The notes under the pieces: model-generated | The model's input: only the letters and a program-made list of their open reading frames with translations | Databases searched by the model: none | What the model was told of the DNA's origin: nothing | Translations under genes and position numbers: made by a program | Source of the DNA: Filomicrobium insigne | GTDB lineage: Bacteria > Pseudomonadota > Alphaproteobacteria > Rhizobiales > Hyphomicrobiaceae | Reading direction: 5' to 3' | NCBI RefSeq assembly: GCF_900104305.1 | Contig: NZ_FNJC01000004.1 | Location: 62,001 to 126,000, forward strand | DNA: 64,000 nucleotides | In this document: one piece after another, positions 1-64,000 of the stretch | How the letters are laid out: each line of letters begins with the position of its first letter | How positions within the stretch are numbered: position 1 is the first letter of the stretch

Positions 1-342
1 GTGCCCTGTACTGTAGCCGCCGGAAATCGAACTGGTCGACAACCGTCCGTGGCGCGCGAGTTCACGGGTAAGATGAAGCAATTCGACCTGAAGGGAGTCC
101 CAGTCGTCCGCGTCTATCTTCGCGATCATCACGATGCGGCGCCGAGGCCCATCCCCGAGTGGAAACTCAGCTTTGTCGAGATCGAGGCTGCTCTCCGGCC
201 GGGGGAGCGGGAGGTCGCGAAGCATACGCGCAGCACGATAGATTACGTCCTCGGGGGCGTTGACGTTCTGCATGAGAATTTCAGCGGCGTGGTGTATCCA
301 GTCTTCGCCTGTGTAGCTGTTCGATTCCGCTGTCTTGCTCAT
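1..342 (-). CDS. hypothetical phage protein, partial (3' end outside window)
   Basis: An uninterrupted reading frame runs leftward from an ATG at 342 to the window edge, giving the first 114 residues (begins MSKTAESNSYTGEDW). A good ribosome binding site (GGAGG, about 6 bases upstream) supports this start. The product looks soluble, with a charged helical stretch near the end (ADDWDSLQVELLHLTREL). I recognise no family. It is the last gene visible in the leftward early operon that starts near 1980. Confidence 0.6.
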   Translation of the reverse strand, partial: MSKTAESNSYTGEDWIHHAAEILMQNVNAPEDVIYRAARMLRDLPLPRPESSLDLDKAEFPLGDGPRRRIVMIAKIDADDWDSLQVELLHLTRELARHGRLSTSSISGGYSTGH

Positions 343-431
343 CTCATCCTCCGTGGCGCTGGGTTGCGGAAGGTGGGGCGGGGTGCGCGACGGTCAAGAA
401 ACGCACGCCCGCCCGTCCGGTACGACGGGGC

Positions 432-1103
432 TTAGGGGGCGGCGACGTCGAACCGGTATTTCAGGACGGCGCGCGCCGTGTGCAGGCCGCTGTCGATGTT
501 GAGATTGGCCGCACCGGGCAGGATCGCGACGTCCACGTCCTCAAGATCGGAATAGCGATACTCCGCCCCTACCACGATGTTCTCGACGAGCTCCACTTCG
601 ATGCCGCCGCCGTAAACGACGCCGTCGCGGTCATCGATATCGAAGGATGCGCCGAGCGCTGGGCTCGAGATGTCGCTATATCGCGCACGCGTCCAGCCGA
701 TCAGGCCATAGATGAGCGTGCGCTCGGTCGCCATGAAGCCGAGACGGCCGCCGACGGACCACTGGTCCTCGAGGTCCCACTCGATCAGGTCGCCCGGTGC
801 ACCGAACGCACCCACCTCGAAATCCGCCGAATGCCACGAGTAATCACCCCAGGCCCCGACGACCCACGCGCCGGTGCGCCAGTCGCACCCGCCGGTGATG
901 CCGCCGGACATGCCGTCGGCGCCGATGCTGTCGACGGTGACCAGGCCGGCGGGGCCGCCCACAGCGTCGAGGGAGAGATCGGATTGCGCGATGGTCTGGC
1001 CGAGGGTGACGCCGCCGTAACACGACGTCGCCGCGTGCGCTGGGCCCAGGAGGGCGGCAGTGGAAATGAGCAGCGCACACGCGCCGTAGAGAAAACTTTT
1101 CAT
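432..1103 (-). CDS. outer-membrane beta-barrel protein (OMP_b-brl type)
   Basis: The 223-residue product has a clear Sec signal peptide (MKSFLYGACALLISTAALLG, cleavage after AHA) followed by alternating hydrophobic/polar strands typical of an eight-stranded Omp25/OmpW-like porin barrel. The last strand (HTARAVLKYRFD) carries the aromatic near-terminal residue expected of outer-membrane proteins. The start at 1103 is chosen because AAGGA lies 7-8 bases upstream and the signal peptide begins there. It lies in the prophage leftward operon, so it may be a lysogenic-conversion surface protein like lambda Lom; that role is inference. Confidence 0.8.
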   Translation of the reverse strand: MKSFLYGACALLISTAALLGPAHAATSCYGGVTLGQTIAQSDLSLDAVGGPAGLVTVDSIGADGMSGGITGGCDWRTGAWVVGAWGDYSWHSADFEVGAFGAPGDLIEWDLEDQWSVGGRLGFMATERTLIYGLIGWTRARYSDISSPALGASFDIDDRDGVVYGGGIEVELVENIVVGAEYRYSDLEDVDVAILPGAANLNIDSGLHTARAVLKYRFDVAAP

Positions 1104-1136
1104 TGAGGGTTCCTTTCGGTTGGTACGCGTTGGCAC

Positions 1137-1529
1137 TCAGGTTCTGCGCTTACTTCGCACCCTGCCCGGCCGGCTGTGGGATAGGGGAGCCGGACCGGGC
1201 AGGGGCGCCCCCGCTGCCGGGCACTCAAGGCGCGGTAGGGTTTCGTCGATCAGATGGGCGGCGCTCGATGCGAGCTGCCGCTGGCGCGGAGTCGCCTTGG
1301 CGGGAAGCAGCGCACGGACGGCGGCGTTGGCTTCGCACAAGGCGTCGCGGATCTGTGGGATCGCCTCGAGCACCGCGCGGTGCTCGTCGAGCGTGGTGCG
1401 CGCCATGGCAGCGGCGGAGAGCCAGCCGTAGCGCCAGAGAGTCGGTTGCTCAGGGTCGAACGGTTTGCCCGCCCAAAAGGCGTGCTGGCCGTTCATGCAG
1501 AGTTCGGCGTCGTCTGAATTATCGCTCAC
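1137..1529 (-). CDS. small protein with Rmf/CrpP-like motif
   Basis: The 130-residue product starts at a GTG at 1529 (V-S-D-N-S-D-D) whose ribosome binding site (GAGGAAAC) lies inside a dispersed repeat copy. Residues 10-36 (NGQHAFWAGKPFDPEQPTL, then WRYGW) resemble the G-x-x-A-x-x-x-G ... W-x-x-G-W pattern of the ribosome modulation factor/CrpP superfamily that is common in alphaproteobacterial phages. The remainder is helical with a basic tail. The family call is tentative. It is followed by the outer-membrane protein gene. Confidence 0.55.
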   Translation of the reverse strand: MSDNSDDAELCMNGQHAFWAGKPFDPEQPTLWRYGWLSAAAMARTTLDEHRAVLEAIPQIRDALCEANAAVRALLPAKATPRQRQLASSAAHLIDETLPRLECPAAGAPLPGPAPLSHSRPGRVRSKRRT

Positions 1530-1611
1530 GGCGCTGTTTCCTCGGCTGTCGCCTCGGGCGCCTGCGCGGGCGCGCCGCATTCGCGGCGGGTCGCGGTCGC
1601 TCCCGGACAGG
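1524..1611 (+). repeat. dispersed junction repeat, copy 1
   Basis: Shares the block CTCCCGGACAGG and GGTCGC(G/A)GTCGC with the other copies, and its left half matches the copy at 9586-9672 closely in inverted orientation (GCGCCGTGAGCGATAA at the edge). It overlaps the start of the leftward gene at 1529 and supplies its GTG and ribosome binding site. Confidence 0.8.
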
Positions 1612-1652
1612 CGGATGCCTCTGAGAAGGATCGCTGCAGTCGGCTAGAAGAG

Positions 1653-1740
1653 CCGGGGAGCAAGGCGACCCGGACGAAGTCCGCCCCCGCGGAGCTGCCC
1701 GAACGGCGCACGCCGTTCGGACCAGCAGCGTGAGCGAAAC
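1653..1740 (-). repeat. dispersed junction repeat, copy 2
   Basis: Contains GGGAGCAAGGCGACCCGG, CCGCCCCCGCGGAGCTGC and the edge AGCAGCGTGAGCGAAAC shared with the other copies. It has an internal perfect hairpin, CCGAACGGCG-CAC-GCCGTTCGG (about 1709-1731). It ends ten bases short of the stop codon of the leftward gene 1750-1980 and lies upstream of copy 1. Confidence 0.75.
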
Positions 1741-1749
1741 AACCGAGCC

Positions 1750-1980
1750 TCACCCGACCAGCTCAAGTTTGGGCTTGAGAAGCTTCTTGAGACCGCCGGG
1801 TTCGCGGGCGAGCGCTTCGATCTGCACCTCCTCGACTTCGTCGACGAGGGTGGGCGGCAGGCTGACGCCGCGCTTGGCGAGGATCGACAGCGCCGTGTGC
1901 GCCAGCGTTGCGAGTTCGACGTTGCTGGCTGTCGTTTCGAGGAATTTGGCCGGATCGGCCGGAATGCCGGTGATGTCCAT
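1750..1980 (-). CDS. hypothetical phage protein
   Basis: A 76-residue acidic, helical protein (MDITGIPADPAKFLETTASN...). The start at 1980 has AGGGG upstream and is the first gene after the operator-promoter at 2035-2063. It is therefore the probable promoter-proximal gene of the leftward early operon repressed by the S24 repressor. No known domain is recognised. Confidence 0.6.
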   Translation of the reverse strand: MDITGIPADPAKFLETTASNVELATLAHTALSILAKRGVSLPPTLVDEVEEVQIEALAREPGGLKKLLKPKLELVG

Positions 1981-2034
1981 GTGTGCCCCTGATGTTTGTC
2001 GGTCATGTCGTCGCAGTACCGAGTCGCACCATGA

Positions 2035-2063
2035 GTGGTACATATCGTACCCAACGGCGTCAA
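2035..2063 (-). promoter_or_regulatory. leftward early promoter with repressor operator
   Basis: On the minus strand TTGACG is followed by 6 bases and then the inverted repeat GGTAC-GATAT-GTACC (2037-2051). The arrangement copies the rightward promoter at 3359-3387 base for base in spacing. A 17-base spacer would put the -10 box at TACCAC, partly inside the operator. Extra half-sites (GTACC) occur at about 2072 and 2082. Confidence 0.65.
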
Positions 2064-2173
2064 TACAAAATGTACCCGCCTGTACCGGCGTGTGGAAAAG
2101 GTGGAATTCTGACGATTTGATTTTGGGGTTTGCCTAACCGCTGCAAACTGCGCATTTTCAGGGAGGCAGCGAT

Positions 2174-2605
2174 ATGTCTTGGATCGGAAAAATGTTTGGG
2201 CTGAATAGCGCGGCTCCGCCGAGGGTGAGCGCCACTCAACTTAAGCACGGAAGGGGCTGGACGACGGAAGTTGTCGGGGAGAGCAAATATCAGGACGCGC
2301 TCAGCCGATCCTATCGCCGCCACGGTGGGAGGGACCGACATCCCAAGGTCATGGCGGAGCTCGTTCCGGAACTAGACAATCCGTACGATGAGAACGCGGT
2401 GATGATTTTTATCGACGGTCAAAAGATAGGATATCTACGACGTGAAAAGGCTGCCGAATATCGCACTGTTCTGGGTGAAAAAACAGGTTCCTGCAGCGCA
2501 AAAATTGTCGGCGGGTTTGAGCGGGATGACGGTGGCCGTGCATTCTTCGGCGTCAAGCTCAACATGTCATGGCCGCCGAGCTTTGTAGCACAGGGGAAAG
2601 GCTGA
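2174..2605 (+). CDS. HIRAN-like domain protein
   Basis: The 143-residue product has a central stretch of the HIRAN type: VVGESKYQDAL, then ELVPELDNPYDENAV, then IDGQKIGYLRRE. HIRAN domains bind single-stranded DNA 3' ends and are usually found fused to helicases; here the domain stands alone. The start has a good ribosome binding site (GGGAGG, 7 bases upstream). It lies between the leftward operon promoter and the convergent repressor gene, a position where phages often carry accessory genes. Confidence 0.65.
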   Translation: MSWIGKMFGLNSAAPPRVSATQLKHGRGWTTEVVGESKYQDALSRSYRRHGGRDRHPKVMAELVPELDNPYDENAVMIFIDGQKIGYLRREKAAEYRTVLGEKTGSCSAKIVGGFERDDGGRAFFGVKLNMSWPPSFVAQGKG

Positions 2606-2610
2606 CGGAT

Positions 2611-3321
2611 CTAGAAATTTCGGACGTGACGCACGAGTCGCGCAAGGACTTTGCCAGGATTGTTCGGGCCTACGCGCTCTGTCGGATAGTCTTCATTCAA
2701 AGGGACGAGATCGAATATAAGTTCGCCCGCCTCGTCGCGCCCCCGCACCTGATATTTTCGGAATATTGGTTCGTCGAGTAGGTTTAACTTTGCCAGTACA
2801 AAATCACCGGGTTTGACGTCGCCATCGGGGTCGAAAACGACGGCGTCGCCTGGGTGGAAACTAACGCCACCGACAGGTGGTTTGGCAACCATGCTTTCCC
2901 CTTGAACAGGAAGCATAAAAACCCTCCTACCCAGTTCCGGGTGAGTGTTGATATCGGCATATGCTGTCGCTATGGCACCCATCGTACCGCTACGGTACGC
3001 GAGGTATCTTTCCACTGCAAGCCAGTCGAGGATTGGAATTCGACGTGTGGATATCTTCGTCTGTGAGACCCCGGAATCACTTGCCCAATAAGGGGGATTC
3101 TCGCCAGTGAGGAGCCATCCTGCCGTGACGCCGTATGCTTTCGCGTAGTCTTCGGCGTCCCGCTTTTTAAAGCCGCGCTTGCCGTTATCATGGCTTTTGT
3201 ACGTATTGTAATTCCATCCGAACTGCTCCACCGCCGCTCGAATAGTCTCAAAACCAGCGTGCTCGCGCGCCCGGCGCAAGCGCCGGCTCTGTGCCACGTT
3301 TTCTGTCTCTGTGTCGGTCAT
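2611..3321 (-). CDS. S24-family phage repressor (LexA/CI-like)
   Basis: The 236-residue product has an N-terminal DNA-binding region (residues about 8-70, RRLRRAREHAGFETIRAAVE onward) and a C-terminal S24 peptidase domain. The catalytic serine is S143 in QGESM and the lysine is K178 in DFVLAKL, as in LexA and CI repressors that self-cleave when RecA is activated. The start at 3321 is chosen because the next upstream in-frame methionines would extend far over the operator and the cro gene; a TATAAT lies 7-12 bases upstream, so its mRNA may be nearly leaderless. It is divergent from the Cro-like gene, as expected for an immunity switch. Confidence 0.88.
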   Translation of the reverse strand: MTDTETENVAQSRRLRRAREHAGFETIRAAVEQFGWNYNTYKSHDNGKRGFKKRDAEDYAKAYGVTAGWLLTGENPPYWASDSGVSQTKISTRRIPILDWLAVERYLAYRSGTMGAIATAYADINTHPELGRRVFMLPVQGESMVAKPPVGGVSFHPGDAVVFDPDGDVKPGDFVLAKLNLLDEPIFRKYQVRGRDEAGELIFDLVPLNEDYPTERVGPNNPGKVLARLVRHVRNF

Positions 3322-3358
3322 AGCGTCGATTATATCAGACGTCGCCGCATCCTGCCGC

Positions 3359-3387
3359 TTGACACGCTTCGGTACGTATTGTACCGA
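3359..3387 (+). promoter_or_regulatory. rightward early promoter with repressor operator
   Basis: TTGACA (3359-3364) is followed by 6 bases and the perfect inverted repeat GGTAC-GTATT-GTACC (3371-3385, CGGTACGTATTGTACCG including flanks). With a 17-base spacer the -10 is TACCGA, inside the operator, so repressor binding would block polymerase. The same element occurs at 2037-2051. Confidence 0.7.
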
Positions 3388-3393
3388 GATAGC

Positions 3394-3621
3394 ATGTTTA
3401 CATCCTTCCGAGACCTGATTGATGCGTGGCCGAACTTGCGAGAGTTCGGCAGTGACATCGGGGTTGGGGAGAACACTGCAAAGGGGATGCGCCGCCGCGA
3501 CAGCATTCATTCCGCGTATTGGGACGACGTCGTCACAGGCGCTCGCTGTCGGGATATCGATGGTGTTTCCCTCGAGCTGTTGTCTCAACTGGCGAAGGCG
3601 CGTGGACGCCGCGCAGCCTGA
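3394..3621 (+). CDS. Cro-like HTH regulator
   Basis: The 75-residue product (MFTSFRDLIDAWPNLREFGSD...) has a Cro/YdaS-like helix-turn-helix: FGSDIGVGENTAKGMRRRDSIH, broken here only for reading. It is the first gene downstream of the rightward operator-promoter and divergent from the repressor, the normal place for cro. The start follows the promoter by only a few bases, so the transcript is probably leaderless or has a very short leader. Confidence 0.7.
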   Translation: MFTSFRDLIDAWPNLREFGSDIGVGENTAKGMRRRDSIHSAYWDDVVTGARCRDIDGVSLELLSQLAKARGRRAA

Positions 3622-3847
3622 CAGCAGCGGTCTGAGCGCGTGAGTTTCAATTGCGTATCGGTTGAGTTGTCCCGCGTCCGGAACTTCAGGGGGCGATGGG
3701 TGGCTGCCCTAGCATACCAAGGGGAAATGACGTCCCACCGGACGAGGGTCTCTCGCAAGAGGGGATTCATGTCGGGCAATTTCCCCGAGCCACCCGCCTA
3801 CGTCATTGCGTTCGTTGCGTTCGCGTATCCCAAGCGGAGCCATTCAC

Positions 3848-3908
3848 TTGGGCGTTTCCTCCCTAAACTTTGGCCCGTTGGGTTTAGCAGCGGGCCCTTT
3901 TTAGGGCG
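3848..3908 (+). terminator. hairpin unit 1 (terminator-like, duplicated)
   Basis: Stem GGCCCGTTG (3872-3880) pairs with CAGCGGGCC (3888-3896) and is followed by a T tract. The 24 bases before the stem (GGGCGTTTCCTCCCTAAACTT) match unit 2, so the conserved segment is longer than a terminator alone. It may act as a terminator or as a leader element for processive antitermination. Confidence 0.55.
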
Positions 3909-3983
3909 GCGGACGGTCCGCGTGTTGGCCTCACTACGGGGTTGAACCGCTCAGGGGTCGCTAGCGTTAGGAGATTGCCCCCA

Positions 3984-4042
3984 ATGGGGCTTCCGTCCCT
4001 GAAACTAGGCCCGCTGGTGTAGTGGCGGGCCTTCTTTAGGGC
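3984..4042 (+). terminator. hairpin unit 2 (terminator-like, duplicated)
   Basis: Stem GGCCCGC (4008-4014) pairs with GCGGGCC (4025-4031), followed by TTCTTT. Preceded by GGGGCTTCCGTCCCTGAAACT, which aligns with the same part of unit 1; both are followed by TTTAGGGCG. Confidence 0.55.
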
Positions 4043-4210
4043 GCGTCGGTATCCCGAGGGGAGGCCTGCGAGGGTTTGCGCATGACGCGCAGCGGCCCCG
4101 CCCAGGTGATGGCTTGCTCTGGGCACAACAGCAGGCGGACCGGTCCCTCCTAGCGTACTGCGTCGCCGGTCCGAGTATCGCGTTTCTCGATTGAAACAGA
4201 CGGGGGTCTT

Positions 4211-4819
4211 ATGCTCGCGACGCCGAACCGACTCAAGCGCTGGGTGCGCCGGTTCTTAGCACCGGTTTCCGTCCTGTCGATTCCGGTGCCGATTAGGACG
4301 CTTCCGCCGCCGGTTGCGGACCGGTTCGCGCAACCGGTAAGCCCGGTGCGCACCGATCCTCGTCCACCGGTGAAACCGGCCGACAGCGACTCCGAGACGC
4401 CGCTCTATGCGCGGGCGGAAAGCTGGGAGGGCGAGCAGGGCTTGCGCTGGCTGCCACCGATAGAGCACGCCAAGCGACTCTTGATTTGGCTGCAGGAGCC
4501 GCGCGCGCAGACGCTCACGTTTGCCGAGGTTCACAACGCCTATTTCGAGTTCTGCATGGAGGAGTGGATTGCCCCGATCGGCTGGGTGGCCGTGGCGCGC
4601 CACTTCACCGGTATGACCGGCGGCAAACGCTACCGGTCGGCGGTCGATCCGCGCACCGGTCTGCGCGAAGCTCGCGAGCGGATTTATCGAATCCCGGCTT
4701 GTCGCGCTCACGCTGCTGATCCTCGCGATGCTCGGGCAGCTCCGCTAGGGCGGCCTACCGGCCGGGTCGCAGTCGCTCCCGAACAGGTGCCCCACGAGCC
4801 CATGCGGAGGGTGGCATGA
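4211..4819 (+). CDS. hypothetical early phage protein with repeat-encoded tail
   Basis: The 202-residue product has a basic, proline-rich N-terminal half and a more conserved-looking part (residues about 70-160, with LLIWLQEPRAQTLTFAEVH and WIAPIGWVAVARHF) that could be a small winged-helix-like fold. GGGGG lies upstream of the ATG. The last 40 or so residues are encoded by a copy of the dispersed repeat (4703-4789) and look like accidental coding. First gene of the rightward early operon after the hairpins; its end overlaps the next start by 4 bases. Confidence 0.6.
   Translation: MLATPNRLKRWVRRFLAPVSVLSIPVPIRTLPPPVADRFAQPVSPVRTDPRPPVKPADSDSETPLYARAESWEGEQGLRWLPPIEHAKRLLIWLQEPRAQTLTFAEVHNAYFEFCMEEWIAPIGWVAVARHFTGMTGGKRYRSAVDPRTGLREARERIYRIPACRAHAADPRDARAAPLGRPTGRVAVAPEQVPHEPMRRVA
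4703..4789 (+). repeat. dispersed junction repeat, copy 3
   Basis: GCGCTCACGCTGCTG at the left edge, GGGCAGCTCCGC in the middle and GGGTCGCAGTCGCTCCCGAA then CAGGTG at the right edge match the other copies with a few changes. It forms the 3' end of the 4211 gene. Confidence 0.75.
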
Positions 4820-5586
4820 AGGTAACCCCGATCCTGTTTTCAGGTCCGATGGTCTGTGCGCTCCTGCGCGAGATCGAGAAGCCCGGCACCGGAAAGACGC
4901 AGACGCGGAGGGTTCTGAAGGCGCGCAGAGACGTCAACTTTGGATGTGAACTGGCGCCATGCGAACTTGCCGGAGAAATTAATCAGGGCAACTTCGATAA
5001 TAGCCCATACGCACCCGGCGATCTGCTTTGGGTGAGGGAGACGTGGTGCGAGGGGCCCATCGGCCGCGACGGTGTCGTGGAAGATTGGCGGGACTTTTTT
5101 TACCGCGCGACGGACCACGACGTGATGGGGGTCGACGACGGCGACGGGTTTTCCGTGCTCAACGCCGACGGGTCTCTCAGGTCGCCTTGGCGTCCTTCAA
5201 TCCATATGCCTCGTCGCGCGTCCCGCCTGACGTTAGAAGTCACAGACGTTCGGGTCGAGCGCCTGCAGGACATCAGCGAAGAGGATGCACTCGCTGAGGG
5301 TGTGTTGAAGGTCAAAGATCACTGCTACGTGGTCCGAGGGTTTGGCTATGACGAGAGCGGGCTTTGCCACTCGCGGGCGACGATCCCGTTCGCTCAACTC
5401 TGGGACAGCCTCAACGAGGCGCGCGGCGCCGGTTGGGACGTGAATCCCTGGGTCGTTGCGGTGACGTTCAAAGTGCATCCCGTCAACATCGACGCCCTTC
5501 TCGAAAAACTCACGAAATACGCCCCTGTCCGGGAGCAAGGCGACCCGGCGCAAGCGCCGCCCGCGCGGAGCGACTGCGTCGCGTGA
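4816..5586 (+). CDS. ASCH/PUA-like phage protein
   Basis: The 256-residue product belongs to a common phage family with an ASCH-like fold: N-terminal ILFSGPMVCALLREI with GKTQTRRVLK, then YAPGDLLWVRETW, then RASRLTLEVTDVRVERLQDI, and C-terminal NPWVVAVTFKV. ASCH domains resemble PUA RNA-binding folds and some have nuclease or RNA-modifying activity; the role of this phage family is unknown. The last 20 residues (from PVREQGDPAQAPPARSDCVA) are encoded by repeat copy 4. It overlaps the preceding gene by 4 bases. Confidence 0.7.
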   Translation: MKVTPILFSGPMVCALLREIEKPGTGKTQTRRVLKARRDVNFGCELAPCELAGEINQGNFDNSPYAPGDLLWVRETWCEGPIGRDGVVEDWRDFFYRATDHDVMGVDDGDGFSVLNADGSLRSPWRPSIHMPRRASRLTLEVTDVRVERLQDISEEDALAEGVLKVKDHCYVVRGFGYDESGLCHSRATIPFAQLWDSLNEARGAGWDVNPWVVAVTFKVHPVNIDALLEKLTKYAPVREQGDPAQAPPARSDCVA

Positions 5587-5591
5587 GCGAA
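5524..5591 (-). repeat. dispersed junction repeat, copy 4
   Basis: CTGTCCGGGAGCAAGGCGAC and CCGCGCGGAGC, ending GCGTGAGCGAAATG, match the inverse complement of the other copies. It supplies the C-terminal codons and the TGA stop of the 4816 gene. Confidence 0.8.
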
Positions 5592-5597
5592 ATGAAA

Positions 5598-5630
5598 GAG
5601 CCCCTGAGGCGGCACCCTCAGAGGCTCGAT
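5598..5630 (+). terminator. hairpin between ASCH gene and initiator gene
   Basis: GAGCC-C-CTGAG pairs with CTCAG-A-GGCTC across a short loop. There is no T tract, so it may be a processing or attenuation structure rather than a terminator. The rest of the gap to 5818 holds nothing else obvious. Confidence 0.35.
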
Positions 5631-5817
5631 GGTGTGAGTAAGTCAGTGAGAACGGGGCCGGGATATCCGGTCGACCAGGGAGACTGAAGGACCGCCGGCG
5701 TGGAAGCCGTTCGCGCGGTGCGGGCGAACTCATGCCAGCAACCGCCCAACGGTCCCACTGTTCGATGACACGGTCAAGTGGCGCGCTGGGTGCGCGCTGT
5801 GGACGAAGGGGGATTTG

Positions 5818-6963
5818 ATGAGCGTTCACCGCGTTCCAGTTTGGACCTGGCGCGACGCCGTTCGCAAGGCGGCGATCCCGCCTTTGACGAAGCTCGTGTG
5901 CTGGGCGATTTCCAACTATCTCGCGGACGTCGGTGAGGGCTGCTTTCCGTCGATCGAAACGCTGGTCGCCGACACGGGGCTGTCCAAGCCGTCCGTGATC
6001 AAACACGTGCAGTCGGCCATCGCGCACGGGCTGCTGACCGCGACGCCGCGCCGTGGCCAGGATGGCCGCATTCAGCGCACCGTCTACCATCCGCAGTTCC
6101 CGGAATATGCCGTGTTGCCGAGCGGTCCCGCGTCGATTTTGGGTGCTAACGAGGTCAACGCCGTTAACCCGGATAAGCCGGGTCAAGGAGCTTTACCTGG
6201 ATCGCCTGAGGACACGTCCGCCCAGGTCAACGCCGTTAACCCGGACAGTCCAGGTCAAGGCGCTTTACCCGGTCCAGGTCAATCTCAGAGGCCTCACCAG
6301 GTAAACGACGTTTACCCTAACTATCCACTAGAACCTTCCACTTCCCCCCCGACCCCCCAAGGGGCCGAGAGAGAGGGGGACGATCGGACTTTGTTTTCGG
6401 ATCAGACGGCCGACCGATCGGCGGAACCGGATCCGCATCCCATCGACGGCTGGGCGGGCCGATGGACGGCCGCCGCGCAATCCGAAATCGGGCTGCTGTT
6501 CGACAACCCCATCGCCGCACACGTCGCGAGCGATTTCCTGGCGCGGCTCGTCGGCGTGCTGTGTCCACCGGCGCATGTCGATGCGGTGGCCTACGTGCGG
6601 CAGGTCAAGAACCGGCTGCAGCCGTTTGCGCCGGCCGTGCTGAGCGCCATCGCCGACAAGCTGATCGAAACCCAACACCGCGACCTGCCCGCTACGGCGA
6701 AGCTCGTCGAGCTCGCCACCGTCGAAGCGCGTCGGCAGGAGGCGTTCGCAGCACGGGACCAGGTCGTCGCGGCGGCGGCTGCGGCGCCTGTGCGTCACGT
6801 GATCCGCCGCGACACCGTGCAGTGGGCGCCCTGGATCGACGAACTGAACGCCCGCGGCCTCGCCGACGCCGCGCAACGGGCCCATGCCGCCGGCGCCATC
6901 GTCGTGACGGCGAAACTGCCTCGCGCTGGGGCCGAATTGATCGCAATCGGAACGGAGGGTTAA
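5818..6963 (+). CDS. phage replication initiator with embedded origin (HTH, lambda O-like role)
   Basis: The 381-residue product has an N-terminal winged helix (residues about 10-95; PPLTKLVCWAISNYLADV, then GCFPSIETLVADTGLSKPSV), of the HTH_36 type found in phage replication proteins. A low-complexity linker (residues about 110-165) carries the repeated peptide VNAVNPD/GQGALPG, which is what the DNA iterons encode. The C-terminal part is helical. The ATG at 5818 is preferred over the upstream TTG because AAGGGGG lies 7 bases ahead. The layout mirrors lambda O, whose gene contains the iterons of ori. Confidence 0.78.
   Translation: MSVHRVPVWTWRDAVRKAAIPPLTKLVCWAISNYLADVGEGCFPSIETLVADTGLSKPSVIKHVQSAIAHGLLTATPRRGQDGRIQRTVYHPQFPEYAVLPSGPASILGANEVNAVNPDKPGQGALPGSPEDTSAQVNAVNPDSPGQGALPGPGQSQRPHQVNDVYPNYPLEPSTSPPTPQGAEREGDDRTLFSDQTADRSAEPDPHPIDGWAGRWTAAAQSEIGLLFDNPIAAHVASDFLARLVGVLCPPAHVDAVAYVRQVKNRLQPFAPAVLSAIADKLIETQHRDLPATAKLVELATVEARRQEAFAARDQVVAAAAAAPVRHVIRRDTVQWAPWIDELNARGLADAAQRAHAAGAIVVTAKLPRAGAELIAIGTEG
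6153..6316 (+). repeat. palindromic iterons, likely phage replication origin
   Basis: Five 17-bp imperfect palindromes of the form GGTMAA-N5-TTWACC: 6153-6169 (GGTCAACGCCGTTAACC), 6181-6197 (GGTCAAGGAGCTTTACC), 6225-6241 (same as the first), 6253-6269 (GGTCAAGGCGCTTTACC) and 6300-6316 (GGTAAACGACGTTTACC, a perfect palindrome). Sites 1-2 and 3-4 are both 28 bases apart. They lie in the linker-coding part of the initiator gene. Confidence 0.75.
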
Positions 6964-6966
6964 GCC

Positions 6967-7152
6967 ATGGCTGAACGGAGCGGCACGTGCATCGACTGCG
7001 GGGAGCCGTTTCTCGCGCGCGGTGGGAAACGCAAGCGCTGCAACACGTGCGCCGACGAGCATGACCGCGTTCGTCAGCTCGCCCGCAAGAAGGCACAGCG
7101 CGAGGCCCGGGCCGCAGCCCGTGCGGCGGTGGCCCAGGAGGTGCGGTCGTGA
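6967..7152 (+). CDS. small zinc-ribbon protein
   Basis: The 61-residue product has two CxxC knuckles (CIDCGEPF and CNTCADEH) and a basic alanine/arginine-rich helix. Such mini zinc ribbons are frequent in phage early operons and may bind nucleic acid or a polymerase subunit; the target is unknown. GGAGGG lies 8 bases upstream. It overlaps the next gene by 4 bases. Confidence 0.65.
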   Translation: MAERSGTCIDCGEPFLARGGKRKRCNTCADEHDRVRQLARKKAQREARAAARAAVAQEVRS

Positions 7153-7493
7153 CCGATACGCATCGTCCGCCGATCCGAGTGAAGGCAATTATCGCCTCGG
7201 TATCTTCCGAGTTCGGCGTGACGCCGCAGGAGATTGTCGGGCCGCGACAGAACCGCAACTTGATCGCAGCGCGCTGCGCCGTCGCATGTCTCGCCCGTCG
7301 CGCTGGGCGATCGTTGCCGCAGATCGGGCGGGTCCTCAACCGGCATCACGCGACGATCCTAAATGCCGAGCGGCGCGCGGCACAGCGGATGACTGTCGAT
7401 CCCGAGTTTCGCCGCTGCGTCGAGACCATCGATCGCCGGCTGGGCTGCCGCCCGATTTTCGCATCCGAGACACAGGAGGACGCCCACCCATGA
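7149..7493 (+). CDS. stand-alone DnaA domain IV (DNA-binding) protein
   Basis: The 114-residue product resembles only the C-terminal DNA-binding domain of DnaA: VSSEFGVTPQEIVGPRQNRN, then AARCAVACLARR, then the helix-turn-helix SLPQIGRVLNRHHATILNAE. In DnaA the corresponding segments are the basic loop and the signature ending RDHTTV. There is no AAA+ ATPase domain. It starts at GTG 7149 with AGGAGG upstream, in the same operon as the initiator, so a role in origin recognition or in competing with host DnaA is plausible. Confidence 0.8.
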   Translation: MTDTHRPPIRVKAIIASVSSEFGVTPQEIVGPRQNRNLIAARCAVACLARRAGRSLPQIGRVLNRHHATILNAERRAAQRMTVDPEFRRCVETIDRRLGCRPIFASETQEDAHP

Positions 7494-7792
7494 GCACGTA
7501 TGCCCAAGCCCTCACCGCACTCTGGCAGCGCACACGCCTGATGAGCGCCGCGCTCGACGACGTCGACAAGGCCATCGGCCGGTTCGCGGAAGTCTCTGGT
7601 GGACCGTCGGCGCCGTATCCCGAACCGTGGCCGACTGGTGGACCGGCGCATGATCCGATCAACGAAGCGCCAGAGCCCCCGCCAACGCCGCCGCCGGTTC
7701 CGCCGCAGCCGCAGAGCGAAGAGGAGTTTTCGCTGACGCGGGCGATTGAAGCCGTGCGCCGAAAGCGGGATGCGCGGGAGCGGGTGGGATGA
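7490..7792 (+). CDS. hypothetical phage protein, proline-rich
   Basis: The 100-residue product has a short helical N-terminus (MSTYAQALTALWQRTRLMSA), a proline-rich linker (EAPEPPPTPPPVPPQPQ) and a charged C-terminal helix. AGGAGG lies upstream of the ATG and it overlaps the preceding gene by 4 bases. No function can be assigned. Confidence 0.6.
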   Translation: MSTYAQALTALWQRTRLMSAALDDVDKAIGRFAEVSGGPSAPYPEPWPTGGPAHDPINEAPEPPPTPPPVPPQPQSEEEFSLTRAIEAVRRKRDARERVG

Positions 7793-7795
7793 GTT

Positions 7796-7885
7796 GTTTC
7801 GCTCACGCTGCTGTTGGCTCGGCTGCGCCTCGCCGCAGCTCCGCGGGGGCGGCCTCACGGCCGGGTCGCCTTGCTCCCGGACAGG
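7796..7885 (+). repeat. dispersed junction repeat, copy 5
   Basis: TTTCGCTCACGCTGCTG at the left, CGCAGCTCCGCGGGGGCGG in the middle and GGGTCGCCTTGCTCCCGGAC at the right. It lies between two genes and can be read in frame from the ATG at 7789 into the methyltransferase gene. Confidence 0.85.
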
Positions 7886-7887
7886 TG

Positions 7888-8499
7888 ATGTCCGCAAGCG
7901 GCTCGAGCTTTATTTCTCCGGATCTGTTCGAGGGCGGGCCAACATCTTGGCCGTTCGGCGACCTGGTTCCGCAGGCCTACGATCTCGTGATGATCGATGT
8001 TGCTTGGCGGTTTAAGAACTATTCCCAGTTGGGAGAAAGCAAAGGGCCGGAGCCGCATTACCGCACGATGTCGGACGCGGAGATTCTGGCGTTGCCCGTG
8101 GCGGACCTGGCGCGAGAAAACTGCGCGCTGTGGATGTGGGCGACGTCGCCCCGCCTCGATTTTGCAATCCGCGTGCTCGACGTGTGGGGCTTCGAGTTCG
8201 TGACGGCGGGGGCCTGGAACAAGCGGCGCTGGGGGACCGGCTACGTGCTGCGCTCAGTGTGCGAACCGTTTCTGATCGCCAAGCGCGGCAATCCGAAGAT
8301 CGATGGCCGTTCGGTGCCGAACCTCATTGAGGAGTCCCGGCGCGAGCACTCGCGCAAACCGGAACGCGCCTATGAGCTTGCCGAAAAGATGATGCCGACG
8401 GCGCGCCGTGCCGATGTCTATTCCCGCACCGACCGGCCGGGCTGGGAGGCCTTTGGCGATGAAGCCGGAAAATTCAACGAGGGAGATGACGGGCTATGA
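7888..8499 (+). CDS. MT-A70-family adenine methyltransferase, altered catalytic motif
   Basis: The 203-residue product matches the MT-A70 fold (N6-adenine methyltransferases): [48 protein letters not shown] and [14 protein letters not shown]. The usual catalytic DPPW is D37-V-A-W40 here, so activity is uncertain. An alternative start at 7789, overlapping the previous stop, would add 33 residues coded by the repeat; I prefer 7888. Phage MT-A70 enzymes often protect DNA from host restriction or mark it for other functions. Overlaps the next gene by 4 bases. Confidence 0.78.
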
Positions 8500-8939
8500 C
8501 CGCATTGCAGGCCTCCAGCCAGGCGCAGCTGCGCCAGTTCATCGAGCAGATCGAGCGGCTCGAGGAAGAAAAGAAGGCGATCGCCGGCGACATCAAAGAC
8601 AAGTTCATGGAAGCCAAGGCGGTGGGCTTCGATGTGAAAGCCATGCGCAAGGTGATCGCGCTGCGCAAGAAATCGAAGGCCGAGCGCGACGAGGAAGACG
8701 CGATCGTAACCGTCTACCTGCACGCCATGGGCATGGCTGGAACGCCGCTTGACGATTGGGCGAACGAGCAGGAGACGCCGGCCGCCGCCGACACGGAAAG
8801 CACCATCAGCATCAACGGCGGACCGGCGGTTCCGATGTCCGTGGTCAAGGAGGCGCTCACCGTCGTGAAAGCCGAGAAACGCGCCAAGGGCCGCCTGCGC
8901 GGCCAGCGTGTCGATTTGCCGGAGGGTGCCGAGGGATGA
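8496..8939 (+). CDS. DUF2312 / GapR-like DNA-binding protein
   Basis: Residues about 8-75 ([20 protein letters not shown] ... [18 protein letters not shown]) are a clear match to the DUF2312/GapR family, in which coiled-coil dimers clamp over-twisted DNA in front of forks and RNA polymerases. The C-terminal 70 residues are an unrelated linker. Phage copies are common in alphaproteobacteria and sit, as here, in early operons. Start overlaps the methyltransferase stop (ATGA). Confidence 0.85.
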
Positions 8940-9667
8940 GCCTTCCAACGGGGACAGCAGAGCAGGAGATTCGGACAGCAGCGGAACAGCTCGCACGGCG
9001 GTATTGGCCGTCGGCGCGCATCGTTCATGAACTCAACGTGGAGAACGGGATTAGCCGTGCCGACATTGCTGTGATTACGGCCGATCGGTTGATCCTCATG
9101 GAGCTGAAATCTGAGCGTGACACGCTCGATCGACTCCCAAACCAAATCGAACAATTCACCAAGGTGGCGCATCACGTGATCGTCGTTGCCCATCGCAAGT
9201 GGTGCGACTCTGCAGGATGGCAAACGAACAACGAGGGGCAGCCATTCCTTCCGCAAGCCCCAATATTCAGGCCGTCTGCTGGTGCGACGGTGTGGGAGTA
9301 TTCGGAGGGGAAGTGTAAGGGCAATGCGCCACATGCGGGGTGCTCGTGGCCATGGACTGCCCGCATGCTCAATCTGCTGTGGAACTCTGAATTGCAGCGG
9401 GTTTGTTATGTGCTCCGGGTGGCGACGACAAAGCGCCCAACTCGCGGGGCGATGATTGACGATCTCATGCGACTGTGCCGCGCGCCGGAACTTGAACAAG
9501 CGGTTCTGGCGCAGCTTCGGACCCGCCAGTTCGCAACAGATGACGCAATCCAAAAGCGGAAGGACGACGCGGCAGAGGCAACCACCTGTCCGGGAGCAAA
9601 GCGACCCGGCGCGAGCGCCGCGCCCGCGCAGGCGCACGAGGCGACAGCCGAGGAGACAGCGCCGTGA
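8936..9667 (+). CDS. putative PD-(D/E)XK nuclease-like protein
   Basis: The 243-residue product has the nuclease core pattern [20 protein letters not shown] with the acidic residue in ADIAV and the E-L-K motif about 12 residues later, then a helix [20 protein letters not shown]. This resembles MmcB/sce7726-type DNA-repair or phage nucleases. The last 28 residues ([20 protein letters not shown] onward) come from repeat copy 6. It overlaps the DUF2312 gene by 4 bases. Metal binding and substrate are inferred. Confidence 0.65.
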
Positions 9668-9672
9668 GCGAT
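9586..9672 (-). repeat. dispersed junction repeat, copy 6
   Basis: CTGTCCGGGAGCAAAGCGAC, CGCGCCCGCGCAGGCGC and CGAGGAGACAGCGCCGTGAG match copy 1 in inverse orientation. It encodes the C-terminus and stop of the 8936 gene and supplies the ribosome binding site and GTG start of the 9664 gene. Confidence 0.85.
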
Positions 9673-10707
9673 AACTGGTACTCCCCGGCTGACGGACTGC
9701 CGCCGCTCGGTGTGCGCGTCGAGGTGTTGTGGCGCGGGCGGACATTCAAGGCTGCGCGCATCGCCCGGAAGGGCGGACGCGGTCACGTCTGGATGACGAC
9801 GACGGAATGGGTCGCGTGGACGGACTGGGTCGACGGTGCGCCCCGGCGGAAACACGACCGGCGTTCGAGCCCGTTGCCGGTGATGCTGCCCGATGACGGC
9901 CTGCCCGGCGTGCCGCGCCATGGCGACGACGCGCTGGGTCCGGACCCGGACGCCTGGCGTCCGGAGAATCCTGCGACCTGGAAAATGCCGCTTCCCGAAC
10001 CGATCCACGGCATTCAAGCCGGGCGCATGTGGTCGAGCAGGACCCGATTCGCCGCAGTGGAGGAGGCGGAGTCCGCCGAGCTGGCCCGCGAGATGGAAGC
10101 CGACCGGGAAACCGCGCGGGCGCAAGGCGCGCGGCACGGAGCAGATGGGGAAACCCGGACGCGCTGGTGGCTCGACCCGACCCGCGTGACCTATTCGCCG
10201 CCCGGACTGGTTTCCATTGCGGAAGCGGAAGCCCGGGTGTCGCGGGCGATCCTGACGGATGGGCTGACGGGGTTCCGTCATTGGCAGCAAGATGTGCGGA
10301 CGTCGCGCGCGCTCGCCGACATAACGGCGGACGGGTTGGGCGATGACGATGACATCGCCGATCGCGTGGCGCGCTTCGATCCGTTGCCGCAGGACATCGA
10401 GGATTACCTGACCGCCATGGGATGGTTCGCGCAACTGTGCGTGGCCAACCGCAGCTACGGCTACGTGTTCGGTGACTTCACCACCGCGCAGCTCGCTTTG
10501 GTGTGGCGGGCGCGGGGGCGAAGCTGGCGGTCGATCGCGGGCGATTTGTGTGTGAGCGATGACACGACGCATCGGAACTTTGCCGAAGGCCTGGTGCGCG
10601 TGCATCGCGCCGCCAACGGCCGGCCGGCGGCGGGAACGGTTTCGGTGCATGCGGAACGGGCCGCGCTGGCAGATCGAGACAGGCAAATCGGAAGGAGGGC
10701 GGCTTGA
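9664..10707 (+). CDS. phage protein with DUF551-like N-terminus and C-terminal HTH (DUF6362-like)
   Basis: The 347-residue product begins with a DUF551-like motif (DNWYSPADGLPPLGVRVEVL) and ends with a helix-turn-helix (TAQLALVWRARGRSWRSIAG, then DLCVSDDTTHRNFAEGLVRV) like the DUF6362 family of phage sigma-like or late-gene regulators. It stands late in the early operon, where an antiterminator or late activator would be expected. The start is GTG at 9664, provided by the repeat, with GAGGAGAC 5-6 bases upstream. The regulatory role is inferred from position. Confidence 0.65.
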   Translation: MSDNWYSPADGLPPLGVRVEVLWRGRTFKAARIARKGGRGHVWMTTTEWVAWTDWVDGAPRRKHDRRSSPLPVMLPDDGLPGVPRHGDDALGPDPDAWRPENPATWKMPLPEPIHGIQAGRMWSSRTRFAAVEEAESAELAREMEADRETARAQGARHGADGETRTRWWLDPTRVTYSPPGLVSIAEAEARVSRAILTDGLTGFRHWQQDVRTSRALADITADGLGDDDDIADRVARFDPLPQDIEDYLTAMGWFAQLCVANRSYGYVFGDFTTAQLALVWRARGRSWRSIAGDLCVSDDTTHRNFAEGLVRVHRAANGRPAAGTVSVHAERAALADRDRQIGRRAA

Positions 10708-11315
10708 CAACGGCACAGGAGCTTGCGGCGCATTACGGGCTGGCGACGGCGGACACGCTGCCGCCGCGCCCGAAGTATGAAACCTCACCGGCGCTGGGTC
10801 GGCTGGAGCTGACATCCAGACAGCGTGCGATTTTCGACGAGATGCGCCCCGTGGCGCTGTGCGTGGTGGCGTCAGCAGGTCCGGTCTCCGCTCAGCTGCA
10901 GGACCCGCTGTCGGGACGCATCACGCGGCGCTTTGGCGGCAATCGCGGGTGCTGGCCGTTGCGGCTGGCGCGAACGACGTCGCCGTCCGACACCGTCACC
11001 AGCAACTGGAACAAGGACCCGTTCTCGGAATTTGGCGTCGTCGTCAGGCTGTGGCTGCGCACAGGTGAGCACTACAAGCGCCTCGCCGTGCAGGTGCAAG
11101 GGCTTGTCGAACACCTCTCGGACGAGGCGATGGGCGAGCCGCTGCTCAACGGCTGGCTCGACATGGGGCCGGACCTGCATCTGCCAACACTTGAGGGCGA
11201 AATCCTGAGCCGGGCCGAACGGCTCCGCTTTTCCGCGCGCACCGACCGCGAGCTGGTGGCGTGGCTGGAGCAGATCCGACGCGAGGAAGATTTGTTGGAA
11301 GGGGTTGGGGGATGA
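10704..11315 (+). CDS. hypothetical phage protein
   Basis: The 203-residue product starts at TTG 10704 with a strong GGAGGG 5-6 bases upstream and a 4-base overlap with the preceding gene. It contains no motif I recognise; the centre (FSEFGVVVRLWLRTGEHYKR) looks like alternating beta strands. Coding bias is typical of the early operon. Confidence 0.6.
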   Translation: MTTAQELAAHYGLATADTLPPRPKYETSPALGRLELTSRQRAIFDEMRPVALCVVASAGPVSAQLQDPLSGRITRRFGGNRGCWPLRLARTTSPSDTVTSNWNKDPFSEFGVVVRLWLRTGEHYKRLAVQVQGLVEHLSDEAMGEPLLNGWLDMGPDLHLPTLEGEILSRAERLRFSARTDRELVAWLEQIRREEDLLEGVGG

Positions 11316-11506
11316 GCTTGATCAGGGTTCTACTGGCCGGAATTGGGTTGATGGGCATTGCGAAGGTCTGGGAGAATCTCGGGGATAGCTCCGCCGTCGC
11401 GTGGCAACAATTCGCCTTTCTCTGGGGCTATGGCGCCGTGACGTGGGCGCTGGGTGGCCTCGTTGAACGGGTCGGACGTCTCGAGCAAAAGAAGCGAAAG
11501 CCATGA
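11312..11506 (+). CDS. small membrane protein
   Basis: The 64-residue product has two hydrophobic stretches (RVLLAGIGLMGIAKV and FAFLWGYGAVTWALGGLV) and a basic tail (QKKRKP). It overlaps both neighbours by 4 bases, so it is translated together with them. The function is unknown; small membrane proteins at the end of early operons are sometimes exclusion factors. Confidence 0.55.
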   Translation: MSLIRVLLAGIGLMGIAKVWENLGDSSAVAWQQFAFLWGYGAVTWALGGLVERVGRLEQKKRKP

Positions 11507-11946
11507 CGGGATTTGTCATCCTTGCGGCCTGCCTTGCTCTTGCGAACGCCGCAATCGGCCAGATCGACGAGGCCTGCGTGATCTGGCTTGCGGTGATAAT
11601 TCTGTCGATGTCGACCGGTGCACGCAGTGAACTGTGGGGCGGGTTTTTGAAGGGTTACTATGGTGCCCGTAAATCTCCTGTCCGGGAGCGTCGTGTCGAA
11701 GACGTCCACTCACGCGCGTCCGATGCGGACGGCATTCGGGCCATGCGGCTGCGGTTGCGGCGCCTTGGCCGCGACGACGGCGCCTTTTCGGACAGCGATG
11801 TGCTCGGCCTGATCAAGGCCGTCGACGCGTTTTTGGCGCATGGGGAGCTGTGCCGCGTGGCGCTGGGGGATGGCCGCCAGATCGAGATCACCTGGCGCAC
11901 GCAGATCGTAACGACGGATCACAAGGCAAGAGGGAATGGGCGATGA
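11503..11946 (+). CDS. hypothetical membrane-anchored phage protein
   Basis: The 147-residue product has two hydrophobic N-terminal segments (FVILAACLALANAAIG, ACVIWLAVIILSM) and a soluble C-terminal part rich in D/R with LGLIKAVDAFLAHGELCRVA. A remnant of the dispersed repeat (11675-11690) lies inside it at the switch from membrane to soluble part, so the gene may have formed by recombination at the repeat. A tiny 13-codon frame (11943-11984) follows and is probably not a gene. Confidence 0.5.
   Translation: MTGFVILAACLALANAAIGQIDEACVIWLAVIILSMSTGARSELWGGFLKGYYGARKSPVRERRVEDVHSRASDADGIRAMRLRLRRLGRDDGAFSDSDVLGLIKAVDAFLAHGELCRVALGDGRQIEITWRTQIVTTDHKARGNGR
11675..11690 (-). repeat. dispersed junction repeat, short remnant (copy 7)
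   Basis: CTCCTGTCCGGGAGCG matches the conserved edge of the other copies only. Confidence 0.5.
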
Positions 11947-12032
11947 GCGAGGCGTGTCACACGCTGAGTGCCGAGGAGGACTGACGAGGTCTAGAAGGTT
12001 CCGGCGAGGTGCGATTGTCTAATTTTGGCCGT

Positions 12033-13085
12033 TCATGTTCTCTTTCTTCGGACACCGCGCAAAATCGGTTCTCGGTAATCTTTTAAAAATTGCTTGCAGG
12101 TCAGGTTCGCTAGATTGATTTTCCGAAGGGGCGAATTGCTATTGCGTAGGGAACGCAATATATCATCATGGATAACTGATTTATTGGGGTCCGAGATCCC
12201 AAAGCTGGTGCCGTAAACTTCTGAGGCGTTTGCAGGCTTAACCGAGATTAGGTCCATGTTCATTCGACCGTAGGAGAAGCCCAAGAAAACAACGACTTCT
12301 GCGCGCTTAATTAGCTCGCGTGTCCGTACGATCATCTCGTCGTTCTCTCTTTCGGTGAATGTTCGTATTTGACTTGCAATATTGTGGAGGAGGGCGCCGT
12401 CTACTTCCTTTCCGTATTCAACTGAGTTTTCGTTGCTTTGCCATGGTAGGTGCCCCACTTGCCCATAGGGGTGTTCAATGCGAAGTTGGCTTACTAAATG
12501 AACGGCATCGCTCATTTTAATGTTATAGTAGTTCACTAGTGAAATTTTTAGAAAGTGTTCAATTGCTCGGTCGTAATTGAATGTTACGATGGAAATGTTT
12601 TCGAAAATTTTTTCCAAAGAGGTCTTTTTAATTTCTTCGTGAAGCATATTGAAGAATACATAAAGCCATGTGTCTTCGACTTTAGATAGCTCAGTCAGAG
12701 GTTGCTGAGATCCTTGCGCTGAGAGATGACTGCTTCGTTCGGCTTTTAGTATACACTGAGCTATAGCAAGCTTGCCCATCCATACAATTTTTGGATCATC
12801 TGCATGTGCGTGAAGGAAATTATCAATTGATATTGCTTGAATCATTCCCTGTGAAATTTTGCGTCCGGCTTCGAGGTAAGGATGGATTCGATTTGATTTA
12901 TCTAGGTTTTGTTTAATCTCGGCGGCTTGGAATATACATTTATCGCCACTAGTAAGGTGGTCGAAGCTGTTTGAGTTGAAATTTAAAGACGATGAAATTC
13001 TCTTTGTGAGCTCAGATCCTAATGGCAGATTGATCTCTTTGCTTGCTCCAGCGCCAATTATAAAAACCGTTGGTCTTTCAAACAT
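12033..13085 (-). CDS. SIR2-domain protein, AT-rich cargo gene
   Basis: The 350-residue product has SIR2-like NAD-binding motifs: FIIGAGASKEINLPLG at residues 8-23, SIDNFLHAH, then ISIVTFNYDRAIEHFL (the N-x-D region), the HPYG catalytic-histidine region and VVFLGFSYGRMNMDLI near the end. Such SIR2 proteins in phages and islands are often NADase effectors of abortive anti-phage defence. Base composition is plainly more AT-rich than all neighbours, indicating recent transfer. The ATG at 13085 is preferred to a GTG at 13091 because TAGGGTG lies just upstream. It is transcribed against the early operon. Confidence 0.75.
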   Translation of the reverse strand: MFERPTVFIIGAGASKEINLPLGSELTKRISSSLNFNSNSFDHLTSGDKCIFQAAEIKQNLDKSNRIHPYLEAGRKISQGMIQAISIDNFLHAHADDPKIVWMGKLAIAQCILKAERSSHLSAQGSQQPLTELSKVEDTWLYVFFNMLHEEIKKTSLEKIFENISIVTFNYDRAIEHFLKISLVNYYNIKMSDAVHLVSQLRIEHPYGQVGHLPWQSNENSVEYGKEVDGALLHNIASQIRTFTERENDEMIVRTRELIKRAEVVVFLGFSYGRMNMDLISVKPANASEVYGTSFGISDPNKSVIHDDILRSLRNSNSPLRKINLANLTCKQFLKDYREPILRGVRRKRT

Positions 13086-13131
13086 TTTCACCCTAATTAT
13101 CTAATTCAAATATATAGCTATATTGAAGCGT
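13086..13131 (-). promoter_or_regulatory. AT-rich promoter region of the SIR2 gene
   Basis: The 46 bases between the SIR2 start and the end of the SRAP gene are almost all A/T and contain overlapping TATA-type -10 candidates (CAATATAGCTATATATTTG on the minus strand). The SIR2 gene therefore probably has its own promoter. Confidence 0.4.
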
Positions 13132-13791
13132 TTACGCCGCCAGCAAATCTTGCTTATCCTTACCCGCCTGCACAATGCGCATGTGCGCTGGGTCGTGGCT
13201 GTGCACCAGGCCGAAGGCGTCGTCGACGCTGCCTGTGAGCCACGTCGCGAATTCGTCTTCTGACGTCAGCAGCACCGGCATGCGGTCGTGATTGATCTCG
13301 CGCGTCAGGGCGTTGGGATCGGTCGTCATGAACGAGACCGTTTCAATCTCAACGGGTTCGCCGTCCTTCTTGATGGGGCCGTTCCAGCGCCGCCAGATGC
13401 CGGGGAACGCAAAGAGCGGGCGCTGTTCGTCGCCCTTGAGCGCAAACCACACCCACTTGGCCGGTTTTTCGCCATTGGGATCCGCGTAGGACGTCGCCGG
13501 CACCAGGCAGCGCCGGGATTCGAATGACGCGCGCCAGAACGGGCTCGTGCGGATCTTGTCGTCGCGCACGTTGGTCACGAAGCGCGGCGCCTTATCCTTC
13601 TGCGGAAACACAAACCCCCACATCATGATCGCAATCTCGCGCGCGCCATCATCCGCGTGGCGCACGACGGGAATTTTGCTCTTCGGCCAGAATGACGATT
13701 GCGGATCGAAATCCGGTGCGCGGTTGTGTGAGACCCGAAACCACCGGGCCACCTCGTCGCGCGAGCGAGATTGCGAAAAGCAGTTGCACAC
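13132..13791 (-). CDS. SRAP-family abasic-site protein (YedK/HMCES-like)
   Basis: The 219-residue product starts at GTG 13791 so that cysteine is residue 2 (M-C-N-C-F), the residue that forms a covalent bond with abasic sites in single-stranded DNA. Other family marks are FVTNVRDDKIRTSPFW, RRCLVPATSYADPNGEKPAK and the HDRMPVLL motif. A strong AGGAGAGGAG precedes the start. Prophage copies are frequent and may protect replicating phage DNA. Confidence 0.88.
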   Translation of the reverse strand: MCNCFSQSRSRDEVARWFRVSHNRAPDFDPQSSFWPKSKIPVVRHADDGAREIAIMMWGFVFPQKDKAPRFVTNVRDDKIRTSPFWRASFESRRCLVPATSYADPNGEKPAKWVWFALKGDEQRPLFAFPGIWRRWNGPIKKDGEPVEIETVSFMTTDPNALTREINHDRMPVLLTSEDEFATWLTGSVDDAFGLVHSHDPAHMRIVQAGKDKQDLLAA

Positions 13792-13880
13792 AGGGCTTTC
13801 TCCTCTCCTCTTGACCGCGATCGGCATCAAGAACAAAATAGGAACATACAACTGGGGTTCAAGCGTAGCGTGAGGCAAAG

Positions 13881-14192
13881 ATGCGGCGACGGCAAGACAC
13901 GATCAAGATCAACAAATGGACGGTGAACCAGCAATGGCCCTATCGCGTGGCGATCCGCTCGGACCAGGTGCGCGGTGGTGGCTTCGTTCGGGTTGAGGCC
14001 TATTGCCGGGAGCGGAACGTCTGCAAGCGCACGTTCCATTATTTTGATACCGACGCGCGGACGGAACGGATGGTTTATTGCTTTGCGGATGCGGCGGAGG
14101 CTGCCGCCTTCGCGCAAGAGTTTCAGGGCACGCCGCTGCCGCCGCGTACGATCCCGCGCTGGCCGTCGGATGCGCTCACGGCTGCGGAATGA
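13881..14192 (+). CDS. hypothetical phage protein
   Basis: The 103-residue product is basic at the N-terminus and ends AFAQEFQGTPLPPRTIPRWP. GAGGC lies upstream of the ATG. It is divergent from the SRAP gene and overlaps the next gene by 4 bases. No domain recognised. Confidence 0.5.
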   Translation: MRRRQDTIKINKWTVNQQWPYRVAIRSDQVRGGGFVRVEAYCRERNVCKRTFHYFDTDARTERMVYCFADAAEAAAFAQEFQGTPLPPRTIPRWPSDALTAAE

Positions 14193-14395
14193 CGGCAGTG
14201 TGTGAAACCTGCGGGTCGGATCTCACCACCGGCCGCTCTTGGCGCCTGGTGCTCACGTGCGAGGCCGTGCCGCATTCCGATGGGCGGATGCCGACAGCGC
14301 CTTCACTTGGCTCTGAAGTCTACTTTTGCGCGATGCCATGCCTGGAAGGATGGGTCCGGATGCGGCGTCAGGTGCGCGAGCGGAATAGGGGCTGA
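14189..14395 (+). CDS. small cysteine-rich protein
   Basis: The 68-residue product has CETCGSDL at the start and later single cysteines (LTCEAV, YFCAMPCLEGW), consistent with a small zinc-binding knuckle. Translation is coupled to the 13881 gene by an ATGA overlap. Function unknown. Confidence 0.5.
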   Translation: MTAVCETCGSDLTTGRSWRLVLTCEAVPHSDGRMPTAPSLGSEVYFCAMPCLEGWVRMRRQVRERNRG

Positions 14396-14429
14396 GGGGA
14401 GCTAAACTGCCGGACTGTCGTCGGCCACC

Positions 14430-14780
14430 TTAGCTTTCAGAGTTCGCAGCTCGTGATTTTACACTTGTCCGCAATTCGACATAGTGCGTCATGCCGGTCA
14501 CGATATTCGATAAACTTCCGGAACGCTCCTTAACAAGCAAACCTTCGAGATCCGCAAATCCGCTGCCGCGTAAAAGTCTGTGCAATTCCAATTCTTCTTC
14601 GGGTGACGCCTTCATCGCCGCCGATATTGTCGCAACAAATTCGACTGCCGTTTGCTCGTCGAGGAGACATTCAAATCTGCCGTTAATCGGAGTGACCTCG
14701 TTAACCCGAAGCAACGCCACGGATGCATTTATCTCGGTAATGATCTGATAGCTAGGAGATCCAAATTCTATTGGTTCCAT
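14430..14780 (-). CDS. hypothetical accessory protein (operon with 14837-15274)
   Basis: The 116-residue product starts at ATG 14780, chosen for the strong AGGAG about 8 bases upstream; an upstream in-frame start at 14840 lacks one. It is acidic and mixed alpha/beta (YQIITEINASVALLRVNEVT). No domain is recognised. It follows the 14837-15274 gene in the same direction and is probably its partner. Confidence 0.55.
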   Translation of the reverse strand: MEPIEFGSPSYQIITEINASVALLRVNEVTPINGRFECLLDEQTAVEFVATISAAMKASPEEELELHRLLRGSGFADLEGLLVKERSGSLSNIVTGMTHYVELRTSVKSRAANSES

Positions 14781-14836
14781 CACCCTCTCCTGCGCGGTTG
14801 ATTTCGTTGTGCTCGATCCCAACCTGAGACGAGACA

Positions 14837-15274
14837 TCACCCGGACGTTGGTTCGAACCGCTGGCCGACTTCGCTGAAAAAGCGGTGCGTATCAAATCCA
14901 CGCACTGCTGACATTTCGCATTCAGCGGCAACCTCTAGCACTTCCTGACGTACTTCCATGGGAGCATTCACGCCAGATCTGACGTACGGCTTCATTCGAT
15001 CGTCGTCGATGAGATCCATCATGCCGTGAATTCGCATCATGATGGATGCACACTTTGGGGAGTCTTCGAACTGTTCCCGGACCGCCAACGCAGCACGGGA
15101 CAATGCATTGTCTGTCGGAGAATAACGCACGATCTCTCCGGTATCATCGTTTCTGAAGTTAACGCCGTAGTTGCTTGGATTCACATATGGTCCCTTCTTG
15201 GCCGAAGCAGCCATTGCGACCATGAAAGCGAACTTGAACTCATCCGGAGCCACCGGCGGAATCAATCGTTCCAT
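14837..15274 (-). CDS. hypothetical accessory protein
   Basis: The 145-residue product (MERLIPPVAPDEFKFAFMVA...) is rich in methionine and helical, without a known domain. GGAGC lies upstream of the start. Together with 14430-14780 it forms a leftward two-gene unit of unknown role in the accessory region next to the SIR2 and SRAP genes. Confidence 0.55.
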   Translation of the reverse strand: MERLIPPVAPDEFKFAFMVAMAASAKKGPYVNPSNYGVNFRNDDTGEIVRYSPTDNALSRAALAVREQFEDSPKCASIMMRIHGMMDLIDDDRMKPYVRSGVNAPMEVRQEVLEVAAECEMSAVRGFDTHRFFSEVGQRFEPTSG

Positions 15275-15685
15275 TTTTTTTGCTCCAAAATTGTTGGGAG
15301 CGAAAAGCTAGGTGATTCGGCACCGACGCCCCTTGCCGGGGAGCCATCGCACAAGCGATTTGCCCGCTTTCCACAGCGATTCACCCTTGCTCACTCTTGC
15401 GTGTCATCGGCAACGCGGTGAAAGCGTGGCGGCTGCAACGTCTTAATGCAAGATTTGAGACAAACGCCATAAACCTAAGAAATGCGGCTCGTTTGCACGG
15501 TTGAAATCGTCGTGAAAGGGTCGCAAACCTGCAAATGTGGGTGCAAGGCAGCGTGCGCTGGGTGCAATGGCGAGGAAGGGTGGGAGACGGATCGGAAGCG
15601 ACTGAAACGGTGCGATTTCCCGATTACGGAAAGATGGAAATCTGGCTCGGCAACGGGTTGGCGCTGATACAACATAGGTCGTAGT
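15275..15685. other. intergenic stretch with one doubtful small ORF
   Basis: A rightward 61-codon frame at 15482-15667 encodes a cysteine cluster (CKCGCKAACAGC) but has no ribosome binding site and no clear context; I leave it unannotated. The remainder probably holds the promoter of the leftward gene 14837-15274. Confidence 0.35.
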
Positions 15686-15719
15686 AAAAAGCCCCGATAC
15701 CGAGATCCGGCACGGGGCT
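15686..15719 (-). terminator. rho-independent terminator of the 15733-16692 gene
   Basis: On the minus strand AGCCCCG ... CGGGGCT with an inner CCG-GATCT-CGG stem is followed by five T residues. It stands 14 bases after the leftward stop codon. Confidence 0.75.
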
Positions 15720-15732
15720 TGAGGAGAGTGGA

Positions 15733-16692
15733 CTAACTGAGGCGACGAATGGCCAACTCACGTCCACGGCGTTCCACGGTGAGAAGGCCCTGACGGCGAA
15801 GATCGCGAACCCGGCGTGACGCTGTTGCTTCGGAGAGCCCGAGTTGGCGGGCAAGCGCCTTGTTGGAGATCGCCTTCCCTGCAGGGAGAGCCGCGATCAC
15901 GGGATGCACTGGAGTGATGTCTCGCATCACCTGAGCCGTCTGTTGCGACTGAGGCGCTGGGACCGCCAGCACGCTCGACCACAACAGGAAGCCGAGCGCC
16001 GGGAAGAACTGCCCGAAGAAGAACAGCGACACGGGCAGTGTGATGGGCTGGTACGTGGCCACCTGCCCAGGGGTCAGAAATGGAAACAGGGCCGCCACAC
16101 GGCTGCCCATGCTGTCCTCGACCTTCTCGGCGCCGAGGCCGGCGAGCGTGGCTTCCAGCTCTCCGATTTCGTTGGTGGCCGATTTGATCTCGCCCTTTGC
16201 GGTTATGCACTTCGGCCAGCCCTCGTCTTTGGAGACGCCGGCCTTGTACCCCTTGCACTCGTCAGCTTCCGCTTGTGTCGCGGCCTTTAGACGTGCGCGC
16301 TGGGTGGTGATCGCAGCCGCGACGCGGTCAATCTGCACGTTGTGGCTGCGCTGGGCGTGGATGGCGTTGTCGCGCTGAGAGCCTGCCCGATCGAGCGTGG
16401 CCGAAAGCGAAAACGCGGCGGCACAGATCCAGGCGAACAGCAGGCCGCAGGAGATGAGCCGGGCTCGGAGGCGCCAGGCGGCAGCAGCGCCGCCCAAGGC
16501 CCCGAAGCTTGCAACCGCAATGGCGACCGTGGCCGCCATCAGCGAATTCCAGTTTGTGAGATCCGCCAAGTCGGCAGGATTGCGCACCGTGTCACCGGCG
16601 ATGAATTCGACGTTCGACCAGACGTCGACCGTGGTGGCGCCGAGGCCGATGGCAATTGCCAGGGCCCCGGCGAAGATGGTAGTACATTTCAT
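15733..16692 (-). CDS. membrane protein with C-terminal winged-helix domain
   Basis: The 319-residue product has hydrophobic segments at about residues 4-24, 50-72, 80-100 and 215-240, a long helical region with a cysteine pair (ECKGYKAGVSKDEGWPKC) between them, and a C-terminal winged helix-turn-helix (ISNKALARQLGLSEATASRR, then LRRQGLLTVERRGRELAI). The start at 16692 follows GGAGAAGG. A membrane-tethered DNA-binding domain suggests a sensor or an anchoring role; it is followed by a terminator, so it is an independent unit. Confidence 0.65.
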   Translation of the reverse strand: MKCTTIFAGALAIAIGLGATTVDVWSNVEFIAGDTVRNPADLADLTNWNSLMAATVAIAVASFGALGGAAAAWRLRARLISCGLLFAWICAAAFSLSATLDRAGSQRDNAIHAQRSHNVQIDRVAAAITTQRARLKAATQAEADECKGYKAGVSKDEGWPKCITAKGEIKSATNEIGELEATLAGLGAEKVEDSMGSRVAALFPFLTPGQVATYQPITLPVSLFFFGQFFPALGFLLWSSVLAVPAPQSQQTAQVMRDITPVHPVIAALPAGKAISNKALARQLGLSEATASRRVRDLRRQGLLTVERRGRELAIRRLS

Positions 16693-16769
16693 GGTTCTAA
16701 ACCTTCTCCATTGGGTTGGGATCGCCAAGGGGCCGGAGGCTGTGACAGCAGCTTTCCGGCCCGCTTTGT

Positions 16770-17039
16770 TCAGGCGGCCGTGCGAGCGAACAAGGCAGCG
16801 TTTTTGGCGCGGGCCCGCATCAAACTGTGATGACGGCTCCAGATGGCGGCGAATGCCTTTGTCTTTGACCGCGCCGTCTGTTTCGCGAACTCGCGGGCGA
16901 GGCGTTTTGCTTCGGGCGCCTTCATGTCGGCGTCGGCCTTCATGGCGGTGAACGCTTTGACGAACGCGTTCTCGTTGCCGAACGCGGCTTCGAGCTGGTT
17001 GAGGTGCCGTGCGACGACGGCCAGGTTGACGGTTGTCAT
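16770..17039 (-). CDS. hypothetical small helical protein
   Basis: The 89-residue product is alanine- and lysine-rich and helical (FAKQTARSKTKAFAAIWSRH). AAAGGAAA lies upstream of the ATG. It precedes the membrane/winged-helix gene and may share its transcript. No family recognised. Confidence 0.5.
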   Translation of the reverse strand: MTTVNLAVVARHLNQLEAAFGNENAFVKAFTAMKADADMKAPEAKRLAREFAKQTARSKTKAFAAIWSRHHSLMRARAKNAALFARTAA

Positions 17040-17306
17040 CGGTTTTTCCTTTCTGGGTTGAGATGTGAGCCGAGGCTCGTCAGTGCCGGCGATACCGGCA
17101 GACGCCGCGGCTTAGCGGCGTTTCGCCTTGATGTTGCTCTCAGCCCGGCGCTGGGTGGCATAGCTTCGCCATTCCCTCGCTTGGGGCTGGTTTCGGATGG
17201 GTGGAGGTCCTTGTCGTTCGGCGCTTCGAGCGGGCTGTTCTGCCTTCTGTCTTGTTCGTGTCGTCTCGCCGTTCGTCCGGGCCACCTCATCGTCTTGATG
17301 CTTATA

Positions 17307-17392
17307 ATATAACTAAGTTATATGTTCCAGGCAAGGGGCTATCCACAGGAAAATATAACTAAGTTGCATTTTTGTGCGGGCTGGCATATAAG
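17307..17392 (+). promoter_or_regulatory. operator pair and promoter for the HTH gene at 17400
   Basis: A perfect 17-bp palindrome ATATAACTAAGTTATAT (17307-17323) is repeated with two changes at 17353-17369 (ATATAACTAAGTTGCAT), 46 bases on. The second copy overlaps the -35 (TTGCAT, 17364-17369) of a promoter with a 17-base spacer and -10 TATAAG (17387-17392), so the adjacent regulator probably represses itself. Confidence 0.65.
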
Positions 17393-17399
17393 CGACGGC

Positions 17400-17600
17400 A
17401 TGACAGGAGATGAAGCCATACGCATCGTGCGCAATAGCGGCGTGTCGCAAGCGGAGTTTGCGCGCCTAATCGGCATGTCGCCCATGGGCGTGCAGAAATG
17501 GGCGAGTGGCGGCAAGCCGAGCGGGCCTGCGGCGGCGATCCTCCGTATCGTGCGAGAGCGGCCGGATTTCATCGAGACGCTGCGCAAAACGCAGGAGTGA
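17400..17600 (+). CDS. HTH-type transcriptional regulator
   Basis: The 66-residue product is a compact helix-turn-helix: SGVSQAEFARLIGMSPMGVQ, then KWASGGKPSGPAAAILRIV, of the type seen in Cro-like and antitoxin-like regulators. The transcript is nearly leaderless (start 8 bases after the -10). It is separate from the main immunity region and may control the structural operon or the leftward accessory genes. Confidence 0.75.
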   Translation: MTGDEAIRIVRNSGVSQAEFARLIGMSPMGVQKWASGGKPSGPAAAILRIVRERPDFIETLRKTQE

Positions 17601-17745
17601 CAATCCACCGGTAAAGCGCCCGTTGGAATTGACTTGCAGTGCTTAGGCGCCCTCAATCCGTGCACGGAGGTGGCGCATGCGAGTCGCGCAGCACTGTTCG
17701 GCGGCAACTTCCGACCGCTTGAGATTCAGTCACAAGGAGAACGAT

Positions 17746-18036
17746 ATGTCCAAGCGTCTGGTAGAGAAGCGCCGCCGCGGGATAGTGGGCTGGTTCTTCT
17801 TAGCGATTTTCTGGATCTGGAACGCGCTTATGGTGGCGTGGCTGGTCGCGAGTTTGCGGGCACCTATTGCGGAATACGACACTTTAGCGACGCAGGCGGA
17901 ACGCGATGGCACCGCAGCCGGCATCGGGGTCGCGTTCGTCATCATCCTAATGGTGTGGGCGTTAGGCGGTGTGGTTTTCGGTTTACTGGCTTATTTCACT
18001 CGCGGCCGCCGTGAACTCATTGAAATGGAGGCGTGA
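17746..18036 (+). CDS. small two-pass membrane protein
   Basis: The 96-residue product has two hydrophobic helices (GWFFLAIFWIWNALMVAWLV and GVAFVIILMVWALGGVVFGL) with basic ends. AAGGAG lies 7 bases upstream. The family is unknown to me; it resembles small host-type membrane proteins and may be cargo placed before the packaging genes. Confidence 0.6.
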   Translation: MSKRLVEKRRRGIVGWFFLAIFWIWNALMVAWLVASLRAPIAEYDTLATQAERDGTAAGIGVAFVIILMVWALGGVVFGLLAYFTRGRRELIEMEA

Positions 18037-18142
18037 GGCAAGATTTAAGTCGGTATATCTGCGGTCTGCCGATGTTCGTTAATTTTCATTCTTGACGAAT
18101 CGCAAATTCAGGCTCAAGAATCACCATGCTCGCGAGACGCGC

Positions 18143-18181
18143 GCCCGGTTCGAAACAATCGCACCGGGCGTTTTGCGTTTT
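18143..18181 (+). terminator. rho-independent terminator
   Basis: GCCCGGT (18143-18149) pairs with ACCGGGC (18163-18169), followed by TTTTGCGTTTT. It probably ends transcription from the 17400/17746 genes and insulates the late operon. Confidence 0.65.
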
Positions 18182-18294
18182 ATGGTGCGGAAACAGGGTG
18201 TTGGTGACGCCAGGGAGCAGCAGCCGAGTTTGCTGTTGGTCCCGCTTCCGCCCGCTGCTGCGATGAATTCCAGAAACAATCGAGATCCTTGCCC

Positions 18295-18483
18295 ATGTGT
18301 GTGCGCACCGTCGAAGACGTGCAGCATCCGACGTTTGGTGCCGGCGAGATCCCGTGTCTGTTCTGTAAATTCGAATTGCCGTTGAGATGGTTCGGCCGGC
18401 GCGTCACGTTCAGGGGTGGCCTGCCCATCGTGCAGTGCTACTGCCCTATGTGTGAACGCACCTGGCGTCGGGTTGAGTGCTGA
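18295..18483 (+). CDS. small zinc-finger protein
   Basis: The 62-residue product has two CxxC pairs (PCLFCKFEL and CYCPMCERTW). A TTG at 18289 is an alternative start; neither has a strong ribosome binding site. It sits directly before the HNH gene, so it may belong to the packaging module. Confidence 0.45.
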   Translation: MCVRTVEDVQHPTFGAGEIPCLFCKFELPLRWFGRRVTFRGGLPIVQCYCPMCERTWRRVEC

Positions 18484-18485
18484 GG

Positions 18486-18914
18486 ATGGCGCGTACAGAT
18501 CGCCGATCACCCGAGGCTGTTGCCTACCGTCGGATGTACAAAGACAAGCGGTGGCGTGGCAAAGGCGGCATCCGTGAGCGCAGATTGGCCCAAGAGCCGT
18601 TGTGCCGGGATTGCCGAAAGCGCGGCCACCTGACACCGGCCACCGTTGTCGACCATCTCAAAGAGCACAAGGGCGATCCCCTGCTGTTCTTCGATTACGA
18701 CAACACACAATCGCTCTGCAGCCCCTGCCACGACGGCGCGAAGCAGAGCGAGGAGAAGCGTGGTTTTTCTTCCGCTGTTGGTCCTGATGGCTGGCCCATC
18801 GATGCACGTCACCCGGCCATGGCCAATGCGCCAAGGGCGGGGGGTGGTCGAAAAGTCAAAGCAACTTCCGCTGGGACCGGCGCCGGGTTCAAAAAAAGCA
18901 AAAAACCAAATTAA
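18486..18914 (+). CDS. HNH endonuclease
   Basis: The 142-residue product has an HNH core: LCRDCRKRGHL, VVDHLKEHKGDP, then LFFDYDNTQSLCSPCHDGAK, with zinc-binding CxxC pairs flanking the H-N-H residues. HNH proteins beside terminase genes are required for specific DNA packaging in HK97-like phages. It immediately precedes terS. Confidence 0.85.
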   Translation: MARTDRRSPEAVAYRRMYKDKRWRGKGGIRERRLAQEPLCRDCRKRGHLTPATVVDHLKEHKGDPLLFFDYDNTQSLCSPCHDGAKQSEEKRGFSSAVGPDGWPIDARHPAMANAPRAGGGRKVKATSAGTGAGFKKSKKPN

Positions 18915-18938
18915 CATTCGAAAAGGCTCAATCTGGTC

Positions 18939-19337
18939 ATGGCAACGCGGGGGGCAAAGCCGAAGCCGGCGCACCTTCGGCTGATCGATGGCACGCACCG
19001 CAACACACGGCACGGCGCGAAGGCGAAAGCCGCTACAACCGTTGAGATTGCAACCGAGTCCTTCGGGAAGCTTACGCGACCCAAAGGCATGAAGGGCGAG
19101 CCACTTAAGGCCTGGAAGAAATTCATCGAACCGGCGGCCTGGCTCGACGGTTCACGCGAGCCCGCCGCCATCGCGTTTTGCGAACTGTGGGGTGAGTTCC
19201 GCGAGGCACCGCGTGCATTTCCGGCCGCGAAGCATGGCCAATTGCGCGCCTACATGAGCGAGCTGGGCCTCACCGACGAACGGAACCGCAGTGCGGAAAA
19301 AGACGCAGACGAAGCGGACGAGTTCTTCGACGACTAA
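18939..19337 (+). CDS. terminase small subunit (P27-like)
   Basis: The 132-residue product begins with the typical basic segment (ATRGAKPKPAHLRLIDGTHR) of P27-family small terminases and has a helical body with WKKFIEPAAWLDGSREP. It would recognise the pac/cos site and load the large subunit. It overlaps the large subunit gene by 47 bases. Confidence 0.8.
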   Translation: MATRGAKPKPAHLRLIDGTHRNTRHGAKAKAATTVEIATESFGKLTRPKGMKGEPLKAWKKFIEPAAWLDGSREPAAIAFCELWGEFREAPRAFPAAKHGQLRAYMSELGLTDERNRSAEKDADEADEFFDD

Positions 19338-21162
19338 GCCCGCGGATCGTGTCACGGCCTATGCCAAGGCGGTCCTCTCGGGAAAGGTAATTGCCGGCCC
19401 GCATGTCCGCAATGCATGCCGTCGACACCTTGACGATTTGAAACGCAAGGACATCCAATTCGACTGTGTGTCCGCCGATCGTGCTTTGCGGTTTTTCGAG
19501 ACAAAGCTGAGGCTTAGCGAAGGGCAGTTCGAGGGACGACCGTTCCAGGCGCACCCGAGCCAAGCATTCATTATCGGCTCGGTCTTCGGTTGGAAAAAGC
19601 GCGACGGGACACGTCGCTTTCGCCGCGCGTACATCGAGCAGGGCAAGGGCAATGGTAAGTCGCCCCTCGCCGGTGGGATCGGGCTCTATTGCCTGACTGC
19701 CGACGGCGAAGCCGGAGCGGAGATCTACTCAGCCGGTGCAACTAAGGACCAGGCGGGAATCCTGTTCCGCGACGCGGCCAAAATGGTGCGGCGCTCTCCC
19801 GACCTCGCCAAGCGGCTCAAGATCGCCGGGCCCGAGGGCAAAGAGTACAACATCAGTTATCTGGCGAAGGGTTCATTTTTTCGCCCCGTCTCGCGGGAAA
19901 CCAAGCGCACGGGTTCGGGGCCGCGTCCCCACGCTGCACTCGTCGACGAGCTCCACGAACACGCAGACGCCGGCATCATCGAGATCCTTGAGCGTGGCTT
20001 CAAATTCCGTCGGCAACCATTGCTGCTGATGATCACCAACAGCGGCAGCGACCGGAACTCGGCGTGTTGGGTCGAACACGAACATGCGGTCCGCGTCGCA
20101 GCCGGAAACCGCGATGCCAAGGACGACGACGCCCACTATCTCGGTGAAATCATCGACGATACGACGTTTTCTTTCGTGTGTTCGCTCGATCCGGGTGACG
20201 ATCCGCTGAACGATCCGACGTGTTGGCCAAAGGCCAATCCGCTGCTGAACGTGACCATCACTGAGGAGTATCTCGCCGGCGTCGTCGCACAAGCGAAGGA
20301 TATCCCGGCGAAGCTCAACGGAATTCTTCGGCTCCATTTCTGCGTATGGACCGACGCGCAAACGGCTTGGATGACGCGCGCGGCGCTCGAGCCGGTGATC
20401 GCGGAATTTGATCCCGCGGACCACTATGGAAAATATGTTTCCGTCGGTGTCGACCTCTCGCAGAACAAGGACATCACGGCACTTGCCTTCGCCGTGCAGA
20501 CGGGGACAGTTACCGAAGGCATTCACACAGGCAAACCCATATTCGATGCTTGGGTGCAGGCCTTTACACCAGGCGACACCGTTCAAGCGCGCGAACTTCG
20601 GGACAAGGCGCCTTATAGCCATTGGGTCAGAGAGGGGTTCCTTAACGCTCCGAAGGGCTCGAGCATCAGTTACCGCCATGTTGCGCAAGCGTTGGCGGAG
20701 GTTGCTCATGACTACACCGTTCAGTGTGTCGCCTATGACCGTTATGCGTTCAAGCGCGGTCTCGAGCCCGAGTGCGACGAACTCGGCCTAAGCATTGAGT
20801 ACGTCGAGCACCCGCAGGGCGGCACCAAGAAGGGCAAGCCCAACGAGGCAATGATCGACGCGGCGAAAATGGCCGGTCGTGATCCTGAAGGGCTTTGGAT
20901 GCCGATGAGCGTGCGTCAGCTTGAGGACCTCATCACTGAGGGACGGATTCGTATTCACGCAAACCCGGTTCTGATTTCCGCGATGGTCAGTGCGGTCACC
21001 GACGAGGATCGTTGGGGCAATTACTGGCTCGCGAAGGAAAGAGCCGTCAACAAGATCGACTGCGCCGTCGCGCTCGCAATGGCGATCGGTGCCGCGCATG
21101 CATATGAGGGTGCTCCTGTGAAACTCGACGACTTCCTGGCGAAGCCGGTGATGGTGATCTGA
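19291..21162 (+). CDS. terminase large subunit
   Basis: The 623-residue product has a Walker A-like motif EQGKGNGKSPLAGG near residue 118, Walker B HAALVDELHEH near residue 215, the coupling region LLLMITNSGSDR and a C-terminal RNase H-like nuclease beginning VSVGVDLSQNKDITALA, all typical of HK97-type TerL. The GTG at 19291 gives a 47-base overlap with terS; a later start near 19350 cannot be excluded. It powers DNA packaging into the prohead. Confidence 0.9.
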   Translation: MRKKTQTKRTSSSTTKPADRVTAYAKAVLSGKVIAGPHVRNACRRHLDDLKRKDIQFDCVSADRALRFFETKLRLSEGQFEGRPFQAHPSQAFIIGSVFGWKKRDGTRRFRRAYIEQGKGNGKSPLAGGIGLYCLTADGEAGAEIYSAGATKDQAGILFRDAAKMVRRSPDLAKRLKIAGPEGKEYNISYLAKGSFFRPVSRETKRTGSGPRPHAALVDELHEHADAGIIEILERGFKFRRQPLLLMITNSGSDRNSACWVEHEHAVRVAAGNRDAKDDDAHYLGEIIDDTTFSFVCSLDPGDDPLNDPTCWPKANPLLNVTITEEYLAGVVAQAKDIPAKLNGILRLHFCVWTDAQTAWMTRAALEPVIAEFDPADHYGKYVSVGVDLSQNKDITALAFAVQTGTVTEGIHTGKPIFDAWVQAFTPGDTVQARELRDKAPYSHWVREGFLNAPKGSSISYRHVAQALAEVAHDYTVQCVAYDRYAFKRGLEPECDELGLSIEYVEHPQGGTKKGKPNEAMIDAAKMAGRDPEGLWMPMSVRQLEDLITEGRIRIHANPVLISAMVSAVTDEDRWGNYWLAKERAVNKIDCAVALAMAIGAAHAYEGAPVKLDDFLAKPVMVI

Positions 21163-22382
21163 TGGGCCTCTTGACGTGGGCAACCTCGCGCATGGGGCTG
21201 ACGGACAGCGCCAAGTGGTCAGCCTTCTTCGGCCGTGAAAGCCATGCGGGAACAACCGTCACGGCGCAAAAGGCGCTGCAGCTCGCTGCCGTTTGGGCGT
21301 GCGTTAAGGCCACGGCGCAAGCGGTCTCCTCGCTACCGCTCAAGATCTATGAGAAGACCACGGACGGCGATCGAAAGTTGGTCACGGACCACGATCTGGT
21401 GAACGTATTGGAGTATTCGCCGAATGAAGACCAGACGCCGCTCGAGTTTTGGGAGGCCATGGTCTCATGGCTCCTCGTCAGCGGGAACGCGTACGCGGAG
21501 AAGGTAAAAACGGGGAACCGATTGAGTGCCCTGCGGCTTCTGCCGTCCGATAAGGTGAGCCTCGAGCGCGACGCCGACAACGTTCTGCGGTACCGGTACA
21601 GCGACGGATCTCATTCAGAACTGCTTTCACGGGATTCCGTGTTTCACCTCAAAGGGTTCGGGTTTGGCGGTGACCTTGGGCTCTCCGCGATCTCTTATGG
21701 TGTTCAGACGTTCGGCACTGCCATTGCGACAGAAGAGACAGCGGCAAAGACATTTGCCAATGGCCTGCAGGCGTCCGGCGTCCTATCGAGCGACCAGATC
21801 CTGAAAGAGCCTCAGCGCAACCAGCTTCAGAAGATTATGGAAGAATTTGTCGGTTCACGGAATGCCGGTAAGCTGATGGTGCTCGAGGCCGGACTGAAGT
21901 ATCAGGCGCTCAGCCTCAACCCAGAAGATGCGCAGATGCTCGAGAGCCGCAGGTTCGACATCGAGCAGATCTGCCGTTGGTTCGGTGTGCCACCGATCGT
22001 AATCGGTCACGCCGCTGCCGGCGTGACGACGTGGGGCAGCGGGATAGAGCACATCCTGCTGGCGTGGCTCACCCTTGGGATCGATCCGCTTTGCGATCGC
22101 ATTGAACAGCGCATCCGGAAACAGCTTTTCAATGAAACCGAACGCAAGCGTTTCTATGCGGAATTCAACCGCGAAGCACTCCTGCAGATGGATTCAACTG
22201 CTAAGTCCACGTTCCTTTCGCAGATGGTGAACAACGGGCTCATGACCCGCAACGAGGGCCGCGCGAAACTCAATTTGCCTCGCAAGGACGGCGGCGACGC
22301 CCTCACTATCCAGACCGCACTTGCGCCTCTCTCTGACACTGGCACACCTCTTCCAAAGCCCAACGGAGCCATCCTGCAATGA
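21162..22382 (+). CDS. portal protein (HK97 family)
   Basis: The 406-residue product matches HK97-type portals: AVWACVKATAQAVSSLPLKI near residue 45, PLEFWEAMVSWLLVSGNAY, RFDIEQICRWFGVPPIVIGH and the wing region GIEHILLAWLTLGIDPL. It forms the dodecameric channel at one capsid vertex. Its start overlaps the last base of terL and its end overlaps the protease by 4 bases. Confidence 0.92.
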   Translation: MGLLTWATSRMGLTDSAKWSAFFGRESHAGTTVTAQKALQLAAVWACVKATAQAVSSLPLKIYEKTTDGDRKLVTDHDLVNVLEYSPNEDQTPLEFWEAMVSWLLVSGNAYAEKVKTGNRLSALRLLPSDKVSLERDADNVLRYRYSDGSHSELLSRDSVFHLKGFGFGGDLGLSAISYGVQTFGTAIATEETAAKTFANGLQASGVLSSDQILKEPQRNQLQKIMEEFVGSRNAGKLMVLEAGLKYQALSLNPEDAQMLESRRFDIEQICRWFGVPPIVIGHAAAGVTTWGSGIEHILLAWLTLGIDPLCDRIEQRIRKQLFNETERKRFYAEFNREALLQMDSTAKSTFLSQMVNNGLMTRNEGRAKLNLPRKDGGDALTIQTALAPLSDTGTPLPKPNGAILQ

Positions 22383-23251
22383 CCCTGCGCCGTCTCCCCG
22401 AAGCGCGTGTCAATCGCACGCGGACCGCATCGGAACTTCGCGCCGAAATCCCTGTCCGCGCCCTCGATCGCTGGAACCCCGGCATCCGTGCGGCGATGGA
22501 TGATGTTGATCCGTCGATATCGATTTTCGACGTCATCGGCCAGGACTTCTGGACCGGCGAAGGCGTGACCGCAAAACGCATTTCCGCAGCGCTGCGGTCG
22601 ATCGGCGATCGTGACGTGACGGTTAACATCAACTCGCCCGGTGGAGACTATTTCGAAGGACTCGCGATTTACAACTTGCTGCGCCAGCATCAAGCGCGCG
22701 TCACCGTCAACGTGGTGGGGTTAGCCGCGTCTGCGGCTTCCGTTATTGCCATGGCCGGCGACGAGGTTCGGATCGCGCGCGCCGGGTTCATGATGATCCA
22801 CAACACGCAATGGATTGCGATTGGTGACCGTCACGCCATGCGCGAAGTCGCTGACACAATGGAACCGTTCGACCAGGCCGCGGTGGACATTTATGCCGCG
22901 CGTACGGGTCTTGCCGATGCCGACATCGCTGAAATGATGGACGCAGAGACCTGGATGGGCGGACGAAAGGCTGTTGAAAACGGCTTTGCGGACGGGCTCC
23001 TCGCGGCCGACGAAGTTATCGACGAGGACGAGCCCGAAGATCGCGCTCACCTGACGGCGCATCGGCTCGAGACACTGATGGCGCGGATGGGTGTTCCCCG
23101 CGGCGAGCGACGCAAGATGATCAAGGATTTACGCGGCACGCCTCGCGCTGCCGGGACCGGTACGCCGCGCGCTGCCGAAGCTGACACGCCCCGCGCTGTC
23201 AGAGAGGAGGAGGCCGTTTCGGATCTCCTGGTGCAGTTGCGGCGCGTCTAG
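22379..23251 (+). CDS. ClpP-like prohead protease
   Basis: The 290-residue product has the ClpP fold with INSPGGDYFEGLAIYNLL, catalytic serine in GLAASAASVIAMAGDEV, histidine in FMMIHNTQW, then WMGGRKAVENGFAD. Phage ClpP-type proteases process the scaffold domain of the capsid protein. The C-terminal tail contains a short triplicated peptide TPRAA/TPRAV. It directly precedes the capsid gene, whose N-terminal coiled coil is the probable substrate. Confidence 0.92.
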   Translation: MTLRRLPEARVNRTRTASELRAEIPVRALDRWNPGIRAAMDDVDPSISIFDVIGQDFWTGEGVTAKRISAALRSIGDRDVTVNINSPGGDYFEGLAIYNLLRQHQARVTVNVVGLAASAASVIAMAGDEVRIARAGFMMIHNTQWIAIGDRHAMREVADTMEPFDQAAVDIYAARTGLADADIAEMMDAETWMGGRKAVENGFADGLLAADEVIDEDEPEDRAHLTAHRLETLMARMGVPRGERRKMIKDLRGTPRAAGTGTPRAAEADTPRAVREEEAVSDLLVQLRRV

Positions 23252-23288
23252 CCGCGTCAACCGTCTCTCGAACATAGGAAATTCGAAC

Positions 23289-24527
23289 ATGTCTGATCGT
23301 ACCGAAGAGCTGCTCAAGCAGGTCGAAAAGGAGATCGGGCGCATCGGCGATGACGTCAAACGTGTCGCTGAAGACGCGCTCAAGCAAAGCAAGGATGCCG
23401 GCACAGTCTCCGCTGAGGCGAAAGCACGTGCTGATGAACTTCTAGTAAAACAGAAACTGCTCGACGAGGGACAGCAGAAGCTACTGAAGAAGCTCGAGGA
23501 CCTCGAAACCCGCAACCATGACGTTGAGCAGAAGCTGGCCGGTCGTCGGGGGGGCGGTGGTGGTGACAAGCCAAAGTCACCTGGTCAACAAGTTGCTGAC
23601 TCTGACGGCCTGAAAACGTTTGTTGCAAATGGTGCAAAGGGAACGGTCAAGGTCCCTGTTACGATGGCCATCACCTCAGACTCGGGTTCTCCCGGATCAG
23701 CGGGTGCGCTCATCTGGTCAGATCGCGAGCGTGAGATTGTACGCATTCCCCGCCGTACGATGACGATTCGTCAGTTGCTGACGCAGGGTCGCACAGGGTC
23801 CAGTTCTGTCGAATATGCCAAGCAGATCGTTCGTGACAATCAGGCGGCGCCTGTCGCCGAAGGGGCGCAGAAGCCGGAATCCAATTACATTTGGGATCGC
23901 GCCGACGCCTTGGTGCGAACCGTAGCGCATTGGATACATGTCTCGCGTCAGGCTCTCGAAGATGCGGACCAGCTGCAAACCGAAATCGATGGCGAACTTC
24001 GCTACGGTCTCGATCTTGTGGAGGAAGCCCAACTCTTGAAGGGCTCCGGTGCGGGGCAGGATCTGCCTGGCCTCATCACCCAGGCCACAGCATATCAGCC
24101 GGCGTTCACACCCGCTGCGGAGCAACGTATCGACGTGCTGCGTTTGGCGTTGCTACAAGCATCGCTCAATGAGTTTCCTGCTGACGGCATCGTGCTCAAT
24201 GATATCGATTGGGCGGCGATCGAACTTCTGAAGGATGGCGAAAACCGCTACCTGTGGGCCAATCCTCGCGGCATTAATGCGCCTGGTCTGTGGGGGCGTC
24301 CGATCGTTCAAACTCAGTCGATGGACGTGGACGAGTTCCTCGTCGGCGCGTTTATGACGGCCGCTACGATCTATGATCGCATGGATGCTGAAGTGGTTAT
24401 CAGCGATCAGGATCGCGACAACTTCATCAAGAACATGCTGACCATTCGAGCGGAGAAACGCCTCGCTTTGGCCGTTAAGCGTCCGGCTGCTCTTGTGACG
24501 GGTGAGTTCGGCGCAGTCACCGGGTAA
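23289..24527 (+). CDS. major capsid protein (HK97 family)
   Basis: The 412-residue product has an N-terminal coiled coil of about 85 residues (TEELLKQVEKEIGRIGDDVK onward) that matches an HK97 delta/scaffold domain, then a glycine-rich hinge (RRGGGGGD) and the capsid fold with WIHVSRQALEDADQLQTEID and LRYGLDLVEEAQLLKG. The protease upstream would remove the coiled coil. A terminator follows the gene, as expected for a highly expressed protein. Confidence 0.93.
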   Translation: MSDRTEELLKQVEKEIGRIGDDVKRVAEDALKQSKDAGTVSAEAKARADELLVKQKLLDEGQQKLLKKLEDLETRNHDVEQKLAGRRGGGGGDKPKSPGQQVADSDGLKTFVANGAKGTVKVPVTMAITSDSGSPGSAGALIWSDREREIVRIPRRTMTIRQLLTQGRTGSSSVEYAKQIVRDNQAAPVAEGAQKPESNYIWDRADALVRTVAHWIHVSRQALEDADQLQTEIDGELRYGLDLVEEAQLLKGSGAGQDLPGLITQATAYQPAFTPAAEQRIDVLRLALLQASLNEFPADGIVLNDIDWAAIELLKDGENRYLWANPRGINAPGLWGRPIVQTQSMDVDEFLVGAFMTAATIYDRMDAEVVISDQDRDNFIKNMLTIRAEKRLALAVKRPAALVTGEFGAVTG

Positions 24528-24553
24528 TTCCGCAAAACGAAGTCAATAGCGCA

Positions 24554-24585
24554 ATCGGGCGGCTAATAGAGTCGCCCGATTTTTA
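24554..24585 (+). terminator. terminator after the capsid gene
   Basis: ATCGGGCG (24554-24561) pairs with CGCCCGAT (24573-24580) and is followed by TTTTT. It likely reduces downstream expression relative to the capsid gene. Confidence 0.75.
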
Positions 24586-24598
24586 TGGGGAACCCAAA

Positions 24599-25030
24599 AT
24601 GCAAATCCGCGCGCTAAGAGGTCTTCAGGTGGGCAGCAAATCTGTTCGTCGCGGAGATGTCATTGAGGTGCACTCACACATCGGTCAGCAACTTGTGTCG
24701 AACGGACTGGCTGCAGATATGAAGTTTGCAGGTCCCGTTCGCAGTGCTGGATCACAAGAGTCTTCGGAGGCGGGCGCGAGCGCACCCGCTCACCCTTCGC
24801 AGTCGTCCCCAACTGGTGGCCAGACTGGCGCGGAGGAACCGCAATCATCATCGCCGCCGGGCCATCAGCAACAGGCGTCGACCTTAGCGGCGTCAGAGGC
24901 AAAGCCCACGTCGTCGTCATCAACAACAGCGTCGCCCTCGCGCCGTGGGCGGACGTCCTCTACGCGTGCGACCGCATCTGGTGGCACGAAAACAAAGGAC
25001 GATGGGAAACCTTCGAAGGTCTCAAAATAA
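24599..25030 (+). CDS. small head protein; 3' half overlaps another frame
   Basis: The first 45 residues (MQIRALRGLQVGSKSVRRGD, then VIEVHSHIGQQLVSNGLA) look like a small phage protein often found after the capsid gene. From about residue 60 the frame is low-complexity serine/threonine/proline, while the -1 frame encodes a well-formed domain (next entry). The genuine gene probably ends near 24780 and the rest is either read-through or the upstream part of a frameshift fusion. Confidence 0.5.
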   Translation: MQIRALRGLQVGSKSVRRGDVIEVHSHIGQQLVSNGLAADMKFAGPVRSAGSQESSEAGASAPAHPSQSSPTGGQTGAEEPQSSSPPGHQQQASTLAASEAKPTSSSSTTASPSRRGRTSSTRATASGGTKTKDDGKPSKVSK

Positions 25031-25413
25031 CTCAGGACCGTCACGTCGCCGATCGGGGGTGGGCCGAGCGCGTCTGGCTGACTGAGGGAGTCGACGAAAT
25101 TCTGATGGATCAACCCGCCACTCTCGGCTGGGGCGGAAACTCAGGCTTTCACGCTCTGAATTTGGCCGTGCAGTTCGGCGCGAAACGCGTTGTGCTCGTT
25201 GGCTACGACATGCGGATTGATCGCGGCGTGCATTGGCATGGGCGACACATCCGAATGGGCAATCCAACAGAGTCCGCGATCCGACGTTGGCGCCAATGTT
25301 TGGATGCGGTTGCGCCCCGTCTCGCGTCTCTCGGGGTCGACGTGCTGAACGCGTCACCGATTTCCGCCCTCACCGCCTACCGGAAATGCTCTCTTGAAGA
25401 GGCACTCGCATGA
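24780..25413 (+). pseudogene. DUF115-like protein without an in-frame start
   Basis: In the -1 frame relative to 24599, coding sequence is continuous from the TGA at 24664 to the stop at 25413. From about 24780 it reads as a conserved domain: VPNWWPDWRGGTAIIIAAGP, HVVVINNSVALAPWADVLYA, then GWGGNSGFHALNLAVQFGAK and RVVLVGYDMRID. This is the DUF115/Maf-like type of putative glycan- or nucleotide-binding protein. No ATG, GTG or TTG lies in that frame before an internal ATG at 25105, so it is either a frameshift mutant or made by -1 frameshifting from the 24599 gene. Start given is approximate. Confidence 0.6.
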
Positions 25414-26024
25414 GCGATCAGCGTGACTATGCGGTTGTTGTCCCTGTCGTCGCCGCGAGCTATTTGCCGGTGACGGTCGCGCGTGCAAAGGAACGCCTGC
25501 ACATCGATGCATCGGACGACGATGCGGATCTCGACCGGACTATTCGCGCCGCGATCAAGGCTGTCGAAAGTGACACCGGGCAAGTGTTGGCGGCCGCAAC
25601 CTTCCGGCTCCAGCGGCCCGTGCTTGGCAATCCGATCAGACTGCCGCTCTATCCGATCCGTGACGTTGAGAGCATCACATATCTCGATCTCGACGAGGTT
25701 GAGCAAACCGTATCTCCGAGTGATTGGTACTGGCTGCCGTCGGCCTCCGGAGCGGACGTGTACTTCGTTGATAGCTACGCCGCGCCGCAGGTTGCCAAGC
25801 GACCGGATGCCGTCCGTGTGACGTTCGAAGCGGGTTACGACGATCCTAATTCCGCCAGTGAAGCGGATCCGCGTCTCGTCTTCGATGAGCGCGCAGAACT
25901 CGCCGTGCTTTCGCATGTCGGCACGTCCTACGCCCACCGTGAAAGCGTTGTGGTGGGTTCGACACCTGCCGACATGACCCCCGTCTATCGGGCTCTCGTT
26001 CAGCAACTGAGGATTTTCCGGTGA
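25410..26024 (+). CDS. head-tail connector (gp6-like)
   Basis: The 204-residue product has the connector pattern LPVTVARAKERLHIDASDDD, ADLDRTIRAAIKAVESDTGQ, then strands around RLPLYPIRDVESITYLD and VRVTFEAGYDD, as in HK97 gp6/Phage_connect proteins that ring the portal. The start overlaps the stop of the DUF115-like frame (ATGA). Confidence 0.82.
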   Translation: MSDQRDYAVVVPVVAASYLPVTVARAKERLHIDASDDDADLDRTIRAAIKAVESDTGQVLAAATFRLQRPVLGNPIRLPLYPIRDVESITYLDLDEVEQTVSPSDWYWLPSASGADVYFVDSYAAPQVAKRPDAVRVTFEAGYDDPNSASEADPRLVFDERAELAVLSHVGTSYAHRESVVVGSTPADMTPVYRALVQQLRIFR

Positions 26025-26596
26025 GCAAGACTCTCAAACGGCAACGCCGTCACGAACTGGCGAAGTATCAGCGCGCCTATGAAGCGGCTAACTACAAGAT
26101 GAAGTCGGAACGTCGTCAGGACGCTGTGAACGACATTGCCGCGTTGCCGATCCGTGGCGCCCTGCTCGACGTTGGGTGCGGGCGCGGCGAAATGCTCGCC
26201 GAAGCCGAGGACCTGGGGTTTTCTCCTGTTCAGGGAACTGAGACGGTTCCAGCACTCATCGATGGGCAGCGCGTTGTGGCCGCTCGTGTCGACGCTCTCC
26301 CGTTTCCGGACAAGGCCTTTGACGTAACAACGATGTTCGATGTGATCGAGCATCTCATTCCTGGCGACGATGAACGTGCGTGCCGAGAGCTGGCGCGCGT
26401 CGCGAAGCACCACATCGTGCTGACGGCGAACAACAAGCGCAGTCGCAACAAAGCGGGCGATGAACTGCACATCAACCGCCGCCCCTATGACGAGTGGGAT
26501 CGCCTCTTCCGGAAATGGTTTGAAGGGCACGCGGTCACCTGGATCAAGGGTGAGCGTCATTACATTTCGGAAGCCTGGCGGATCGACCTCGCATGA
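26021..26596 (+). CDS. class I SAM-dependent methyltransferase
   Basis: The 191-residue product has motif I LLDVGCGRGEMLAEAEDLG, a post-I acidic residue and VDALPFPDKAFDVTTMFDVI as in Methyltransf_11 proteins, ending with RRPYDEWDRLFRKWFEG. The substrate is not deducible. It starts at GTG 26021 overlapping the previous stop and sits within the head-tail gene run, so it is carried as an inserted cassette with its neighbours. Confidence 0.8.
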   Translation: MSKTLKRQRRHELAKYQRAYEAANYKMKSERRQDAVNDIAALPIRGALLDVGCGRGEMLAEAEDLGFSPVQGTETVPALIDGQRVVAARVDALPFPDKAFDVTTMFDVIEHLIPGDDERACRELARVAKHHIVLTANNKRSRNKAGDELHINRRPYDEWDRLFRKWFEGHAVTWIKGERHYISEAWRIDLA

Positions 26597-27432
26597 AGTC
26601 GCGCGCTCCCCTCGCAGTCGTCGTTGCGCGCAAACCGCATCACGGAAACCCGGAGTCCTTTCACCAGGCGTTCGCTGACGGCCTGCAGCGTCACGGCTGG
26701 CGGGTCTCGCTGCAGCGTCACCCGTCGGCATGTGACTTGCTCGTTTTGTGGGGTGTGCGCAATCGCCCGGCCATTGCGCAGCAGAATCGCGCCCGCGGCG
26801 ACGTCTGCATCCTTGAGCGGGGCTATTTGGGCGACCGCTTCAAGTGGACAAGCGTGTCGTTTGGTGGTGGCTTGAATGGCCACGCGGAGTTTCGCGGCGT
26901 TCGTGTGGATGACCCAAGCCGGTTTGAAACCCATTTCGGGCACATGCTGCAGCCGTGGAGGAAATCGACAAGCCGACGGGCGCTTTTAGTCGGTCAGGTG
27001 TACGGCGACATGAGTCTCGCCGGTGTGAACATTGACGACTGGTATCGCGACACAGCGAAGGGGCTCCGCGCCCGGGGGTGGGAGGTCTATTTCAGACCGC
27101 ATCCGGTGGCGCTCAAGAAAGGGCAGCCCGGACGCGTTCAAGGCGTTCCGAACTTCGACGGAACGCTGGCCGAGGCGCTCGCCTTCGCGGACCTGGTCGT
27201 GACGTTTAATTCCAATACAGGCGTGGAGGCGGTCCTTTCGGGATGTCCACTCGTCGCCTTCAATCAGGGCGCAATGGCGTGGCCTGTGGCCGGGCATTCG
27301 CTCGATGAGATCGTGACGCCGGATCGCACAGCGTGGGCGCATGGATTGGCTTGGAAGCAGTGGACCATTGACGAACTTCGATCGGGGTTCTGCTGGGATG
27401 TGGTGAGCCATGGCGCGCTTGTCTGCGGGTAA
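26593..27432 (+). CDS. glycosyltransferase-like protein (capsule-synthesis-like fold)
   Basis: The 279-residue product resembles GT-B type or CDP-glycerol/capsular polysaccharide proteins: ALLVGQVYGDMSLAGVNIDD, WEVYFRPHPVALKKGQPGRV, then the donor-site-like FADLVVTFNSNTGVEAVLSG and CPLVAFNQG. The motif FNSNTGVEA is typical of sugar-nucleotide binding in capsule export/synthesis families. With the DUF115-like frame and the methyltransferase it forms a cassette in the head operon. It overlaps the head-closure gene by 23 bases. Confidence 0.6.
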   Translation: MKSRAPLAVVVARKPHHGNPESFHQAFADGLQRHGWRVSLQRHPSACDLLVLWGVRNRPAIAQQNRARGDVCILERGYLGDRFKWTSVSFGGGLNGHAEFRGVRVDDPSRFETHFGHMLQPWRKSTSRRALLVGQVYGDMSLAGVNIDDWYRDTAKGLRARGWEVYFRPHPVALKKGQPGRVQGVPNFDGTLAEALAFADLVVTFNSNTGVEAVLSGCPLVAFNQGAMAWPVAGHSLDEIVTPDRTAWAHGLAWKQWTIDELRSGFCWDVVSHGALVCG

Positions 27433-27751
27433 CCTCGACCGCCGCATCACAATCGAGCGGGCTGTGATGACGACCGGCGGATTTAACGAGCGCGTGCCGA
27501 CCTGGTCGCCTCTCGCGACCGTTTGGGCGCATCGCCGTGATGCAAGCGCCGGCGAGGCCTACCGCGCGCAGGAAGTCGGGGCCCAACTCACGACGCGGTT
27601 CACGATCCGCTATTCGTCAACGGTGTCTGACGTGAACCCCAAAGATCGCATCAACTACGACGGGCGCGTCTACAACATCACGGCCGTGCGTGAACCTGAG
27701 GGCACGCGCAACGAATGGATTGAAATCGACGCGGTGGCACGGAGCGACTGA
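27410..27751 (+). CDS. head closure protein (SPP1 gp16 / Phage_H_T_join)
   Basis: The 113-residue product starts with the family pattern LSAGNLDRRITIERAVMT and has WSPLATVWAHRRDAS and KDRINYDGRVYNITAVREP, forming the small beta barrel that seals the head and joins the tail. It precedes the gp10-like and DUF3168 genes as in HK97-like phages. Confidence 0.88.
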   Translation: MARLSAGNLDRRITIERAVMTTGGFNERVPTWSPLATVWAHRRDASAGEAYRAQEVGAQLTTRFTIRYSSTVSDVNPKDRINYDGRVYNITAVREPEGTRNEWIEIDAVARSD

Positions 27752-27978
27752 TGGCAACGCTTACTGTGACTCTCAAGGTCCGGGTGGCGTGGTGGGTACG
27801 CCCCTACCTGTGGGCAGCCACGCTTTTCGCGATGTCAGTGGCACCGTTCTTGGACGTCGACGACGACCGGTTGGAATCCTTCAAAGAACGGCAGGTCACG
27901 TTCATAGCGAAGCATGGCATCCGCTATTTCATTGACGGACGGCGGTATTACCCAGCGGACAGGAGCGACGCAGCATGA
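27751..27978 (+). CDS. hypothetical small protein
   Basis: The 75-residue product has one hydrophobic stretch (VAWWVRPYLWAATLFAMSVA) and a charged tail. It overlaps both the head-closure and gp10-like genes, so it is translated with them. Function unknown. Confidence 0.55.
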   Translation: MATLTVTLKVRVAWWVRPYLWAATLFAMSVAPFLDVDDDRLESFKERQVTFIAKHGIRYFIDGRRYYPADRSDAA

Positions 27979-28433
27979 GCCGACCGATCCGCGTGAAGGT
28001 CGACGGGCTGCGCGAGATCGCGAACGCACTGCAGACGCAGCTGCCTGTGGCGACGTCGAAGAATGTCATGCTGCGGGTTCTGAAGAAGCGCGCCAAACCG
28101 ATCGCTGCTACAGCCGAAGCGCACGTCGCGGTTAAAACTGGTGATCTCAAAAAGTCGATTACGGTCAGCACAAGGCTGACCAAACGGCAGCGGCGACAGC
28201 ATAAAAAAATGCATCGCGACGAAGTGGACGTGTTCGTTGGTCCCGGCTCCGATCCGGCGGGGCATCTCCAGGAATTCGGCTCATCAAAACACCCCGCGCA
28301 GCCGTTCATGCGGCCCGCATGGGATGCGCACGAAAGCACGCTGCTTGAGGGGATCGGCGAGGATATGTGGGCGGAGATAGAAAAGGCTTCCGCCCGCTTG
28401 GCGCGCAAGGCTGCGAAGGCGGCAAAGGGGTAG
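27975..28433 (+). CDS. HK97 gp10-like head-tail protein
   Basis: The 152-residue product matches the HK97 gp10 family: VDGLREIANALQTQLPVATS, AAEAHVAVKTGDLKKSITVS (first letter T in the gene), and HLQEFGSSKHPAQPFMRPAW, the conserved G-x-x-x-x-P-x-P-F-x-R-P-A signature. It helps join tail to head. Confidence 0.9.
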   Translation: MSRPIRVKVDGLREIANALQTQLPVATSKNVMLRVLKKRAKPIAATAEAHVAVKTGDLKKSITVSTRLTKRQRRQHKKMHRDEVDVFVGPGSDPAGHLQEFGSSKHPAQPFMRPAWDAHESTLLEGIGEDMWAEIEKASARLARKAAKAAKG

Positions 28434-28436
28434 CCG

Positions 28437-28832
28437 ATGGAAGAGGCGATGATTGCCCGGCTGCTCGCCGATCCCGGCGTGGCGGCATACGCCAGCACGC
28501 GCATATATCCAGTGTCTCGTCCGCAAGGAGATCTGCTCCCCGCCGTCACCCTCCAACGGATCGACGGTGGCCCGACGTATTCCGACGATGGCGAGACCGG
28601 ACTCGGCAATGCGCGCGTGCAAATCGACACGTGGGCAGCCACCTACGAAGTCGCCAAAACACTATCCCGCGCCGTCACCGCATCGCTGTCAGCGTTCCAC
28701 GGCATCGTTGGCGGGATCGACTTTCAAACGATCCTGCTGAACGACGCACGCGACTTCCGCGAGGCCGGCGGCAACCAGGTCGAATATTTGTTCCGCGTCT
28801 CACTCGATTTCAATGTCTGGTGGCGCACCTAG
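28437..28832 (+). CDS. tail completion protein (DUF3168)
   Basis: The 131-residue product has RLLADPGVAAYASTRIYPVS, LPAVTLQRIDGGPTYSDDGE and VQIDTWAATYEVAKTLSRAV, the DUF3168 pattern of tail terminator/completion proteins. It follows gp10 by three bases. Confidence 0.9.
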   Translation: MEEAMIARLLADPGVAAYASTRIYPVSRPQGDLLPAVTLQRIDGGPTYSDDGETGLGNARVQIDTWAATYEVAKTLSRAVTASLSAFHGIVGGIDFQTILLNDARDFREAGGNQVEYLFRVSLDFNVWWRT

Positions 28833-28853
28833 CGCCGAATAAAGGAGGCCATC

Positions 28854-29252
28854 ATGCCTGCAAACGTCGGCCGAACTCAGTTCGTCTACTGGGGAGACGA
28901 CAGCCCCCAGGAGCTCGTCGCGGGAGTTCGGGAGAAGGGGATCACGCTCAATGGCGAGCTTATAGACGTCACCAATGACGACTCGTCCGGATGGCGTGAG
29001 CTGCTCAACGTGGCAGGGGTCCGCAGCGTCGATATTCCAGTCAGCGGAGTTCTAAAGACTAGTCGATTGACGGACGACTGGTTTGCCGGAAATCGCATTC
29101 AGAACTTGACGTTTGAGTTTTCCGATGGCCGCACCCTGACCGGCAAGTTTGGCCTCGCTGAATACGAGGAGACCGGCGAGCATGAAGGGGAGATTACGTT
29201 CGAGGTGACATTCCAGTCGACCGGCGTGGTCATCTATACACCGGCGGCCTGA
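28854..29252 (+). CDS. major tail protein
   Basis: The 132-residue product looks like a TP901-1/phi13-type tail tube protein: KGITLNGELIDVTNDDSSGW, RSVDIPVSGVLKTSRLTDDW, then a beta-rich C-terminus (GEITFEVTFQSTGVVIYTPA). AGGAGG lies upstream. It precedes the tail assembly chaperones, the standard order. Confidence 0.88.
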   Translation: MPANVGRTQFVYWGDDSPQELVAGVREKGITLNGELIDVTNDDSSGWRELLNVAGVRSVDIPVSGVLKTSRLTDDWFAGNRIQNLTFEFSDGRTLTGKFGLAEYEETGEHEGEITFEVTFQSTGVVIYTPAA

Positions 29253-29254
29253 GC

Positions 29255-29680
29255 ATGAGCATCTTTGAGCCCATTCAACTGGCCTGGGAAGACCGGGAAT
29301 ATGAGGTGCCGTCCGACCGCGTTATGGGGGCGATCCAGCGTATCGAAGACGTTGTGACGCTGCAGGAACTGCTCGCCTACGGGGAACGCGGTGTCGCTCC
29401 GCAGGCGAAGGTGGCGGCGGCTTACGCGGCGGTCCTTCGCTACGCCGGCTGCCCGGTCTCGGACGATCAGGTTTATTTGGGGATGTTCGGTTCGGGCGCG
29501 ACGCAGCAGGCCATGGTCAATTCGATCAATGGTCTGTTGACGATGATGATTCCGCCGAGCCTGCGCTCTGGGAAAACGAAGGCGCCCCCTGAGGGAAATG
29601 GGTCCGCCCCGGCTCGGCCGGGGCGCGGGCGGCGTTCGTCGCGGCGGCGTTCAAAGCGGCGGTCGGGGCGGGTTGGTTAA
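29255..29680 (+). CDS. tail assembly chaperone G
   Basis: The 141-residue product (IQLAWEDREYEVPSDRVMGA, then AIQRIEDVVTLQELLAYGER) is of the GTA/HK97-type tail chaperone family. The conserved part ends near residue 110; the rest in this frame is an arginine-rich tail (RRSSRRRSKRRSGR) that looks like the product of the non-shifted minority or majority form. The slippery heptamer lies at 29593-29599. Confidence 0.82.
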   Translation: MSIFEPIQLAWEDREYEVPSDRVMGAIQRIEDVVTLQELLAYGERGVAPQAKVAAAYAAVLRYAGCPVSDDQVYLGMFGSGATQQAMVNSINGLLTMMIPPSLRSGKTKAPPEGNGSAPARPGRGRRSSRRRSKRRSGRVG

Positions 29681-29877
29681 AGCCCGCTGAGTTCTGGGCT
29701 CTGCATCCCCGCGAGTTCTGGTGGTTGTTTGAGGCCCACACGCCGCCCCCGACCTTCGGAAAGAAGCACAAGACCACAGCCGACGAGTTCGATTCCATCA
29801 TTCAGGATCTGAGAGCCCATGGCCAAAAGCGCAGAAGTCGGCGCGCTCCGCGTGCGCCTGACGATGGATGCCGGTGA
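29255..29877 (+). CDS. tail assembly chaperone GT (-1 frameshift product)
   Basis: At 29593-29599 the bases GGGAAAT are read G-GGA-AAT in the G frame; a -1 slip re-pairs both tRNAs (GGG-AAA), exactly as at the lambda G/GT site (GGGAAAG). The -1 frame then runs to TGA 29875-29877 and encodes a T domain with AEFWALHPREFWWLFEAHTP, the motif of the small chaperone found after G in related phages and gene transfer agents. That domain has no start codon of its own. It overlaps the tape measure start. Confidence 0.75.
29593..29599 (+). promoter_or_regulatory. -1 programmed frameshift site GGGAAAT
   Basis: The heptamer is in the correct phase (G GGA AAT) with stop codons placed so that only a shift after 29592 can connect the frames (a TGA in the -1 frame lies at 29590-29592). 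A strongly GC-rich stretch follows and could form a stimulatory structure. Confidence 0.75.
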
Positions 29878-31567
29878 ATTCACCCGCGGCACGAAGAACG
29901 CCCAGACGGCCATTGGACGTCTCGGCCGCGGCCTGGCGTCGGCGGCCGCTGTCGCCGCCAAGGCGGGCGCGGCGATCGCGGCGGCCGTCACCGCTGCCGG
30001 TGTCGCCGTGGCGGCCGCCGTGCGCGGCAACATCGCGGAGATCGACCGCATCGGAAAGATGGCCCAATCCGTCGGGATCGCGGTCGATGAATTGTCACGG
30101 CTGAAGCATGCCGCAGAACTGTCAGGCACGAGTTTAGAGGGGCTCGCGACGGGCGTTAAACGCCTCAGCGCCAACATGCAGGAGATCGCCGCCGGCGAGG
30201 TTTCCAGTGCTGCCGCGCGATCATTGAAAGCGCTCGGGATCTCAGCAACGGACTCGAGCGGCGCTCTGAAGTCGGCGACGGCCATCTTGACCGAGGTGGC
30301 AGGCCGTTTTCAGGGTATCGAAGACGGCGCCGGAAAGACAGCATTGGCCATGGCCTTGTTCGGCAAGAGCGGGGCCGATCTCATTCCGATGCTGAATGCC
30401 GGTTCTGAAGGGCTCCGCGCCATGATGCGCGAGGCCGATGAGCTTGGCATCGTTTTCGATACCAAGACGGCCGCTGCCGCCGCTCAATTCCAGGACACAT
30501 TGCATCGTCTGAAGCGCGTCAAGGATGGCATTGTGACGACGGTCTCGGCACGTATGCTTCCCACGCTTCAGACGTTAGCAAGCCACCTGCTGACCCTCGC
30601 GAAGGATACAAAGACGCTCGATTTTGCCGCAGACGCCCTCGCCTTCACGCTCAAATCTCTGGTCTCTATCGGTATCCTTATCGGCGCTGCGTTCAAAAAT
30701 CTCGCGACTGTTGTCGTCTCGGTCGCAAAGGCGGTCATGGCGAGCGCCGAGGGCGAATTCAGTCAAGCCTATGCGATCCTCAAGGATGGCGTCGTCGATG
30801 TCCTCGAAACGACGCGAGGTTCATTGGTTACGCTCCGTGATCTCTGGCTGGAAACGGGCCAGATTATGGAGCAAACCGCGGTCAACATGCCGGCGAAAGT
30901 CGCGGCGCCGATCATTCAATCAACCCAGGACGTGGCCGCGGCGCAGCGTGACCTGAATATGGCTATGCGCGAAGGACAGGCGATCACCGAGAGCTTCAGG
31001 CAGCCCTATGAAATTCTCGCTGCAGAACAATCCCGGCTCAACGAACTTTTCCGACGCGGAGCCATTGACGCCACGACGTTGGGGAAGGCTGGCGCTCAAG
31101 CCGCTTGGGCGATGCAGAACGCCTACGCATCTGCAGCTTCCGGCATCGGCACCGCGCTAACGAATGTGTTCAACCAATCGAAGGGCGTGGCTATCGCGTC
31201 CGCGTTGATCAATACTTATGAAGCCTTCACGCGCGCGCTGGCCAACCCGCCAGGACCGCCGTTTTCTTATGCGCAGGCCGCGGCTGCACTCGCGAACGGA
31301 TTTGCCCAGGTTCAGAACATCCGCTCAACGAGCAAATCCGGCTCAGGTGGCGGAAGTGGCGGAAGCTCGGGCGGTGGTGGCGCAGGTCGGGCGCCGGCGT
31401 CTACCCCGACGCCCGCACAGGGTCGCTCGCTGACCATTCAGGGGTTTGATCCGTCGGCGCTCTATTCTGGATCGGCCGTCAAGGGCATTATCGATGAGAT
31501 CAACGCGGCCGTAGCGGACGGTGCGGTGCTGATCTCCACCGAGACGCGGGCGAGGGCGACGGCATGA
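29819..31567 (+). CDS. tail tape measure protein
   Basis: The 582-residue product begins AEVGALRVRLTMDAGEFTRG, typical of lambda gpH-like tape measures, followed by a hydrophobic alanine-rich region (GAAIAAAVTAAGVAVAAAV) and long helices. The C-terminal region has a serine/glycine linker (SGSGGGSGGSSGGGGAG). Its length sets tail length; at 582 residues it predicts a fairly short tail if the usual proportionality holds. Confidence 0.88.
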   Translation: MAKSAEVGALRVRLTMDAGEFTRGTKNAQTAIGRLGRGLASAAAVAAKAGAAIAAAVTAAGVAVAAAVRGNIAEIDRIGKMAQSVGIAVDELSRLKHAAELSGTSLEGLATGVKRLSANMQEIAAGEVSSAAARSLKALGISATDSSGALKSATAILTEVAGRFQGIEDGAGKTALAMALFGKSGADLIPMLNAGSEGLRAMMREADELGIVFDTKTAAAAAQFQDTLHRLKRVKDGIVTTVSARMLPTLQTLASHLLTLAKDTKTLDFAADALAFTLKSLVSIGILIGAAFKNLATVVVSVAKAVMASAEGEFSQAYAILKDGVVDVLETTRGSLVTLRDLWLETGQIMEQTAVNMPAKVAAPIIQSTQDVAAAQRDLNMAMREGQAITESFRQPYEILAAEQSRLNELFRRGAIDATTLGKAGAQAAWAMQNAYASAASGIGTALTNVFNQSKGVAIASALINTYEAFTRALANPPGPPFSYAQAAAALANGFAQVQNIRSTSKSGSGGGSGGSSGGGGAGRAPASTPTPAQGRSLTIQGFDPSALYSGSAVKGIIDEINAAVADGAVLISTETRARATA

Positions 31568-32403
31568 TCGTCATCAGCCGCGACCTGGTGCTCGCGCCGC
31601 CGGCGATGCCCGCGGACGTCAATGCCGATAATCCGCTCATCGGGTGGCAGAACATCGTCAGCGTGGACACGGTCTCCGCGACCCAGGAGGATCCGGACTT
31701 TCCCGTCGCTAATCTGGCGAACCCGAGCACGGCCCCGCGTCAGGCCTGGCGCGGCGTCGATCTCGACCCCTTCACAATTGAGCTGACGATCGAAACTACC
31801 GAGGAGATCGATTACGTCGCGCTGGCCGGGCACAACTTGGCGGGCCGGACGGTCACCGTGGAGGGTACGATCGGCGACGAGGTGGGCAGTCCGCCGGAGC
31901 AAGAGTGGTTCGAGCTGGTGCAAGAAACCATGCTCATCTCGAACGAGCCCATGCTGTTCCGGTTCGTACCGCAGTCGCTCTCTGGCCTGCGCCTGGTCGT
32001 CTCTGCGGGGCTCGCCGTGCCGCGCCTAGCGGTCATGTACTGCGGCGCACTTCTCGTGCTGCAGCGGCGCATCTACGTGGGGCATCAGCCGGGCCCGCTC
32101 AATCGGAAAACCGACCGATCCGTCGGCGTGTCCGAGAAGGGCAATTTCCTCGGCCGTGTGATCCGCAGCCAATCGACGGCCACGGCGATTGAACAACGCA
32201 ATCTCACGCCGGAGTGGTATCGGGAGACCTTCGAACCGTTCGCGAAATTCGCAGACCAGAACCCTTTTTTCTGGGCCTGGCGGCCGGGATCCTACCCGCG
32301 CGAAGTGGGGTTTGTGTGGACGGTCGGGGATATCTCGCCAGCCAATGAACAGCCGAATGGGATGATGGGCGTCTCGATCGACGTCGAGGGGATATTCGAG
32401 TGA
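31564..32403 (+). CDS. tail tip protein
   Basis: The 279-residue product, located between tape measure and hub, is probably a distal tail protein: DPDFPVANLANPSTAPRQAW then IDYVALAGHNLAGRTVTVEG look like the galactose-binding-like fold of tail tip proteins, and the C-terminal part has PFFWAWRPGSYPREVGFVWT. Overlaps neighbours by 4 bases on each side. Confidence 0.7.
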   Translation: MIVISRDLVLAPPAMPADVNADNPLIGWQNIVSVDTVSATQEDPDFPVANLANPSTAPRQAWRGVDLDPFTIELTIETTEEIDYVALAGHNLAGRTVTVEGTIGDEVGSPPEQEWFELVQETMLISNEPMLFRFVPQSLSGLRLVVSAGLAVPRLAVMYCGALLVLQRRIYVGHQPGPLNRKTDRSVGVSEKGNFLGRVIRSQSTATAIEQRNLTPEWYRETFEPFAKFADQNPFFWAWRPGSYPREVGFVWTVGDISPANEQPNGMMGVSIDVEGIFE

Positions 32404-35204
32404 CGACCGGCAAGGCGCTGACCGTCGTCGAGCTCGACGTCGACATCTACCGGCTTACGCAGTGTGAAACCGAACGCGTCGGCGTGGCCCCGTCGCGCTT
32501 CACCAGCCAGTGGGGTTCGAACGCGACCGCCGAGATCGTCACTGACGATGCCATGCCCACCGGTAAGGCTTTGGCGCTCGAGAACACCGGCGCGCAGGAT
32601 CTCATCGCCTGGCAATGGACGCGGCCGCCCGCAATGAGCCAGGCGGAGGTGCGGGCGCTGTTTCGCGTCCCCAGCCGAGGCTCCCCGGAAGTCTTCGGCA
32701 CGCCCGGCATCGTCATGCGAGGCTCCGGGACAGAGGGCACCGAAGGCGGCTATCTGGTCGCGTTCATCGGCGACGGCACCGAGATTGGCATTTATCGGAT
32801 CATTGCTGGAACGCCGACCGAACTCGCGACCGCCGACTTCGCATGGGACGTCGAGCAAAGCCTCTGGCTGCTCGTCAATATCGTCGACATCGCCGGCGGC
32901 GCGTCGATCCGGGTGAAAGTGTGGAAGGGTGAACTTGCCGCCGCGCCGTCGCTGTTCACATTCTCCTACGATGACACGGCATCCGCGATCACCACGGCCG
33001 GATGGTGCGGGCCGACGATCGGCGCTGCGGGGGAGCTGGTCCACGTCGGGCATTTCATGGCGCGTAGCCTTTTCAAAACACAGGTGGAGACGCTGCGCTA
33101 CGCCATGTCGACGGACTACCTGCCGGCGGACCTCAACGCGCAGGCCGACATTCAGTCCGTATCTCTGTCGCCGGGCACGGTCGCGATCGGCGAGTCCATG
33201 GGCACGCGCGGGCGGCTCACCGTGCAATTCAAGGATCACCCGTCGGCGGACGACGGCGAGGGTTATCGCAGCGGCACCTATTGGGGCAAGTTTCGGGCGC
33301 GGTATCCGCATCTTGAGAACAGCGCCATCCGGTTGAAGCGCGGGCTCCTCAGTCAGGCCTTCGCGGACTGGGAAACCAAGCACTACATCGTGCAAAGTTT
33401 CGACGGGCCGACACCAGGAGGCGCTTTTGCGGTCACGGCGCAGGACCCGCTCAAACTCGCCGATGGCGACCGGGCGCAATGCCCGATGTTGTCCAACGGA
33501 TTCCTGGTTTCTGGGATTAACAGCTCGACGACGTCGGCAACGCTAGCGCCGGCCGGCATCGGCGATGCCGAGTATGCGGCGTCGGGGTATGTGGCGCTGG
33601 GCGGCAAGGAGATCTGTGCGTTCACGCGATCCGGGGATGCCCTCACGCTGACGCGCGGGCAGTTTGGCACGTCAGCTCAGGACCACAGTGCCGACGACCG
33701 CGTGCAGCAATGCGCCTACTACAACGCGGCCAAGGCCAGCGCGATTCTCGCGGATCTGCTGACGACCTATGCCGGCGTTCCCTCAAGCTTCATTCCGAGC
33801 GCGGCGTGGGAGGTGGAGGACGATAATTTCCTGCAGCTGCTTTATACGCGCGTCATCGCCGAGCCGACGCGGCTCGATACGCTGATCAACCAACTCATTC
33901 AGCAGGCGGGATTGTCGATTGCGTGGGATGACGAGCAACAGCAAATCCTGTTTCAGGTGCTGCGCGGCATCACCCTCGATGCGGAAACCATAGACGAGGG
34001 CGAAATCCTTCAAGGCACGCTCAAAACCAAGGAGCAGCCGGAGAGCCGCATCAGCCAGGTGTGGGTCTCTTACGGAGTGCTCAACCCGCTAGAGCCGCTC
34101 GACGATCCCAACAACTACCGGTCAACCCGTGCGACGGTCGACGGCGAAGCCGAAGCCAATTATGGCGCGAGCCGCATCAAGAAGATTTATGCTCCGTGGG
34201 TGCCGAGTTTTGCTGCGCAGACGGCGGAGCGGATCGGCGACCTGCACCTTGGCCGGTTTGTGCGTCCGCCGCGCAAAATCTCATTTGATCTTTGGCGGCA
34301 TGGCGCGCGCGACGTGCAAGTCCTGCGCGGGTATCGTGTGCGCTGGGACAGCAATCAGGATGAGGCCGGGAACGTCGTTTCCGCAGGCGCTCCGGTCCAA
34401 GTCATCCGACGGCTAACCTCCTCAGACCGGCTCTCTGTCGAGTGCGAGGAAATGCTGTTCCAGAGTTTCGACGCAGGCGACCTCACGAACTGCGTTATCA
34501 CGATCGATTCCAACATCACGAACGTGCATCTGCCCTCCCTGCATAATTCCATATACCCGCCGTTGACCGATCAAGATGTCATCGACGGCGTCAATCTCAC
34601 TGTCGTTATCGCGGCGAATGTCATCGTCGGCTCGACATCCACATCCGCCGCCGCTCTTGATGTGGGGACGGCGGCGGATTGGCCCGCCGGGTTGCCGATT
34701 ACCGTTGAGATTAACGGACGCGCACAGGGCAAAGGCGGGAATGGCGGTATCGGCAGGGGTGAAACGCAGGGGGGCGTGAACGGGCAAGCCGGTGGGCCAG
34801 GCCTGTTTACACGCGTTCCTATCGCTATTGAATTTGGTGATGCCGGTCAGATTTTTGGTGGCGGCGGTGGTGGCGGCGGCGGCCGCACAGCCAACGATGG
34901 GGCGTTTACCGCTGGCGGCGGCGGCGGCGGCGCAGGAACGCTCCCTGGTATTGGAGGGAACAGCAAGGGGACAGGCAAGGCCGCGGATGGAACGTCAGAG
35001 AGTGGCGGGGCCGGACGCAACACGCCGTACGGTGATGGTGGCGATGGCGGCGATCCCGGACAATCCGGACAGAACGGCACGAAGAATATTCCGTTTGGTG
35101 GCGCCCCTGGCATTGGAGGCGCTCCCGGAGCGGCGATCGACGGCGATAGCTTCGTGACGATATCCATTGGCCCCGGCGACATTCGCGGGCCGCAGATTAA
35201 TTGA
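32400..35204 (+). CDS. large tail tip/receptor-binding protein with glycine-rich domain
   Basis: The 934-residue product starts at GTG 32400. Residues about 300-720 resemble tail hub/baseplate domains (LADLLTTYAGVPSSFIPSAA, TLINQLIQQAGLSIAWDDEQ). The C-terminal 150 residues are a glycine-rich module (AGQIFGGGGGGGGGRTANDG, then GGAPGIGGAPGAAIDG) of the kind that forms polyglycine-II sandwiches in phage adhesins and binds receptors at loop tips. This is the main candidate for host recognition. Confidence 0.78.
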   Translation: MTTGKALTVVELDVDIYRLTQCETERVGVAPSRFTSQWGSNATAEIVTDDAMPTGKALALENTGAQDLIAWQWTRPPAMSQAEVRALFRVPSRGSPEVFGTPGIVMRGSGTEGTEGGYLVAFIGDGTEIGIYRIIAGTPTELATADFAWDVEQSLWLLVNIVDIAGGASIRVKVWKGELAAAPSLFTFSYDDTASAITTAGWCGPTIGAAGELVHVGHFMARSLFKTQVETLRYAMSTDYLPADLNAQADIQSVSLSPGTVAIGESMGTRGRLTVQFKDHPSADDGEGYRSGTYWGKFRARYPHLENSAIRLKRGLLSQAFADWETKHYIVQSFDGPTPGGAFAVTAQDPLKLADGDRAQCPMLSNGFLVSGINSSTTSATLAPAGIGDAEYAASGYVALGGKEICAFTRSGDALTLTRGQFGTSAQDHSADDRVQQCAYYNAAKASAILADLLTTYAGVPSSFIPSAAWEVEDDNFLQLLYTRVIAEPTRLDTLINQLIQQAGLSIAWDDEQQQILFQVLRGITLDAETIDEGEILQGTLKTKEQPESRISQVWVSYGVLNPLEPLDDPNNYRSTRATVDGEAEANYGASRIKKIYAPWVPSFAAQTAERIGDLHLGRFVRPPRKISFDLWRHGARDVQVLRGYRVRWDSNQDEAGNVVSAGAPVQVIRRLTSSDRLSVECEEMLFQSFDAGDLTNCVITIDSNITNVHLPSLHNSIYPPLTDQDVIDGVNLTVVIAANVIVGSTSTSAAALDVGTAADWPAGLPITVEINGRAQGKGGNGGIGRGETQGGVNGQAGGPGLFTRVPIAIEFGDAGQIFGGGGGGGGGRTANDGAFTAGGGGGGAGTLPGIGGNSKGTGKAADGTSESGGAGRNTPYGDGGDGGDPGQSGQNGTKNIPFGGAPGIGGAPGAAIDGDSFVTISIGPGDIRGPQIN

Positions 35205-35215
35205 GGACGTAACTC

Positions 35216-35926
35216 ATGGCGGAAGCAATCTGGCAAGCTACGATCGTCGACGATGCTGGGAACGTCCAAGATGGTGCGACCGTTTCTGTGCATCGTATGG
35301 AAGCCGGATTTCCGCTGGCGCTCATCCACAGCGACCGCGCCGGTACTGAAGTTAAGGGGAATCCGTTCTCTGTCGGGTCTGATGGGTTTGCGGCGTTCCA
35401 CGCTCCGGGAGGTGTGTATCGCATCACGGCAACCAAGGGCGCGTTTTCAAAGACCTGGGACTATGTCGCCATCGGGCGCGGCAGCGAGATTGATCCGGGC
35501 AGCAGTGCGCTTCTGGACACGGCATCGGACACTGAGGTCAACGAGAAAGCGCCTGATCGTGTGATGACCTCAGACGTTCTGTTCAGCCCCCTTGTTCCGG
35601 CGACGGTGACAAGCAGTGCGACACCGGGGATTGATTTGGCCCTTGGACGCAAGTTTCGGCTGACGTTCGACGAGTCCTTCGTTTTGCAACTGCCCACACA
35701 CTGTGCGGTCGGTGACGAATTCGTCGTCCATTTCACAGAGGGATCGGGATCGGGGGTCACCGCAGGCTTTGCGGCAGGGTATGTGGGTTCTGACGAGGAA
35801 CTCCCGACGATCAACACGGGCGCTGGGGATCGCACACGAGTGCACTGCGAGGTGACCGCTGTGAGCGGAACGACGGCGACGGAAGTTCTTGTCGTGGCGG
35901 CTGGCGGATTGTGGGGGGCTCCATAA
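35216..35926 (+). CDS. tail fibre / virion surface protein
   Basis: The 236-residue product begins MAEAIWQATIVDDAGNVQDG and has a prealbumin-like N-terminal part (VHRMEAGFPLALIHSDRAGT, GGVYRITATKGAFSKTWDYV) that usually attaches phage fibres, then a beta-rich C-terminus with VGDEFVVHFTEGSGSGVTAG as found in tail-fibre heads. Located directly after the tail tip gene. Confidence 0.7.
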   Translation: MAEAIWQATIVDDAGNVQDGATVSVHRMEAGFPLALIHSDRAGTEVKGNPFSVGSDGFAAFHAPGGVYRITATKGAFSKTWDYVAIGRGSEIDPGSSALLDTASDTEVNEKAPDRVMTSDVLFSPLVPATVTSSATPGIDLALGRKFRLTFDESFVLQLPTHCAVGDEFVVHFTEGSGSGVTAGFAAGYVGSDEELPTINTGAGDRTRVHCEVTAVSGTTATEVLVVAAGGLWGAP

Positions 35927-36564
35927 TGGTGCTCCCGTTTTCGCCAAGTCTGCTTGGAGTCATTGGGAAAAAAAAGATATTCAGCCGCGAATACATTACC
36001 AGCGCTAGCTACAATTCTGGCGGCGCGGCGCATACGTTTAATGGCGTAAACATCGGATCTCCAGCATCTGACCGTCTCGTGGCGGTGTGCGCCATTTATG
36101 CCTGGAACCAGAACACAAATTTCACGACAATCTCTATTGGTGGTGTGGACGGAGACATTGTTGGTCAGAATGATGGCTCCAATGTTGGTATGGCGATAGC
36201 CTATCGGCGCGTGACGGGATCAATTACGACCGCGGACATAGTTGTGAATTACTCCGGAACTCCGGCGCGCTCCGAGATTCACGTGTTTCGCATTAGTGGT
36301 CAGACGAGTGATGTACCGTATGACTTTCACTTCCCGGCCGGCGGCGGCGCGTCGAATCGATCGGCCACACTGGATCTTCCTGCCAAGGGTGGTCTTATCG
36401 CGGCGGCTTATGATGCTGGTAGCGGATCGTGGACAAACGCAACTGAGGACGCTCAGCTTTCTGAAAGTTCGTGTGCCTCGTCCGTGTCGGACACCCTTCA
36501 GTCTGGTCTGACCGTTACCTGTAGCGGCAATGTGCGGGCTATTGGCGCTGTATCTTGGGCTTAG
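35926..36564 (+). CDS. virion surface beta-sandwich protein
   Basis: The 212-residue product (MVLPFSPSLLGVIGKKKIFS...) is beta-rich with AHTFNGVNIGSPASDRLVAV, ITTADIVVNYSGTPARSEIH and a cysteine-containing C-terminus. It looks like a small adhesin or fibre tip of phages. The ATG at 35926 overlaps the previous stop; an upstream GTG at 35911 is less likely. Confidence 0.62.
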   Translation: MVLPFSPSLLGVIGKKKIFSREYITSASYNSGGAAHTFNGVNIGSPASDRLVAVCAIYAWNQNTNFTTISIGGVDGDIVGQNDGSNVGMAIAYRRVTGSITTADIVVNYSGTPARSEIHVFRISGQTSDVPYDFHFPAGGGASNRSATLDLPAKGGLIAAAYDAGSGSWTNATEDAQLSESSCASSVSDTLQSGLTVTCSGNVRAIGAVSWA

Positions 36565-36629
36565 ACGGTGCACTCCAACCTTCCGCCGTGGTAAGTTAAG
36601 AGATGGCTTAATTCCCTTGGGGGGCGGCG

Positions 36630-37373
36630 ATGATCGTGAGTCACTCTCATAGATACATCTTCATGCACTGCCGAAAGACCGCAGGAACCTCGGTTACGGT
36701 CGCGCTGGCTAAGCACCTAGGCCCCAGAGACATCCAAATCGGAGCTTGGCGAGAGGCAAGGGCAGCAGGAGTACCGTTTAACAGGCGTTTTTGGCTCGAT
36801 CTCGCAACCCCTCGCAGTGCTGCCCGCATCATGAAAACTATTGTGAAATACCAACGGCTGGAGATTAAAGATCTCAGCATAATTCACAAAGCACGGCACG
36901 CGGCGAGATTTGGTCGAGATGCGCCACACGCTAGTGCGGAGATCGTCAAGGCGCAGTTTCCCGCCGAGTGGGACAAGTATCTCAAATTTTGCTTTGTGCG
37001 AAACCCCTATGCGCAGGCGGTATCTTCTTGGAAGTTCCACACGCTCCGGTCTGGCAACCAGTACTCATTCACTCGATATCTAGAGATGGCTGAACTTGGG
37101 GATGATGAAGATCTCTTGCCCGACGCCGTAACCAATTGGCCGATATATACGATCGACGACAAGATCGCAGTTGATTTCGTCGGTCGGTATGAGACGCTGG
37201 ATCGAGACATGACGACGATCATGGATCGCTTGGGGTTGGTAAAAGAGCAAATGCCGGTCACGAAGAAGTTTGCGGCGACCTCCGACTATCGAGACTTTTA
37301 CACGGAAGACGACCGCAAGCGCGCATTCAGATTGTTTGAGAAGGAAATCGAAACCTTCGGATATACCTTCTAA
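36630..37373 (+). CDS. sulfotransferase family protein (prophage cargo)
   Basis: The 247-residue product has the PAPS 5'-phosphosulfate loop RKTAGTSVTVALAKHL (residues 15-30) and the 3'-phosphate motif FVRNPYAQAVSSWKF near residue 115, typical of Sulfotransfer_2 enzymes that sulfate carbohydrates. GGGGGGCGGCG precedes the ATG. It stands between the tail adhesins and the lysis genes with its own gaps on both sides, so it is likely a moron that modifies a surface glycan. Confidence 0.75.
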   Translation: MIVSHSHRYIFMHCRKTAGTSVTVALAKHLGPRDIQIGAWREARAAGVPFNRRFWLDLATPRSAARIMKTIVKYQRLEIKDLSIIHKARHAARFGRDAPHASAEIVKAQFPAEWDKYLKFCFVRNPYAQAVSSWKFHTLRSGNQYSFTRYLEMAELGDDEDLLPDAVTNWPIYTIDDKIAVDFVGRYETLDRDMTTIMDRLGLVKEQMPVTKKFAATSDYRDFYTEDDRKRAFRLFEKEIETFGYTF

Positions 37374-37437
37374 GCACAAGCCTAAACGGCCGTCTCGCGA
37401 TAGATGGGCGGCCGGTTCACACTGGGCAGTTTAGTGT

Positions 37438-37668
37438 CTAGTCGCGACTCTCAGTCGATCGCCAATACCGCCACGCGCAAACCGACATCGCAAGCGCTGT
37501 AGTTACGCCTGAGGCAACGCCAACCGCTGCAACCAAGGCGAGATCCGTTACCGTCATTGGCAATCCGGCAGCAACAAACATAATACCTCCGACAAGCACC
37601 ATCGACGCCACCGCAATAATTGCGCCGGCGATGATTGCAAAAATTGGGTCTAGCTCGTCCTGAAGCAT
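37438..37668 (-). CDS. small two-pass membrane protein
   Basis: The 76-residue product has two long hydrophobic helices (IFAIIAGAIIAVASMVLVGG and LALVAAVGVASGVTTALAMS). GGGAGGTGAGG lies just upstream of the ATG at 37668. It is opposite to the lysis genes; an anti-holin or exclusion role is possible but unproved. Confidence 0.55.
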   Translation of the reverse strand: MLQDELDPIFAIIAGAIIAVASMVLVGGIMFVAAGLPMTVTDLALVAAVGVASGVTTALAMSVCAWRYWRSTESRD

Positions 37669-37789
37669 GACCTCACCTCCCTTTTCTAGAAGCTAATTAC
37701 TAGCCGAGTGCGCAATCAATCACGCGCAGCGAATATTCCGTGCAAGGGCGATTACGCCAGCGTTATTCCACACAATTCGGAGACTTATC

Positions 37790-38260
37790 ATGCTGACAGC
37801 GCTGATTTCGGCGTTGACCGGACTCGTGTCCGGCATCGTACCGGACGTCCTCAAAGAGGTCCGCGACTCCCGCGACCACGTGCGGGAAATGGATTTGATC
37901 CGCCTGCAGCACGACCTGCAGATGGCGCGCCTTCAGGCGGAAGCCGGGTCGAAACTCGAGGCGGCCGAGACCGGTATCGTCGCGGAGGAAATCCGTGCGT
38001 TCCGCGAAAGCCTGACGGCCATCGTCGAGAGCCAGGGGCGGCCGACCGGCATCGCGTGGATTGACGGCCTTAACGCGGTGCTCCGCCCTCTGACGGCTGG
38101 CGTCTTGATCGTGCTTCTTGTGTTCGTGGCGCTGGGCTTTTCCAGCGTGATCGACCACGCCGCGTTCTCCGCCCTGTTCATTGAAGCTGTGCAGGCGGTG
38201 TTGGGCTTCTTGTTCGGCTACCGCTCGTCGCGGAAGTGTCCGACGCCGGCGGCGCGCTAA
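37790..38260 (+). CDS. holin-family protein
   Basis: The 156-residue product has an amphipathic N-terminus, a charged central coiled coil (LIRLQHDLQMARLQAEAGSK) and two C-terminal transmembrane helices (PLTAGVLIVLLVFVALGFSS, FIEAVQAVLGFLFGYR) with a basic tail, like the holin_3TM proteins of alphaproteobacterial phages and gene transfer agents. It lies just upstream of the endolysin. Confidence 0.7.
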   Translation: MLTALISALTGLVSGIVPDVLKEVRDSRDHVREMDLIRLQHDLQMARLQAEAGSKLEAAETGIVAEEIRAFRESLTAIVESQGRPTGIAWIDGLNAVLRPLTAGVLIVLLVFVALGFSSVIDHAAFSALFIEAVQAVLGFLFGYRSSRKCPTPAAR

Positions 38261-38268
38261 AGCGCACG

Positions 38269-38345
38269 CGCTGCTATTCGCGCTGTCGCGCGGCAGCTCC
38301 GCGGGGGCGGACTTCGTCCGGGTCGCAGTCGCTCCCGGACAGGAG
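38269..38345 (+). repeat. dispersed junction repeat, copy 8
   Basis: GGCAGCTCCGCGGGGGCGGA, CTTCGTCCGGGTCGC and GTCGCTCCCGGACAGGAG match the other copies. It fills the gap between holin and endolysin genes. Confidence 0.85.
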
Positions 38346-38392
38346 ATAGCCGCGGGCGACGATATCCCTCCTGACAATATAGAGTTGAACGC

Positions 38393-38968
38393 ATGGCTAT
38401 CCCGCGCGAGGCGCTCGACCTCATCAAAGAGTTTGAGGGGTATCTCAAACAGCTCGGTGACGGCTCGGGGCGCGTGAAGCCGTACCTCTGCCCCGCCCGT
38501 GTGGCGACGATCGGCTACGGGTCGACCTTTTACGAGGACCACCGCAAGGTGCAGCTCAGCGATCCACCGATCACTCGGCCCCGCGCGGAGGCGTTGCTCG
38601 CCTTTGAAGTCGGGCAGATCTGCGAACCCGCCGTCGACCGTTACGTCCGTGTCCCCCTCCACCCGCTGGCGCGTGGGGCGTTAGTGTCCTTCGCGTTCAA
38701 CTGCGGCACGGGGGCGCTGAAGTCATCGACGTTGCTTAAGCGGGTCAATGCTGGGCGCTGGGATGACGTGCCGCGCGAATTCAGTAAATGGCGCATGGGC
38801 GGCGGCGTTGTTCTGCGCGGCCTGGTGCGTCGCCGCGCGGCGGAAGCGGAGATGTTCATGACCGGCGTCAGATTAGGCCCGCAGGCCGCTGCACCACCCC
38901 TGCCGACACGCCCGCCCGGCACTTCGCCCACCTGGTGGGGGCGGTTCTGGACGTGGATCACAGGCTAA
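38393..38968 (+). CDS. endolysin, GH24 lysozyme
   Basis: The 191-residue product matches T4-type lysozymes: catalytic Glu in IKEFEGY (residue 14), the beta region ARVATIGYGSTFYEDHRKVQ, VSFAFNCGTGALKSSTLLKR and GLVRRRAAEAEMF. There is no signal peptide, so release depends on a holin. The C-terminal 30 residues are proline/tryptophan rich (TSPTWWGRFWTWITG). Confidence 0.9.
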   Translation: MAIPREALDLIKEFEGYLKQLGDGSGRVKPYLCPARVATIGYGSTFYEDHRKVQLSDPPITRPRAEALLAFEVGQICEPAVDRYVRVPLHPLARGALVSFAFNCGTGALKSSTLLKRVNAGRWDDVPREFSKWRMGGGVVLRGLVRRRAAEAEMFMTGVRLGPQAAAPPLPTRPPGTSPTWWGRFWTWITG

Positions 38969-39009
38969 TTCGAACCCGAGACGGGAGCTCACGATGATGA
39001 GGGCCGCGC

Positions 39010-39312
39010 ATGCTGAATGGTTACACCCACGACCCGATGGCGCTGGGCGTTCTGCTGGGCCGCCTGGACGCCGAGAGCAGCCGCCAAACAGAAATTCTCC
39101 TCGCGTCGTACGAGGAGACGCGGGCGCTCCGGGCGGACCTGCGCGATCTGCCCGCCCGCATTGCCGCGCAGCTCCCGAAACAACGGCCGCGGATCCACAT
39201 CGGGCGATGGCTCAAGGCGGCTCTGGGTATGCTCATCCTCGCCCTCGCCGTCGCCGGAAAGATCACATGGAGCGAGGCGCTGCCCATCCTTCGTGGTGCG
39301 CTCGGGTTCTGA
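39010..39312 (+). CDS. single-pass membrane protein of the lysis module
   Basis: The 100-residue product has a soluble helical part (LLGRLDAESSRQTEILLASY) and one C-terminal hydrophobic helix (WLKAALGMLILALAVAGKIT). It follows the endolysin, so it may be a spanin or secondary holin component. A second short hydrophobic frame (ending ILAACLVVTLIVIII at 39389) overlaps its end and extends past it; whether it is translated is unclear. Confidence 0.5.
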   Translation: MLNGYTHDPMALGVLLGRLDAESSRQTEILLASYEETRALRADLRDLPARIAAQLPKQRPRIHIGRWLKAALGMLILALAVAGKITWSEALPILRGALGF

Positions 39313-39397
39313 ACTTCGCCTCATGGGATCTCGGCGATGAGATCCTCGCCGCCTGTCTCGTCGTGACGCTGATCGTTATCATTATCTGAGTTTGGTC

Positions 39398-39484
39398 AGC
39401 GCGCCCGCGTCTCCCGGCGCCCTCACGCCTGATCGAAAGCCCCCGTCACCGGTGCGCTCCCGGTGGCGGGGGCGCTCTTTTTTG
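39398..39484 (+). repeat. 87-bp terminator repeat, left copy
   Basis: Identical to 41724-41810 except at two positions. Includes a strong hairpin, GCCCCCGTCACCGG (39439-39452) with CCGGTGGCGGGGGC (39460-39473), followed by TTTTTT. Works as a rho-independent terminator for the lysis operon. Confidence 0.9.
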
Positions 39485-39491
39485 CGGCTGT

Positions 39492-39935
39492 TCAATTAGT
39501 CGAGACGTTTCCTCGAATATCGACGCCGACCATTATCGTGTTGCCGTCTTTCATAGCCGTGCCACGCCAGATTCCACTCTCGTCCTTCATCAACTCGGAA
39601 ATATTAGTGTATCCCTGCTGAGCGAGATGTGTGCGGGCTTGCTTTTCCGTGAACAGATTGCCGCGCTCCGCTCCCTTCGCGTCAGTCGTTGCAGGATGAT
39701 TGGAGGGTGTCCGGTCAGAGGTGCCTTCTTCAGTCTGGCCGGCGTCTGTTCCAGCTGCACCGCTGCGGCTCGCGCCCTGACTTCGGTCAGGCGTCTTATT
39801 GCCCGGTGTGCGATCCGACGTTTTGTCTTCGCCTGAGTTCTGAGCCAGCAGTCCGCGCGTTTCCGCTAATACTGATGTTAGGCCAACCGCACCGACGGCC
39901 AATATCGAAGCGCCCACAATTATAGCTTTGAACAT
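39492..39935 (-). CDS. secreted PepSY-like protein
   Basis: The 147-residue product has a signal peptide (AIIVGASILAVGAVGLTSVL), a low-complexity serine/threonine/proline/aspartate linker (residues about 30-90, SDRTPG repeats) and a C-terminal PepSY-like domain (FTEKQARTHLAQQGYTNISE, then GTAMKDGNTIMVGVDIRGNV). Such proteins are periplasmic in Hyphomicrobiales. The start at 39935 has GAGGAG upstream. It opens the cassette enclosed by the two 87-bp repeats. Confidence 0.7.
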   Translation of the reverse strand: MFKAIIVGASILAVGAVGLTSVLAETRGLLAQNSGEDKTSDRTPGNKTPDRSQGASRSGAAGTDAGQTEEGTSDRTPSNHPATTDAKGAERGNLFTEKQARTHLAQQGYTNISELMKDESGIWRGTAMKDGNTIMVGVDIRGNVSTN

Positions 39936-40297
39936 ATTTTTTCTCCTCGGGAATACGATGGATTCCCATCTCGAAGTAAACACTCCGAGCTATCGGTTAG
40001 TTCCAGCGTATCTTTTCGGAAGGGCTGCGGGTCAATTCGTCCGAACTTCAGGAGTTTCGAAACTGGGGCTATGGCACCTCAAGTGCGAACCCGCGACTGC
40101 GACGTTCGTCTCAGGCATTCTCGACCTTGCGTTCTTTCACGGTGCAGTGCAGGCTTTTCCGAGGTACGCAATACGGAAGGTGCTAGCATTAACCCGGTGG
40201 GCAGATGATCCCACACTTGTCCACGCCTTGAGTACAGTGATCGGCAGCGGTCAGGTCATGTCCCAGCATCGATCGATGCATCGGAGGAATGCCGAAG
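39936..40297 (+). other. intergenic, probable divergent promoters
   Basis: These 362 bases lie between the divergent PepSY-like gene and the kinase gene. I see no convincing coding sequence and no clear operator. Confidence 0.4.
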
Positions 40298-41338
40298 ATG
40301 CCAAAGAAGTCAAAACAGCAGATTGACGCCGAAGCCGATGTGCAAGGCTTCAAGAACGAGCTTGGTCCCTTCGTAGTTGCCGCTGAGACGACACGCATGG
40401 CCATGGTTTTTGCCGATGCGAAGCACCCCGACAATCCCATAACTTTCGCCAACGATAGCTTTCTCTCCTTGACCGGCTATGCGCGCGCAGAGGTACTTGG
40501 TCAAAGCTTCAATTTTATTTTGGCGCATGCTGCTGACGCGGAGGCGTTGCAGAAAATCGACCATCAATTCCTGGCCGCATCCGACGCTGGTGCCGAGATT
40601 CGATACCGCCGCAAGGATGGCAGTGAGTTCTGGGCGGCTCTCTTCGTTAGTCCGGTCCGGTTAGAGGACGGAGAAATTGTTCAATACTTTGCATCGTTCG
40701 TCGACCTCACGGCACTCAAAGTCGAGCAAGCGCATTCGAGGGCTCTCATCGACGAGTTGAACCATCGCGTGAAGAATACCCTCGCCATGGTGCAGTCGAT
40801 CGTCTGGCAGGCAACGCGGACGGCGACCGATCCAAGTGTTATCCGAGAAGCAATCGAGTCCCGATTAATGGCACTTTCACGGTCGCATGATCTGCTGACA
40901 AGAGCGAATTGGGAGGGTGCAGGGCTCGTCGATCTGCTACACGACGCATTGGAGCCGTTTAGGGTTGACGGCAGAGCCGATCGTATCGCGATCGAGGGCG
41001 AGAACATTCGCTTCCCGCCAGAATCAGCGCTAGCGCTTGGAATTTCTTTCAATGAGCTTGCAACCAACGCAGTAAAGTACGGAGCGCTGTCGAACTCTAC
41101 AGGATCCATCCATGTGGGATGGAAATTGGAATCCACCGGTCAGGGCCGCCGGCTAGTTCTGCAATGGCGGGAAAAGTGTGGACCGCCGGTGAGCCCCTCC
41201 TTACGCAAGGGGTTTGGCTCGCGTGTGATTGAGCATGGTTTGGACGCATTCGGCGCCACTGTGGAACTCGATTTCCGACCAGCCGGCTTGCTATGTACAA
41301 TGAGTATTCCAGTTCCCGAAGGGGCCCCCCATGAATAG
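40298..41338 (+). CDS. PAS-HWE sensor histidine kinase
   Basis: The 346-residue product has a PAS domain (residues about 25-135; ITFANDSFLSLTGYARAEVL, then DGSEFWAALFVSPVR) and an HWE/HisKA_2 kinase core with phospho-acceptor His in LNHRVKNTLAMVQSIVWQAT and the N-box FNELATNAVKYGAL. The PAS resembles LOV domains but has GQSFNFI in place of GRNCRFL, so the photoactive cysteine is absent. The ATG at 40298 is 10 bases after GGAGG; 40289 is too close to it. It overlaps the regulator gene by 8 bases. Confidence 0.88.
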   Translation: MPKKSKQQIDAEADVQGFKNELGPFVVAAETTRMAMVFADAKHPDNPITFANDSFLSLTGYARAEVLGQSFNFILAHAADAEALQKIDHQFLAASDAGAEIRYRRKDGSEFWAALFVSPVRLEDGEIVQYFASFVDLTALKVEQAHSRALIDELNHRVKNTLAMVQSIVWQATRTATDPSVIREAIESRLMALSRSHDLLTRANWEGAGLVDLLHDALEPFRVDGRADRIAIEGENIRFPPESALALGISFNELATNAVKYGALSNSTGSIHVGWKLESTGQGRRLVLQWREKCGPPVSPSLRKGFGSRVIEHGLDAFGATVELDFRPAGLLCTMSIPVPEGAPHE

Positions 41339-41717
41339 CATCTTAACGGGCCGTCGTATTCTCCTCGTCGAGGATGAAACGCTCATCAGCCTAATGATTG
41401 AGGACATGCTAGTGGAACTCGGATGTGGGGCTGTGACGAGCGCCGCCACCGCGAACGCTGCGGTCGGTCTGGTAAGTCGGCAAGCGTTTGACGCCGCTCT
41501 GGTGGATATGAACCTGAATGGCACAAGTAGCCGGCCGGTGGTCGAGGCGCTCGCTGCGCGGGGGATTCCGTTCGCTATCGCTACCGGAAACAGCGTCGAC
41601 GATATGTGGGGCGATTTTCGCGACCGCGCCGTCCTACGGAAACCATTTGGGAGTGACGACTTGTCCGACGTACTAGCTCGCCTGCTTCGAACCGAGCGGC
41701 AGTCCAGTATCCAATAG
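41331..41717 (+). CDS. single-domain response regulator
   Basis: The 128-residue receiver has the acidic pair in LVEDETLISLMIEDML, phospho-acceptor Asp in ALVDMNLNG, the conserved Thr/Ser in FAIATGN and Lys in VLRKPFG. It has no output domain. Translation is coupled to the HWE kinase, its likely partner; such pairs feed the general stress response or motility in alphaproteobacteria. Confidence 0.9.
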   Translation: MNSILTGRRILLVEDETLISLMIEDMLVELGCGAVTSAATANAAVGLVSRQAFDAALVDMNLNGTSSRPVVEALAARGIPFAIATGNSVDDMWGDFRDRAVLRKPFGSDDLSDVLARLLRTERQSSIQ

Positions 41718-41723
41718 CTGTTA

Positions 41724-41810
41724 AGCGCGGCCGCGTCTCCCGGCGCCCTCACGCCTGATCGAAAGCCCCCGCCACCGGTGCGCTCCCGGTGGCGGGGGCG
41801 CTCTTTTTTG
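41724..41810 (+). repeat. 87-bp terminator repeat, right copy
   Basis: Matches 39398-39484 with two mismatches (positions equivalent to 39404 and 39446). The hairpin GCCCCCGCCACCGG/CCGGTGGCGGGGGC is perfect here. It ends the kinase-regulator transcript and lies 286 bases upstream of the integrase start. Confidence 0.9.
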
Positions 41811-42042
41811 TTTGTGGTGGGGAACTTTTCGGCGGGAAGCCCTGGAACACAGTGGTAAAAATCGGTTCCCCACTCCGGTCTAACTTATTGATAAACCTCA
41901 ATTGAGTAGGTCCCGTAGGGAGCGCCAAGCCGACATTCATAGACGTCCATATCCGTCCAAGTTCGGCTCGATTCTTCCCCTAAATTCAGGCCTCATTTCA
42001 TTCACAGGAATTCACCTGAGTTCGCTGGCATTCGCGAATTTT

Positions 42043-42081
42043 GTTGGTATTCTTGTTGTCAGGTGGGTCGCGAATACCAAC
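42043..42081 (+). promoter_or_regulatory. inverted repeat upstream of integrase
   Basis: GTTGGTATTC (42043-42052) and GAATACCAAC (42072-42081) are perfect 10-base arms 19 bases apart, ending 14 bases before the integrase start. Probably an arm-type integrase or regulator binding site. Confidence 0.5.
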
Positions 42082-42095
42082 ACTCGGGGGTATCG

Positions 42096-43319
42096 ATGCC
42101 GCTGACTGATTCTACTATCCGCAACTCGAAGCCGCACGCCAAGCCTTATAAGGTCTCGGACGGTGGCGGCCTCCACCTGTTGGTGCAGACCAACGGTTCG
42201 AAGCTCTGGCGCCTCGCCTATCGCTTCGCGGGCAAGCAAAAGACTTTGGCGCTGGGTAGTTATCCGACTGTTTCGCTGCAGAAAGCCCGTGAGGGGCGCG
42301 ACGCCGCTAAACGGCTCTTATCCGATGGCATTGACCCCAGCGTTCAAAAACGGCGTCAGCGGCTTGCTGAAAGAGTTTCTGCGAACGCCACGTTTAAAGC
42401 CGTTGCGATCGAGTTCGTTAGCAACCGGCGCCATGTTCTCACGCCGCGCTATGCGGATGAGCTGCTGCGGCGGCTTGAGGCCGATATCTTTTCAGCGCTA
42501 GGCCACCGGCCAATCGCCGATATTGATGCTCCCGAGTTGTTGGCTGTGCTGCGCAAGGTCGAAAAGCGTGGTGCGTTGGAGCAAGTCCGCAAGCTACGCC
42601 AGACCATCGGGCAAGTGTTCCGCTATGCGATGGTCACCGGCAGGGCCAAGAATGATCCCTCTATCGCTCTTAAAGGAGCGCTTAAACCCAAAGGGCGTGT
42701 GCGCAATCACACGCCTATGCCGCGCGACGAGCTGCCGACGTTTCTTCGATCGCTCGACAGTTATGACGGAGATCCCAGAACAGCCATCGCGCTACGTCTA
42801 ATTGTTCTGACAATGGTGCGAACCGGCGAATTGCGCACTGCCCGTTGGCCGGAATTTGAACATCTCGATGCGCCCGAGCCGCTTTGGCGGGTTCCGGCTG
42901 ATCGCATGAAGATGAAGACGGAGCATCTTGTTCCGCTGTCGCGGCAAGCTGTTGCCACCTTGAATGAGTTGCGTGAGTTGCCCGGTACTGGTGACGGATA
43001 TCTGTTCCCGTCGCCGTCGCGTGAAGGCTTCATGTCGAACAACACCATGCTCTATGCGCTCTATCGCATGGGCTACCACGGCCGCGCCACCGTGCACGGA
43101 TTCCGCGGTGTGGCGTCGACCATTCTGAACGAGATGGGCTTTCCATCAGATTGGATTGAGCGTCAGCTTGCCCATGATGAGCGAGATGACGTGCGCGGTG
43201 CGTACAACTCTGCACAGTATCTCTCTGGACGACGCCAAATGCTGCAGCACTGGGGCGATTTCCTCGAGGAAGTGAAATCGTGCGGCAAGGTCACCTTGTT
43301 GGCACGGGAGGCGGCGTAA
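42096..43319 (+). CDS. P4-type tyrosine integrase (DUF4102 N-terminus)
   Basis: The 407-residue product has the DUF4102 arm-binding domain (DSTIRNSKPHAKPYKVSDGG, LHLLVQTNGSKLWRL, TLALGSYPTVSLQKAR), a SAM-like core-binding domain and the catalytic domain with R247 in TGELR, H334-x-x-R337 in VHGFRG, H360 in QLAHDE and the nucleophile Y370 in GAYNSAQY. The ATG at 42096 has CGGGGG upstream. It would catalyse site-specific insertion and excision of element II. The next gene starts on its stop codon. Confidence 0.93.
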   Translation: MPLTDSTIRNSKPHAKPYKVSDGGGLHLLVQTNGSKLWRLAYRFAGKQKTLALGSYPTVSLQKAREGRDAAKRLLSDGIDPSVQKRRQRLAERVSANATFKAVAIEFVSNRRHVLTPRYADELLRRLEADIFSALGHRPIADIDAPELLAVLRKVEKRGALEQVRKLRQTIGQVFRYAMVTGRAKNDPSIALKGALKPKGRVRNHTPMPRDELPTFLRSLDSYDGDPRTAIALRLIVLTMVRTGELRTARWPEFEHLDAPEPLWRVPADRMKMKTEHLVPLSRQAVATLNELRELPGTGDGYLFPSPSREGFMSNNTMLYALYRMGYHGRATVHGFRGVASTILNEMGFPSDWIERQLAHDERDDVRGAYNSAQYLSGRRQMLQHWGDFLEEVKSCGKVTLLAREAA

Positions 43320-44140
43320 TGGATGGTATGGACGCCACTGAAAAAACAGTGAGTAGGGTCCTTCGTCGTGCGAGCGGGGTATGGCGCGCAATGTCCGTTC
43401 CGATACAGCCTCCAAACTATGAAGAAGTCAAACTGTCCGCTGCGGGCGTCGATCGCATCATTGCAGCGGTTGAGGGAACGGGTCGAGTGCGTGCGCCGCG
43501 CGAACTAGATCGGGAAAAGTTGCGCAAGGCGCTCAGTCGTTGTTGGTATCACCACGCAGAAAACAGGTTCTTCAAAGCTACCCGTGATGAGGCTGAAGCG
43601 GATCGCAGGCGAATTGACGACATCGTCAAGACCTTAGAGCGCTTGCTGCAACTGCTTGACGCTTCGCACGAACCTGACACTTCACACGTAATTTGCTGGC
43701 TTGCTTGGAACGGCGATAGTGAAGTGCCGCGGGTGGTTCACATTGAAAACCTGGAGGGGTTTAAGCACCTATTCGGGTGGACACATTTCTTTTTCAAGCA
43801 TGCGCCGCCGGAGTCGGTTGAAAAACTGGCATGGCTCGCTAGCAACGTGGAAAGCTTACAACGGCTTAAAGTTGCCGCCACGCTTAGCAGCCATGAAATG
43901 CAAAAAATAGCTGAGATCACAAGCAAAGTGTCTTTGAAGGACATCTTGGCGAGTTCGTTTCCGGAAATTTATCTTGAATATTTTGAACGGGAACCTGGTA
44001 GTGGGCGCCTGAAGGACGGCTGCGCTAACAGTCCATACATTCGGTTTGCTCTAGCTGTTGGTGAGGCGTTTGGCGAGGACCTAAAGGCCGAAACGATCAT
44101 CAAATATCTCCAGCATTGGAAAAAAAATAGAAGTAAATAA
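43319..44140 (+). CDS. hypothetical protein co-translated with integrase
   Basis: The 273-residue product is soluble and mostly helical (RIDDIVKTLERLLQLLDASH; ESVEKLAWLASNVESLQRLK), with a short strand region around HVICWLAWNGDSEVPRVVHI. The start overlaps the integrase stop (TAATG) with GGGAGG upstream. No family is recognised. It becomes more AT-rich towards its 3' end. The position beside int suggests accessory or element-maintenance function. Confidence 0.6.
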   Translation: MDGMDATEKTVSRVLRRASGVWRAMSVPIQPPNYEEVKLSAAGVDRIIAAVEGTGRVRAPRELDREKLRKALSRCWYHHAENRFFKATRDEAEADRRRIDDIVKTLERLLQLLDASHEPDTSHVICWLAWNGDSEVPRVVHIENLEGFKHLFGWTHFFFKHAPPESVEKLAWLASNVESLQRLKVAATLSSHEMQKIAEITSKVSLKDILASSFPEIYLEYFEREPGSGRLKDGCANSPYIRFALAVGEAFGEDLKAETIIKYLQHWKKNRSK

Positions 44141-44170
44141 TTTTTTCTACAACGTCACAGTTTCCGAAAA

Positions 44171-44214
44171 ATCGTTCATTTCTAGCCCTCATGACCATAA
44201 CCGTTCATGAGGGC
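44171..44214 (+). promoter_or_regulatory. regulatory inverted repeat with CGTTCAT boxes
   Basis: A perfect 10-base inverted repeat, GCCCTCATGA (44185-44194) and TCATGAGGGC (44205-44214), with a 10-base spacer. It covers the leader and part of the ribosome binding site of the AlpA-like gene. CGTTCAT occurs at 44174-44180 and 44203-44209 and again at 47704-47710. Confidence 0.55.
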
Positions 44215-44218
44215 AACC

Positions 44219-44404
44219 ATGGAAAGCATCCAACAGAAACTAGCCTACACACCTCAGAGTCTTTCGCAATTCGCGGACGTGGGCAAAACCCGTATTTTTG
44301 AAGCGCTCAAGCGAGGCGACTTAAAAGCTCGCAAATTCGGACGAAAAAATCTGATTTTGCACGAAGACGCCGTTGCTTGGCTCAAGTCACTGCCGGAGGC
44401 GTGA
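44219..44404 (+). CDS. AlpA-like / excisionase-type HTH regulator
   Basis: The 61-residue product has a MerR/AlpA-type helix-turn-helix (SLSQFADVGKTRIFEALKRG) followed by the wing (DLKARKFGRKNLILHEDAVA) and WLKSLPEA. Such proteins control the integrase or act as excisionases in P4-like elements. GAGGGC precedes the ATG, within the inverted repeat. Confidence 0.78.
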   Translation: MESIQQKLAYTPQSLSQFADVGKTRIFEALKRGDLKARKFGRKNLILHEDAVAWLKSLPEA

Positions 44405-44408
44405 CGGG

Positions 44409-44597
44409 ATGAAAAGGCGCTGCGATCATTGTGGAAATACGTTCGAAACTGCGGGCATCGCTGACACGGTTCTAGTGACTATTGCAACCGTTGCGATCTT
44501 CTTTCTTTTTTGGATATTCACGTACAGCGAAGAAGCTTGCGCGGCAGGCGGGATGGAGCTGAGGTGTCATATTCACCAGTGGGAGGATTTGACGTGA
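44409..44597 (+). CDS. small zinc-knuckle membrane protein
   Basis: The 62-residue product has CDHCGNTF at the N-terminus and one hydrophobic helix (DTVLVTIATVAIFFLFWIFT). It follows the AlpA-like gene by four bases and overlaps the glycine-rich gene. Function unknown. Confidence 0.55.
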   Translation: MKRRCDHCGNTFETAGIADTVLVTIATVAIFFLFWIFTYSEEACAAGGMELRCHIHQWEDLT

Positions 44598-45382
44598 TTG
44601 TCCCTCCGGCTCACGTGATCTATCCGAAATCCCCGATTATGGTCGGCAAGGTCATTTTTCTTACCTCTACCGGCGCTGGCCAATGGCAAGTCCCAAACGA
44701 TTGGAACGATGCTGACAATGATATCCACTGCATTGCAGCTGGCGGAGGTGGCAATAACAGTGCTGCTAACGGCGTCGACGGCGGCGGAGGTGGGGCGTAC
44801 GCGTCTGTTTCCAATATTTCCCTAACGCCTGGTGCGATGATCGACTACCACGTTGGTCCTGGGACTGGCGGCACCGGCAGCGGCGGACACACGTGGTTTA
44901 ACGGCACAAGTTTAAGCAATTGCAGCGTTGGGGCGGACAGCGGGAACGGTGGTTCACAGAACCGCGCCGGCGGATCCGCATCAGCGAGCGTTGGAACAAT
45001 TAGGTTCTCCGGTGGCTCGGGTGGTTTTGGATTTAGCGGCAGCGGCGGTGGAGGCGGTGCCGCGGGTGGGCCGAATGGAAACGGCGGTAATGGTCAAAGC
45101 GGGGCAAGTGGGAGTCGCGGTGGCGCTACGGCAGGCGGGATAAGCGGCGGCTTTCCCGGTGGGCCCAAGGCTGGAAACATGGAGGTTTCGTGGCTCGCAA
45201 CTGGTGGGGGCGACGAGACGGCCGGTCCCGGGTCGGGAGGTGCCGGCGGCTGGCAGGGTCCTCCGGGTGGTAACGGCGGCTTTTATGGCGGCGGCGGTGG
45301 TGGTGGTGGCGCTAGTCAGGGCGGTGGTGGCGCCGGTCGCCAGGGTATCATCGTAATTCGGTACGTGCCCTTAAAAGAATGA
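44594..45382 (+). CDS. glycine-rich adhesin-like protein
   Basis: The 262-residue product begins with a short beta region (FLTSTGAGQWQVPNDWNDAD) followed by long glycine-rich stretches (GGAYASVSNISLTPGAMIDY; GSGGAGGWQGPPGGNGGFYG) and ends GIIVIRYVP, the typical end of phage glycine-rich tail adhesins. GTG 44594 overlaps the previous stop. No tail gene is near it, so it would need tails from elsewhere or be a remnant. Confidence 0.7.
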   Translation: MIVPPAHVIYPKSPIMVGKVIFLTSTGAGQWQVPNDWNDADNDIHCIAAGGGGNNSAANGVDGGGGGAYASVSNISLTPGAMIDYHVGPGTGGTGSGGHTWFNGTSLSNCSVGADSGNGGSQNRAGGSASASVGTIRFSGGSGGFGFSGSGGGGGAAGGPNGNGGNGQSGASGSRGGATAGGISGGFPGGPKAGNMEVSWLATGGGDETAGPGSGGAGGWQGPPGGNGGFYGGGGGGGGASQGGGGAGRQGIIVIRYVPLKE

Positions 45383-45411
45383 GTTCAGCGAAAATGACTG
45401 AAATAGAAAAA

Positions 45412-45434
45412 CGCCGCCCGTGCGAGGGGCGGCG
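45412..45434 (-). terminator. hairpin terminator
   Basis: CGCCGCCC (45412-45419) pairs perfectly with GGGCGGCG (45427-45434). A run of five T residues follows on the minus strand, so it terminates leftward transcripts best; it may also end the glycine-rich gene transcript. Confidence 0.6.
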
Positions 45435-45493
45435 ACAATTAGAACTCAAATATCCGATGGCGCTGAATGTAGCGCGTTTGACTGGAATTTTCA

Positions 45494-46504
45494 ATGTCCA
45501 GATCGCCATCACTCACAAAATGTGTGGTGGCGATGGCAAACCAACCCCCAGATAACGACCCCCTTGCGGGCATGACCGCGAAGCGGATTTGGTTCGATTG
45601 CATTTGGCTCAGCGAAGAGCGGACCGCAGTCAAACTGATGTTGCTCTGCATCGGTCGCTTCTTCGACGACAACGCACAATCATCGTCGATGAGCTATACG
45701 CAGGTCGCCCGCGAGTGCAGCTTGACCGACAGGGGTGCCAAAAAAATCGCAGGCGAGGTCCGCGACCGCTGGCTTAGAATCGAGGTCAACGCGGGATATC
45801 ACGTTCCTGGAAAAGGGCGCACGAATCGTTACAGCGGCATCGCCCCAAATGCGCTTGTCGAGAAACTGCGGGACCGCGAAAGAACCAAAAGCGGGGTGAA
45901 CCATATTCACCCCGGTCCTGATTTCGACGTGAACCACGTTCACCCCGAAGCCGAGCGGGGTGAACGAAATGACATAGCGGGGTGTTCTCAGTTCACCCGT
46001 ACTCAGAATAACTCAGATAGTAAGTTAGTAGTTGATGGCGCGATCAGGTTTGAGATTTCTGATTCAGAGCTGGAAACATTCAACGGCATCTGCAGCGCTT
46101 GGAGAAAAGAACCCGATCTAGTTGCAAAGCGAATCGATAGGTCGAAAACCGACGAGGCGTTTTTCAAAGCGATAGCGCCCTACGGAACAACCGACCCTGA
46201 CATTCTACAGATCGCCGTTTCGAATGCCATGCTGGCTCTCGATGGTGCGTGCGAGAACGCCAACAGCAATAACTGGCGCAGCGCCGTCAATTGGTTCTCA
46301 AGGGCGCTTCCGAGCAAAATCACCGACGCGCAGCTCGATCAAGCCAAGGCGCAGGCCCGCGCACGCTCAGAAAAAGAAATCCAGACCGAGCTTCACAACC
46401 AGCGTAGGGCCGGCCTCAACGGCTCCGGCCGCAGAAAGTCGCGTGAGCGACCCAGCATGGATGACATCCTTCAACAAGCATTCAGGACTGACGAACATGA
46501 CTAA
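45494..46504 (+). CDS. replication initiator of element II with embedded origin
   Basis: The 336-residue product has an N-terminal winged-helix region (KRIWFDCIWLSEERTAVKLM, SMSYTQVARECSLTDRGAKK) like the HTH initiator of prophage I, a short linker with VNHIHPG/VNHVHPE repeats that is encoded by DNA iterons, and a helical C-terminus. Starts at 45494 or 45533 are both possible; neither has a strong ribosome binding site. The similar layout suggests that both elements replicate by a comparable iteron-based mechanism. Confidence 0.7.
   Translation: MSRSPSLTKCVVAMANQPPDNDPLAGMTAKRIWFDCIWLSEERTAVKLMLLCIGRFFDDNAQSSSMSYTQVARECSLTDRGAKKIAGEVRDRWLRIEVNAGYHVPGKGRTNRYSGIAPNALVEKLRDRERTKSGVNHIHPGPDFDVNHVHPEAERGERNDIAGCSQFTRTQNNSDSKLVVDGAIRFEISDSELETFNGICSAWRKEPDLVAKRIDRSKTDEAFFKAIAPYGTTDPDILQIAVSNAMLALDGACENANSNNWRSAVNWFSRALPSKITDAQLDQAKAQARARSEKEIQTELHNQRRAGLNGSGRRKSRERPSMDDILQQAFRTDEHD
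45893..45999 (+). repeat. palindromic iterons and AT-rich stretch, likely origin of element II
   Basis: Four 21-bp units of the form GGGGTGAA-N5-TTCACCCC: 45893-45913 (perfect arms), 45926-45946, 45957-45977 (left arm only conserved) and 45979-45999. Spacings are 33, 31 and 22 bases. Directly after them the sequence is AT-rich (CAGAATAACTCAGATAGTAA), as expected for an unwinding region. Confidence 0.7.
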
Positions 46505-47210
46505 CCAACTCATCGTTAGAGAGGGTCGGCATATCGCGACCACCGACAGCAGGCCGCAACTGCCCAAAGCCATTCAGGAGGGCATCCGTGATCTTCGCCT
46601 CGCGTTCCCTGCGGGTCCTTCACAAACCTCAGCCGATGCGGTGCGCAGCGTACAGCTTTATGCGGAAGCGTGTGCTGGCTTTGAGGCCGATGTTGTTGAG
46701 TACGCCTTGCAGCATCTCCGCTATCACAACATCAACAACCCATGGCCCGTGACCGTGCAAGATCTCAACGAAGTCTGCCGTTTGACGCGCAGTAGTTGGA
46801 AGTGGCGTACCGCCGCCCACTATGGGGCCGGCAATAAGGAGGGATGGGAGTCTGAGGTTTTTGGTTCGAGCTACACGTGGGGCGGACACCGAGAGGAGCC
46901 AAAAACGAGCTACGAGCGACACAGAGCAGTCATGCGCAGTCTGAATGATCACGGACCGCCTCCTGGCGAACCGGGCTGCTATGTGGGCTCTGATCTCGTC
47001 CTAAAGCTGCTGAATGAGGCGCTGCGGAATGACGGTGAGATTCCTGAGTGGAACATCACCAAGCTGGCCGAAGCGTCAGCAGAGAAATGGGACCGTTTCC
47101 CGAAGGAAATCCTCACAGCTAACGAGCGAGCTGTGATTGAGGCAAAGCGCTTGCGGCACTCAGAAATAATGGCGAGGCTCCACGCTAGCGTCAGGGGCAC
47201 CATAGAGTGA
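46497..47210 (+). CDS. hypothetical protein, possible replication partner
   Basis: The 237-residue product overlaps the initiator gene by 8 bases. It is mixed and acidic (GIRDLRLAFPAGPSQTSADA; YALQHLRYHNINNPWPVTVQ), and could be a helicase-loader-type partner as often encoded after phage initiators, but no diagnostic motif is visible. Confidence 0.5.
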   Translation: MTNQLIVREGRHIATTDSRPQLPKAIQEGIRDLRLAFPAGPSQTSADAVRSVQLYAEACAGFEADVVEYALQHLRYHNINNPWPVTVQDLNEVCRLTRSSWKWRTAAHYGAGNKEGWESEVFGSSYTWGGHREEPKTSYERHRAVMRSLNDHGPPPGEPGCYVGSDLVLKLLNEALRNDGEIPEWNITKLAEASAEKWDRFPKEILTANERAVIEAKRLRHSEIMARLHASVRGTIE

Positions 47211-47271
47211 TGACGCAGATAATACTGCGTAGAAACTGTGTGATGACGGCTTTTTTCAAGGGCGCAACTTA

Positions 47272-47649
47272 ATGAAGGTACGACCTAACCCGACTGCCTC
47301 TGTGGTGGCTTTAGAGGAATGCCGTCCTCGGCAGCTTCCTGCCTTAAGGGGGAATCGTCCTGCCGCAAATGGGCAGCCTCCTGCCTCATCAATTCCACAT
47401 CATGCGTGTTTGACCGCGGCTGACCTCCCAATGGTTTTAAAGCTTGCCCGAGCTGGAATGGGGTGGAGTCAAGTTGATCTGGCTAAGGTTGCCAGGCTGT
47501 CACCAAGAACGCTTCGGGGCATCGAGAACGGCGAAGTTGATCCGCGGTGCAGCACATTCGAAAAACTCCGGAATGTCCTCAAGCATCATCACGTCGCAAT
47601 CTGGAAGGACGATAATGGCAGGCTGGGTGTTGTGGTGGGGCGCAGTTAA
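47272..47649 (+). CDS. XRE-family HTH regulator
   Basis: The 125-residue product has a classical helix-turn-helix at residues about 62-110: MGWSQVDLAKVARLSPRTLR then GIENGEVDPRCSTFEKLRNV. The first 50 residues are proline-rich and unusual; an internal ATG at 47431 would give a more typical length. It lies upstream of a cluster of phased TTCAT boxes and is the likely repressor of element II. Confidence 0.7.
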   Translation: MKVRPNPTASVVALEECRPRQLPALRGNRPAANGQPPASSIPHHACLTAADLPMVLKLARAGMGWSQVDLAKVARLSPRTLRGIENGEVDPRCSTFEKLRNVLKHHHVAIWKDDNGRLGVVVGRS

Positions 47650-47690
47650 GCATCCAGTGCCCTGGCTCAACCCTCCCGTAGCGAAGCTTG

Positions 47691-47800
47691 TTCATTCATA
47701 ATCGTTCATAAGTATTCATGCGTCCATTCATCTGAATGATTATTGATTGTTATTGTTTTTTCTTTCAATTTTTACTGTTTCTGCTACAATAGTTGCATTA
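47691..47800 (+). promoter_or_regulatory. phased TTCAT boxes and promoter
   Basis: TTCAT occurs at 47691, 47695, 47705, 47715 and 47727, about one helical turn apart, and CATTCA-TC-TGAATG (47726-47739) is a perfect palindrome. A strongly AT-rich stretch follows with a possible promoter (TTTCAA, 16 bases, TACAAT) ahead of the 47823 gene. Confidence 0.5.
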
Positions 47801-47822
47801 TTCAAAGTAACTTTGAGGGGCA

Positions 47823-48005
47823 ATGAACATTCCGATCAGATACGCTGCGCAAGAGCTCGGCGTGGATCCTCGCACAGCTCTCAGCATTCTTGCGGCGCAT
47901 GGCGTGGACGTTCATCGGATTGGACCTCGAACAAGAGTGGTCGACGCCGCAGAGGTCATCGAGCTCAAGGCGCGGCTAGCTCGATCCATGAAACAGTGTT
48001 CCTAG
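47823..48005 (+). CDS. small HTH protein (AlpA/MerR-like)
   Basis: The 60-residue product, RYAAQELGVDPRTALSILAA then HGVDVHRIGPRTRVVDAAEV, is a winged helix-turn-helix of the excisionase or IF2-N type. GAGGGG precedes the ATG. It opens the operon leading to the virion-like small genes and may regulate them. Confidence 0.6.
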   Translation: MNIPIRYAAQELGVDPRTALSILAAHGVDVHRIGPRTRVVDAAEVIELKARLARSMKQCS

Positions 48006-48162
48006 CGTACTGCCGAAGATCCTGAGCAGAGAGCTCGGCTCTCGATCGTTGGTAGGAGCGGCTCGTGGGCGTGAGTGCGTGAAAGACCTCGGGCGGGTCG
48101 AGTGTTCCCAGCTGCCGGTGGGGTGTGTGTGCCGGCAGATTTCTCAACTGAGGGAACGGAAG

Positions 48163-48708
48163 ATGGGAAGAAAGCGACTTGTGAACCATGTTGAGACGCC
48201 TGCGCCGACTGAGATGACGGCGCGCGAGAAGTTGGCTGATCTTGCGAAACGTCGTCGCGAAAATGAGTTCCTTGTCCCTCCACCAATTCCATTATCGGTT
48301 TTGAACAGGGCGCGAGCCCGTCGTCCCTATAGCCACATCCTGGGACCGCCTCCGGAAGAGCACGCCAACAACAAGCTGTTGGAGCACATGCAGCAGTGGC
48401 TCCGCGACATCGCCGATGCTGGCGGATTTATTTCGGACCTCCGCAAGGCTTGGGGAGCGTGGCAGCCCCAACTTGGGGCAGTGAACGCCAAGCATCAGAT
48501 GTTCAACCACCTGGACAAATTAGAACGGGACGCGCGCCGCCGAGAATGCGATCTCCGCAATGAGGCAGAGTGGGAGCGCAAGCGTGATCCGCAAACTAAA
48601 GCAGAAGCGAAGGCTGCAGCTGATCGCATTCGTCAGCAATACATCGCCCGTGCTGAGAAAGTTATGGAGGCGGCAAGACAAGGCCATTGGATTGGGGATC
48701 GAGCATGA
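48163..48708 (+). CDS. hypothetical phage-like protein
   Basis: The 181-residue product has a basic N-terminus and long charged helices (HLDKLERDARRRECDLRNEA). It overlaps the next gene by 4 bases. Its position ahead of the scaffold-like gene is where a terminase or packaging factor would lie, but no motif supports that. The ATG follows GAACGGAAG. Confidence 0.5.
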   Translation: MGRKRLVNHVETPAPTEMTAREKLADLAKRRRENEFLVPPPIPLSVLNRARARRPYSHILGPPPEEHANNKLLEHMQQWLRDIADAGGFISDLRKAWGAWQPQLGAVNAKHQMFNHLDKLERDARRRECDLRNEAEWERKRDPQTKAEAKAAADRIRQQYIARAEKVMEAARQGHWIGDRA

Positions 48709-48998
48709 GTGAATACGGACGGAACGTTCTTGGCCGCGTGACGGCTCGTATGGCCCGCTGCGATGAGGATGCCCGACATTGGCGCACGCACCAACGGTGC
48801 CTGACGGACAAGGAAATTGCACGGCTGGACAAGGTTGATCCTTGGCAGGCGGCCGTCGAGCGTTGTGTTCAGCGCGAGCGCAGTGACTTCGAAAAGTATG
48901 CCCTGATGGAACGCGAGCACGACCTCGAACACATCGACGATGTGACAGTCGGCCCTGCGCTTCAAGATGGCCCTGACGACTGGAGCAACCCGAGATGA
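48705..48998 (+). CDS. hypothetical small acidic protein
   Basis: The 97-residue product (NVLGRVTARMARCDEDARHW; DKVDPWQAAVERCVQRERSD) is helical and charged. Coupled by 4-base overlaps to both neighbours. No family recognised. Confidence 0.5.
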   Translation: MSEYGRNVLGRVTARMARCDEDARHWRTHQRCLTDKEIARLDKVDPWQAAVERCVQRERSDFEKYALMEREHDLEHIDDVTVGPALQDGPDDWSNPR

Positions 48999-49789
48999 TG
49001 GACAGCGATTTTAATAGCGGTGACGCCACCTTCGACAATGATGTTGGCGTGTCGGAAGACCTGATCGAGACATGTGGCGGCGGCATTCCTGACGATGGCG
49101 AGCTGGCCGATGATGCAAGCAACGAACCGTCTGGCGATTTCGACGATGGTGCTGATGACAAGCCCGAAACTCGGATAGCTGCCGCACAGCGCCAAGCGGA
49201 TGAATGGCTAGAACAAGCTGAGCAAGCACGTTTCGATCATGCGCTGGATCATCAGCTTAGTGGCATTCCCGACGTTGCCGAAGATCCGATTGGGCACTTT
49301 CAGGCAAAGTTCCAAGCGCTGGAAAACCAACAGCAGCAACAGCAATTCTGGGGGACCGTCATCGAGTCTGAAAAGGCCATTCGCGAGACCACGCCCGACT
49401 ATGACGACGCCTGCCAGCATCTCGAATCCAGCCGTGTCCGAGAGCTCGAGCGATCCTTGCCCGATGATGATGCACGCAGCTGGGTTGCCGCGCGTCAAGC
49501 TGGCTTCAACACTCCGGCTGATCTGCGTCGAGCTCAGCTGGATCAGGATCGCGTTGGCGTCGCCCAGCTCGCCATTCAACGCGGCATGAGCCCCGCACAG
49601 CTCTATTACGAACTAGCCGCGGATCGCGGCTACCAGCCTAAAAGGCAGACCCGCACGACTTCACCGGGCGGACGGCGCTCGGCGTCAGCGGACCTACCGA
49701 CCCCGGACTTCACGACCCCGGATGAAGACCTCGTTGCTTGGGATGCCGAATGGAGCAAATACGAAAAAGCAGCGCGGGCGGCCGGATGA
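48995..49789 (+). CDS. scaffold-like virion assembly protein
   Basis: The 264-residue product is very acidic at the N-terminus, has a glutamine-rich coiled coil (HFQAKFQALENQQQQQQFWG) and the C-terminal motif VAQLAIQRGMSPAQLYYELA then ADRGYQPKR, which resembles head scaffolding proteins of podovirus-like phages. No capsid, portal or protease gene accompanies it. The call rests on my recognition of the pattern and is moderate. Confidence 0.5.
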   Translation: MMDSDFNSGDATFDNDVGVSEDLIETCGGGIPDDGELADDASNEPSGDFDDGADDKPETRIAAAQRQADEWLEQAEQARFDHALDHQLSGIPDVAEDPIGHFQAKFQALENQQQQQQFWGTVIESEKAIRETTPDYDDACQHLESSRVRELERSLPDDDARSWVAARQAGFNTPADLRRAQLDQDRVGVAQLAIQRGMSPAQLYYELAADRGYQPKRQTRTTSPGGRRSASADLPTPDFTTPDEDLVAWDAEWSKYEKAARAAG

Positions 49790-50118
49790 CCAAAGCGAAG
49801 ACACCAGCTAAGCGCGTGAGCCAGGCCTCTCGCAAGAAGGTCTCTGGCGAAGTGCCGCGCGTCGGGCATCTGGACTCGTTGGCCGGCGTGTTGCGTGAGC
49901 TTGGCTGTGTCTACCGCGAAGCGCGAACCGGGAAGTTGCCTTTGGATAAGGCGACAAAACTGGCCTACGTCCTCAAAGAGATGAGGGCTGCGCTTGAGGC
50001 CATCACGATCGAACGAATCGAAGAACGACTGGCCGAGCTTGAAAGCATGAAAATCATCAACGGACACGCGAACTCTGGCGACCAGAGCGCAACTCGAAAG
50101 ACTTTCGGCGCGCATTGA
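49786..50118 (+). CDS. hypothetical basic protein
   Basis: The 110-residue product has a lysine-rich N-terminus and a long helix (RTGKLPLDKATKLAYVLKEM; RAALEAITIERIEERLAELE). It overlaps the scaffold-like gene by 4 bases. Similar small helical proteins occur next to DNA-packaging genes, but function is not assignable. Confidence 0.5.
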   Translation: MTKAKTPAKRVSQASRKKVSGEVPRVGHLDSLAGVLRELGCVYREARTGKLPLDKATKLAYVLKEMRAALEAITIERIEERLAELESMKIINGHANSGDQSATRKTFGAH

Positions 50119-50230
50119 TGGTCGTCCGAAGTTCACGTCTGCGTTTCGCGTTTAAAGAAATCGGTGCCTGCGGCTTGGTTTTGTTCGTGAAATCGGCCGC
50201 GGGCATCAGTTGGGAAAACAGAGACTAGAC

Positions 50231-50524
50231 ATGGCCAACGCCAAACTCGCAAAGCTTGCGCAGCGGATCGAGAAGCTCGCGGAAGCGCACAACCCGCCGG
50301 TGAAGGTGGCCGTCTTTGCCGGCGAGAGCACGCGGCAAGCGCTGGACCGTCACCTTGAGCTTCGGCCCGATCACCGTGATCGACAGTATCGCTTCGAGTG
50401 GCGTGATCGTGAACGTAATGAGGTCGATGAAATGTGCGCCACAGCTGATCCGGGCGAGCTGGCTGCGGTCCTCAAGCAGATCTGGGAGAGGCCCGGAGAC
50501 ATGCTGGGAAGAGCACTCCCCTGA
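50231..50524 (+). CDS. hypothetical phage-like protein
   Basis: The 97-residue product starts MANAKLAKLAQRIEKLAEAH and has a charged centre (ELRPDHRDRQYRFEWRDRER). The ribosome binding site is weak. It overlaps the following HTH gene by one base. Confidence 0.5.
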   Translation: MANAKLAKLAQRIEKLAEAHNPPVKVAVFAGESTRQALDRHLELRPDHRDRQYRFEWRDRERNEVDEMCATADPGELAAVLKQIWERPGDMLGRALP

Positions 50525-50757
50525 TGTCTCGGTCCGACGAAATCACGGACGAGGACTGGGCGAACGAAGTGAGGATACTGGAACAGGAACGACGTAAGCG
50601 CTTCAGGAAGCAATGTCTCGATTGGATCAGGTCTGAGTTTCACAGGACGGGTGAACTCCCATCGTGGAGCAGAGTACATGCCGTTCTCAAACTTTCTCGC
50701 GCGACAGCTTTTAGATACCGAAGTCGCGTGATGGCGGAACTAGAAGAGAAACAGTGA
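50524..50757 (+). CDS. small HTH protein
   Basis: The 77-residue product ends with a helix-turn-helix (ELPSWSRVHAVLKLSRATAF then RYRSRVMAELEEKQ). It starts on the stop of the previous gene (TGATG). Possibly a late regulator of element II. Confidence 0.55.
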   Translation: MSRSDEITDEDWANEVRILEQERRKRFRKQCLDWIRSEFHRTGELPSWSRVHAVLKLSRATAFRYRSRVMAELEEKQ

Positions 50758-50767
50758 AGGACATTTG

Positions 50768-50917
50768 ATGGCTCGCTGGCAGGAAGCTCCGATTGTTAAC
50801 TTGGACGTGACGCCGACCACGACGCCGCGCTGGCAGCAAGCGTGCCGATCTGGTTGTGATCGGAAAGCGGGGGGAAGCAGCGGACTTTGCCAAGCTGCAC
50901 CTGGGCTCAAATCTTGA
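50768..50917 (+). pseudogene. truncated phage gene fused to chromosome
   Basis: From ATG 50768 (GAAGGA upstream) the frame reads MARWQEAPIVNLDVTP then TTTPRWQQA, with the W-x-x-A-P repeats common at the N-terminus of phage DNA-ejection proteins. From about 50840 the same frame runs in shadow of universal stress protein codons and stops at 50917. The gene is therefore cut off at the element's right end. Confidence 0.6.
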
Positions 50918-51344
50918 GCGCGTCGTTCGCACGAGCCACCGTCCGGTGCTCGTTGCTTCGCGGGAATTCAGGCCGATCCAGCGCATCCTCATCGCGTTCG
51001 ACGGTGGCCCAAGCGTGAGTAAGGCTATCGATTATCTCGCGCGTGCTCGCTCGCAGTTCCAAGGCCTGGAGATGCACTTATTATTCGCGGGGCTTCCTAC
51101 GGATGAAGGTGCAAAGCGGCTGGATCAGGCTGCGACCCTGTTGGGCAACTCCGGGTACTCAGTGGAAGCAAGTATCGAACCTGGACAGCCTGAAACGACA
51201 ATCGCTGCGTCGGTTCAGAACCGTCAGATCGATCTACTCGTGATGGGCGCTTACGGTCATTCGCGCATACGGAGCTTCATCATTGGCAGTACGACGACAG
51301 AAATGATCCGTTCCTGTGCCATTCCCGTGGTGCTGTTTCGATAG
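50828..51344 (+). pseudogene. universal stress protein, 5' truncated
   Basis: Codons from about 50831 (SKRADLVVIGKRGEAADFAK, LHLGSNLERVVRTSHRPVLV) are the end of a first USP domain; a complete second USP domain follows (ILIAFDGGPSVSKAIDYLAR ... LLVMGAYGHSRIRSFIIGST), with the ATP-binding G-x2-G-x9-G-S/T signature. About 120 N-terminal residues of a tandem USP protein are missing where element II abuts. A GTG at 50856 could still start a shorter protein. This marks the junction between element and host. Confidence 0.75.
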
Positions 51345-51577
51345 GGTCCGAATGGCCGAACCCATTTGCTGGAGCCGCGCCGGCGAGGGATCTCGTTGAA
51401 TCTCGGCAATGGACCGTCGTGGGGACGCATACCTTGTTTTTCGCCCGCGTCGTGGTGGCCGACACGGCGGATCGCGATCCACTTGTCTACCACACCGGAA
51501 GCTTTAACCGGTTGGCTAAAGGCTGCGCTTCGGCATGGTCGGGAGGGCTACCTTTGCCACTCCCCCAAAAACGTCGC

Positions 51578-52930
51578 TTATTTTTCGATGTCGATATCTT
51601 TTGTCTCTTTCCCGAGCAGCAAAGAGATCAAGGTCAGCCCTGCCATCGCGGACAGATAGATGCCGACCCAGAACGGGCTCCCGCCTCCTGTGCTCCAAAG
51701 GGCAACCGCGATGAACGGGGCCACGGCCGCTCCTAAAATCGATGAGACATTGTAGGAAATGCCAGAGCCTGTGTAGCGAATGTTTGCAGGAAAGAGCTCT
51801 GGTAAAAGAGCGCCCATCGGTCCGAATGTCATACCCATCAACGTGAAGCCGAGGATGAGCCAGGCCATGACGCCGACAGTGCCGGCAGCGAGCATCGGCG
51901 TCCAGACGAGACCAAACACGATGATGGCGAGTGTGACCCATATAAGCGTTTTGCGGCGACCCAATTTATCGGCGAACGGACCAGAGATGAGCGTGAAGAT
52001 GCCGAAGAACACCACGCCAATGATCATCATCAGAACAAAGGTTGTGTAGTCGTAGCCGAGACCCGGAAGTGGGGCGTTCGTCGCAGCGCGCCCGTAGCTC
52101 AGCGAAAACGTCGTCATAAGATAGAAGAGGACGTAGGTCGCGAGCATGTAGAATGTGCCGAGGACGAGTTCCTTCCAGTGGGTGCGGAAGACCGTAGCGA
52201 GAGGGATTTTTTGAACGTTGCCGGTGCGTACAGTTTTCTCGAAAGCGGTGCTCTCAACGAGGCTTAGACGAACCCAAAGGCCAACTATGACCATTACCGC
52301 AGAGAAGAGGAAGGGAATGCGCCAGCCCCATTCGAGAAACGCGGCGGAAGGCTTCGATGGGTCGTCGGATGGCAGCGCCGCAGCAATGAGGAGGAACAGC
52401 CCGTTGGCGATAATGAAACCGATCGGGGCTCCGAGTTGCGGGAACGTTCCGTATATTGCGCGTTTCTTTGGTGGTGCGTTTTCCGTTGCGACGAGCGCCG
52501 CGCCGCTCCATTCACCGCCAAGGGCAAAACCTTGAGCAAGACGCATTACGACTAGCAGAGCTGGGGCGAGCCAACCGGCCGTTTCATATGTTGGCAGTAG
52601 CCCGATCAGAAACGTTGCGATGCCCATCGTAAGGAGTGCACCAACGAGCGTGTTCTTGCGTCCGCGCTTATCGCCGAGATGGCCGAAGAAAATGGCGCCG
52701 AGCGGCCGGGCGATCATCGCTGCTCCGAAGATGGCGAAGGATGCCAACAGAGCGGTTGTTTCATTCCCTGGCGGGAAGAACAGGTGCGGGAAAACCAGAA
52801 CGGCCGCCGTCGCATAGACGTAGAAATCGTAAAATTCAATGGTCGTGCCGACCAGGCTGGCGACGATGACGCGAGAGCGCGGGTTTGCTGGAGCGACGCC
52901 AGAAAGGGCGGCGGGAGTTGTTACGGTCAT
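51578..52930 (-). CDS. MFS transporter, metabolite:H+ symporter family
   Basis: The 450-residue product has 12 predicted membrane segments, the loop 2-3 motif GHLGDKRGRKNTL and its partner GPFADKLGRRKTL in loop 8-9, and VGTTIEFYDFYVYATAAVLV near the N-terminus, typical of the MHS family (shikimate, proline/betaine, dicarboxylate symporters). The substrate cannot be told. The start at 52930 follows GGAG; an upstream ATG at 52969 lacks support. Confidence 0.88.
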   Translation of the reverse strand: MTVTTPAALSGVAPANPRSRVIVASLVGTTIEFYDFYVYATAAVLVFPHLFFPPGNETTALLASFAIFGAAMIARPLGAIFFGHLGDKRGRKNTLVGALLTMGIATFLIGLLPTYETAGWLAPALLVVMRLAQGFALGGEWSGAALVATENAPPKKRAIYGTFPQLGAPIGFIIANGLFLLIAAALPSDDPSKPSAAFLEWGWRIPFLFSAVMVIVGLWVRLSLVESTAFEKTVRTGNVQKIPLATVFRTHWKELVLGTFYMLATYVLFYLMTTFSLSYGRAATNAPLPGLGYDYTTFVLMMIIGVVFFGIFTLISGPFADKLGRRKTLIWVTLAIIVFGLVWTPMLAAGTVGVMAWLILGFTLMGMTFGPMGALLPELFPANIRYTGSGISYNVSSILGAAVAPFIAVALWSTGGGSPFWVGIYLSAMAGLTLISLLLGKETKDIDIEK

Positions 52931-53347
52931 TAAGGAAAGAGCTCCGAAGCGAATGACGGGGCGCGGCAAGAATTAGGCGTAGCTACACCAAGCTAGATTC
53001 TCGCGCCACAACGAATTCGCGGAATTCGAACATCGTTGACGGTGGGGTGGCCGAGGGTTCGTTATTCGATCGCCATATTGGGCATATGAGCGGCTCAATG
53101 TGCTGTATTGTCACTGAAACCGATGCTGATGCGACATTGCGGCGGACCGCCAAGATGGTTGCTTATATTCCACGGGGGTAGAGAAAAGTTTACTGACGCC
53201 TGCCTGTGATGGGCAACATGGCCAGTTGATGCTAGCGGATCCGAAGAAAAGTGGCTATGCATCCAGGCTAAACCCTCCGCAGCTTATATACCCTCCTGTT
53301 CCTACAGAGGATCGAAGTGCTGCGCCTCACGAGATACAACTTAGATC
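52931..53347. other. intergenic, divergent promoter region
   Basis: No gene is visible in these 417 bases between the divergent transporter and helicase genes. I see no clear operator; the stretch just before 53348 is moderately AT-rich. Confidence 0.4.
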
Positions 53348-55108
53348 ATGACATTTCCGTCGACCCATACGGCGCTCTCAGGAGCGCTCGCCACCCGTGG
53401 CTATTCTGTTCCAACTGATGTGCAACTCGCGGTTTTGGACGCAAATGCGTCGGAGCGAGACTTGCTGGTGTCCGCGCAGACCGGATCGGGCAAGACCGTC
53501 GCCTTCGGGCTGGCGATGGCTTCGACGTTGCTGGGATCACAGGAGCGGTTCGGACGTGCAAGCCAGCCCTCGGCATTGATCATTGCCCCGACGCGGGAAC
53601 TGGCTTTGCAAGTGCAGAGAGAGCTGAGCTGGCTGTACGCTGAGACGGGTGCACGCGTGCTAGCGTGCGTCGGAGGTATGGACGCGCGTTCTGAAGCGCG
53701 TCAGCTTGCTGGGGGTTCTCATATCGTCGTCGGTACGCCTGGGCGCTTGCGCGATCATTTGGAGCGCGGCCGCCTTGATCTCGGACAGCTCAAGGTGGCT
53801 GTGCTCGATGAAGCTGATGAGATGCTCGATCTTGGCTTCCGTGAAGATCTGGAGTTCATTCTGGACGCAACGCCTGAGAGCCGTCGCACACTGCTCTTCT
53901 CTGCAACGATGCCGCGCGAGATCGCAGCGTTGGCGCGGCGTTATCAGAAGGATGCCGTCAGGATCGAAACGCAGCGGCGCGACGTACAGCATGCCGATAT
54001 CGCCTACCAGGCTATCCGCGTGGCGCCGACGGATGTTGAAAATGCCGTGGTCAATGTCTTGCGCTTGCATGAAGTGCGCGCCGCAATTGTCTTTTGTGCA
54101 ACTCGTGAAGCTGTGAAGCGGCTGCATGCGCGACTTTTGGAGCGCGGCTTTTCTGCTGTTGCCTTGTCGGGTGAGCTGAGCCAGGGCGAGCGCAGCCAAG
54201 CGCTGCAAGCGTTACGCGATGGCCGGGCGCGGGTTCTCGTTGCGACCGATGTTGCCGCTCGCGGGCTCGATCTCCCGGACCTTTCCCTCGTGATTCATGC
54301 TGAGCTTCCGCATGACGCAGAGACCTTGCTACACCGTTCAGGACGTACGGGGCGTGCCGGGCGGAAGGGGCTCTGCATTTTGCTCGTGCCATTTAATCGA
54401 CGACGCAAAGCGCAGGTGTTGCTTAGCGGGGCGAAGCTGGACGTTGCGTGGTTGCCCGCGCCTACACCTGACGAGATCAGAGCACGTGACCAGGAGAGGT
54501 TCCTCGCGGATCCAATTTTTGCGGACGTAGTGCGTGAGGATGAAGTCGCGATCGTACGCAATCTACAGGCGTCGCGTTCCGCGGACGAGATTGCTCTTGC
54601 TCTTATACGGCTCCATCTAGCCCGCTTGCCTGCGCCGGAAGATTTGCTGCCAGATGCAGGTCCACCTCCCCGATCGGATCGCCGGAGCAATGGGGATGGA
54701 CGGAGAGCTGGTTGGTCCAATGGTGATGCCACGGCCGCGCCTGATAATGGCAAGCGACCATCACGTGGCCCCAATTCAGGATCGCGCGATATGATTTGGT
54801 TCCGGCTAAACATCGGACGCGAGCGGAATGCCGATCCGAAATGGCTTATTCCATTGATTTGTGAAGCTGGCGGCATCAGTAAGTCCGAGATTGGCTCGAT
54901 CAAAATTTTTGATCGTGATACGCGTTTTGAGATTACTGCTCGGATTGCAGACAAGTTCGCCGATACGGTGCGTGTCAATAAGTCGAAGAAAGGCGCTATT
55001 ACTCGTGTCGAGCGGGAAGGTTTTGGAGCACGTCCTCGCTCATCTAAACCGGCAGATCGCGGTGCGAAGAAAAAACACCGTGGCGCTGCTTCTGGCGCGA
55101 AGGCTTAA
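53348..55108 (+). CDS. DEAD-box RNA helicase with DbpA RNA-binding domain
   Basis: The 586-residue product has the Q motif (GYSVPTDVQLAVL), motif I AQTGSGKT, Ia PTRELA, TPGR, motif II DEAD (VLDEADEMLDLGF), III SAT, and VI HRSGRTGRAG, then a linker and a C-terminal DbpA-type RNA-binding domain (WFRLNIGRERNADPKWLIPL ... DRDTRFEITARI) with a basic tail. Such helicases remodel rRNA during ribosome assembly or cold adaptation. Confidence 0.92.
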   Translation: MTFPSTHTALSGALATRGYSVPTDVQLAVLDANASERDLLVSAQTGSGKTVAFGLAMASTLLGSQERFGRASQPSALIIAPTRELALQVQRELSWLYAETGARVLACVGGMDARSEARQLAGGSHIVVGTPGRLRDHLERGRLDLGQLKVAVLDEADEMLDLGFREDLEFILDATPESRRTLLFSATMPREIAALARRYQKDAVRIETQRRDVQHADIAYQAIRVAPTDVENAVVNVLRLHEVRAAIVFCATREAVKRLHARLLERGFSAVALSGELSQGERSQALQALRDGRARVLVATDVAARGLDLPDLSLVIHAELPHDAETLLHRSGRTGRAGRKGLCILLVPFNRRRKAQVLLSGAKLDVAWLPAPTPDEIRARDQERFLADPIFADVVREDEVAIVRNLQASRSADEIALALIRLHLARLPAPEDLLPDAGPPPRSDRRSNGDGRRAGWSNGDATAAPDNGKRPSRGPNSGSRDMIWFRLNIGRERNADPKWLIPLICEAGGISKSEIGSIKIFDRDTRFEITARIADKFADTVRVNKSKKGAITRVEREGFGARPRSSKPADRGAKKKHRGAASGAKA

Positions 55109-55192
55109 GTGTGTTGTGCTTACCGATCTTCTTAGGCGTTAGGACCTCAGAACGCCTATTGGCGTGATGCGTTATTTCGGTGAGGTCTGTAA

Positions 55193-55741
55193 ATGGCCCA
55201 TGTACATCCAGTGGGTGTGATCGAGGTGCGGGTCAACGAGATTTCGCAGCTTTTTGACACGCTTGACCCTCTACCCTTCCGCGACCGTGACCTTGATCCA
55301 CACGCGGAAGAGTACATTGTTGGCTGGGCACGAGAATTTCCCCGGCGGCGAGCTTTTACGATCATCGTGCATGCACCGAAGCATGAGCTCGGGAATAAAT
55401 ACGCCCAACAACTAGAGGCGGCATTGCGCAGCTACTTCAATTATCGCGCGGATGTCGTTGAGGGCGAACTTAAAGAACTTTTTAAAGTCGGCCGTAAGTC
55501 TCTCCTTATCGGAATGGCTGTGTTGGCCACATGTACTGTGGCCGCGCAAGCAATTCCGGAAATTGTTGGGCCGGGAAGTATCAGCCGTTTTTTTGGCGAA
55601 GGGCTTGTCATTCTGGGGTGGGTGGCAAACTGGAAGCCAATGGAAATTTTTCTTTATGAATGGTGGCCTTTGGGGCGCCGTAGGGATCTCTATCGTCGCC
55701 TGGGGCAGGCGTGTGTAGAGGTAAAGGCTTTTGACGCTTGA
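55193..55741 (+). CDS. conserved membrane protein
   Basis: The 182-residue product has a soluble N-terminal half (VGVIEVRVNEISQLFDTLDP; FTIIVHAPKHELGNKYAQQL) and two hydrophobic segments (SLLIGMAVLATCTVAAQAIP, FFGEGLVILGWVANWKPMEI) ending in a basic helix. It looks like a conserved bacterial family of unknown function, full length. Confidence 0.7.
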   Translation: MAHVHPVGVIEVRVNEISQLFDTLDPLPFRDRDLDPHAEEYIVGWAREFPRRRAFTIIVHAPKHELGNKYAQQLEAALRSYFNYRADVVEGELKELFKVGRKSLLIGMAVLATCTVAAQAIPEIVGPGSISRFFGEGLVILGWVANWKPMEIFLYEWWPLGRRRDLYRRLGQACVEVKAFDA

Positions 55742-55978
55742 AGAGTAGCTTATGCAGGGTTGCGCTAAGGCGCTGCCGCTTGGCTCGTCGCCCTCGACAA
55801 GCCTGTACGGTACCTGCCGGGTATTTTCTAATGATGAGGGTGCCTTACAGTCAGTATCTCCGGCAACGCTGAGCTCGTATTGCCGCCAGGTTATCGGTGA
55901 CGGTGATTTTCATGGGCTGCCGGTCGTTTGGTATGTCATTCTGAACCTTGTTGCGGCGTTCGCGTGAAGGTTAAGGAC
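55742..55978 (+). other. intergenic stretch
   Basis: Contains only a doubtful 71-codon frame (55752-55967) without a ribosome binding site. No regulatory element recognised. Confidence 0.35.
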
Positions 55979-56636
55979 ATGCGGCTCGGTTTGACGCGCC
56001 CCTCCCGACATTGGGCGCGCTCCTGATTTTGGTTCTGGTCGCAGTCGCAACAGGTTCTCTTGTTTCGGCACAAACGAATTTCGCGGCTCGAGTCGTTATC
56101 GGCTGGGATGCGGGTGTTGTTGTTTAATTGGGACTCGTCTGGGGGAAGATGGCAACCGCCACCGAGCAGGATATTCGTGCCCGGGCGGGGATGGAAGATG
56201 AGAGTTTCTGGGGAGTAACGATGTTACTCGTCGCAGCGGCGTGCGCCAGCCTCCTCGCCATTGTGATTGTAATTGGTACTTCGGCATCGTTGGAGCCCCT
56301 AATGCGCAGGCTCTACTTGGGACTAGCGGCCTTAACGATTTGTCTCTCGTGGCTGTTGGTGCAGACCGTATATGCGGTTCACTATGCCCATATGTATTAC
56401 AGCGCACACGGGAAAGGTGACAAAGCTGGATTAGGATTTCCCCATGACGATCCCCCACTCTATGCTGATTTTGCTTATTTTTTCCTTTGTTATTGGAATG
56501 ACGTGCCAAGTCGCTGATGTCGCCACGACAAACCGTGAAATACGCCGCGTGGTTCTTATCCATGGGGTTATTTTTTTTCTTCTTCAATGCCATTCTTATC
56601 GCTCTTGGCGTGAACATCGCTGGGAGTTTTTTGTAA
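55979..56636 (+). pseudogene. DUF1345 membrane protein, multiply disrupted
   Basis: Joined across frames the sequence reads as a DUF1345 protein: MRLGLTRPSRHWA, frame change, LILVLVAVATGSLVSAQTNF ... GWDAGVVV, an in-frame TAA at 56125-56127 where tyrosine is expected, LGLVWGKMATATEQDIRARA ... PPLYADFAYF, frame change near 56490, FVIGMTCQVADVATTNREIR ... LIHGVIFF, frame change, FFNAILIALGVNIAGSFL and stop at 56634. Three frameshifts plus one nonsense mutation mean it is not functional. Confidence 0.85.
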
Positions 56637-56705
56637 GGGGGCTCGCAGGGTCAACGAGAGTTCCTATATCCCTCTGGTCCGGGAGGCGGATACGAAGGTG
56701 ATTAG

Positions 56706-58607
56706 GTGACGAGTTTATCGGCACGGATTTCTGCCTCGCAGCGTACGGATCGAGACCTTCGGTCGTGGCAGTTGGGCTTTGGGGCGATTGGTATCGTTTA
56801 CGGTGATATCGGCACGAGCCCACTCTACGCTTTTCGCGAGGCATTGAAGGAATCGCCACCCGGAGAAGCGACCATTCTTGGATTGCTTTCACTGATTTTC
56901 TGGGCGTTGACCCTTATCGTTTCTCTTAAATACCTGATCATTATTCTCAGGGCCGATAACCATGGCGAAGGTGGGATCCTCGCATTGGTCGCGCTGCTAA
57001 TGCATTCCAGGCCGGAGAAAGATCGTATCGGATTGCTTATTGTCGCCCTGGGCATTCTTGGCGCCGCACTCTTATACGGCGACGGCGCGATCACACCGGC
57101 CATCTCTGTCTTAAGTGCCGTGGAAGGATTGGCGACGACTGGCCATGGTCTTGAGTTCATGGTGCTGCCCACCTCGGTGGTCATTCTCGTTTTGCTGTTT
57201 GCCCTTCAAAAGCGCGGAACATATCGGCTCGCGTCCTGGTTCGCCCCGATCATGTTCGTGTGGTTTGTCATGATCGCGATCCTGGGCGTGACCAGTATCG
57301 TGCAGACCCCGCATGTTCTTGCAGCGCTTGATCCACGCTACGCACTTGCGTTTCTCTTCACCAACGGCGTCATTGGTTTTATCGTCTTAGGAGCGGTTTT
57401 TCTCGTCGTGACTGGGGCCGAAGCTCTTTACGCAGATATGGGGCATTTCGGGGCCCGTCCCATCCGCTTGGCATGGTTTGCGATTGCAGGGCCTTGCTTG
57501 CTGCTGAACTACTTCGGGCAGGGTGCTGCCGTTCTTGCGGACCCGGGGCGTGCCCCCGATCGATTCTATGCTCTAGCCCCTACTTGGGGGCTCTATCCAC
57601 TTATCGGACTGGCCACATTGGCCACGATCGTCGCCTCGCAAGCAATGATTTCGGGAGTGTTTTCTCTCACCAGTTAGGCCGTGCAATTGGGATTCATGCC
57701 GCGCATCCGCATCGTGCACACCTCATCCAGCGAGTCCGGGCAGATCTATGTTCCGTTGGTCAACGGAGTGTTGGGAGTTGCTACGGTGCTGCTCGCCATA
57801 GGTTTCGGCTCCTCTTCGCACCTCGCTGCTGCTTACGGGATCGCGGTGTCGACCACCATGGTCATTACGACCATCCTGCTGTTCTTCGTCATGCGCGACT
57901 GCTGGCGGATTCAGGCACCGGTTGCGTTTGCCGTGACAGCATTTTTTATGGTGGTCGATCTCGTCTTCTTTGGTGCGAACCTTTTGAAAGTTGAGCAGGG
58001 CGGCTGGTTGCCTTTGGCGATCGCGGCAGCATTGTTTGTCGTGATGGTGTCCTGGCGCAGGGGGCGACAACATCTCTTCACTCGCCTCGGTGTAGATGAA
58101 GAGCCCATCAAGGATTTTGTTGCGCGAGCGGATAAGCAGGGGCTGCACCGGATACCCGGCACCGCTGTTTTCTTGAGCCCGTTGCAGGTCGATACACCCT
58201 ATCTCTTGCGGCGGCTTGCTGACCGAACCGGAGTGCTTCGGGAAAACGTATTGATCGTTACGGTGTTGACCACGGATTTGCCGCGTGTCCCCGCAGCTCA
58301 GCGGCTCACGATGCGAGAAATAGCGCCCGGTTTTTATCGCGTCCTCGTGCACTACGGATTCATGCAAACGCCGCATGTGCCCGTCGCGCTCCGTCTGGCT
58401 CAAGAGGCTGGCTACAATATCGATGTTGAAGATGCCGTCTTTTTCCTTGGCCGGGTCACTCTTGTGCCAGCGGAGAAGGTGGCGGGCATGCCGATGTGGA
58501 TGAAGAAGTTGTTCTCACTGATGAGCCACAATGCGCAGACGGCCGCGGATTTTTATAATCTGCCTCCCGATCAGGTTATCGAGCTCGGCATACAACTTGA
58601 GATCTGA
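56706..58607 (+). pseudogene. kup: Kup potassium transporter interrupted by an in-frame TAG
   Basis: Residues 1-323 (GFGAIGIVYGDIGTSPLYAF, ILRADNHGEGGILALVALLM, ADMGHFGARPIRLAWF, ASQAMISGVFSLTS) and 57681-58607 (VQLGFMPRIRIVHTSSSESG, QIYVPLVNG, ... ending QVIELGIQLEI) are two halves of one Kup protein in the same frame, separated only by TAG at 57675-57677, where the family has arginine-glutamine before AVQLG. The protein would be a 12-segment K+:H+ symporter with a cytoplasmic C-terminal domain. The GTG at 57681 is unlikely to rescue it. A single read-through event or sequencing error would restore the full protein. Confidence 0.85.
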
Positions 58608-58903
58608 ATGATTGCGCTAGTTCGACGCCCTTCCGCATTCCGTTTTCCGGTTGGTTACGGCACGGCTCTCCCGGGTCGGGGGAGTGGGGAGACATGTATT
58701 GTCAGCTCAGCGATCTGCCGCTCTCAAACGGCGTGGTCTATGATCGGCTGGACGAGACGTTCGCGTAAAGCTTCGGCAGCGCCTCACCTTTAAGGTCAAC
58801 CTGAGAGTGCGGCGTTTGCATAGATACACTTTATTGGAAGGCGCGACCTAATGCTGCGAGGCTTGCTCTAGCGTGACGGAGATCACGCTGGAGGAGATAA
58901 GCA
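58608..58903 (+). other. intergenic stretch
   Basis: A 61-codon frame begins at 58608 directly on the kup stop but has no recognisable content. The end of the stretch holds the GGAGGAGATAA ribosome binding site of the next gene. Confidence 0.35.
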
Positions 58904-59344
58904 ATGAAGACAGAAGAAATCAGCCGAATTCTCAATGAGACTAACCTGTTTGCCGGAACGGCTCCGGCGACGCTCGCGCGTATTGGCGAGATTGCGATCC
59001 TAAAGGAATGTAAGGCGGGGGACGTCGTCTATGATTCCGGCGGACAGGCTCTTGATATGTTTGTTTTAGTTCGTGGGCTTGTGAGCTTTGCGATGGGCGC
59101 GAACGTGGGCCATGCCAACGTCGAAAGCGTCATGAAGCGGCACATGATTTTCGGGTGGGCTGCATTGATCCCAGAGCACCCCAAGCGGCTTGGGACTGCC
59201 AAGTGTCTCGAACCTTCGACGCTTCTGTCTATCAACGGTGACCAAGTGATGGAACTCTTGCGCGATGAAGATCCAAAATCCGGGTTCATGATCATGACCC
59301 GGTTGTGCTCGATGATAGCGAACAGTTTTATCGAGACGCGTTGA
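58904..59344 (+). CDS. cyclic nucleotide-binding domain protein (Crp-like, no HTH)
   Basis: The 146-residue product is a lone cNMP-binding beta barrel: LFAGTAPATLARIGEIAILK, CKAGDVVYDSGGQALDMFVL, VRGLVSFAM, then IFGWAALIPEHPKRLGTAKC and a helix ending FMIMTRLCSMIANSF. The Crp DNA-binding domain is missing, so it may act as a sensor partner or have lost its output. GGAGGAGATAAGCA precedes the ATG. Located next to K+ transport and stress genes. Confidence 0.82.
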   Translation: MKTEEISRILNETNLFAGTAPATLARIGEIAILKECKAGDVVYDSGGQALDMFVLVRGLVSFAMGANVGHANVESVMKRHMIFGWAALIPEHPKRLGTAKCLEPSTLLSINGDQVMELLRDEDPKSGFMIMTRLCSMIANSFIETR

Positions 59345-59456
59345 GATAGTCGCAAACGGGAGTGGCTCAGACAGTCTTCGTGCATCCAGAACTTGGTCAT
59401 CGACGTTCATTGCTCACTATGATCGTTGCCGGTTGCTGTGAAACTCGGAGATCCGC

Positions 59457-60026
59457 ATGTCTGAGCCATTTACACCGCTAGATTTTTTTCGGATGTTTTT
59501 GGGAGAGGGTGATCTCGGCAGCGCACTCTTCCTGATCGAAATCATTCTCAGGACCATGGTGATGTATGCCTATACGATCGTTTTGACACGGCTCGTCGGG
59601 CAAGGAAGTGTCGGACAGATCGGTCCTTTCGAATTCGTCTTGGTGATTGCCGTAGGGTCGGCGGCGGGTGACCCGATGTTTTATCCAAACGTTCCGCTTC
59701 TTCACGGGCTTTTGGTCATCTCTGTCGTGATCGTATTGCACCGCGCTACCCAGTGGATTTTGGCGCGTCATGCGTGCGCCGAAGCTTATCTTGAGGGGAC
59801 GCCCCTTCTCGTTGTTTCCGGCGGTCGCGTCGTCGAGGAAGCGCTGGGTTCAGGGAGCCTAACGAGGCGCGAGCTAACCTCCATGCTTCGCACGAAGGGC
59901 GTGCGAAACATTGGTGCCGTCGAATGCGCCTACTTTGAGCCGTCCGGCAAGCTTAGTGTCTTTCTGTACTCCGAAGGAGCAGGATACGAAGGCGAGTATA
60001 TTGTTCCTATTCCGAAGCAGGCGTAG
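59457..60026 (+). CDS. DUF421 (YetF-like) membrane protein
   Basis: The 189-residue product has three N-terminal membrane helices (IEIILRTMVMYAYTIVLTRL, GPFEFVLVIAVGSAAGDPMF, HGLLVISVVIVLHRATQWIL) and the cytoplasmic DUF421 domain (PLLVVSGGRVVEEALGSGSL, RRELTSMLRTKGVRNIGAVE, YFEPSGKLSVFLYSE). The function of the family is poorly defined; YetF-type proteins are linked to spore germination or membrane homeostasis in other bacteria. Confidence 0.88.
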   Translation: MSEPFTPLDFFRMFLGEGDLGSALFLIEIILRTMVMYAYTIVLTRLVGQGSVGQIGPFEFVLVIAVGSAAGDPMFYPNVPLLHGLLVISVVIVLHRATQWILARHACAEAYLEGTPLLVVSGGRVVEEALGSGSLTRRELTSMLRTKGVRNIGAVECAYFEPSGKLSVFLYSEGAGYEGEYIVPIPKQA

Positions 60027-60071
60027 TCGGTGGCCGTGTATGGTTGCTGGCAGGGCGTTTGGGTCCAGACC

Positions 60072-60985
60072 TCATAGGTTTTTCAAGGCGGTTGCGAGAT
60101 AGCTGCCTGATGTCGATTTCCGCATCATTAGCGGTTGCTCGGTCTTGATGTTCTGCCGGACTTCCTCTTCGGCTTCGTCGAAGTTAGAGGGGAGCAGGAT
60201 GGGGCGTTGTTTCTTCTCATTGGTTCGGGAATTGAGAGTGCGGCCGACGTGGCTTTTGAGGTTCTCGCGTGCTTGCTCATCGAGTTCGATACCGAGGTTC
60301 GCGCACAGACGTTCGAAGCAATCTAGATTGTTAAGTGTCGCTGTGTCGGCATCCACACATGTAAGGCCGTGAGATTGGCAGAGACGCCGATAATGAGCTT
60401 GCCGCGCTTCGGTCTCTAGGGCGTGCCAATAGCAAAGCTGGTAGTCGGAAAAGCTGTCGGGTTCGGGCAGCCTGTGAAAGACAGGGTCGCTTGGTGAAAG
60501 GTACCACTTGAGCGCGCGCTTGGTGCGGCCGGGAAATCGTTGAGCGCCAGCATGGATTTGGCGATGAGGCGCGTGTTGCGCGTTAGGATGATCAGCTTGG
60601 GCCTCGCCCCGAGGTCGAGCAACGGTTCCAGGAAGCCTTTTCCGAAAACGTGACTTGTGTCCACGTGGACGGGCTGCGGGTGGTCGCTAATCGCCGGTAT
60701 TTTGGCAAATAACCAGAAATCGCGCGCAAGTGCGGGGTTCCTTTGAACCCATCGCATCAGCAGGTGAAATGAGGGCTTTTCTTCGTGAGCGGCATGCACG
60801 TGGGGGACGCAGTCAAACAGTGACGTAAGTGACCGCGTTCCGGTGCGCCCGTTCGTGAGGCAAAAGATCAACGACTTGGCCTCAAACACCCCTTGCGCAA
60901 GTTCTTCAGCGCAATTGGTTTGCCCGAGCGCCTTCTGGCCTAGGAAGCGGCCGTGGTAGCCCATGGCTCGTAGGGTATTGCGCAT
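60072..60985 (-). pseudogene. sulfotransferase-like gene, frameshifted
   Basis: From ATG 60985 the frame encodes SLIFCLTNGRTGTRSLTSLF (PAPS-loop like), ARPKLIILTRNTRLIAKSML and LNDFP, then goes out of frame near 60530. The neighbouring frame continues GRTKRALKWYLSPSDPVFHR, LPEPDSFSDYQLCYWHALET and joins LNNLDCFERLCANLGIELDE to the stop at 60072. One base has apparently been lost in a C/G run (TTTCCCGGCC). The intact ancestor would be about 305 residues. Confidence 0.75.
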
Positions 60986-61110
60986 CTGACCAAGCTTATC
61001 ACGCGACTAAAGGTCAGAATGCGGCGGGCGTTTTGTGAGGAACGCTTTGCTCCTAGGTGGATTAGTCAATCCAAAGTGGCTGAGACGGGCGAGGCAAGGA
61101 GAGAGAAGCC

Positions 61111-61419
61111 ATGCCGCGAACCCACAAGAGCGGCAGTTCAGCTGGTTCGGCGAAGCGATGGTCTGCTGAGGTCACACACTCAAGCAATGCGCTCGATCTG
61201 GAAGAAGGCGTGTTTACCAAACGTGATCCGCACGAGATCGCGCTATCACTCATGCGTTCGGCTGAAAATAGCACGCGCCGCAAGGGCACTGCATATCAGT
61301 CGGCTATGTCGATGCTCACGTTTGAGATTAATCGCGCAGGGAAATCGCTGAGTGCTGAGCGTAGGCAGACCCTTGAAGCCGCTAAAGGCGAATTGCGCAA
61401 GGTTTTCGGCCGCGCTTGA
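61111..61419 (+). CDS. DUF3175 protein
   Basis: The 102-residue product matches DUF3175: KRWSAEVTHSSNALDLEEGV then FTKRDPHEIALSLMRSAENS, AYQSAMSMLTFEINRAGKSL and ERRQTLEAAKGELRKVF. Full length for the family. GAGAGAAG lies upstream. Function unknown; widespread in alphaproteobacteria. Confidence 0.88.
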   Translation: MPRTHKSGSSAGSAKRWSAEVTHSSNALDLEEGVFTKRDPHEIALSLMRSAENSTRRKGTAYQSAMSMLTFEINRAGKSLSAERRQTLEAAKGELRKVFGRA

Positions 61420-61439
61420 GTTGCCGTTTTATGAGAAAA

Positions 61440-61461
61440 GTGGCTCGCCTCGGCGAGCCAC
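61440..61461. terminator. bidirectional hairpin
   Basis: GTGGCTCGCC (61440-61449) pairs perfectly with GGCGAGCCAC (61452-61461). It sits between the convergent DUF3175 and adhesin genes. T-rich sequence is weak on the plus side (GCTTATTG) and better on the minus side (TTTTCTCATAAAA). Confidence 0.65.
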
Positions 61462-61503
61462 GCTTATTGTATCAGGGCGCTAATTGTTCGTTGATCCGTG
61501 CTG

Positions 61504-64000
61504 TTACTTCCATGTGACCTGCGCGCCGACGCGACCACCGACGACGTGGTCGCCGCGTCCGTTTTCAAAGCCGACACCGACGCCACCGAAGATAGCAACG
61601 CGATCATCAGGGGTGAACACACCGTACCCAACCACGCCCATTGCGCTTAAAGCCAACGCTTCTGCACCCTCATAGAAGCCCGCGCTCATCGCGACGCCAA
61701 TGTTTTCGCCGGACACGAGATCAGGATTTTCCATCGCAATTGCCATCGCGATACCGGCTTCCGTCTCATCGAGGCGTTTGAAGATGCTGCCACCATCGGT
61801 CGCGAGATTACCGGCCGCGTCAGACGTCACGACTTCGAGCGGGCCGGACTGCCGGTTTTTGCTCAGGTTCGAGGTGATGCCTGGCGTCGTGTAGGTTTGG
61901 CTCGACGTACCAAACATCATCTGGTTGTTATTCGTCGTGCTCGCACCCGTGCCGACAGCCGTAGAGTTGACGTGGCCGGCGTTGACCGTTGCTCCATTGC
62001 CAAACGCGTTGGAGTTATTCGCTTGGACATTGGCGTTTTGGCCGACGGCTGTGTCGCCCGGTCCGGCCGCGAACGCACCATTACCAATAGCAATCGAGGA
62101 GTTTCCTACGGCCTGAGCGTTGGTCCCCATGGCAATTGTATTGGAGGCGGCAATGTTGTTTCCGGAATTCGTGCCAAAGGCGATGTTGTTGTCACCCGTG
62201 ACGTTGTTGCCGGACAGAGCACCACTGGCCTGATTGTTTGCTCCGGAGACGAAATTGCCGGATGCAAAGCCGCTCGACTGATTGTTGAAGCCGCTCACTC
62301 CGTTGCCGACTGCAAGTCCACTGGCTTGATGATTGACGCCAACGACGCCGTTGCCTGAGAGCACGCCGCTTGCTTGGTGACCTACACCGGCAACGAGATT
62401 GCCGACAGCGAGGCCGTCGGCCTGATTGGCGATGCCAAGTACGCCATTACCTGAGAAAGCGCCGCTGGCTTGGTTGTCATTGCCGATGATCAGATTGCCT
62501 GTGTCGGTTCCACTGGCTTGGTTGCCATCTCCCACGACGACGTTTCCGGAGCCGTTGCCACTGGCCTGGTTATCGTTGCCAATGACCACGTTGCCTGATT
62601 CTGTTCCGTTTGCCTGGTTACCATCACCGATAACGACGTTACCCGAGGCTGTCCCGCTGGCTTGGTTGCCGTCACCGAAAACGGCGTTTCCAGAGAGAAT
62701 TCCTCGCGCTTGGTTGCCGATTCCGGCGATGAGGTTTCCAGATCCGAAACCGCTTGCTTGGTTGGCGTCTCCGAAGACCGCATTGCCGGACAGTGCGCCA
62801 CTAGCCTGGTTATCATCGCCGACGACAAGGTTGCCGGATCCGGTTCCGCTTGCTTGGTTGCCTTCGCCGAAGACAAGATTTCCGACGCCCTGGCCACTCG
62901 CCTGGTTATTGCTGCCGATCACGACGTTGCCCGACGCAAAGCCGCTGGATTGATTGTCGTCACCAAAGACGCCGTTGCCCGTCAGCGTACCGCTCGTCTG
63001 GTTGTTGTTGCCTTGGACAATGTTTCCAGCGGCAATACCGCTGGCCTGATTGCCAACACCCTCGACACCATTCCCGGCAAGAATTCCTGCGGCTTGGTTG
63101 CCTACGCCGGCAACAAAGTTGCCAGACGCTATGCCGGCAGCTTGGTTGCCAAGGCCTTCGACGACGTTCCCCGTTCCTGTGCCCGAAGCCAGATTGCTAT
63201 TGCCGGTTACGTCGTTGCCCGACAAGGTTCCGTTGGCTTGGTTGTTATTGCCCGTCACGCCGTTGCCCGAGGCGGTTCCGCTCGCCTGGTTATTTTCGCC
63301 CTCGACAAAATTCCCGACAATCAGGCCCGCCGCCTGATTGTTGTTTCCGGTCACAAAGTTTCCGGAAAGAGTGCCGAAGGCTATATTGTTGTCCCCACTA
63401 ATTACGTTGCCGGACAGCACGCCCATTGCGATGTTGTTGCTGCTTCCGACGAAATTTCCTGAGCCGAAGCCGATCGCGGTATTCCCATCGCCGGAAACGT
63501 CATTCCCGGAGAGCGTTCCAAGCGCGGAATTGAAGTTTCCTTCGACGAGGTTGCCGGAAGCATTGCCGAAAGCGTTGTTGCTCGAACCGCTGACGCCATT
63601 CCCCGACAGGTTGCCGACAACGTTGTTGTAGCTTGCGCCATCGCCGTAGCCGTTGCCCGACAAATCGCCGATGACGGTGTTGTTGTTGACGCCGTCCCCG
63701 CCAAGGTTGCCGGATCCGTTGCCGATGATTGTATTGTTGTCGAAGTCGGCTCCGTTTCCGCTCCCCGACGCGTTCCCGATAATGGTGTTGTTGGCGAAGT
63801 TGTTGCCGTTGGCAGAACCCGACAGATCACCAAATATCGTATTGTTGGTGACATTGCCGGCGTTGCCGCTTCCGGATCCAGTGCCAACGATAAAGTTATC
63901 GCTGACAACGACGGTCCCCCCGACACCGTTAAGGCTGCCGGAGCCGTCGCCAAAGATTACGTTGTTGTGGAGCGTGGCGTTGCCCGTCCCGTTTCCGCTC
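61504..64000 (-). CDS. trimeric autotransporter adhesin (YadA-like), partial (N-terminus outside window)
   Basis: At least 832 residues are visible, running leftward from the window edge to TAA/TAG at 61504. About 1.8 kb (62.1-63.95 kb) is a tandem array of 16-residue (48-bp) units of the form G-x-x-N-Q-A-S-G-x-x-S-G-N-x-V-x, followed by YadA head-type motifs (NTIAMGTNAQAVGNSSIAIG, DTAVGQNANVQ), a short stalk-like part (GPLEVVTSDAAGNLATDGGS) and a C-terminal 4-strand membrane anchor (VAIFGGVGVGFENGRGDHVV then GGRVGAQVTWK). The anchor trimerises in the outer membrane and exports the passenger. Likely a surface adhesin. Confidence 0.85.
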   Translation of the reverse strand, partial: SGNGTGNATLHNNVIFGDGSGSLNGVGGTVVVSDNFIVGTGSGSGNAGNVTNNTIFGDLSGSANGNNFANNTIIGNASGSGNGADFDNNTIIGNGSGNLGGDGVNNNTVIGDLSGNGYGDGASYNNVVGNLSGNGVSGSSNNAFGNASGNLVEGNFNSALGTLSGNDVSGDGNTAIGFGSGNFVGSSNNIAMGVLSGNVISGDNNIAFGTLSGNFVTGNNNQAAGLIVGNFVEGENNQASGTASGNGVTGNNNQANGTLSGNDVTGNSNLASGTGTGNVVEGLGNQAAGIASGNFVAGVGNQAAGILAGNGVEGVGNQASGIAAGNIVQGNNNQTSGTLTGNGVFGDDNQSSGFASGNVVIGSNNQASGQGVGNLVFGEGNQASGTGSGNLVVGDDNQASGALSGNAVFGDANQASGFGSGNLIAGIGNQARGILSGNAVFGDGNQASGTASGNVVIGDGNQANGTESGNVVIGNDNQASGNGSGNVVVGDGNQASGTDTGNLIIGNDNQASGAFSGNGVLGIANQADGLAVGNLVAGVGHQASGVLSGNGVVGVNHQASGLAVGNGVSGFNNQSSGFASGNFVSGANNQASGALSGNNVTGDNNIAFGTNSGNNIAASNTIAMGTNAQAVGNSSIAIGNGAFAAGPGDTAVGQNANVQANNSNAFGNGATVNAGHVNSTAVGTGASTTNNNQMMFGTSSQTYTTPGITSNLSKNRQSGPLEVVTSDAAGNLATDGGSIFKRLDETEAGIAMAIAMENPDLVSGENIGVAMSAGFYEGAEALALSAMGVVGYGVFTPDDRVAIFGGVGVGFENGRGDHVVGGRVGAQVTWK
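62110..63950 (-). repeat. 48-bp tandem coding repeats in the adhesin
   Basis: Roughly 35 imperfect units of 48 bases encode 16-residue repeats centred on NQASG...SGN. The unit start drifts in a few places, and units near the left end (from about 63660) are longer and carry NNTVIG/NNTIIG. Tandem coding repeats of this kind can change number by slippage or recombination. Confidence 0.8.

Follow-up and report, generated by a model that had tools for sequence, protein, structure and literature searches.

Short repeated DNA at phage gene junctions is known from the boundary sequences of lambdoid phages, and mosaic palindromic repeats lie between genes in the Rhizobiales as the Rhizobium intergenic mosaic elements (RIME). 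MITEs carry terminal inverted repeats and a target-site duplication, in common with an autonomous transposon. In alphaproteobacteria, small palindromic repeats called Rickettsia palindromic elements (RPE) occur in frame within unrelated proteins, according to two papers (PMC10969869, PMC3733652). The RPE of R. conorii were placed in the CGTC class by their end, a class said to be without a dedicated transposase (PMC3733652). Our search of the literature returned no description of the repeat family reported below.

The window, by which we mean the whole stretch of 64,000 nucleotides of Filomicrobium insigne DNA that was analysed, contains a prophage with seven copies of a repeat (70-94 bp) and a 13-bp possible relic, all at gene junctions. 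In the orientation called plus, the left end of the repeat is TTTCGCTCACG and the right end is CTCCCGGACAGG. The copies are as follows.

1518-1611, plus: copy c1, antisense; its left end carries the GTG start of the small gene 1137-1529 (minus strand)
1653-1741, minus: copy c2, sense; 8-bp gap after the end of gene 1750-1980 (minus strand)
4700-4787, plus: copy c3, sense; in-frame residues 164-192 of ORF 4211-4819
5524-5593, minus: copy c4, antisense to gene 4816-5586; short first hairpin
7794-7885, plus: copy c5, sense; 1-bp gap after the stop of ORF 7022-7792
9585-9675, minus: copy c6, antisense; junction of genes 8936-9667 and 9664-10707
11677-11689, minus: possible relic, the exact 13-bp right edge only
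38258-38343, plus: copy c8, sense; the modelled range takes in the TAA (38258-38260) of a holin-like gene and then runs toward an endolysin gene

The edge GCTCCCGGACAGG has six exact sites in the genome of 3,847,194 bases, all of them in the window (c1, c4, c5, c6, c8 and 11677-11689), and its reversed control has none. When up to two mismatches were allowed, 10 sites were found in the window against 2.45 expected and a maximum of 7 in 100 shuffles. Copy c3 has GAACAGG, and c2 is without the edge (CTCCCCGG); by eye, c2 lacks the GGACAGG end and retains the last hairpin (CGGCT..AGCCG). The 13-bp stretch is an uncertain relic, named from its match to the edge, and it sits in a putative ORF (11503-11946). 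Run against the 3.85-Mb host genome with 150 of 1636 first-look candidates scored, a covariance model built from the seven copies returned only those seven at E <= 1, and GTCGCNTTGCTCCC with one mismatch gave six sites outside the prophage, which is the level of its reversed control (7 in the genome). The original prediction that these copies are real and shared and are missing from the host region was thus confirmed by the edge search and the covariance model, for the rest of the genome as well, and the common edge that it described is present in most copies, c3 and c2 being the exceptions.

Six of the seven copies lie within 10 bp of a gene end, where 1.35 would be expected (counted on 55 listed genes, of which three were set manually). 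Four are sense and three antisense relative to the neighbouring genes. The claim that all copies stand at gene ends and none inside genes therefore holds for these six, but not for c3, the sole copy inside an ORF (4211-4819), although close to its end; a family search with this ORF gave no match. Copies c1 and c2 are arranged tail-to-tail with 41 bp between them, and c1 matches c6 at 89.5% over 105 alignment columns, a likeness that extends slightly beyond the element.

The effect of the copies on the phage proteins was followed at these genes, together with the junction at c6:

4816-5586, plus: phage gene (phrog_874), extended by c4
7789-8499, plus: MT-A70 methyltransferase ORF, extended or preceded by c5
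37790-38260, plus: holin-like gene upstream of c8 (phrog_6637, weak holin match)
38393-38968, plus: endolysin gene downstream of c8 (phrog_7, E 4.2e-47)

The complement of the left end, CGTGAGCGA, supplies the TGA with which two genes end, at 5586 and at 9667, as well as the GTG starts at 9664 and, on the minus strand, at 1529, so that the proposal that the repeat provides stop and start codons is true of the antisense copies. Copy c4 encodes residues 237-256 and the TGA of gene 4816-5586; in 79 homologs among the best 80 of 237 loci, the median of the collinear last residue was 228, and 68 of the 79 end at or before residue 236. The last 27 residues and the TGA of gene 8936-9667 are encoded by c6, which also holds the GTG start of gene 9664-10707; the matches of eight phage records to 8936-9667 end at residue 205 or earlier, and the homolog ends scatter around the start of the element. 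As predicted, c5 can be read in frame into the methyltransferase, near the N-terminus of ORF 7789-8499, and a further ATG is present at 7888, immediately after c5. Among the 15 matches listed of 331 records, phage matches to this ORF begin only at query residue 51-63; the methylase of Rhizobium phage RHph_TM3_3_3 begins at the counterpart of residue 47 and shares 4 bp with the preceding gene. The holin and endolysin genes overlap or nearly touch in the loci L334 and L335 and in Vibrio phage PS25B.1, an empty site for c8.

The repeat is one of a family scattered through chromosomes of related members of the bacterial family to which Hyphomicrobium belongs. At E <= 0.001, relatives of the repeat were found in 17 of 59 genomes, its own included. 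The chromosomal copies follow a stop codon, the 3' end of a tRNA or a T-run; of 27 relatives' loci, 6 have a tRNA gene no more than about 30 bp away, and by eye two tRNA copies lie between repeats, 10 to 22 bp long, of the 3' end of the tRNA. In the complete chromosome G029, 22 of 44 clusters begin no more than 30 bp past a 3' end of the same sense, compared with 6.2% of 3575 random intergenic points. Called genes contain none of the 44. The branch ending in GGACAGG was found in only two of 103 genomes of the family, namely this genome and the chromosome of its congener G008, where the copies adjoin host genes or a tRNA. One G008 element stands behind mraY; it is absent from all seven other genomes with a close ortholog, which are empty sites (10 genomes were searched, one per species, and two had no close ortholog).

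Forty of 43 clusters in G029 are on one strand. A replication-strand bias is disfavoured as the explanation of this orientation, because both skew halves show the same preference (clusters 21:2 and 19:1). Overlooked minus copies were also considered and rejected: in 20 motif-blind stretches of 20 kb, the right module occurred on neither strand. The same stretches contained six loose matches to the left or middle module, 4 plus and 2 minus.

Changes in one arm of a hairpin are compensated in the other. The arms of HP1 are fully paired in 49 of 57 elements (7.3 after arm swapping) and those of HP2 in 52 of 57 (14.5 after swapping). The set is tilted to well-formed arms by the loss of odd copies: parsing failed for 15 of the 73 candidates, c8 was put back on its own, and identical copies were counted once. 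Both sides are altered in 4 of the 11 consensus pairs; the alignment, A2, consisted of the seven window copies and 33 of 37 copies from relatives within the length limits. With the seven phage copies alone the swap test is not decisive (HP1 6/7, swap maximum 6; HP2 7/7, swap maximum 7). The miss of c8 in HP1 appears by eye to be a one-base register shift of the slice. There are four HP2 paired-arm types among the seven phage copies, and local duplication inside the phage is disfavoured because the copies differ in their paired arms.

It seems probable (roughly 0.68) that the phage copies are insertions of a non-autonomous, multi-hairpin mobile element that hitches on phages. The basis is the position of the copies, the paired-arm changes, the empty sites, the protein tails that run past the ends of homologs, and the distribution. 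In chromosomes the element often stands directly behind transcribed genes with its TTTTCGCTCACG end toward the gene, and we suppose that phages of this bacterial group acquire such copies. This phage most likely gained its copies in another host with the GGACAGG-ended branch and then carried them into the present one. Transposition would act on single-stranded hairpins, of DNA or RNA, through an enzyme working in trans. Where phage genes are tightly packed in an operon, an insertion just past a stop codon would be expected to land between or in neighbouring coding ends. The element is G+C-rich and has several open frames, and a TGA and a GTG are present in the complement of the left end; antisense or read-through copies can for this reason turn into protein tails, stops and starts without killing the gene. 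Since no close phage relative with copy-free junctions was available, the probable direction and time of insertion are read from distant homologs. Against this reading speak the absence of a Y1_Tnp transposase from G029, G001 and G008, ends that are not inverted repeats, the mixed orientation of the window copies and the failure of six of the seven to fold better than shuffles. The earlier suggestion that coding ends tolerate a small palindromic element is supported by the compensating arms, the gene-end position, the empty sites and the protein tails read from the element.

The copies might instead be a cis-acting 3'-UTR RNA under selection, that is, a terminator, 3'-end protector or attenuator, with which the phage copies tune operon expression. 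Its sense placement close behind genes and tRNAs and the changes in paired arms would fit such a role, as would the last hairpin, which by eye is often followed by Ts in chromosomal copies. We regard this as unlikely, however, because by eye the last hairpin is missing from six of the seven window copies, whose ends are GGACAGG or GAACAGG, and the hairpin of c2 has no T-run; moreover, three window copies are antisense, two sense copies are read through as protein, and occurrence behind mraY differs among species. The RNA folding check that had been proposed did not come out in favour of the repeat: six of the seven copies showed no gain in folding over shuffled sequences (z -1.29 to +1.26), and c2 alone did better (z -3.0). 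A known Rfam RNA family was rejected, as none reached the threshold over a copy. The scan of window positions 1400-11800, which covers the six full copies other than c8, gave no match at E <= 1, and in 12 relatives' loci the sole overlap with a copy was sX4 in L026 (E 0.071; 26.9 bits against a gathering score of 70).

Other phages were searched for the repeat. The searches turned up no close relative of this phage; IMGVR_UViG_2617270918 is the same prophage, and searches for relatives of 9664-10707 (viral_contigs) and of 7022-7792 ('phages') returned only the prophage itself. Phage fragments L092 and L091 have complete elements, in L092 directly 3' of the tail sheath and tail tube genes and in L091 directly 3' of a small gene adjoining tape-measure genes; all are sense and right behind stops, which also agrees with a cis-acting RNA. 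The viral contig L093 has only the core, at the end of the part of that contig that was covered, without the left or right motif. L091 and L092 are unrelated phage fragments; they show that phages carry the repeat and are silent on module exchange. The originally proposed recombination linker, a lambdoid-type boundary sequence whose shared homology serves module exchange, could draw on the junction positions here and in these two fragments and on the c1/c6 likeness beyond the element, but is very unlikely given that the same family is dispersed in related chromosomes behind tRNAs and host genes and that the arms differ among copies. A REP mobilised by a RAYT transposase would be a palindrome with a tetranucleotide tag (GTAG/GGAG) at its foot and would have a Y1_Tnp/RAYT gene in its genome, usually flanked by repeats. 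In favour of such a REP/BIME family are the extragenic hairpins behind genes, the GGAG tetranucleotides seen by eye beside hairpins on the antisense strand of many copies and the inverted pair c1/c2. This reading is nevertheless highly improbable and largely refuted for the copy-rich genomes: Y1_Tnp (PF01797) was present in 2 of 12 genomes and in none of G000, G001, G008 and G029, and the three Y1_Tnp loci (1.8-3.2 kb) were without any repeat module.

Returning to the hitchhiking mobile element, a wider and more tentative proposal, which we hold possible but doubtful, is that it represents an undescribed class of multi-hairpin elements that targets the exact 3' ends of genes, tRNAs and terminators and rebuilds its landing site, that its arrays grow behind the last T-run, that it enters some chromosomes in one orientation over both replichores, and that phages carry it between hosts. 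The chromosomal family is sharply restricted in position, following closely on 3' ends, and has a one-strand orientation in a complete chromosome; if the one-strand rule is true, it would suggest that entry has a polarity over the whole chromosome, for example by single-strand transfer, and would not suggest replication. A chromosomal hairpin repeat is present on phages of the same bacterial group, and in one prophage it has become protein tails, stops and starts with the operon intact, which makes phages candidate vehicles for repeat families of this kind.

Among the known systems, the repeat is unlike the lambdoid boundary sequences in that its copies belong to a family dispersed in related bacterial chromosomes. 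Compared with MITEs, its two ends are not inverted repeats; flanking repeats, of the tRNA 3' end, were seen by eye at two tRNA copies. It resembles RIME, by the general description of those elements, as a mosaic palindromic intergenic repeat in Rhizobiales. With REP/BIME and their RAYT, as described in PMC3733652, it shares dispersed extragenic hairpins and some inverted pairs, but its hairpin chain is longer and the copy-rich genomes tested are without RAYT. The descriptions of RPE in the two papers set it apart from them, since RPE lie in frame within genes, whereas this repeat is at gene ends and mostly extragenic: in-frame insertion inside a gene was seen for none of the G029 clusters and for one of the seven prophage copies, near the ORF end. 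As far as those descriptions go, it is nevertheless, like RPE, a small palindromic repeat of alphaproteobacteria that is read in frame into unrelated proteins.

Seven copies of a dispersed repeat of about 90 bp were confirmed in the prophage, as the original prediction had stated, and their orientation was set by a left motif, TTTCGCTCACG, together with a right edge, GCTCCCGGACAGG. The copies are:

1518-1611, plus strand, c1
1653-1741, minus strand, c2
4700-4787, plus strand, c3
5524-5593, minus strand, c4
7794-7885, plus strand, c5
9585-9675, minus strand, c6
38258-38343, plus strand, c8

The exact right edge occurs six times in the genome of 3,847,194 bases, always within the prophage, and its reversed control gave 0 occurrences in the same whole genome. 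A covariance model built from the seven copies was run against the whole genome (150 of 1636 first-look candidates scored) and at E <= 1 matched these seven and nothing else, in agreement with the claim that the host region has none. The right module with one mismatch was found at six sites elsewhere in the genome, which is the control level.

The prophage carries genes for a repressor, a replication initiator, an MT-A70 methyltransferase, a GapR-like protein, terminase, portal, major head protein, tape measure, tail fibre, endolysin and integrase. The record IMGVR_UViG_2617270918 represents this prophage too and matches it without a difference across the 33.4 kb compared (of its 53.1 kb) that overlap the window. 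We also noted suhB/mmgR-like sRNA matches at 3832-3911 and 3972-4046 (plus strand) near the repressor, the first above the Rfam gathering score, and, upstream of the integrase gene, an 87-bp direct repeat (39398-39484 and 41724-41810, 97.7% identity). Within the replication initiator gene, two 49-bp direct repeats, 88% alike and 72 bp apart (6152-6200 and 6224-6272), are possibly iterons.

When seven segments were placed at random, 1.35 would be expected within 10 bp of a gene end and 4.90 wholly within a gene; six copies (P 0.0002) and one copy (P 0.004) were observed, both P values being approximate because the 55 genes were our own calls, three of them set by hand. The claim that copies lie at gene ends thus stood, but their complete exclusion from genes did not.

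Several copies alter phage genes. Copy c4 supplies residues 237-256 of its protein; in 68 of 79 homologs the protein stops no later than the position equivalent to residue 236, which upholds the idea that copies encode protein ends. Copy c3 is read in frame in the sense orientation. The antisense copies c6 and c1 contain GAGGAG or GAGGAA plus the GTG of the next gene, as expected if copies provide a ribosome binding site and start. At c8 the holin-like and endolysin genes are 132 bp apart; in Vibrio phage PS25B.1, and likewise in two prophage relatives from the family, they overlap or almost touch. Copy c5 begins one base past the stop of ORF 7022-7792, for which our searches found no family match and no phage homolog, and the methyltransferase ORF takes its first codon from the ATGA at the end of this ORF. 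The methylase of Rhizobium phage RHph_TM3_3_3 overlaps the preceding gene by 4 bp and has no extension, so c5 either adds about 31 in-frame residues to the methyltransferase, as in the predicted in-frame reading, or has moved the start to 7888.

The covariance model found matches in 17 of 59 genomes, our own included (1 to 19 per genome). Of the 42 stretches of named genomes that matched the exact core pattern, 24 bear alphaproteobacterial titles, among them 12 of Hyphomicrobium, and the remaining 18 do not. Left and right motifs occurred together in 17 of the 24 but in only one of the 18, so most matches outside the alphaproteobacteria look like chance; a single motif was present in six more and three more, respectively. 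The one exception, L074, is a MAG titled Gammaproteobacteria, where mis-binning or transfer is possible. Three genomes of family f1 (G105, G107, G109) have their matches at the same places as the Hyphomicrobium-labelled genomes of loci L053, L056 and L061, and f1 was therefore placed as the family that includes Hyphomicrobium.

By eye, chromosomal copies stand behind tRNA 3' ends, stop codons or T-runs, some in tandem arrays in which each next copy begins behind the previous T-run. At 6 of 27 loci there is a tRNA gene no more than about 30 bp away. At two loci (L121, L131) a second copy of the tRNA 3' end follows the element, by eye, in the arrangement that site-specific integration leaves.

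Chromosomal copies share the order TTTTCGCTCACG - HP1 - CTCC GNNN GGGCG - HP2 - GGGTCGC..TTGCTCCC - last hairpin, HP1 and HP2 being the first and second hairpins. In the complete chromosome G029 a left module of another kind also occurs (type B, ..CACAAGCTGCGAGAAGCTTCGGA..), and the right half is common to both types. The arms were fully paired in 49 of 57 copies for HP1 (13 perfectly paired types) and in 52 of 57 for HP2 (11 types), against means of 7.3 and 14.5 after swapping arms between copies; swapping abolishes pairing, i.e. the arms change in pairs. The window copies alone were too few for this test. RNAalifold on 40 sequences kept 11 pairs, four of them changed on both sides, including a C-G/G-C exchange in the small GNNN-loop hairpin; HP1 was not recovered on this alignment. 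Alignment and folding, proposed earlier as a check, thus gave paired-arm changes across the wider set, but six of the seven window copies folded no better than shuffles. Some copies (L116 and L124 in the congener G008, L139 in the relative G001) have a second palindrome, CCAACACT..GTGTTGG, inside or beside their hairpins.

In G029, exact right modules were merged into 44 clusters (copies up to 400 bp apart), none of which (0/44) lay within a called gene. The upstream neighbour had the same sense in 33 of 44, compared with 46% of 3,575 random intergenic points, and 22 of 44 began within 30 bp of that neighbour's 3' end, compared with 6.2%. The other half did not follow the 30-bp rule under our simple gene caller; this caller probably assigned a wrong strand at least once, near 510,044. 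By strand, 48 modules were plus and 4 minus; counted as merged clusters the split was 40 to 3 (P 3e-9), and it hardly differed between the two GC-skew halves (21:2 and 19:1). In G001 there were 19 minus and 3 plus (P 0.0009), and some draft genomes use both strands. Of 20 evenly spaced 20-kb stretches of G001 (L293-L312), 18 had a positive GC skew, without the usual two-halves switch.

Three further viral contigs carry the core, L091 and L092 being IMG/VR contigs. L092 (5.0 kb) has one copy immediately past the stop of its tail sheath gene and another past that of its tail tube gene; L091 (6.0 kb, with tape-measure and tail-chaperone genes) has one that comes right after a small gene's TAG. 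These three copies all have the sense orientation. L093 has the core alone, at the end of the stretch examined.

Among 103 family genomes, two contain the pattern GTCGC-N(2-5)-GCTCCCGGACAGG, with five occurrences each: the window genome, where every one lies in the prophage, and G008, a draft of about 160 contigs from the same genus. In G008 each of the five copies has genes of host type beside it:

MraY and a Mur ligase
CcmB and a cytochrome c assembly protein
HlyD-type and DUF533 proteins
an HTH protein and a lytic transglycolase-domain protein
tRNA-Lys and an EamA transporter

The first of these starts immediately past the mraY stop, and the element was absent behind mraY in all seven other genomes having a close ortholog; G004 has a different repeat there, and G003 and G007 yielded distant matches only.

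The best supported reading is a mobile, non-autonomous hairpin element that would insert behind 3' ends and that the phage would have picked up in a host like G008. This reading draws on where the copies lie, the paired-arm changes, the empty sites, the protein tails, the distribution and the carriage by other phages, all of which we observed; an enzyme acting on the element, a single-strand intermediate and the direction of transfer are its postulated parts. The element is alike in kind to REP, RPE and RIME repeats, a likeness that in each case falls short of established membership.
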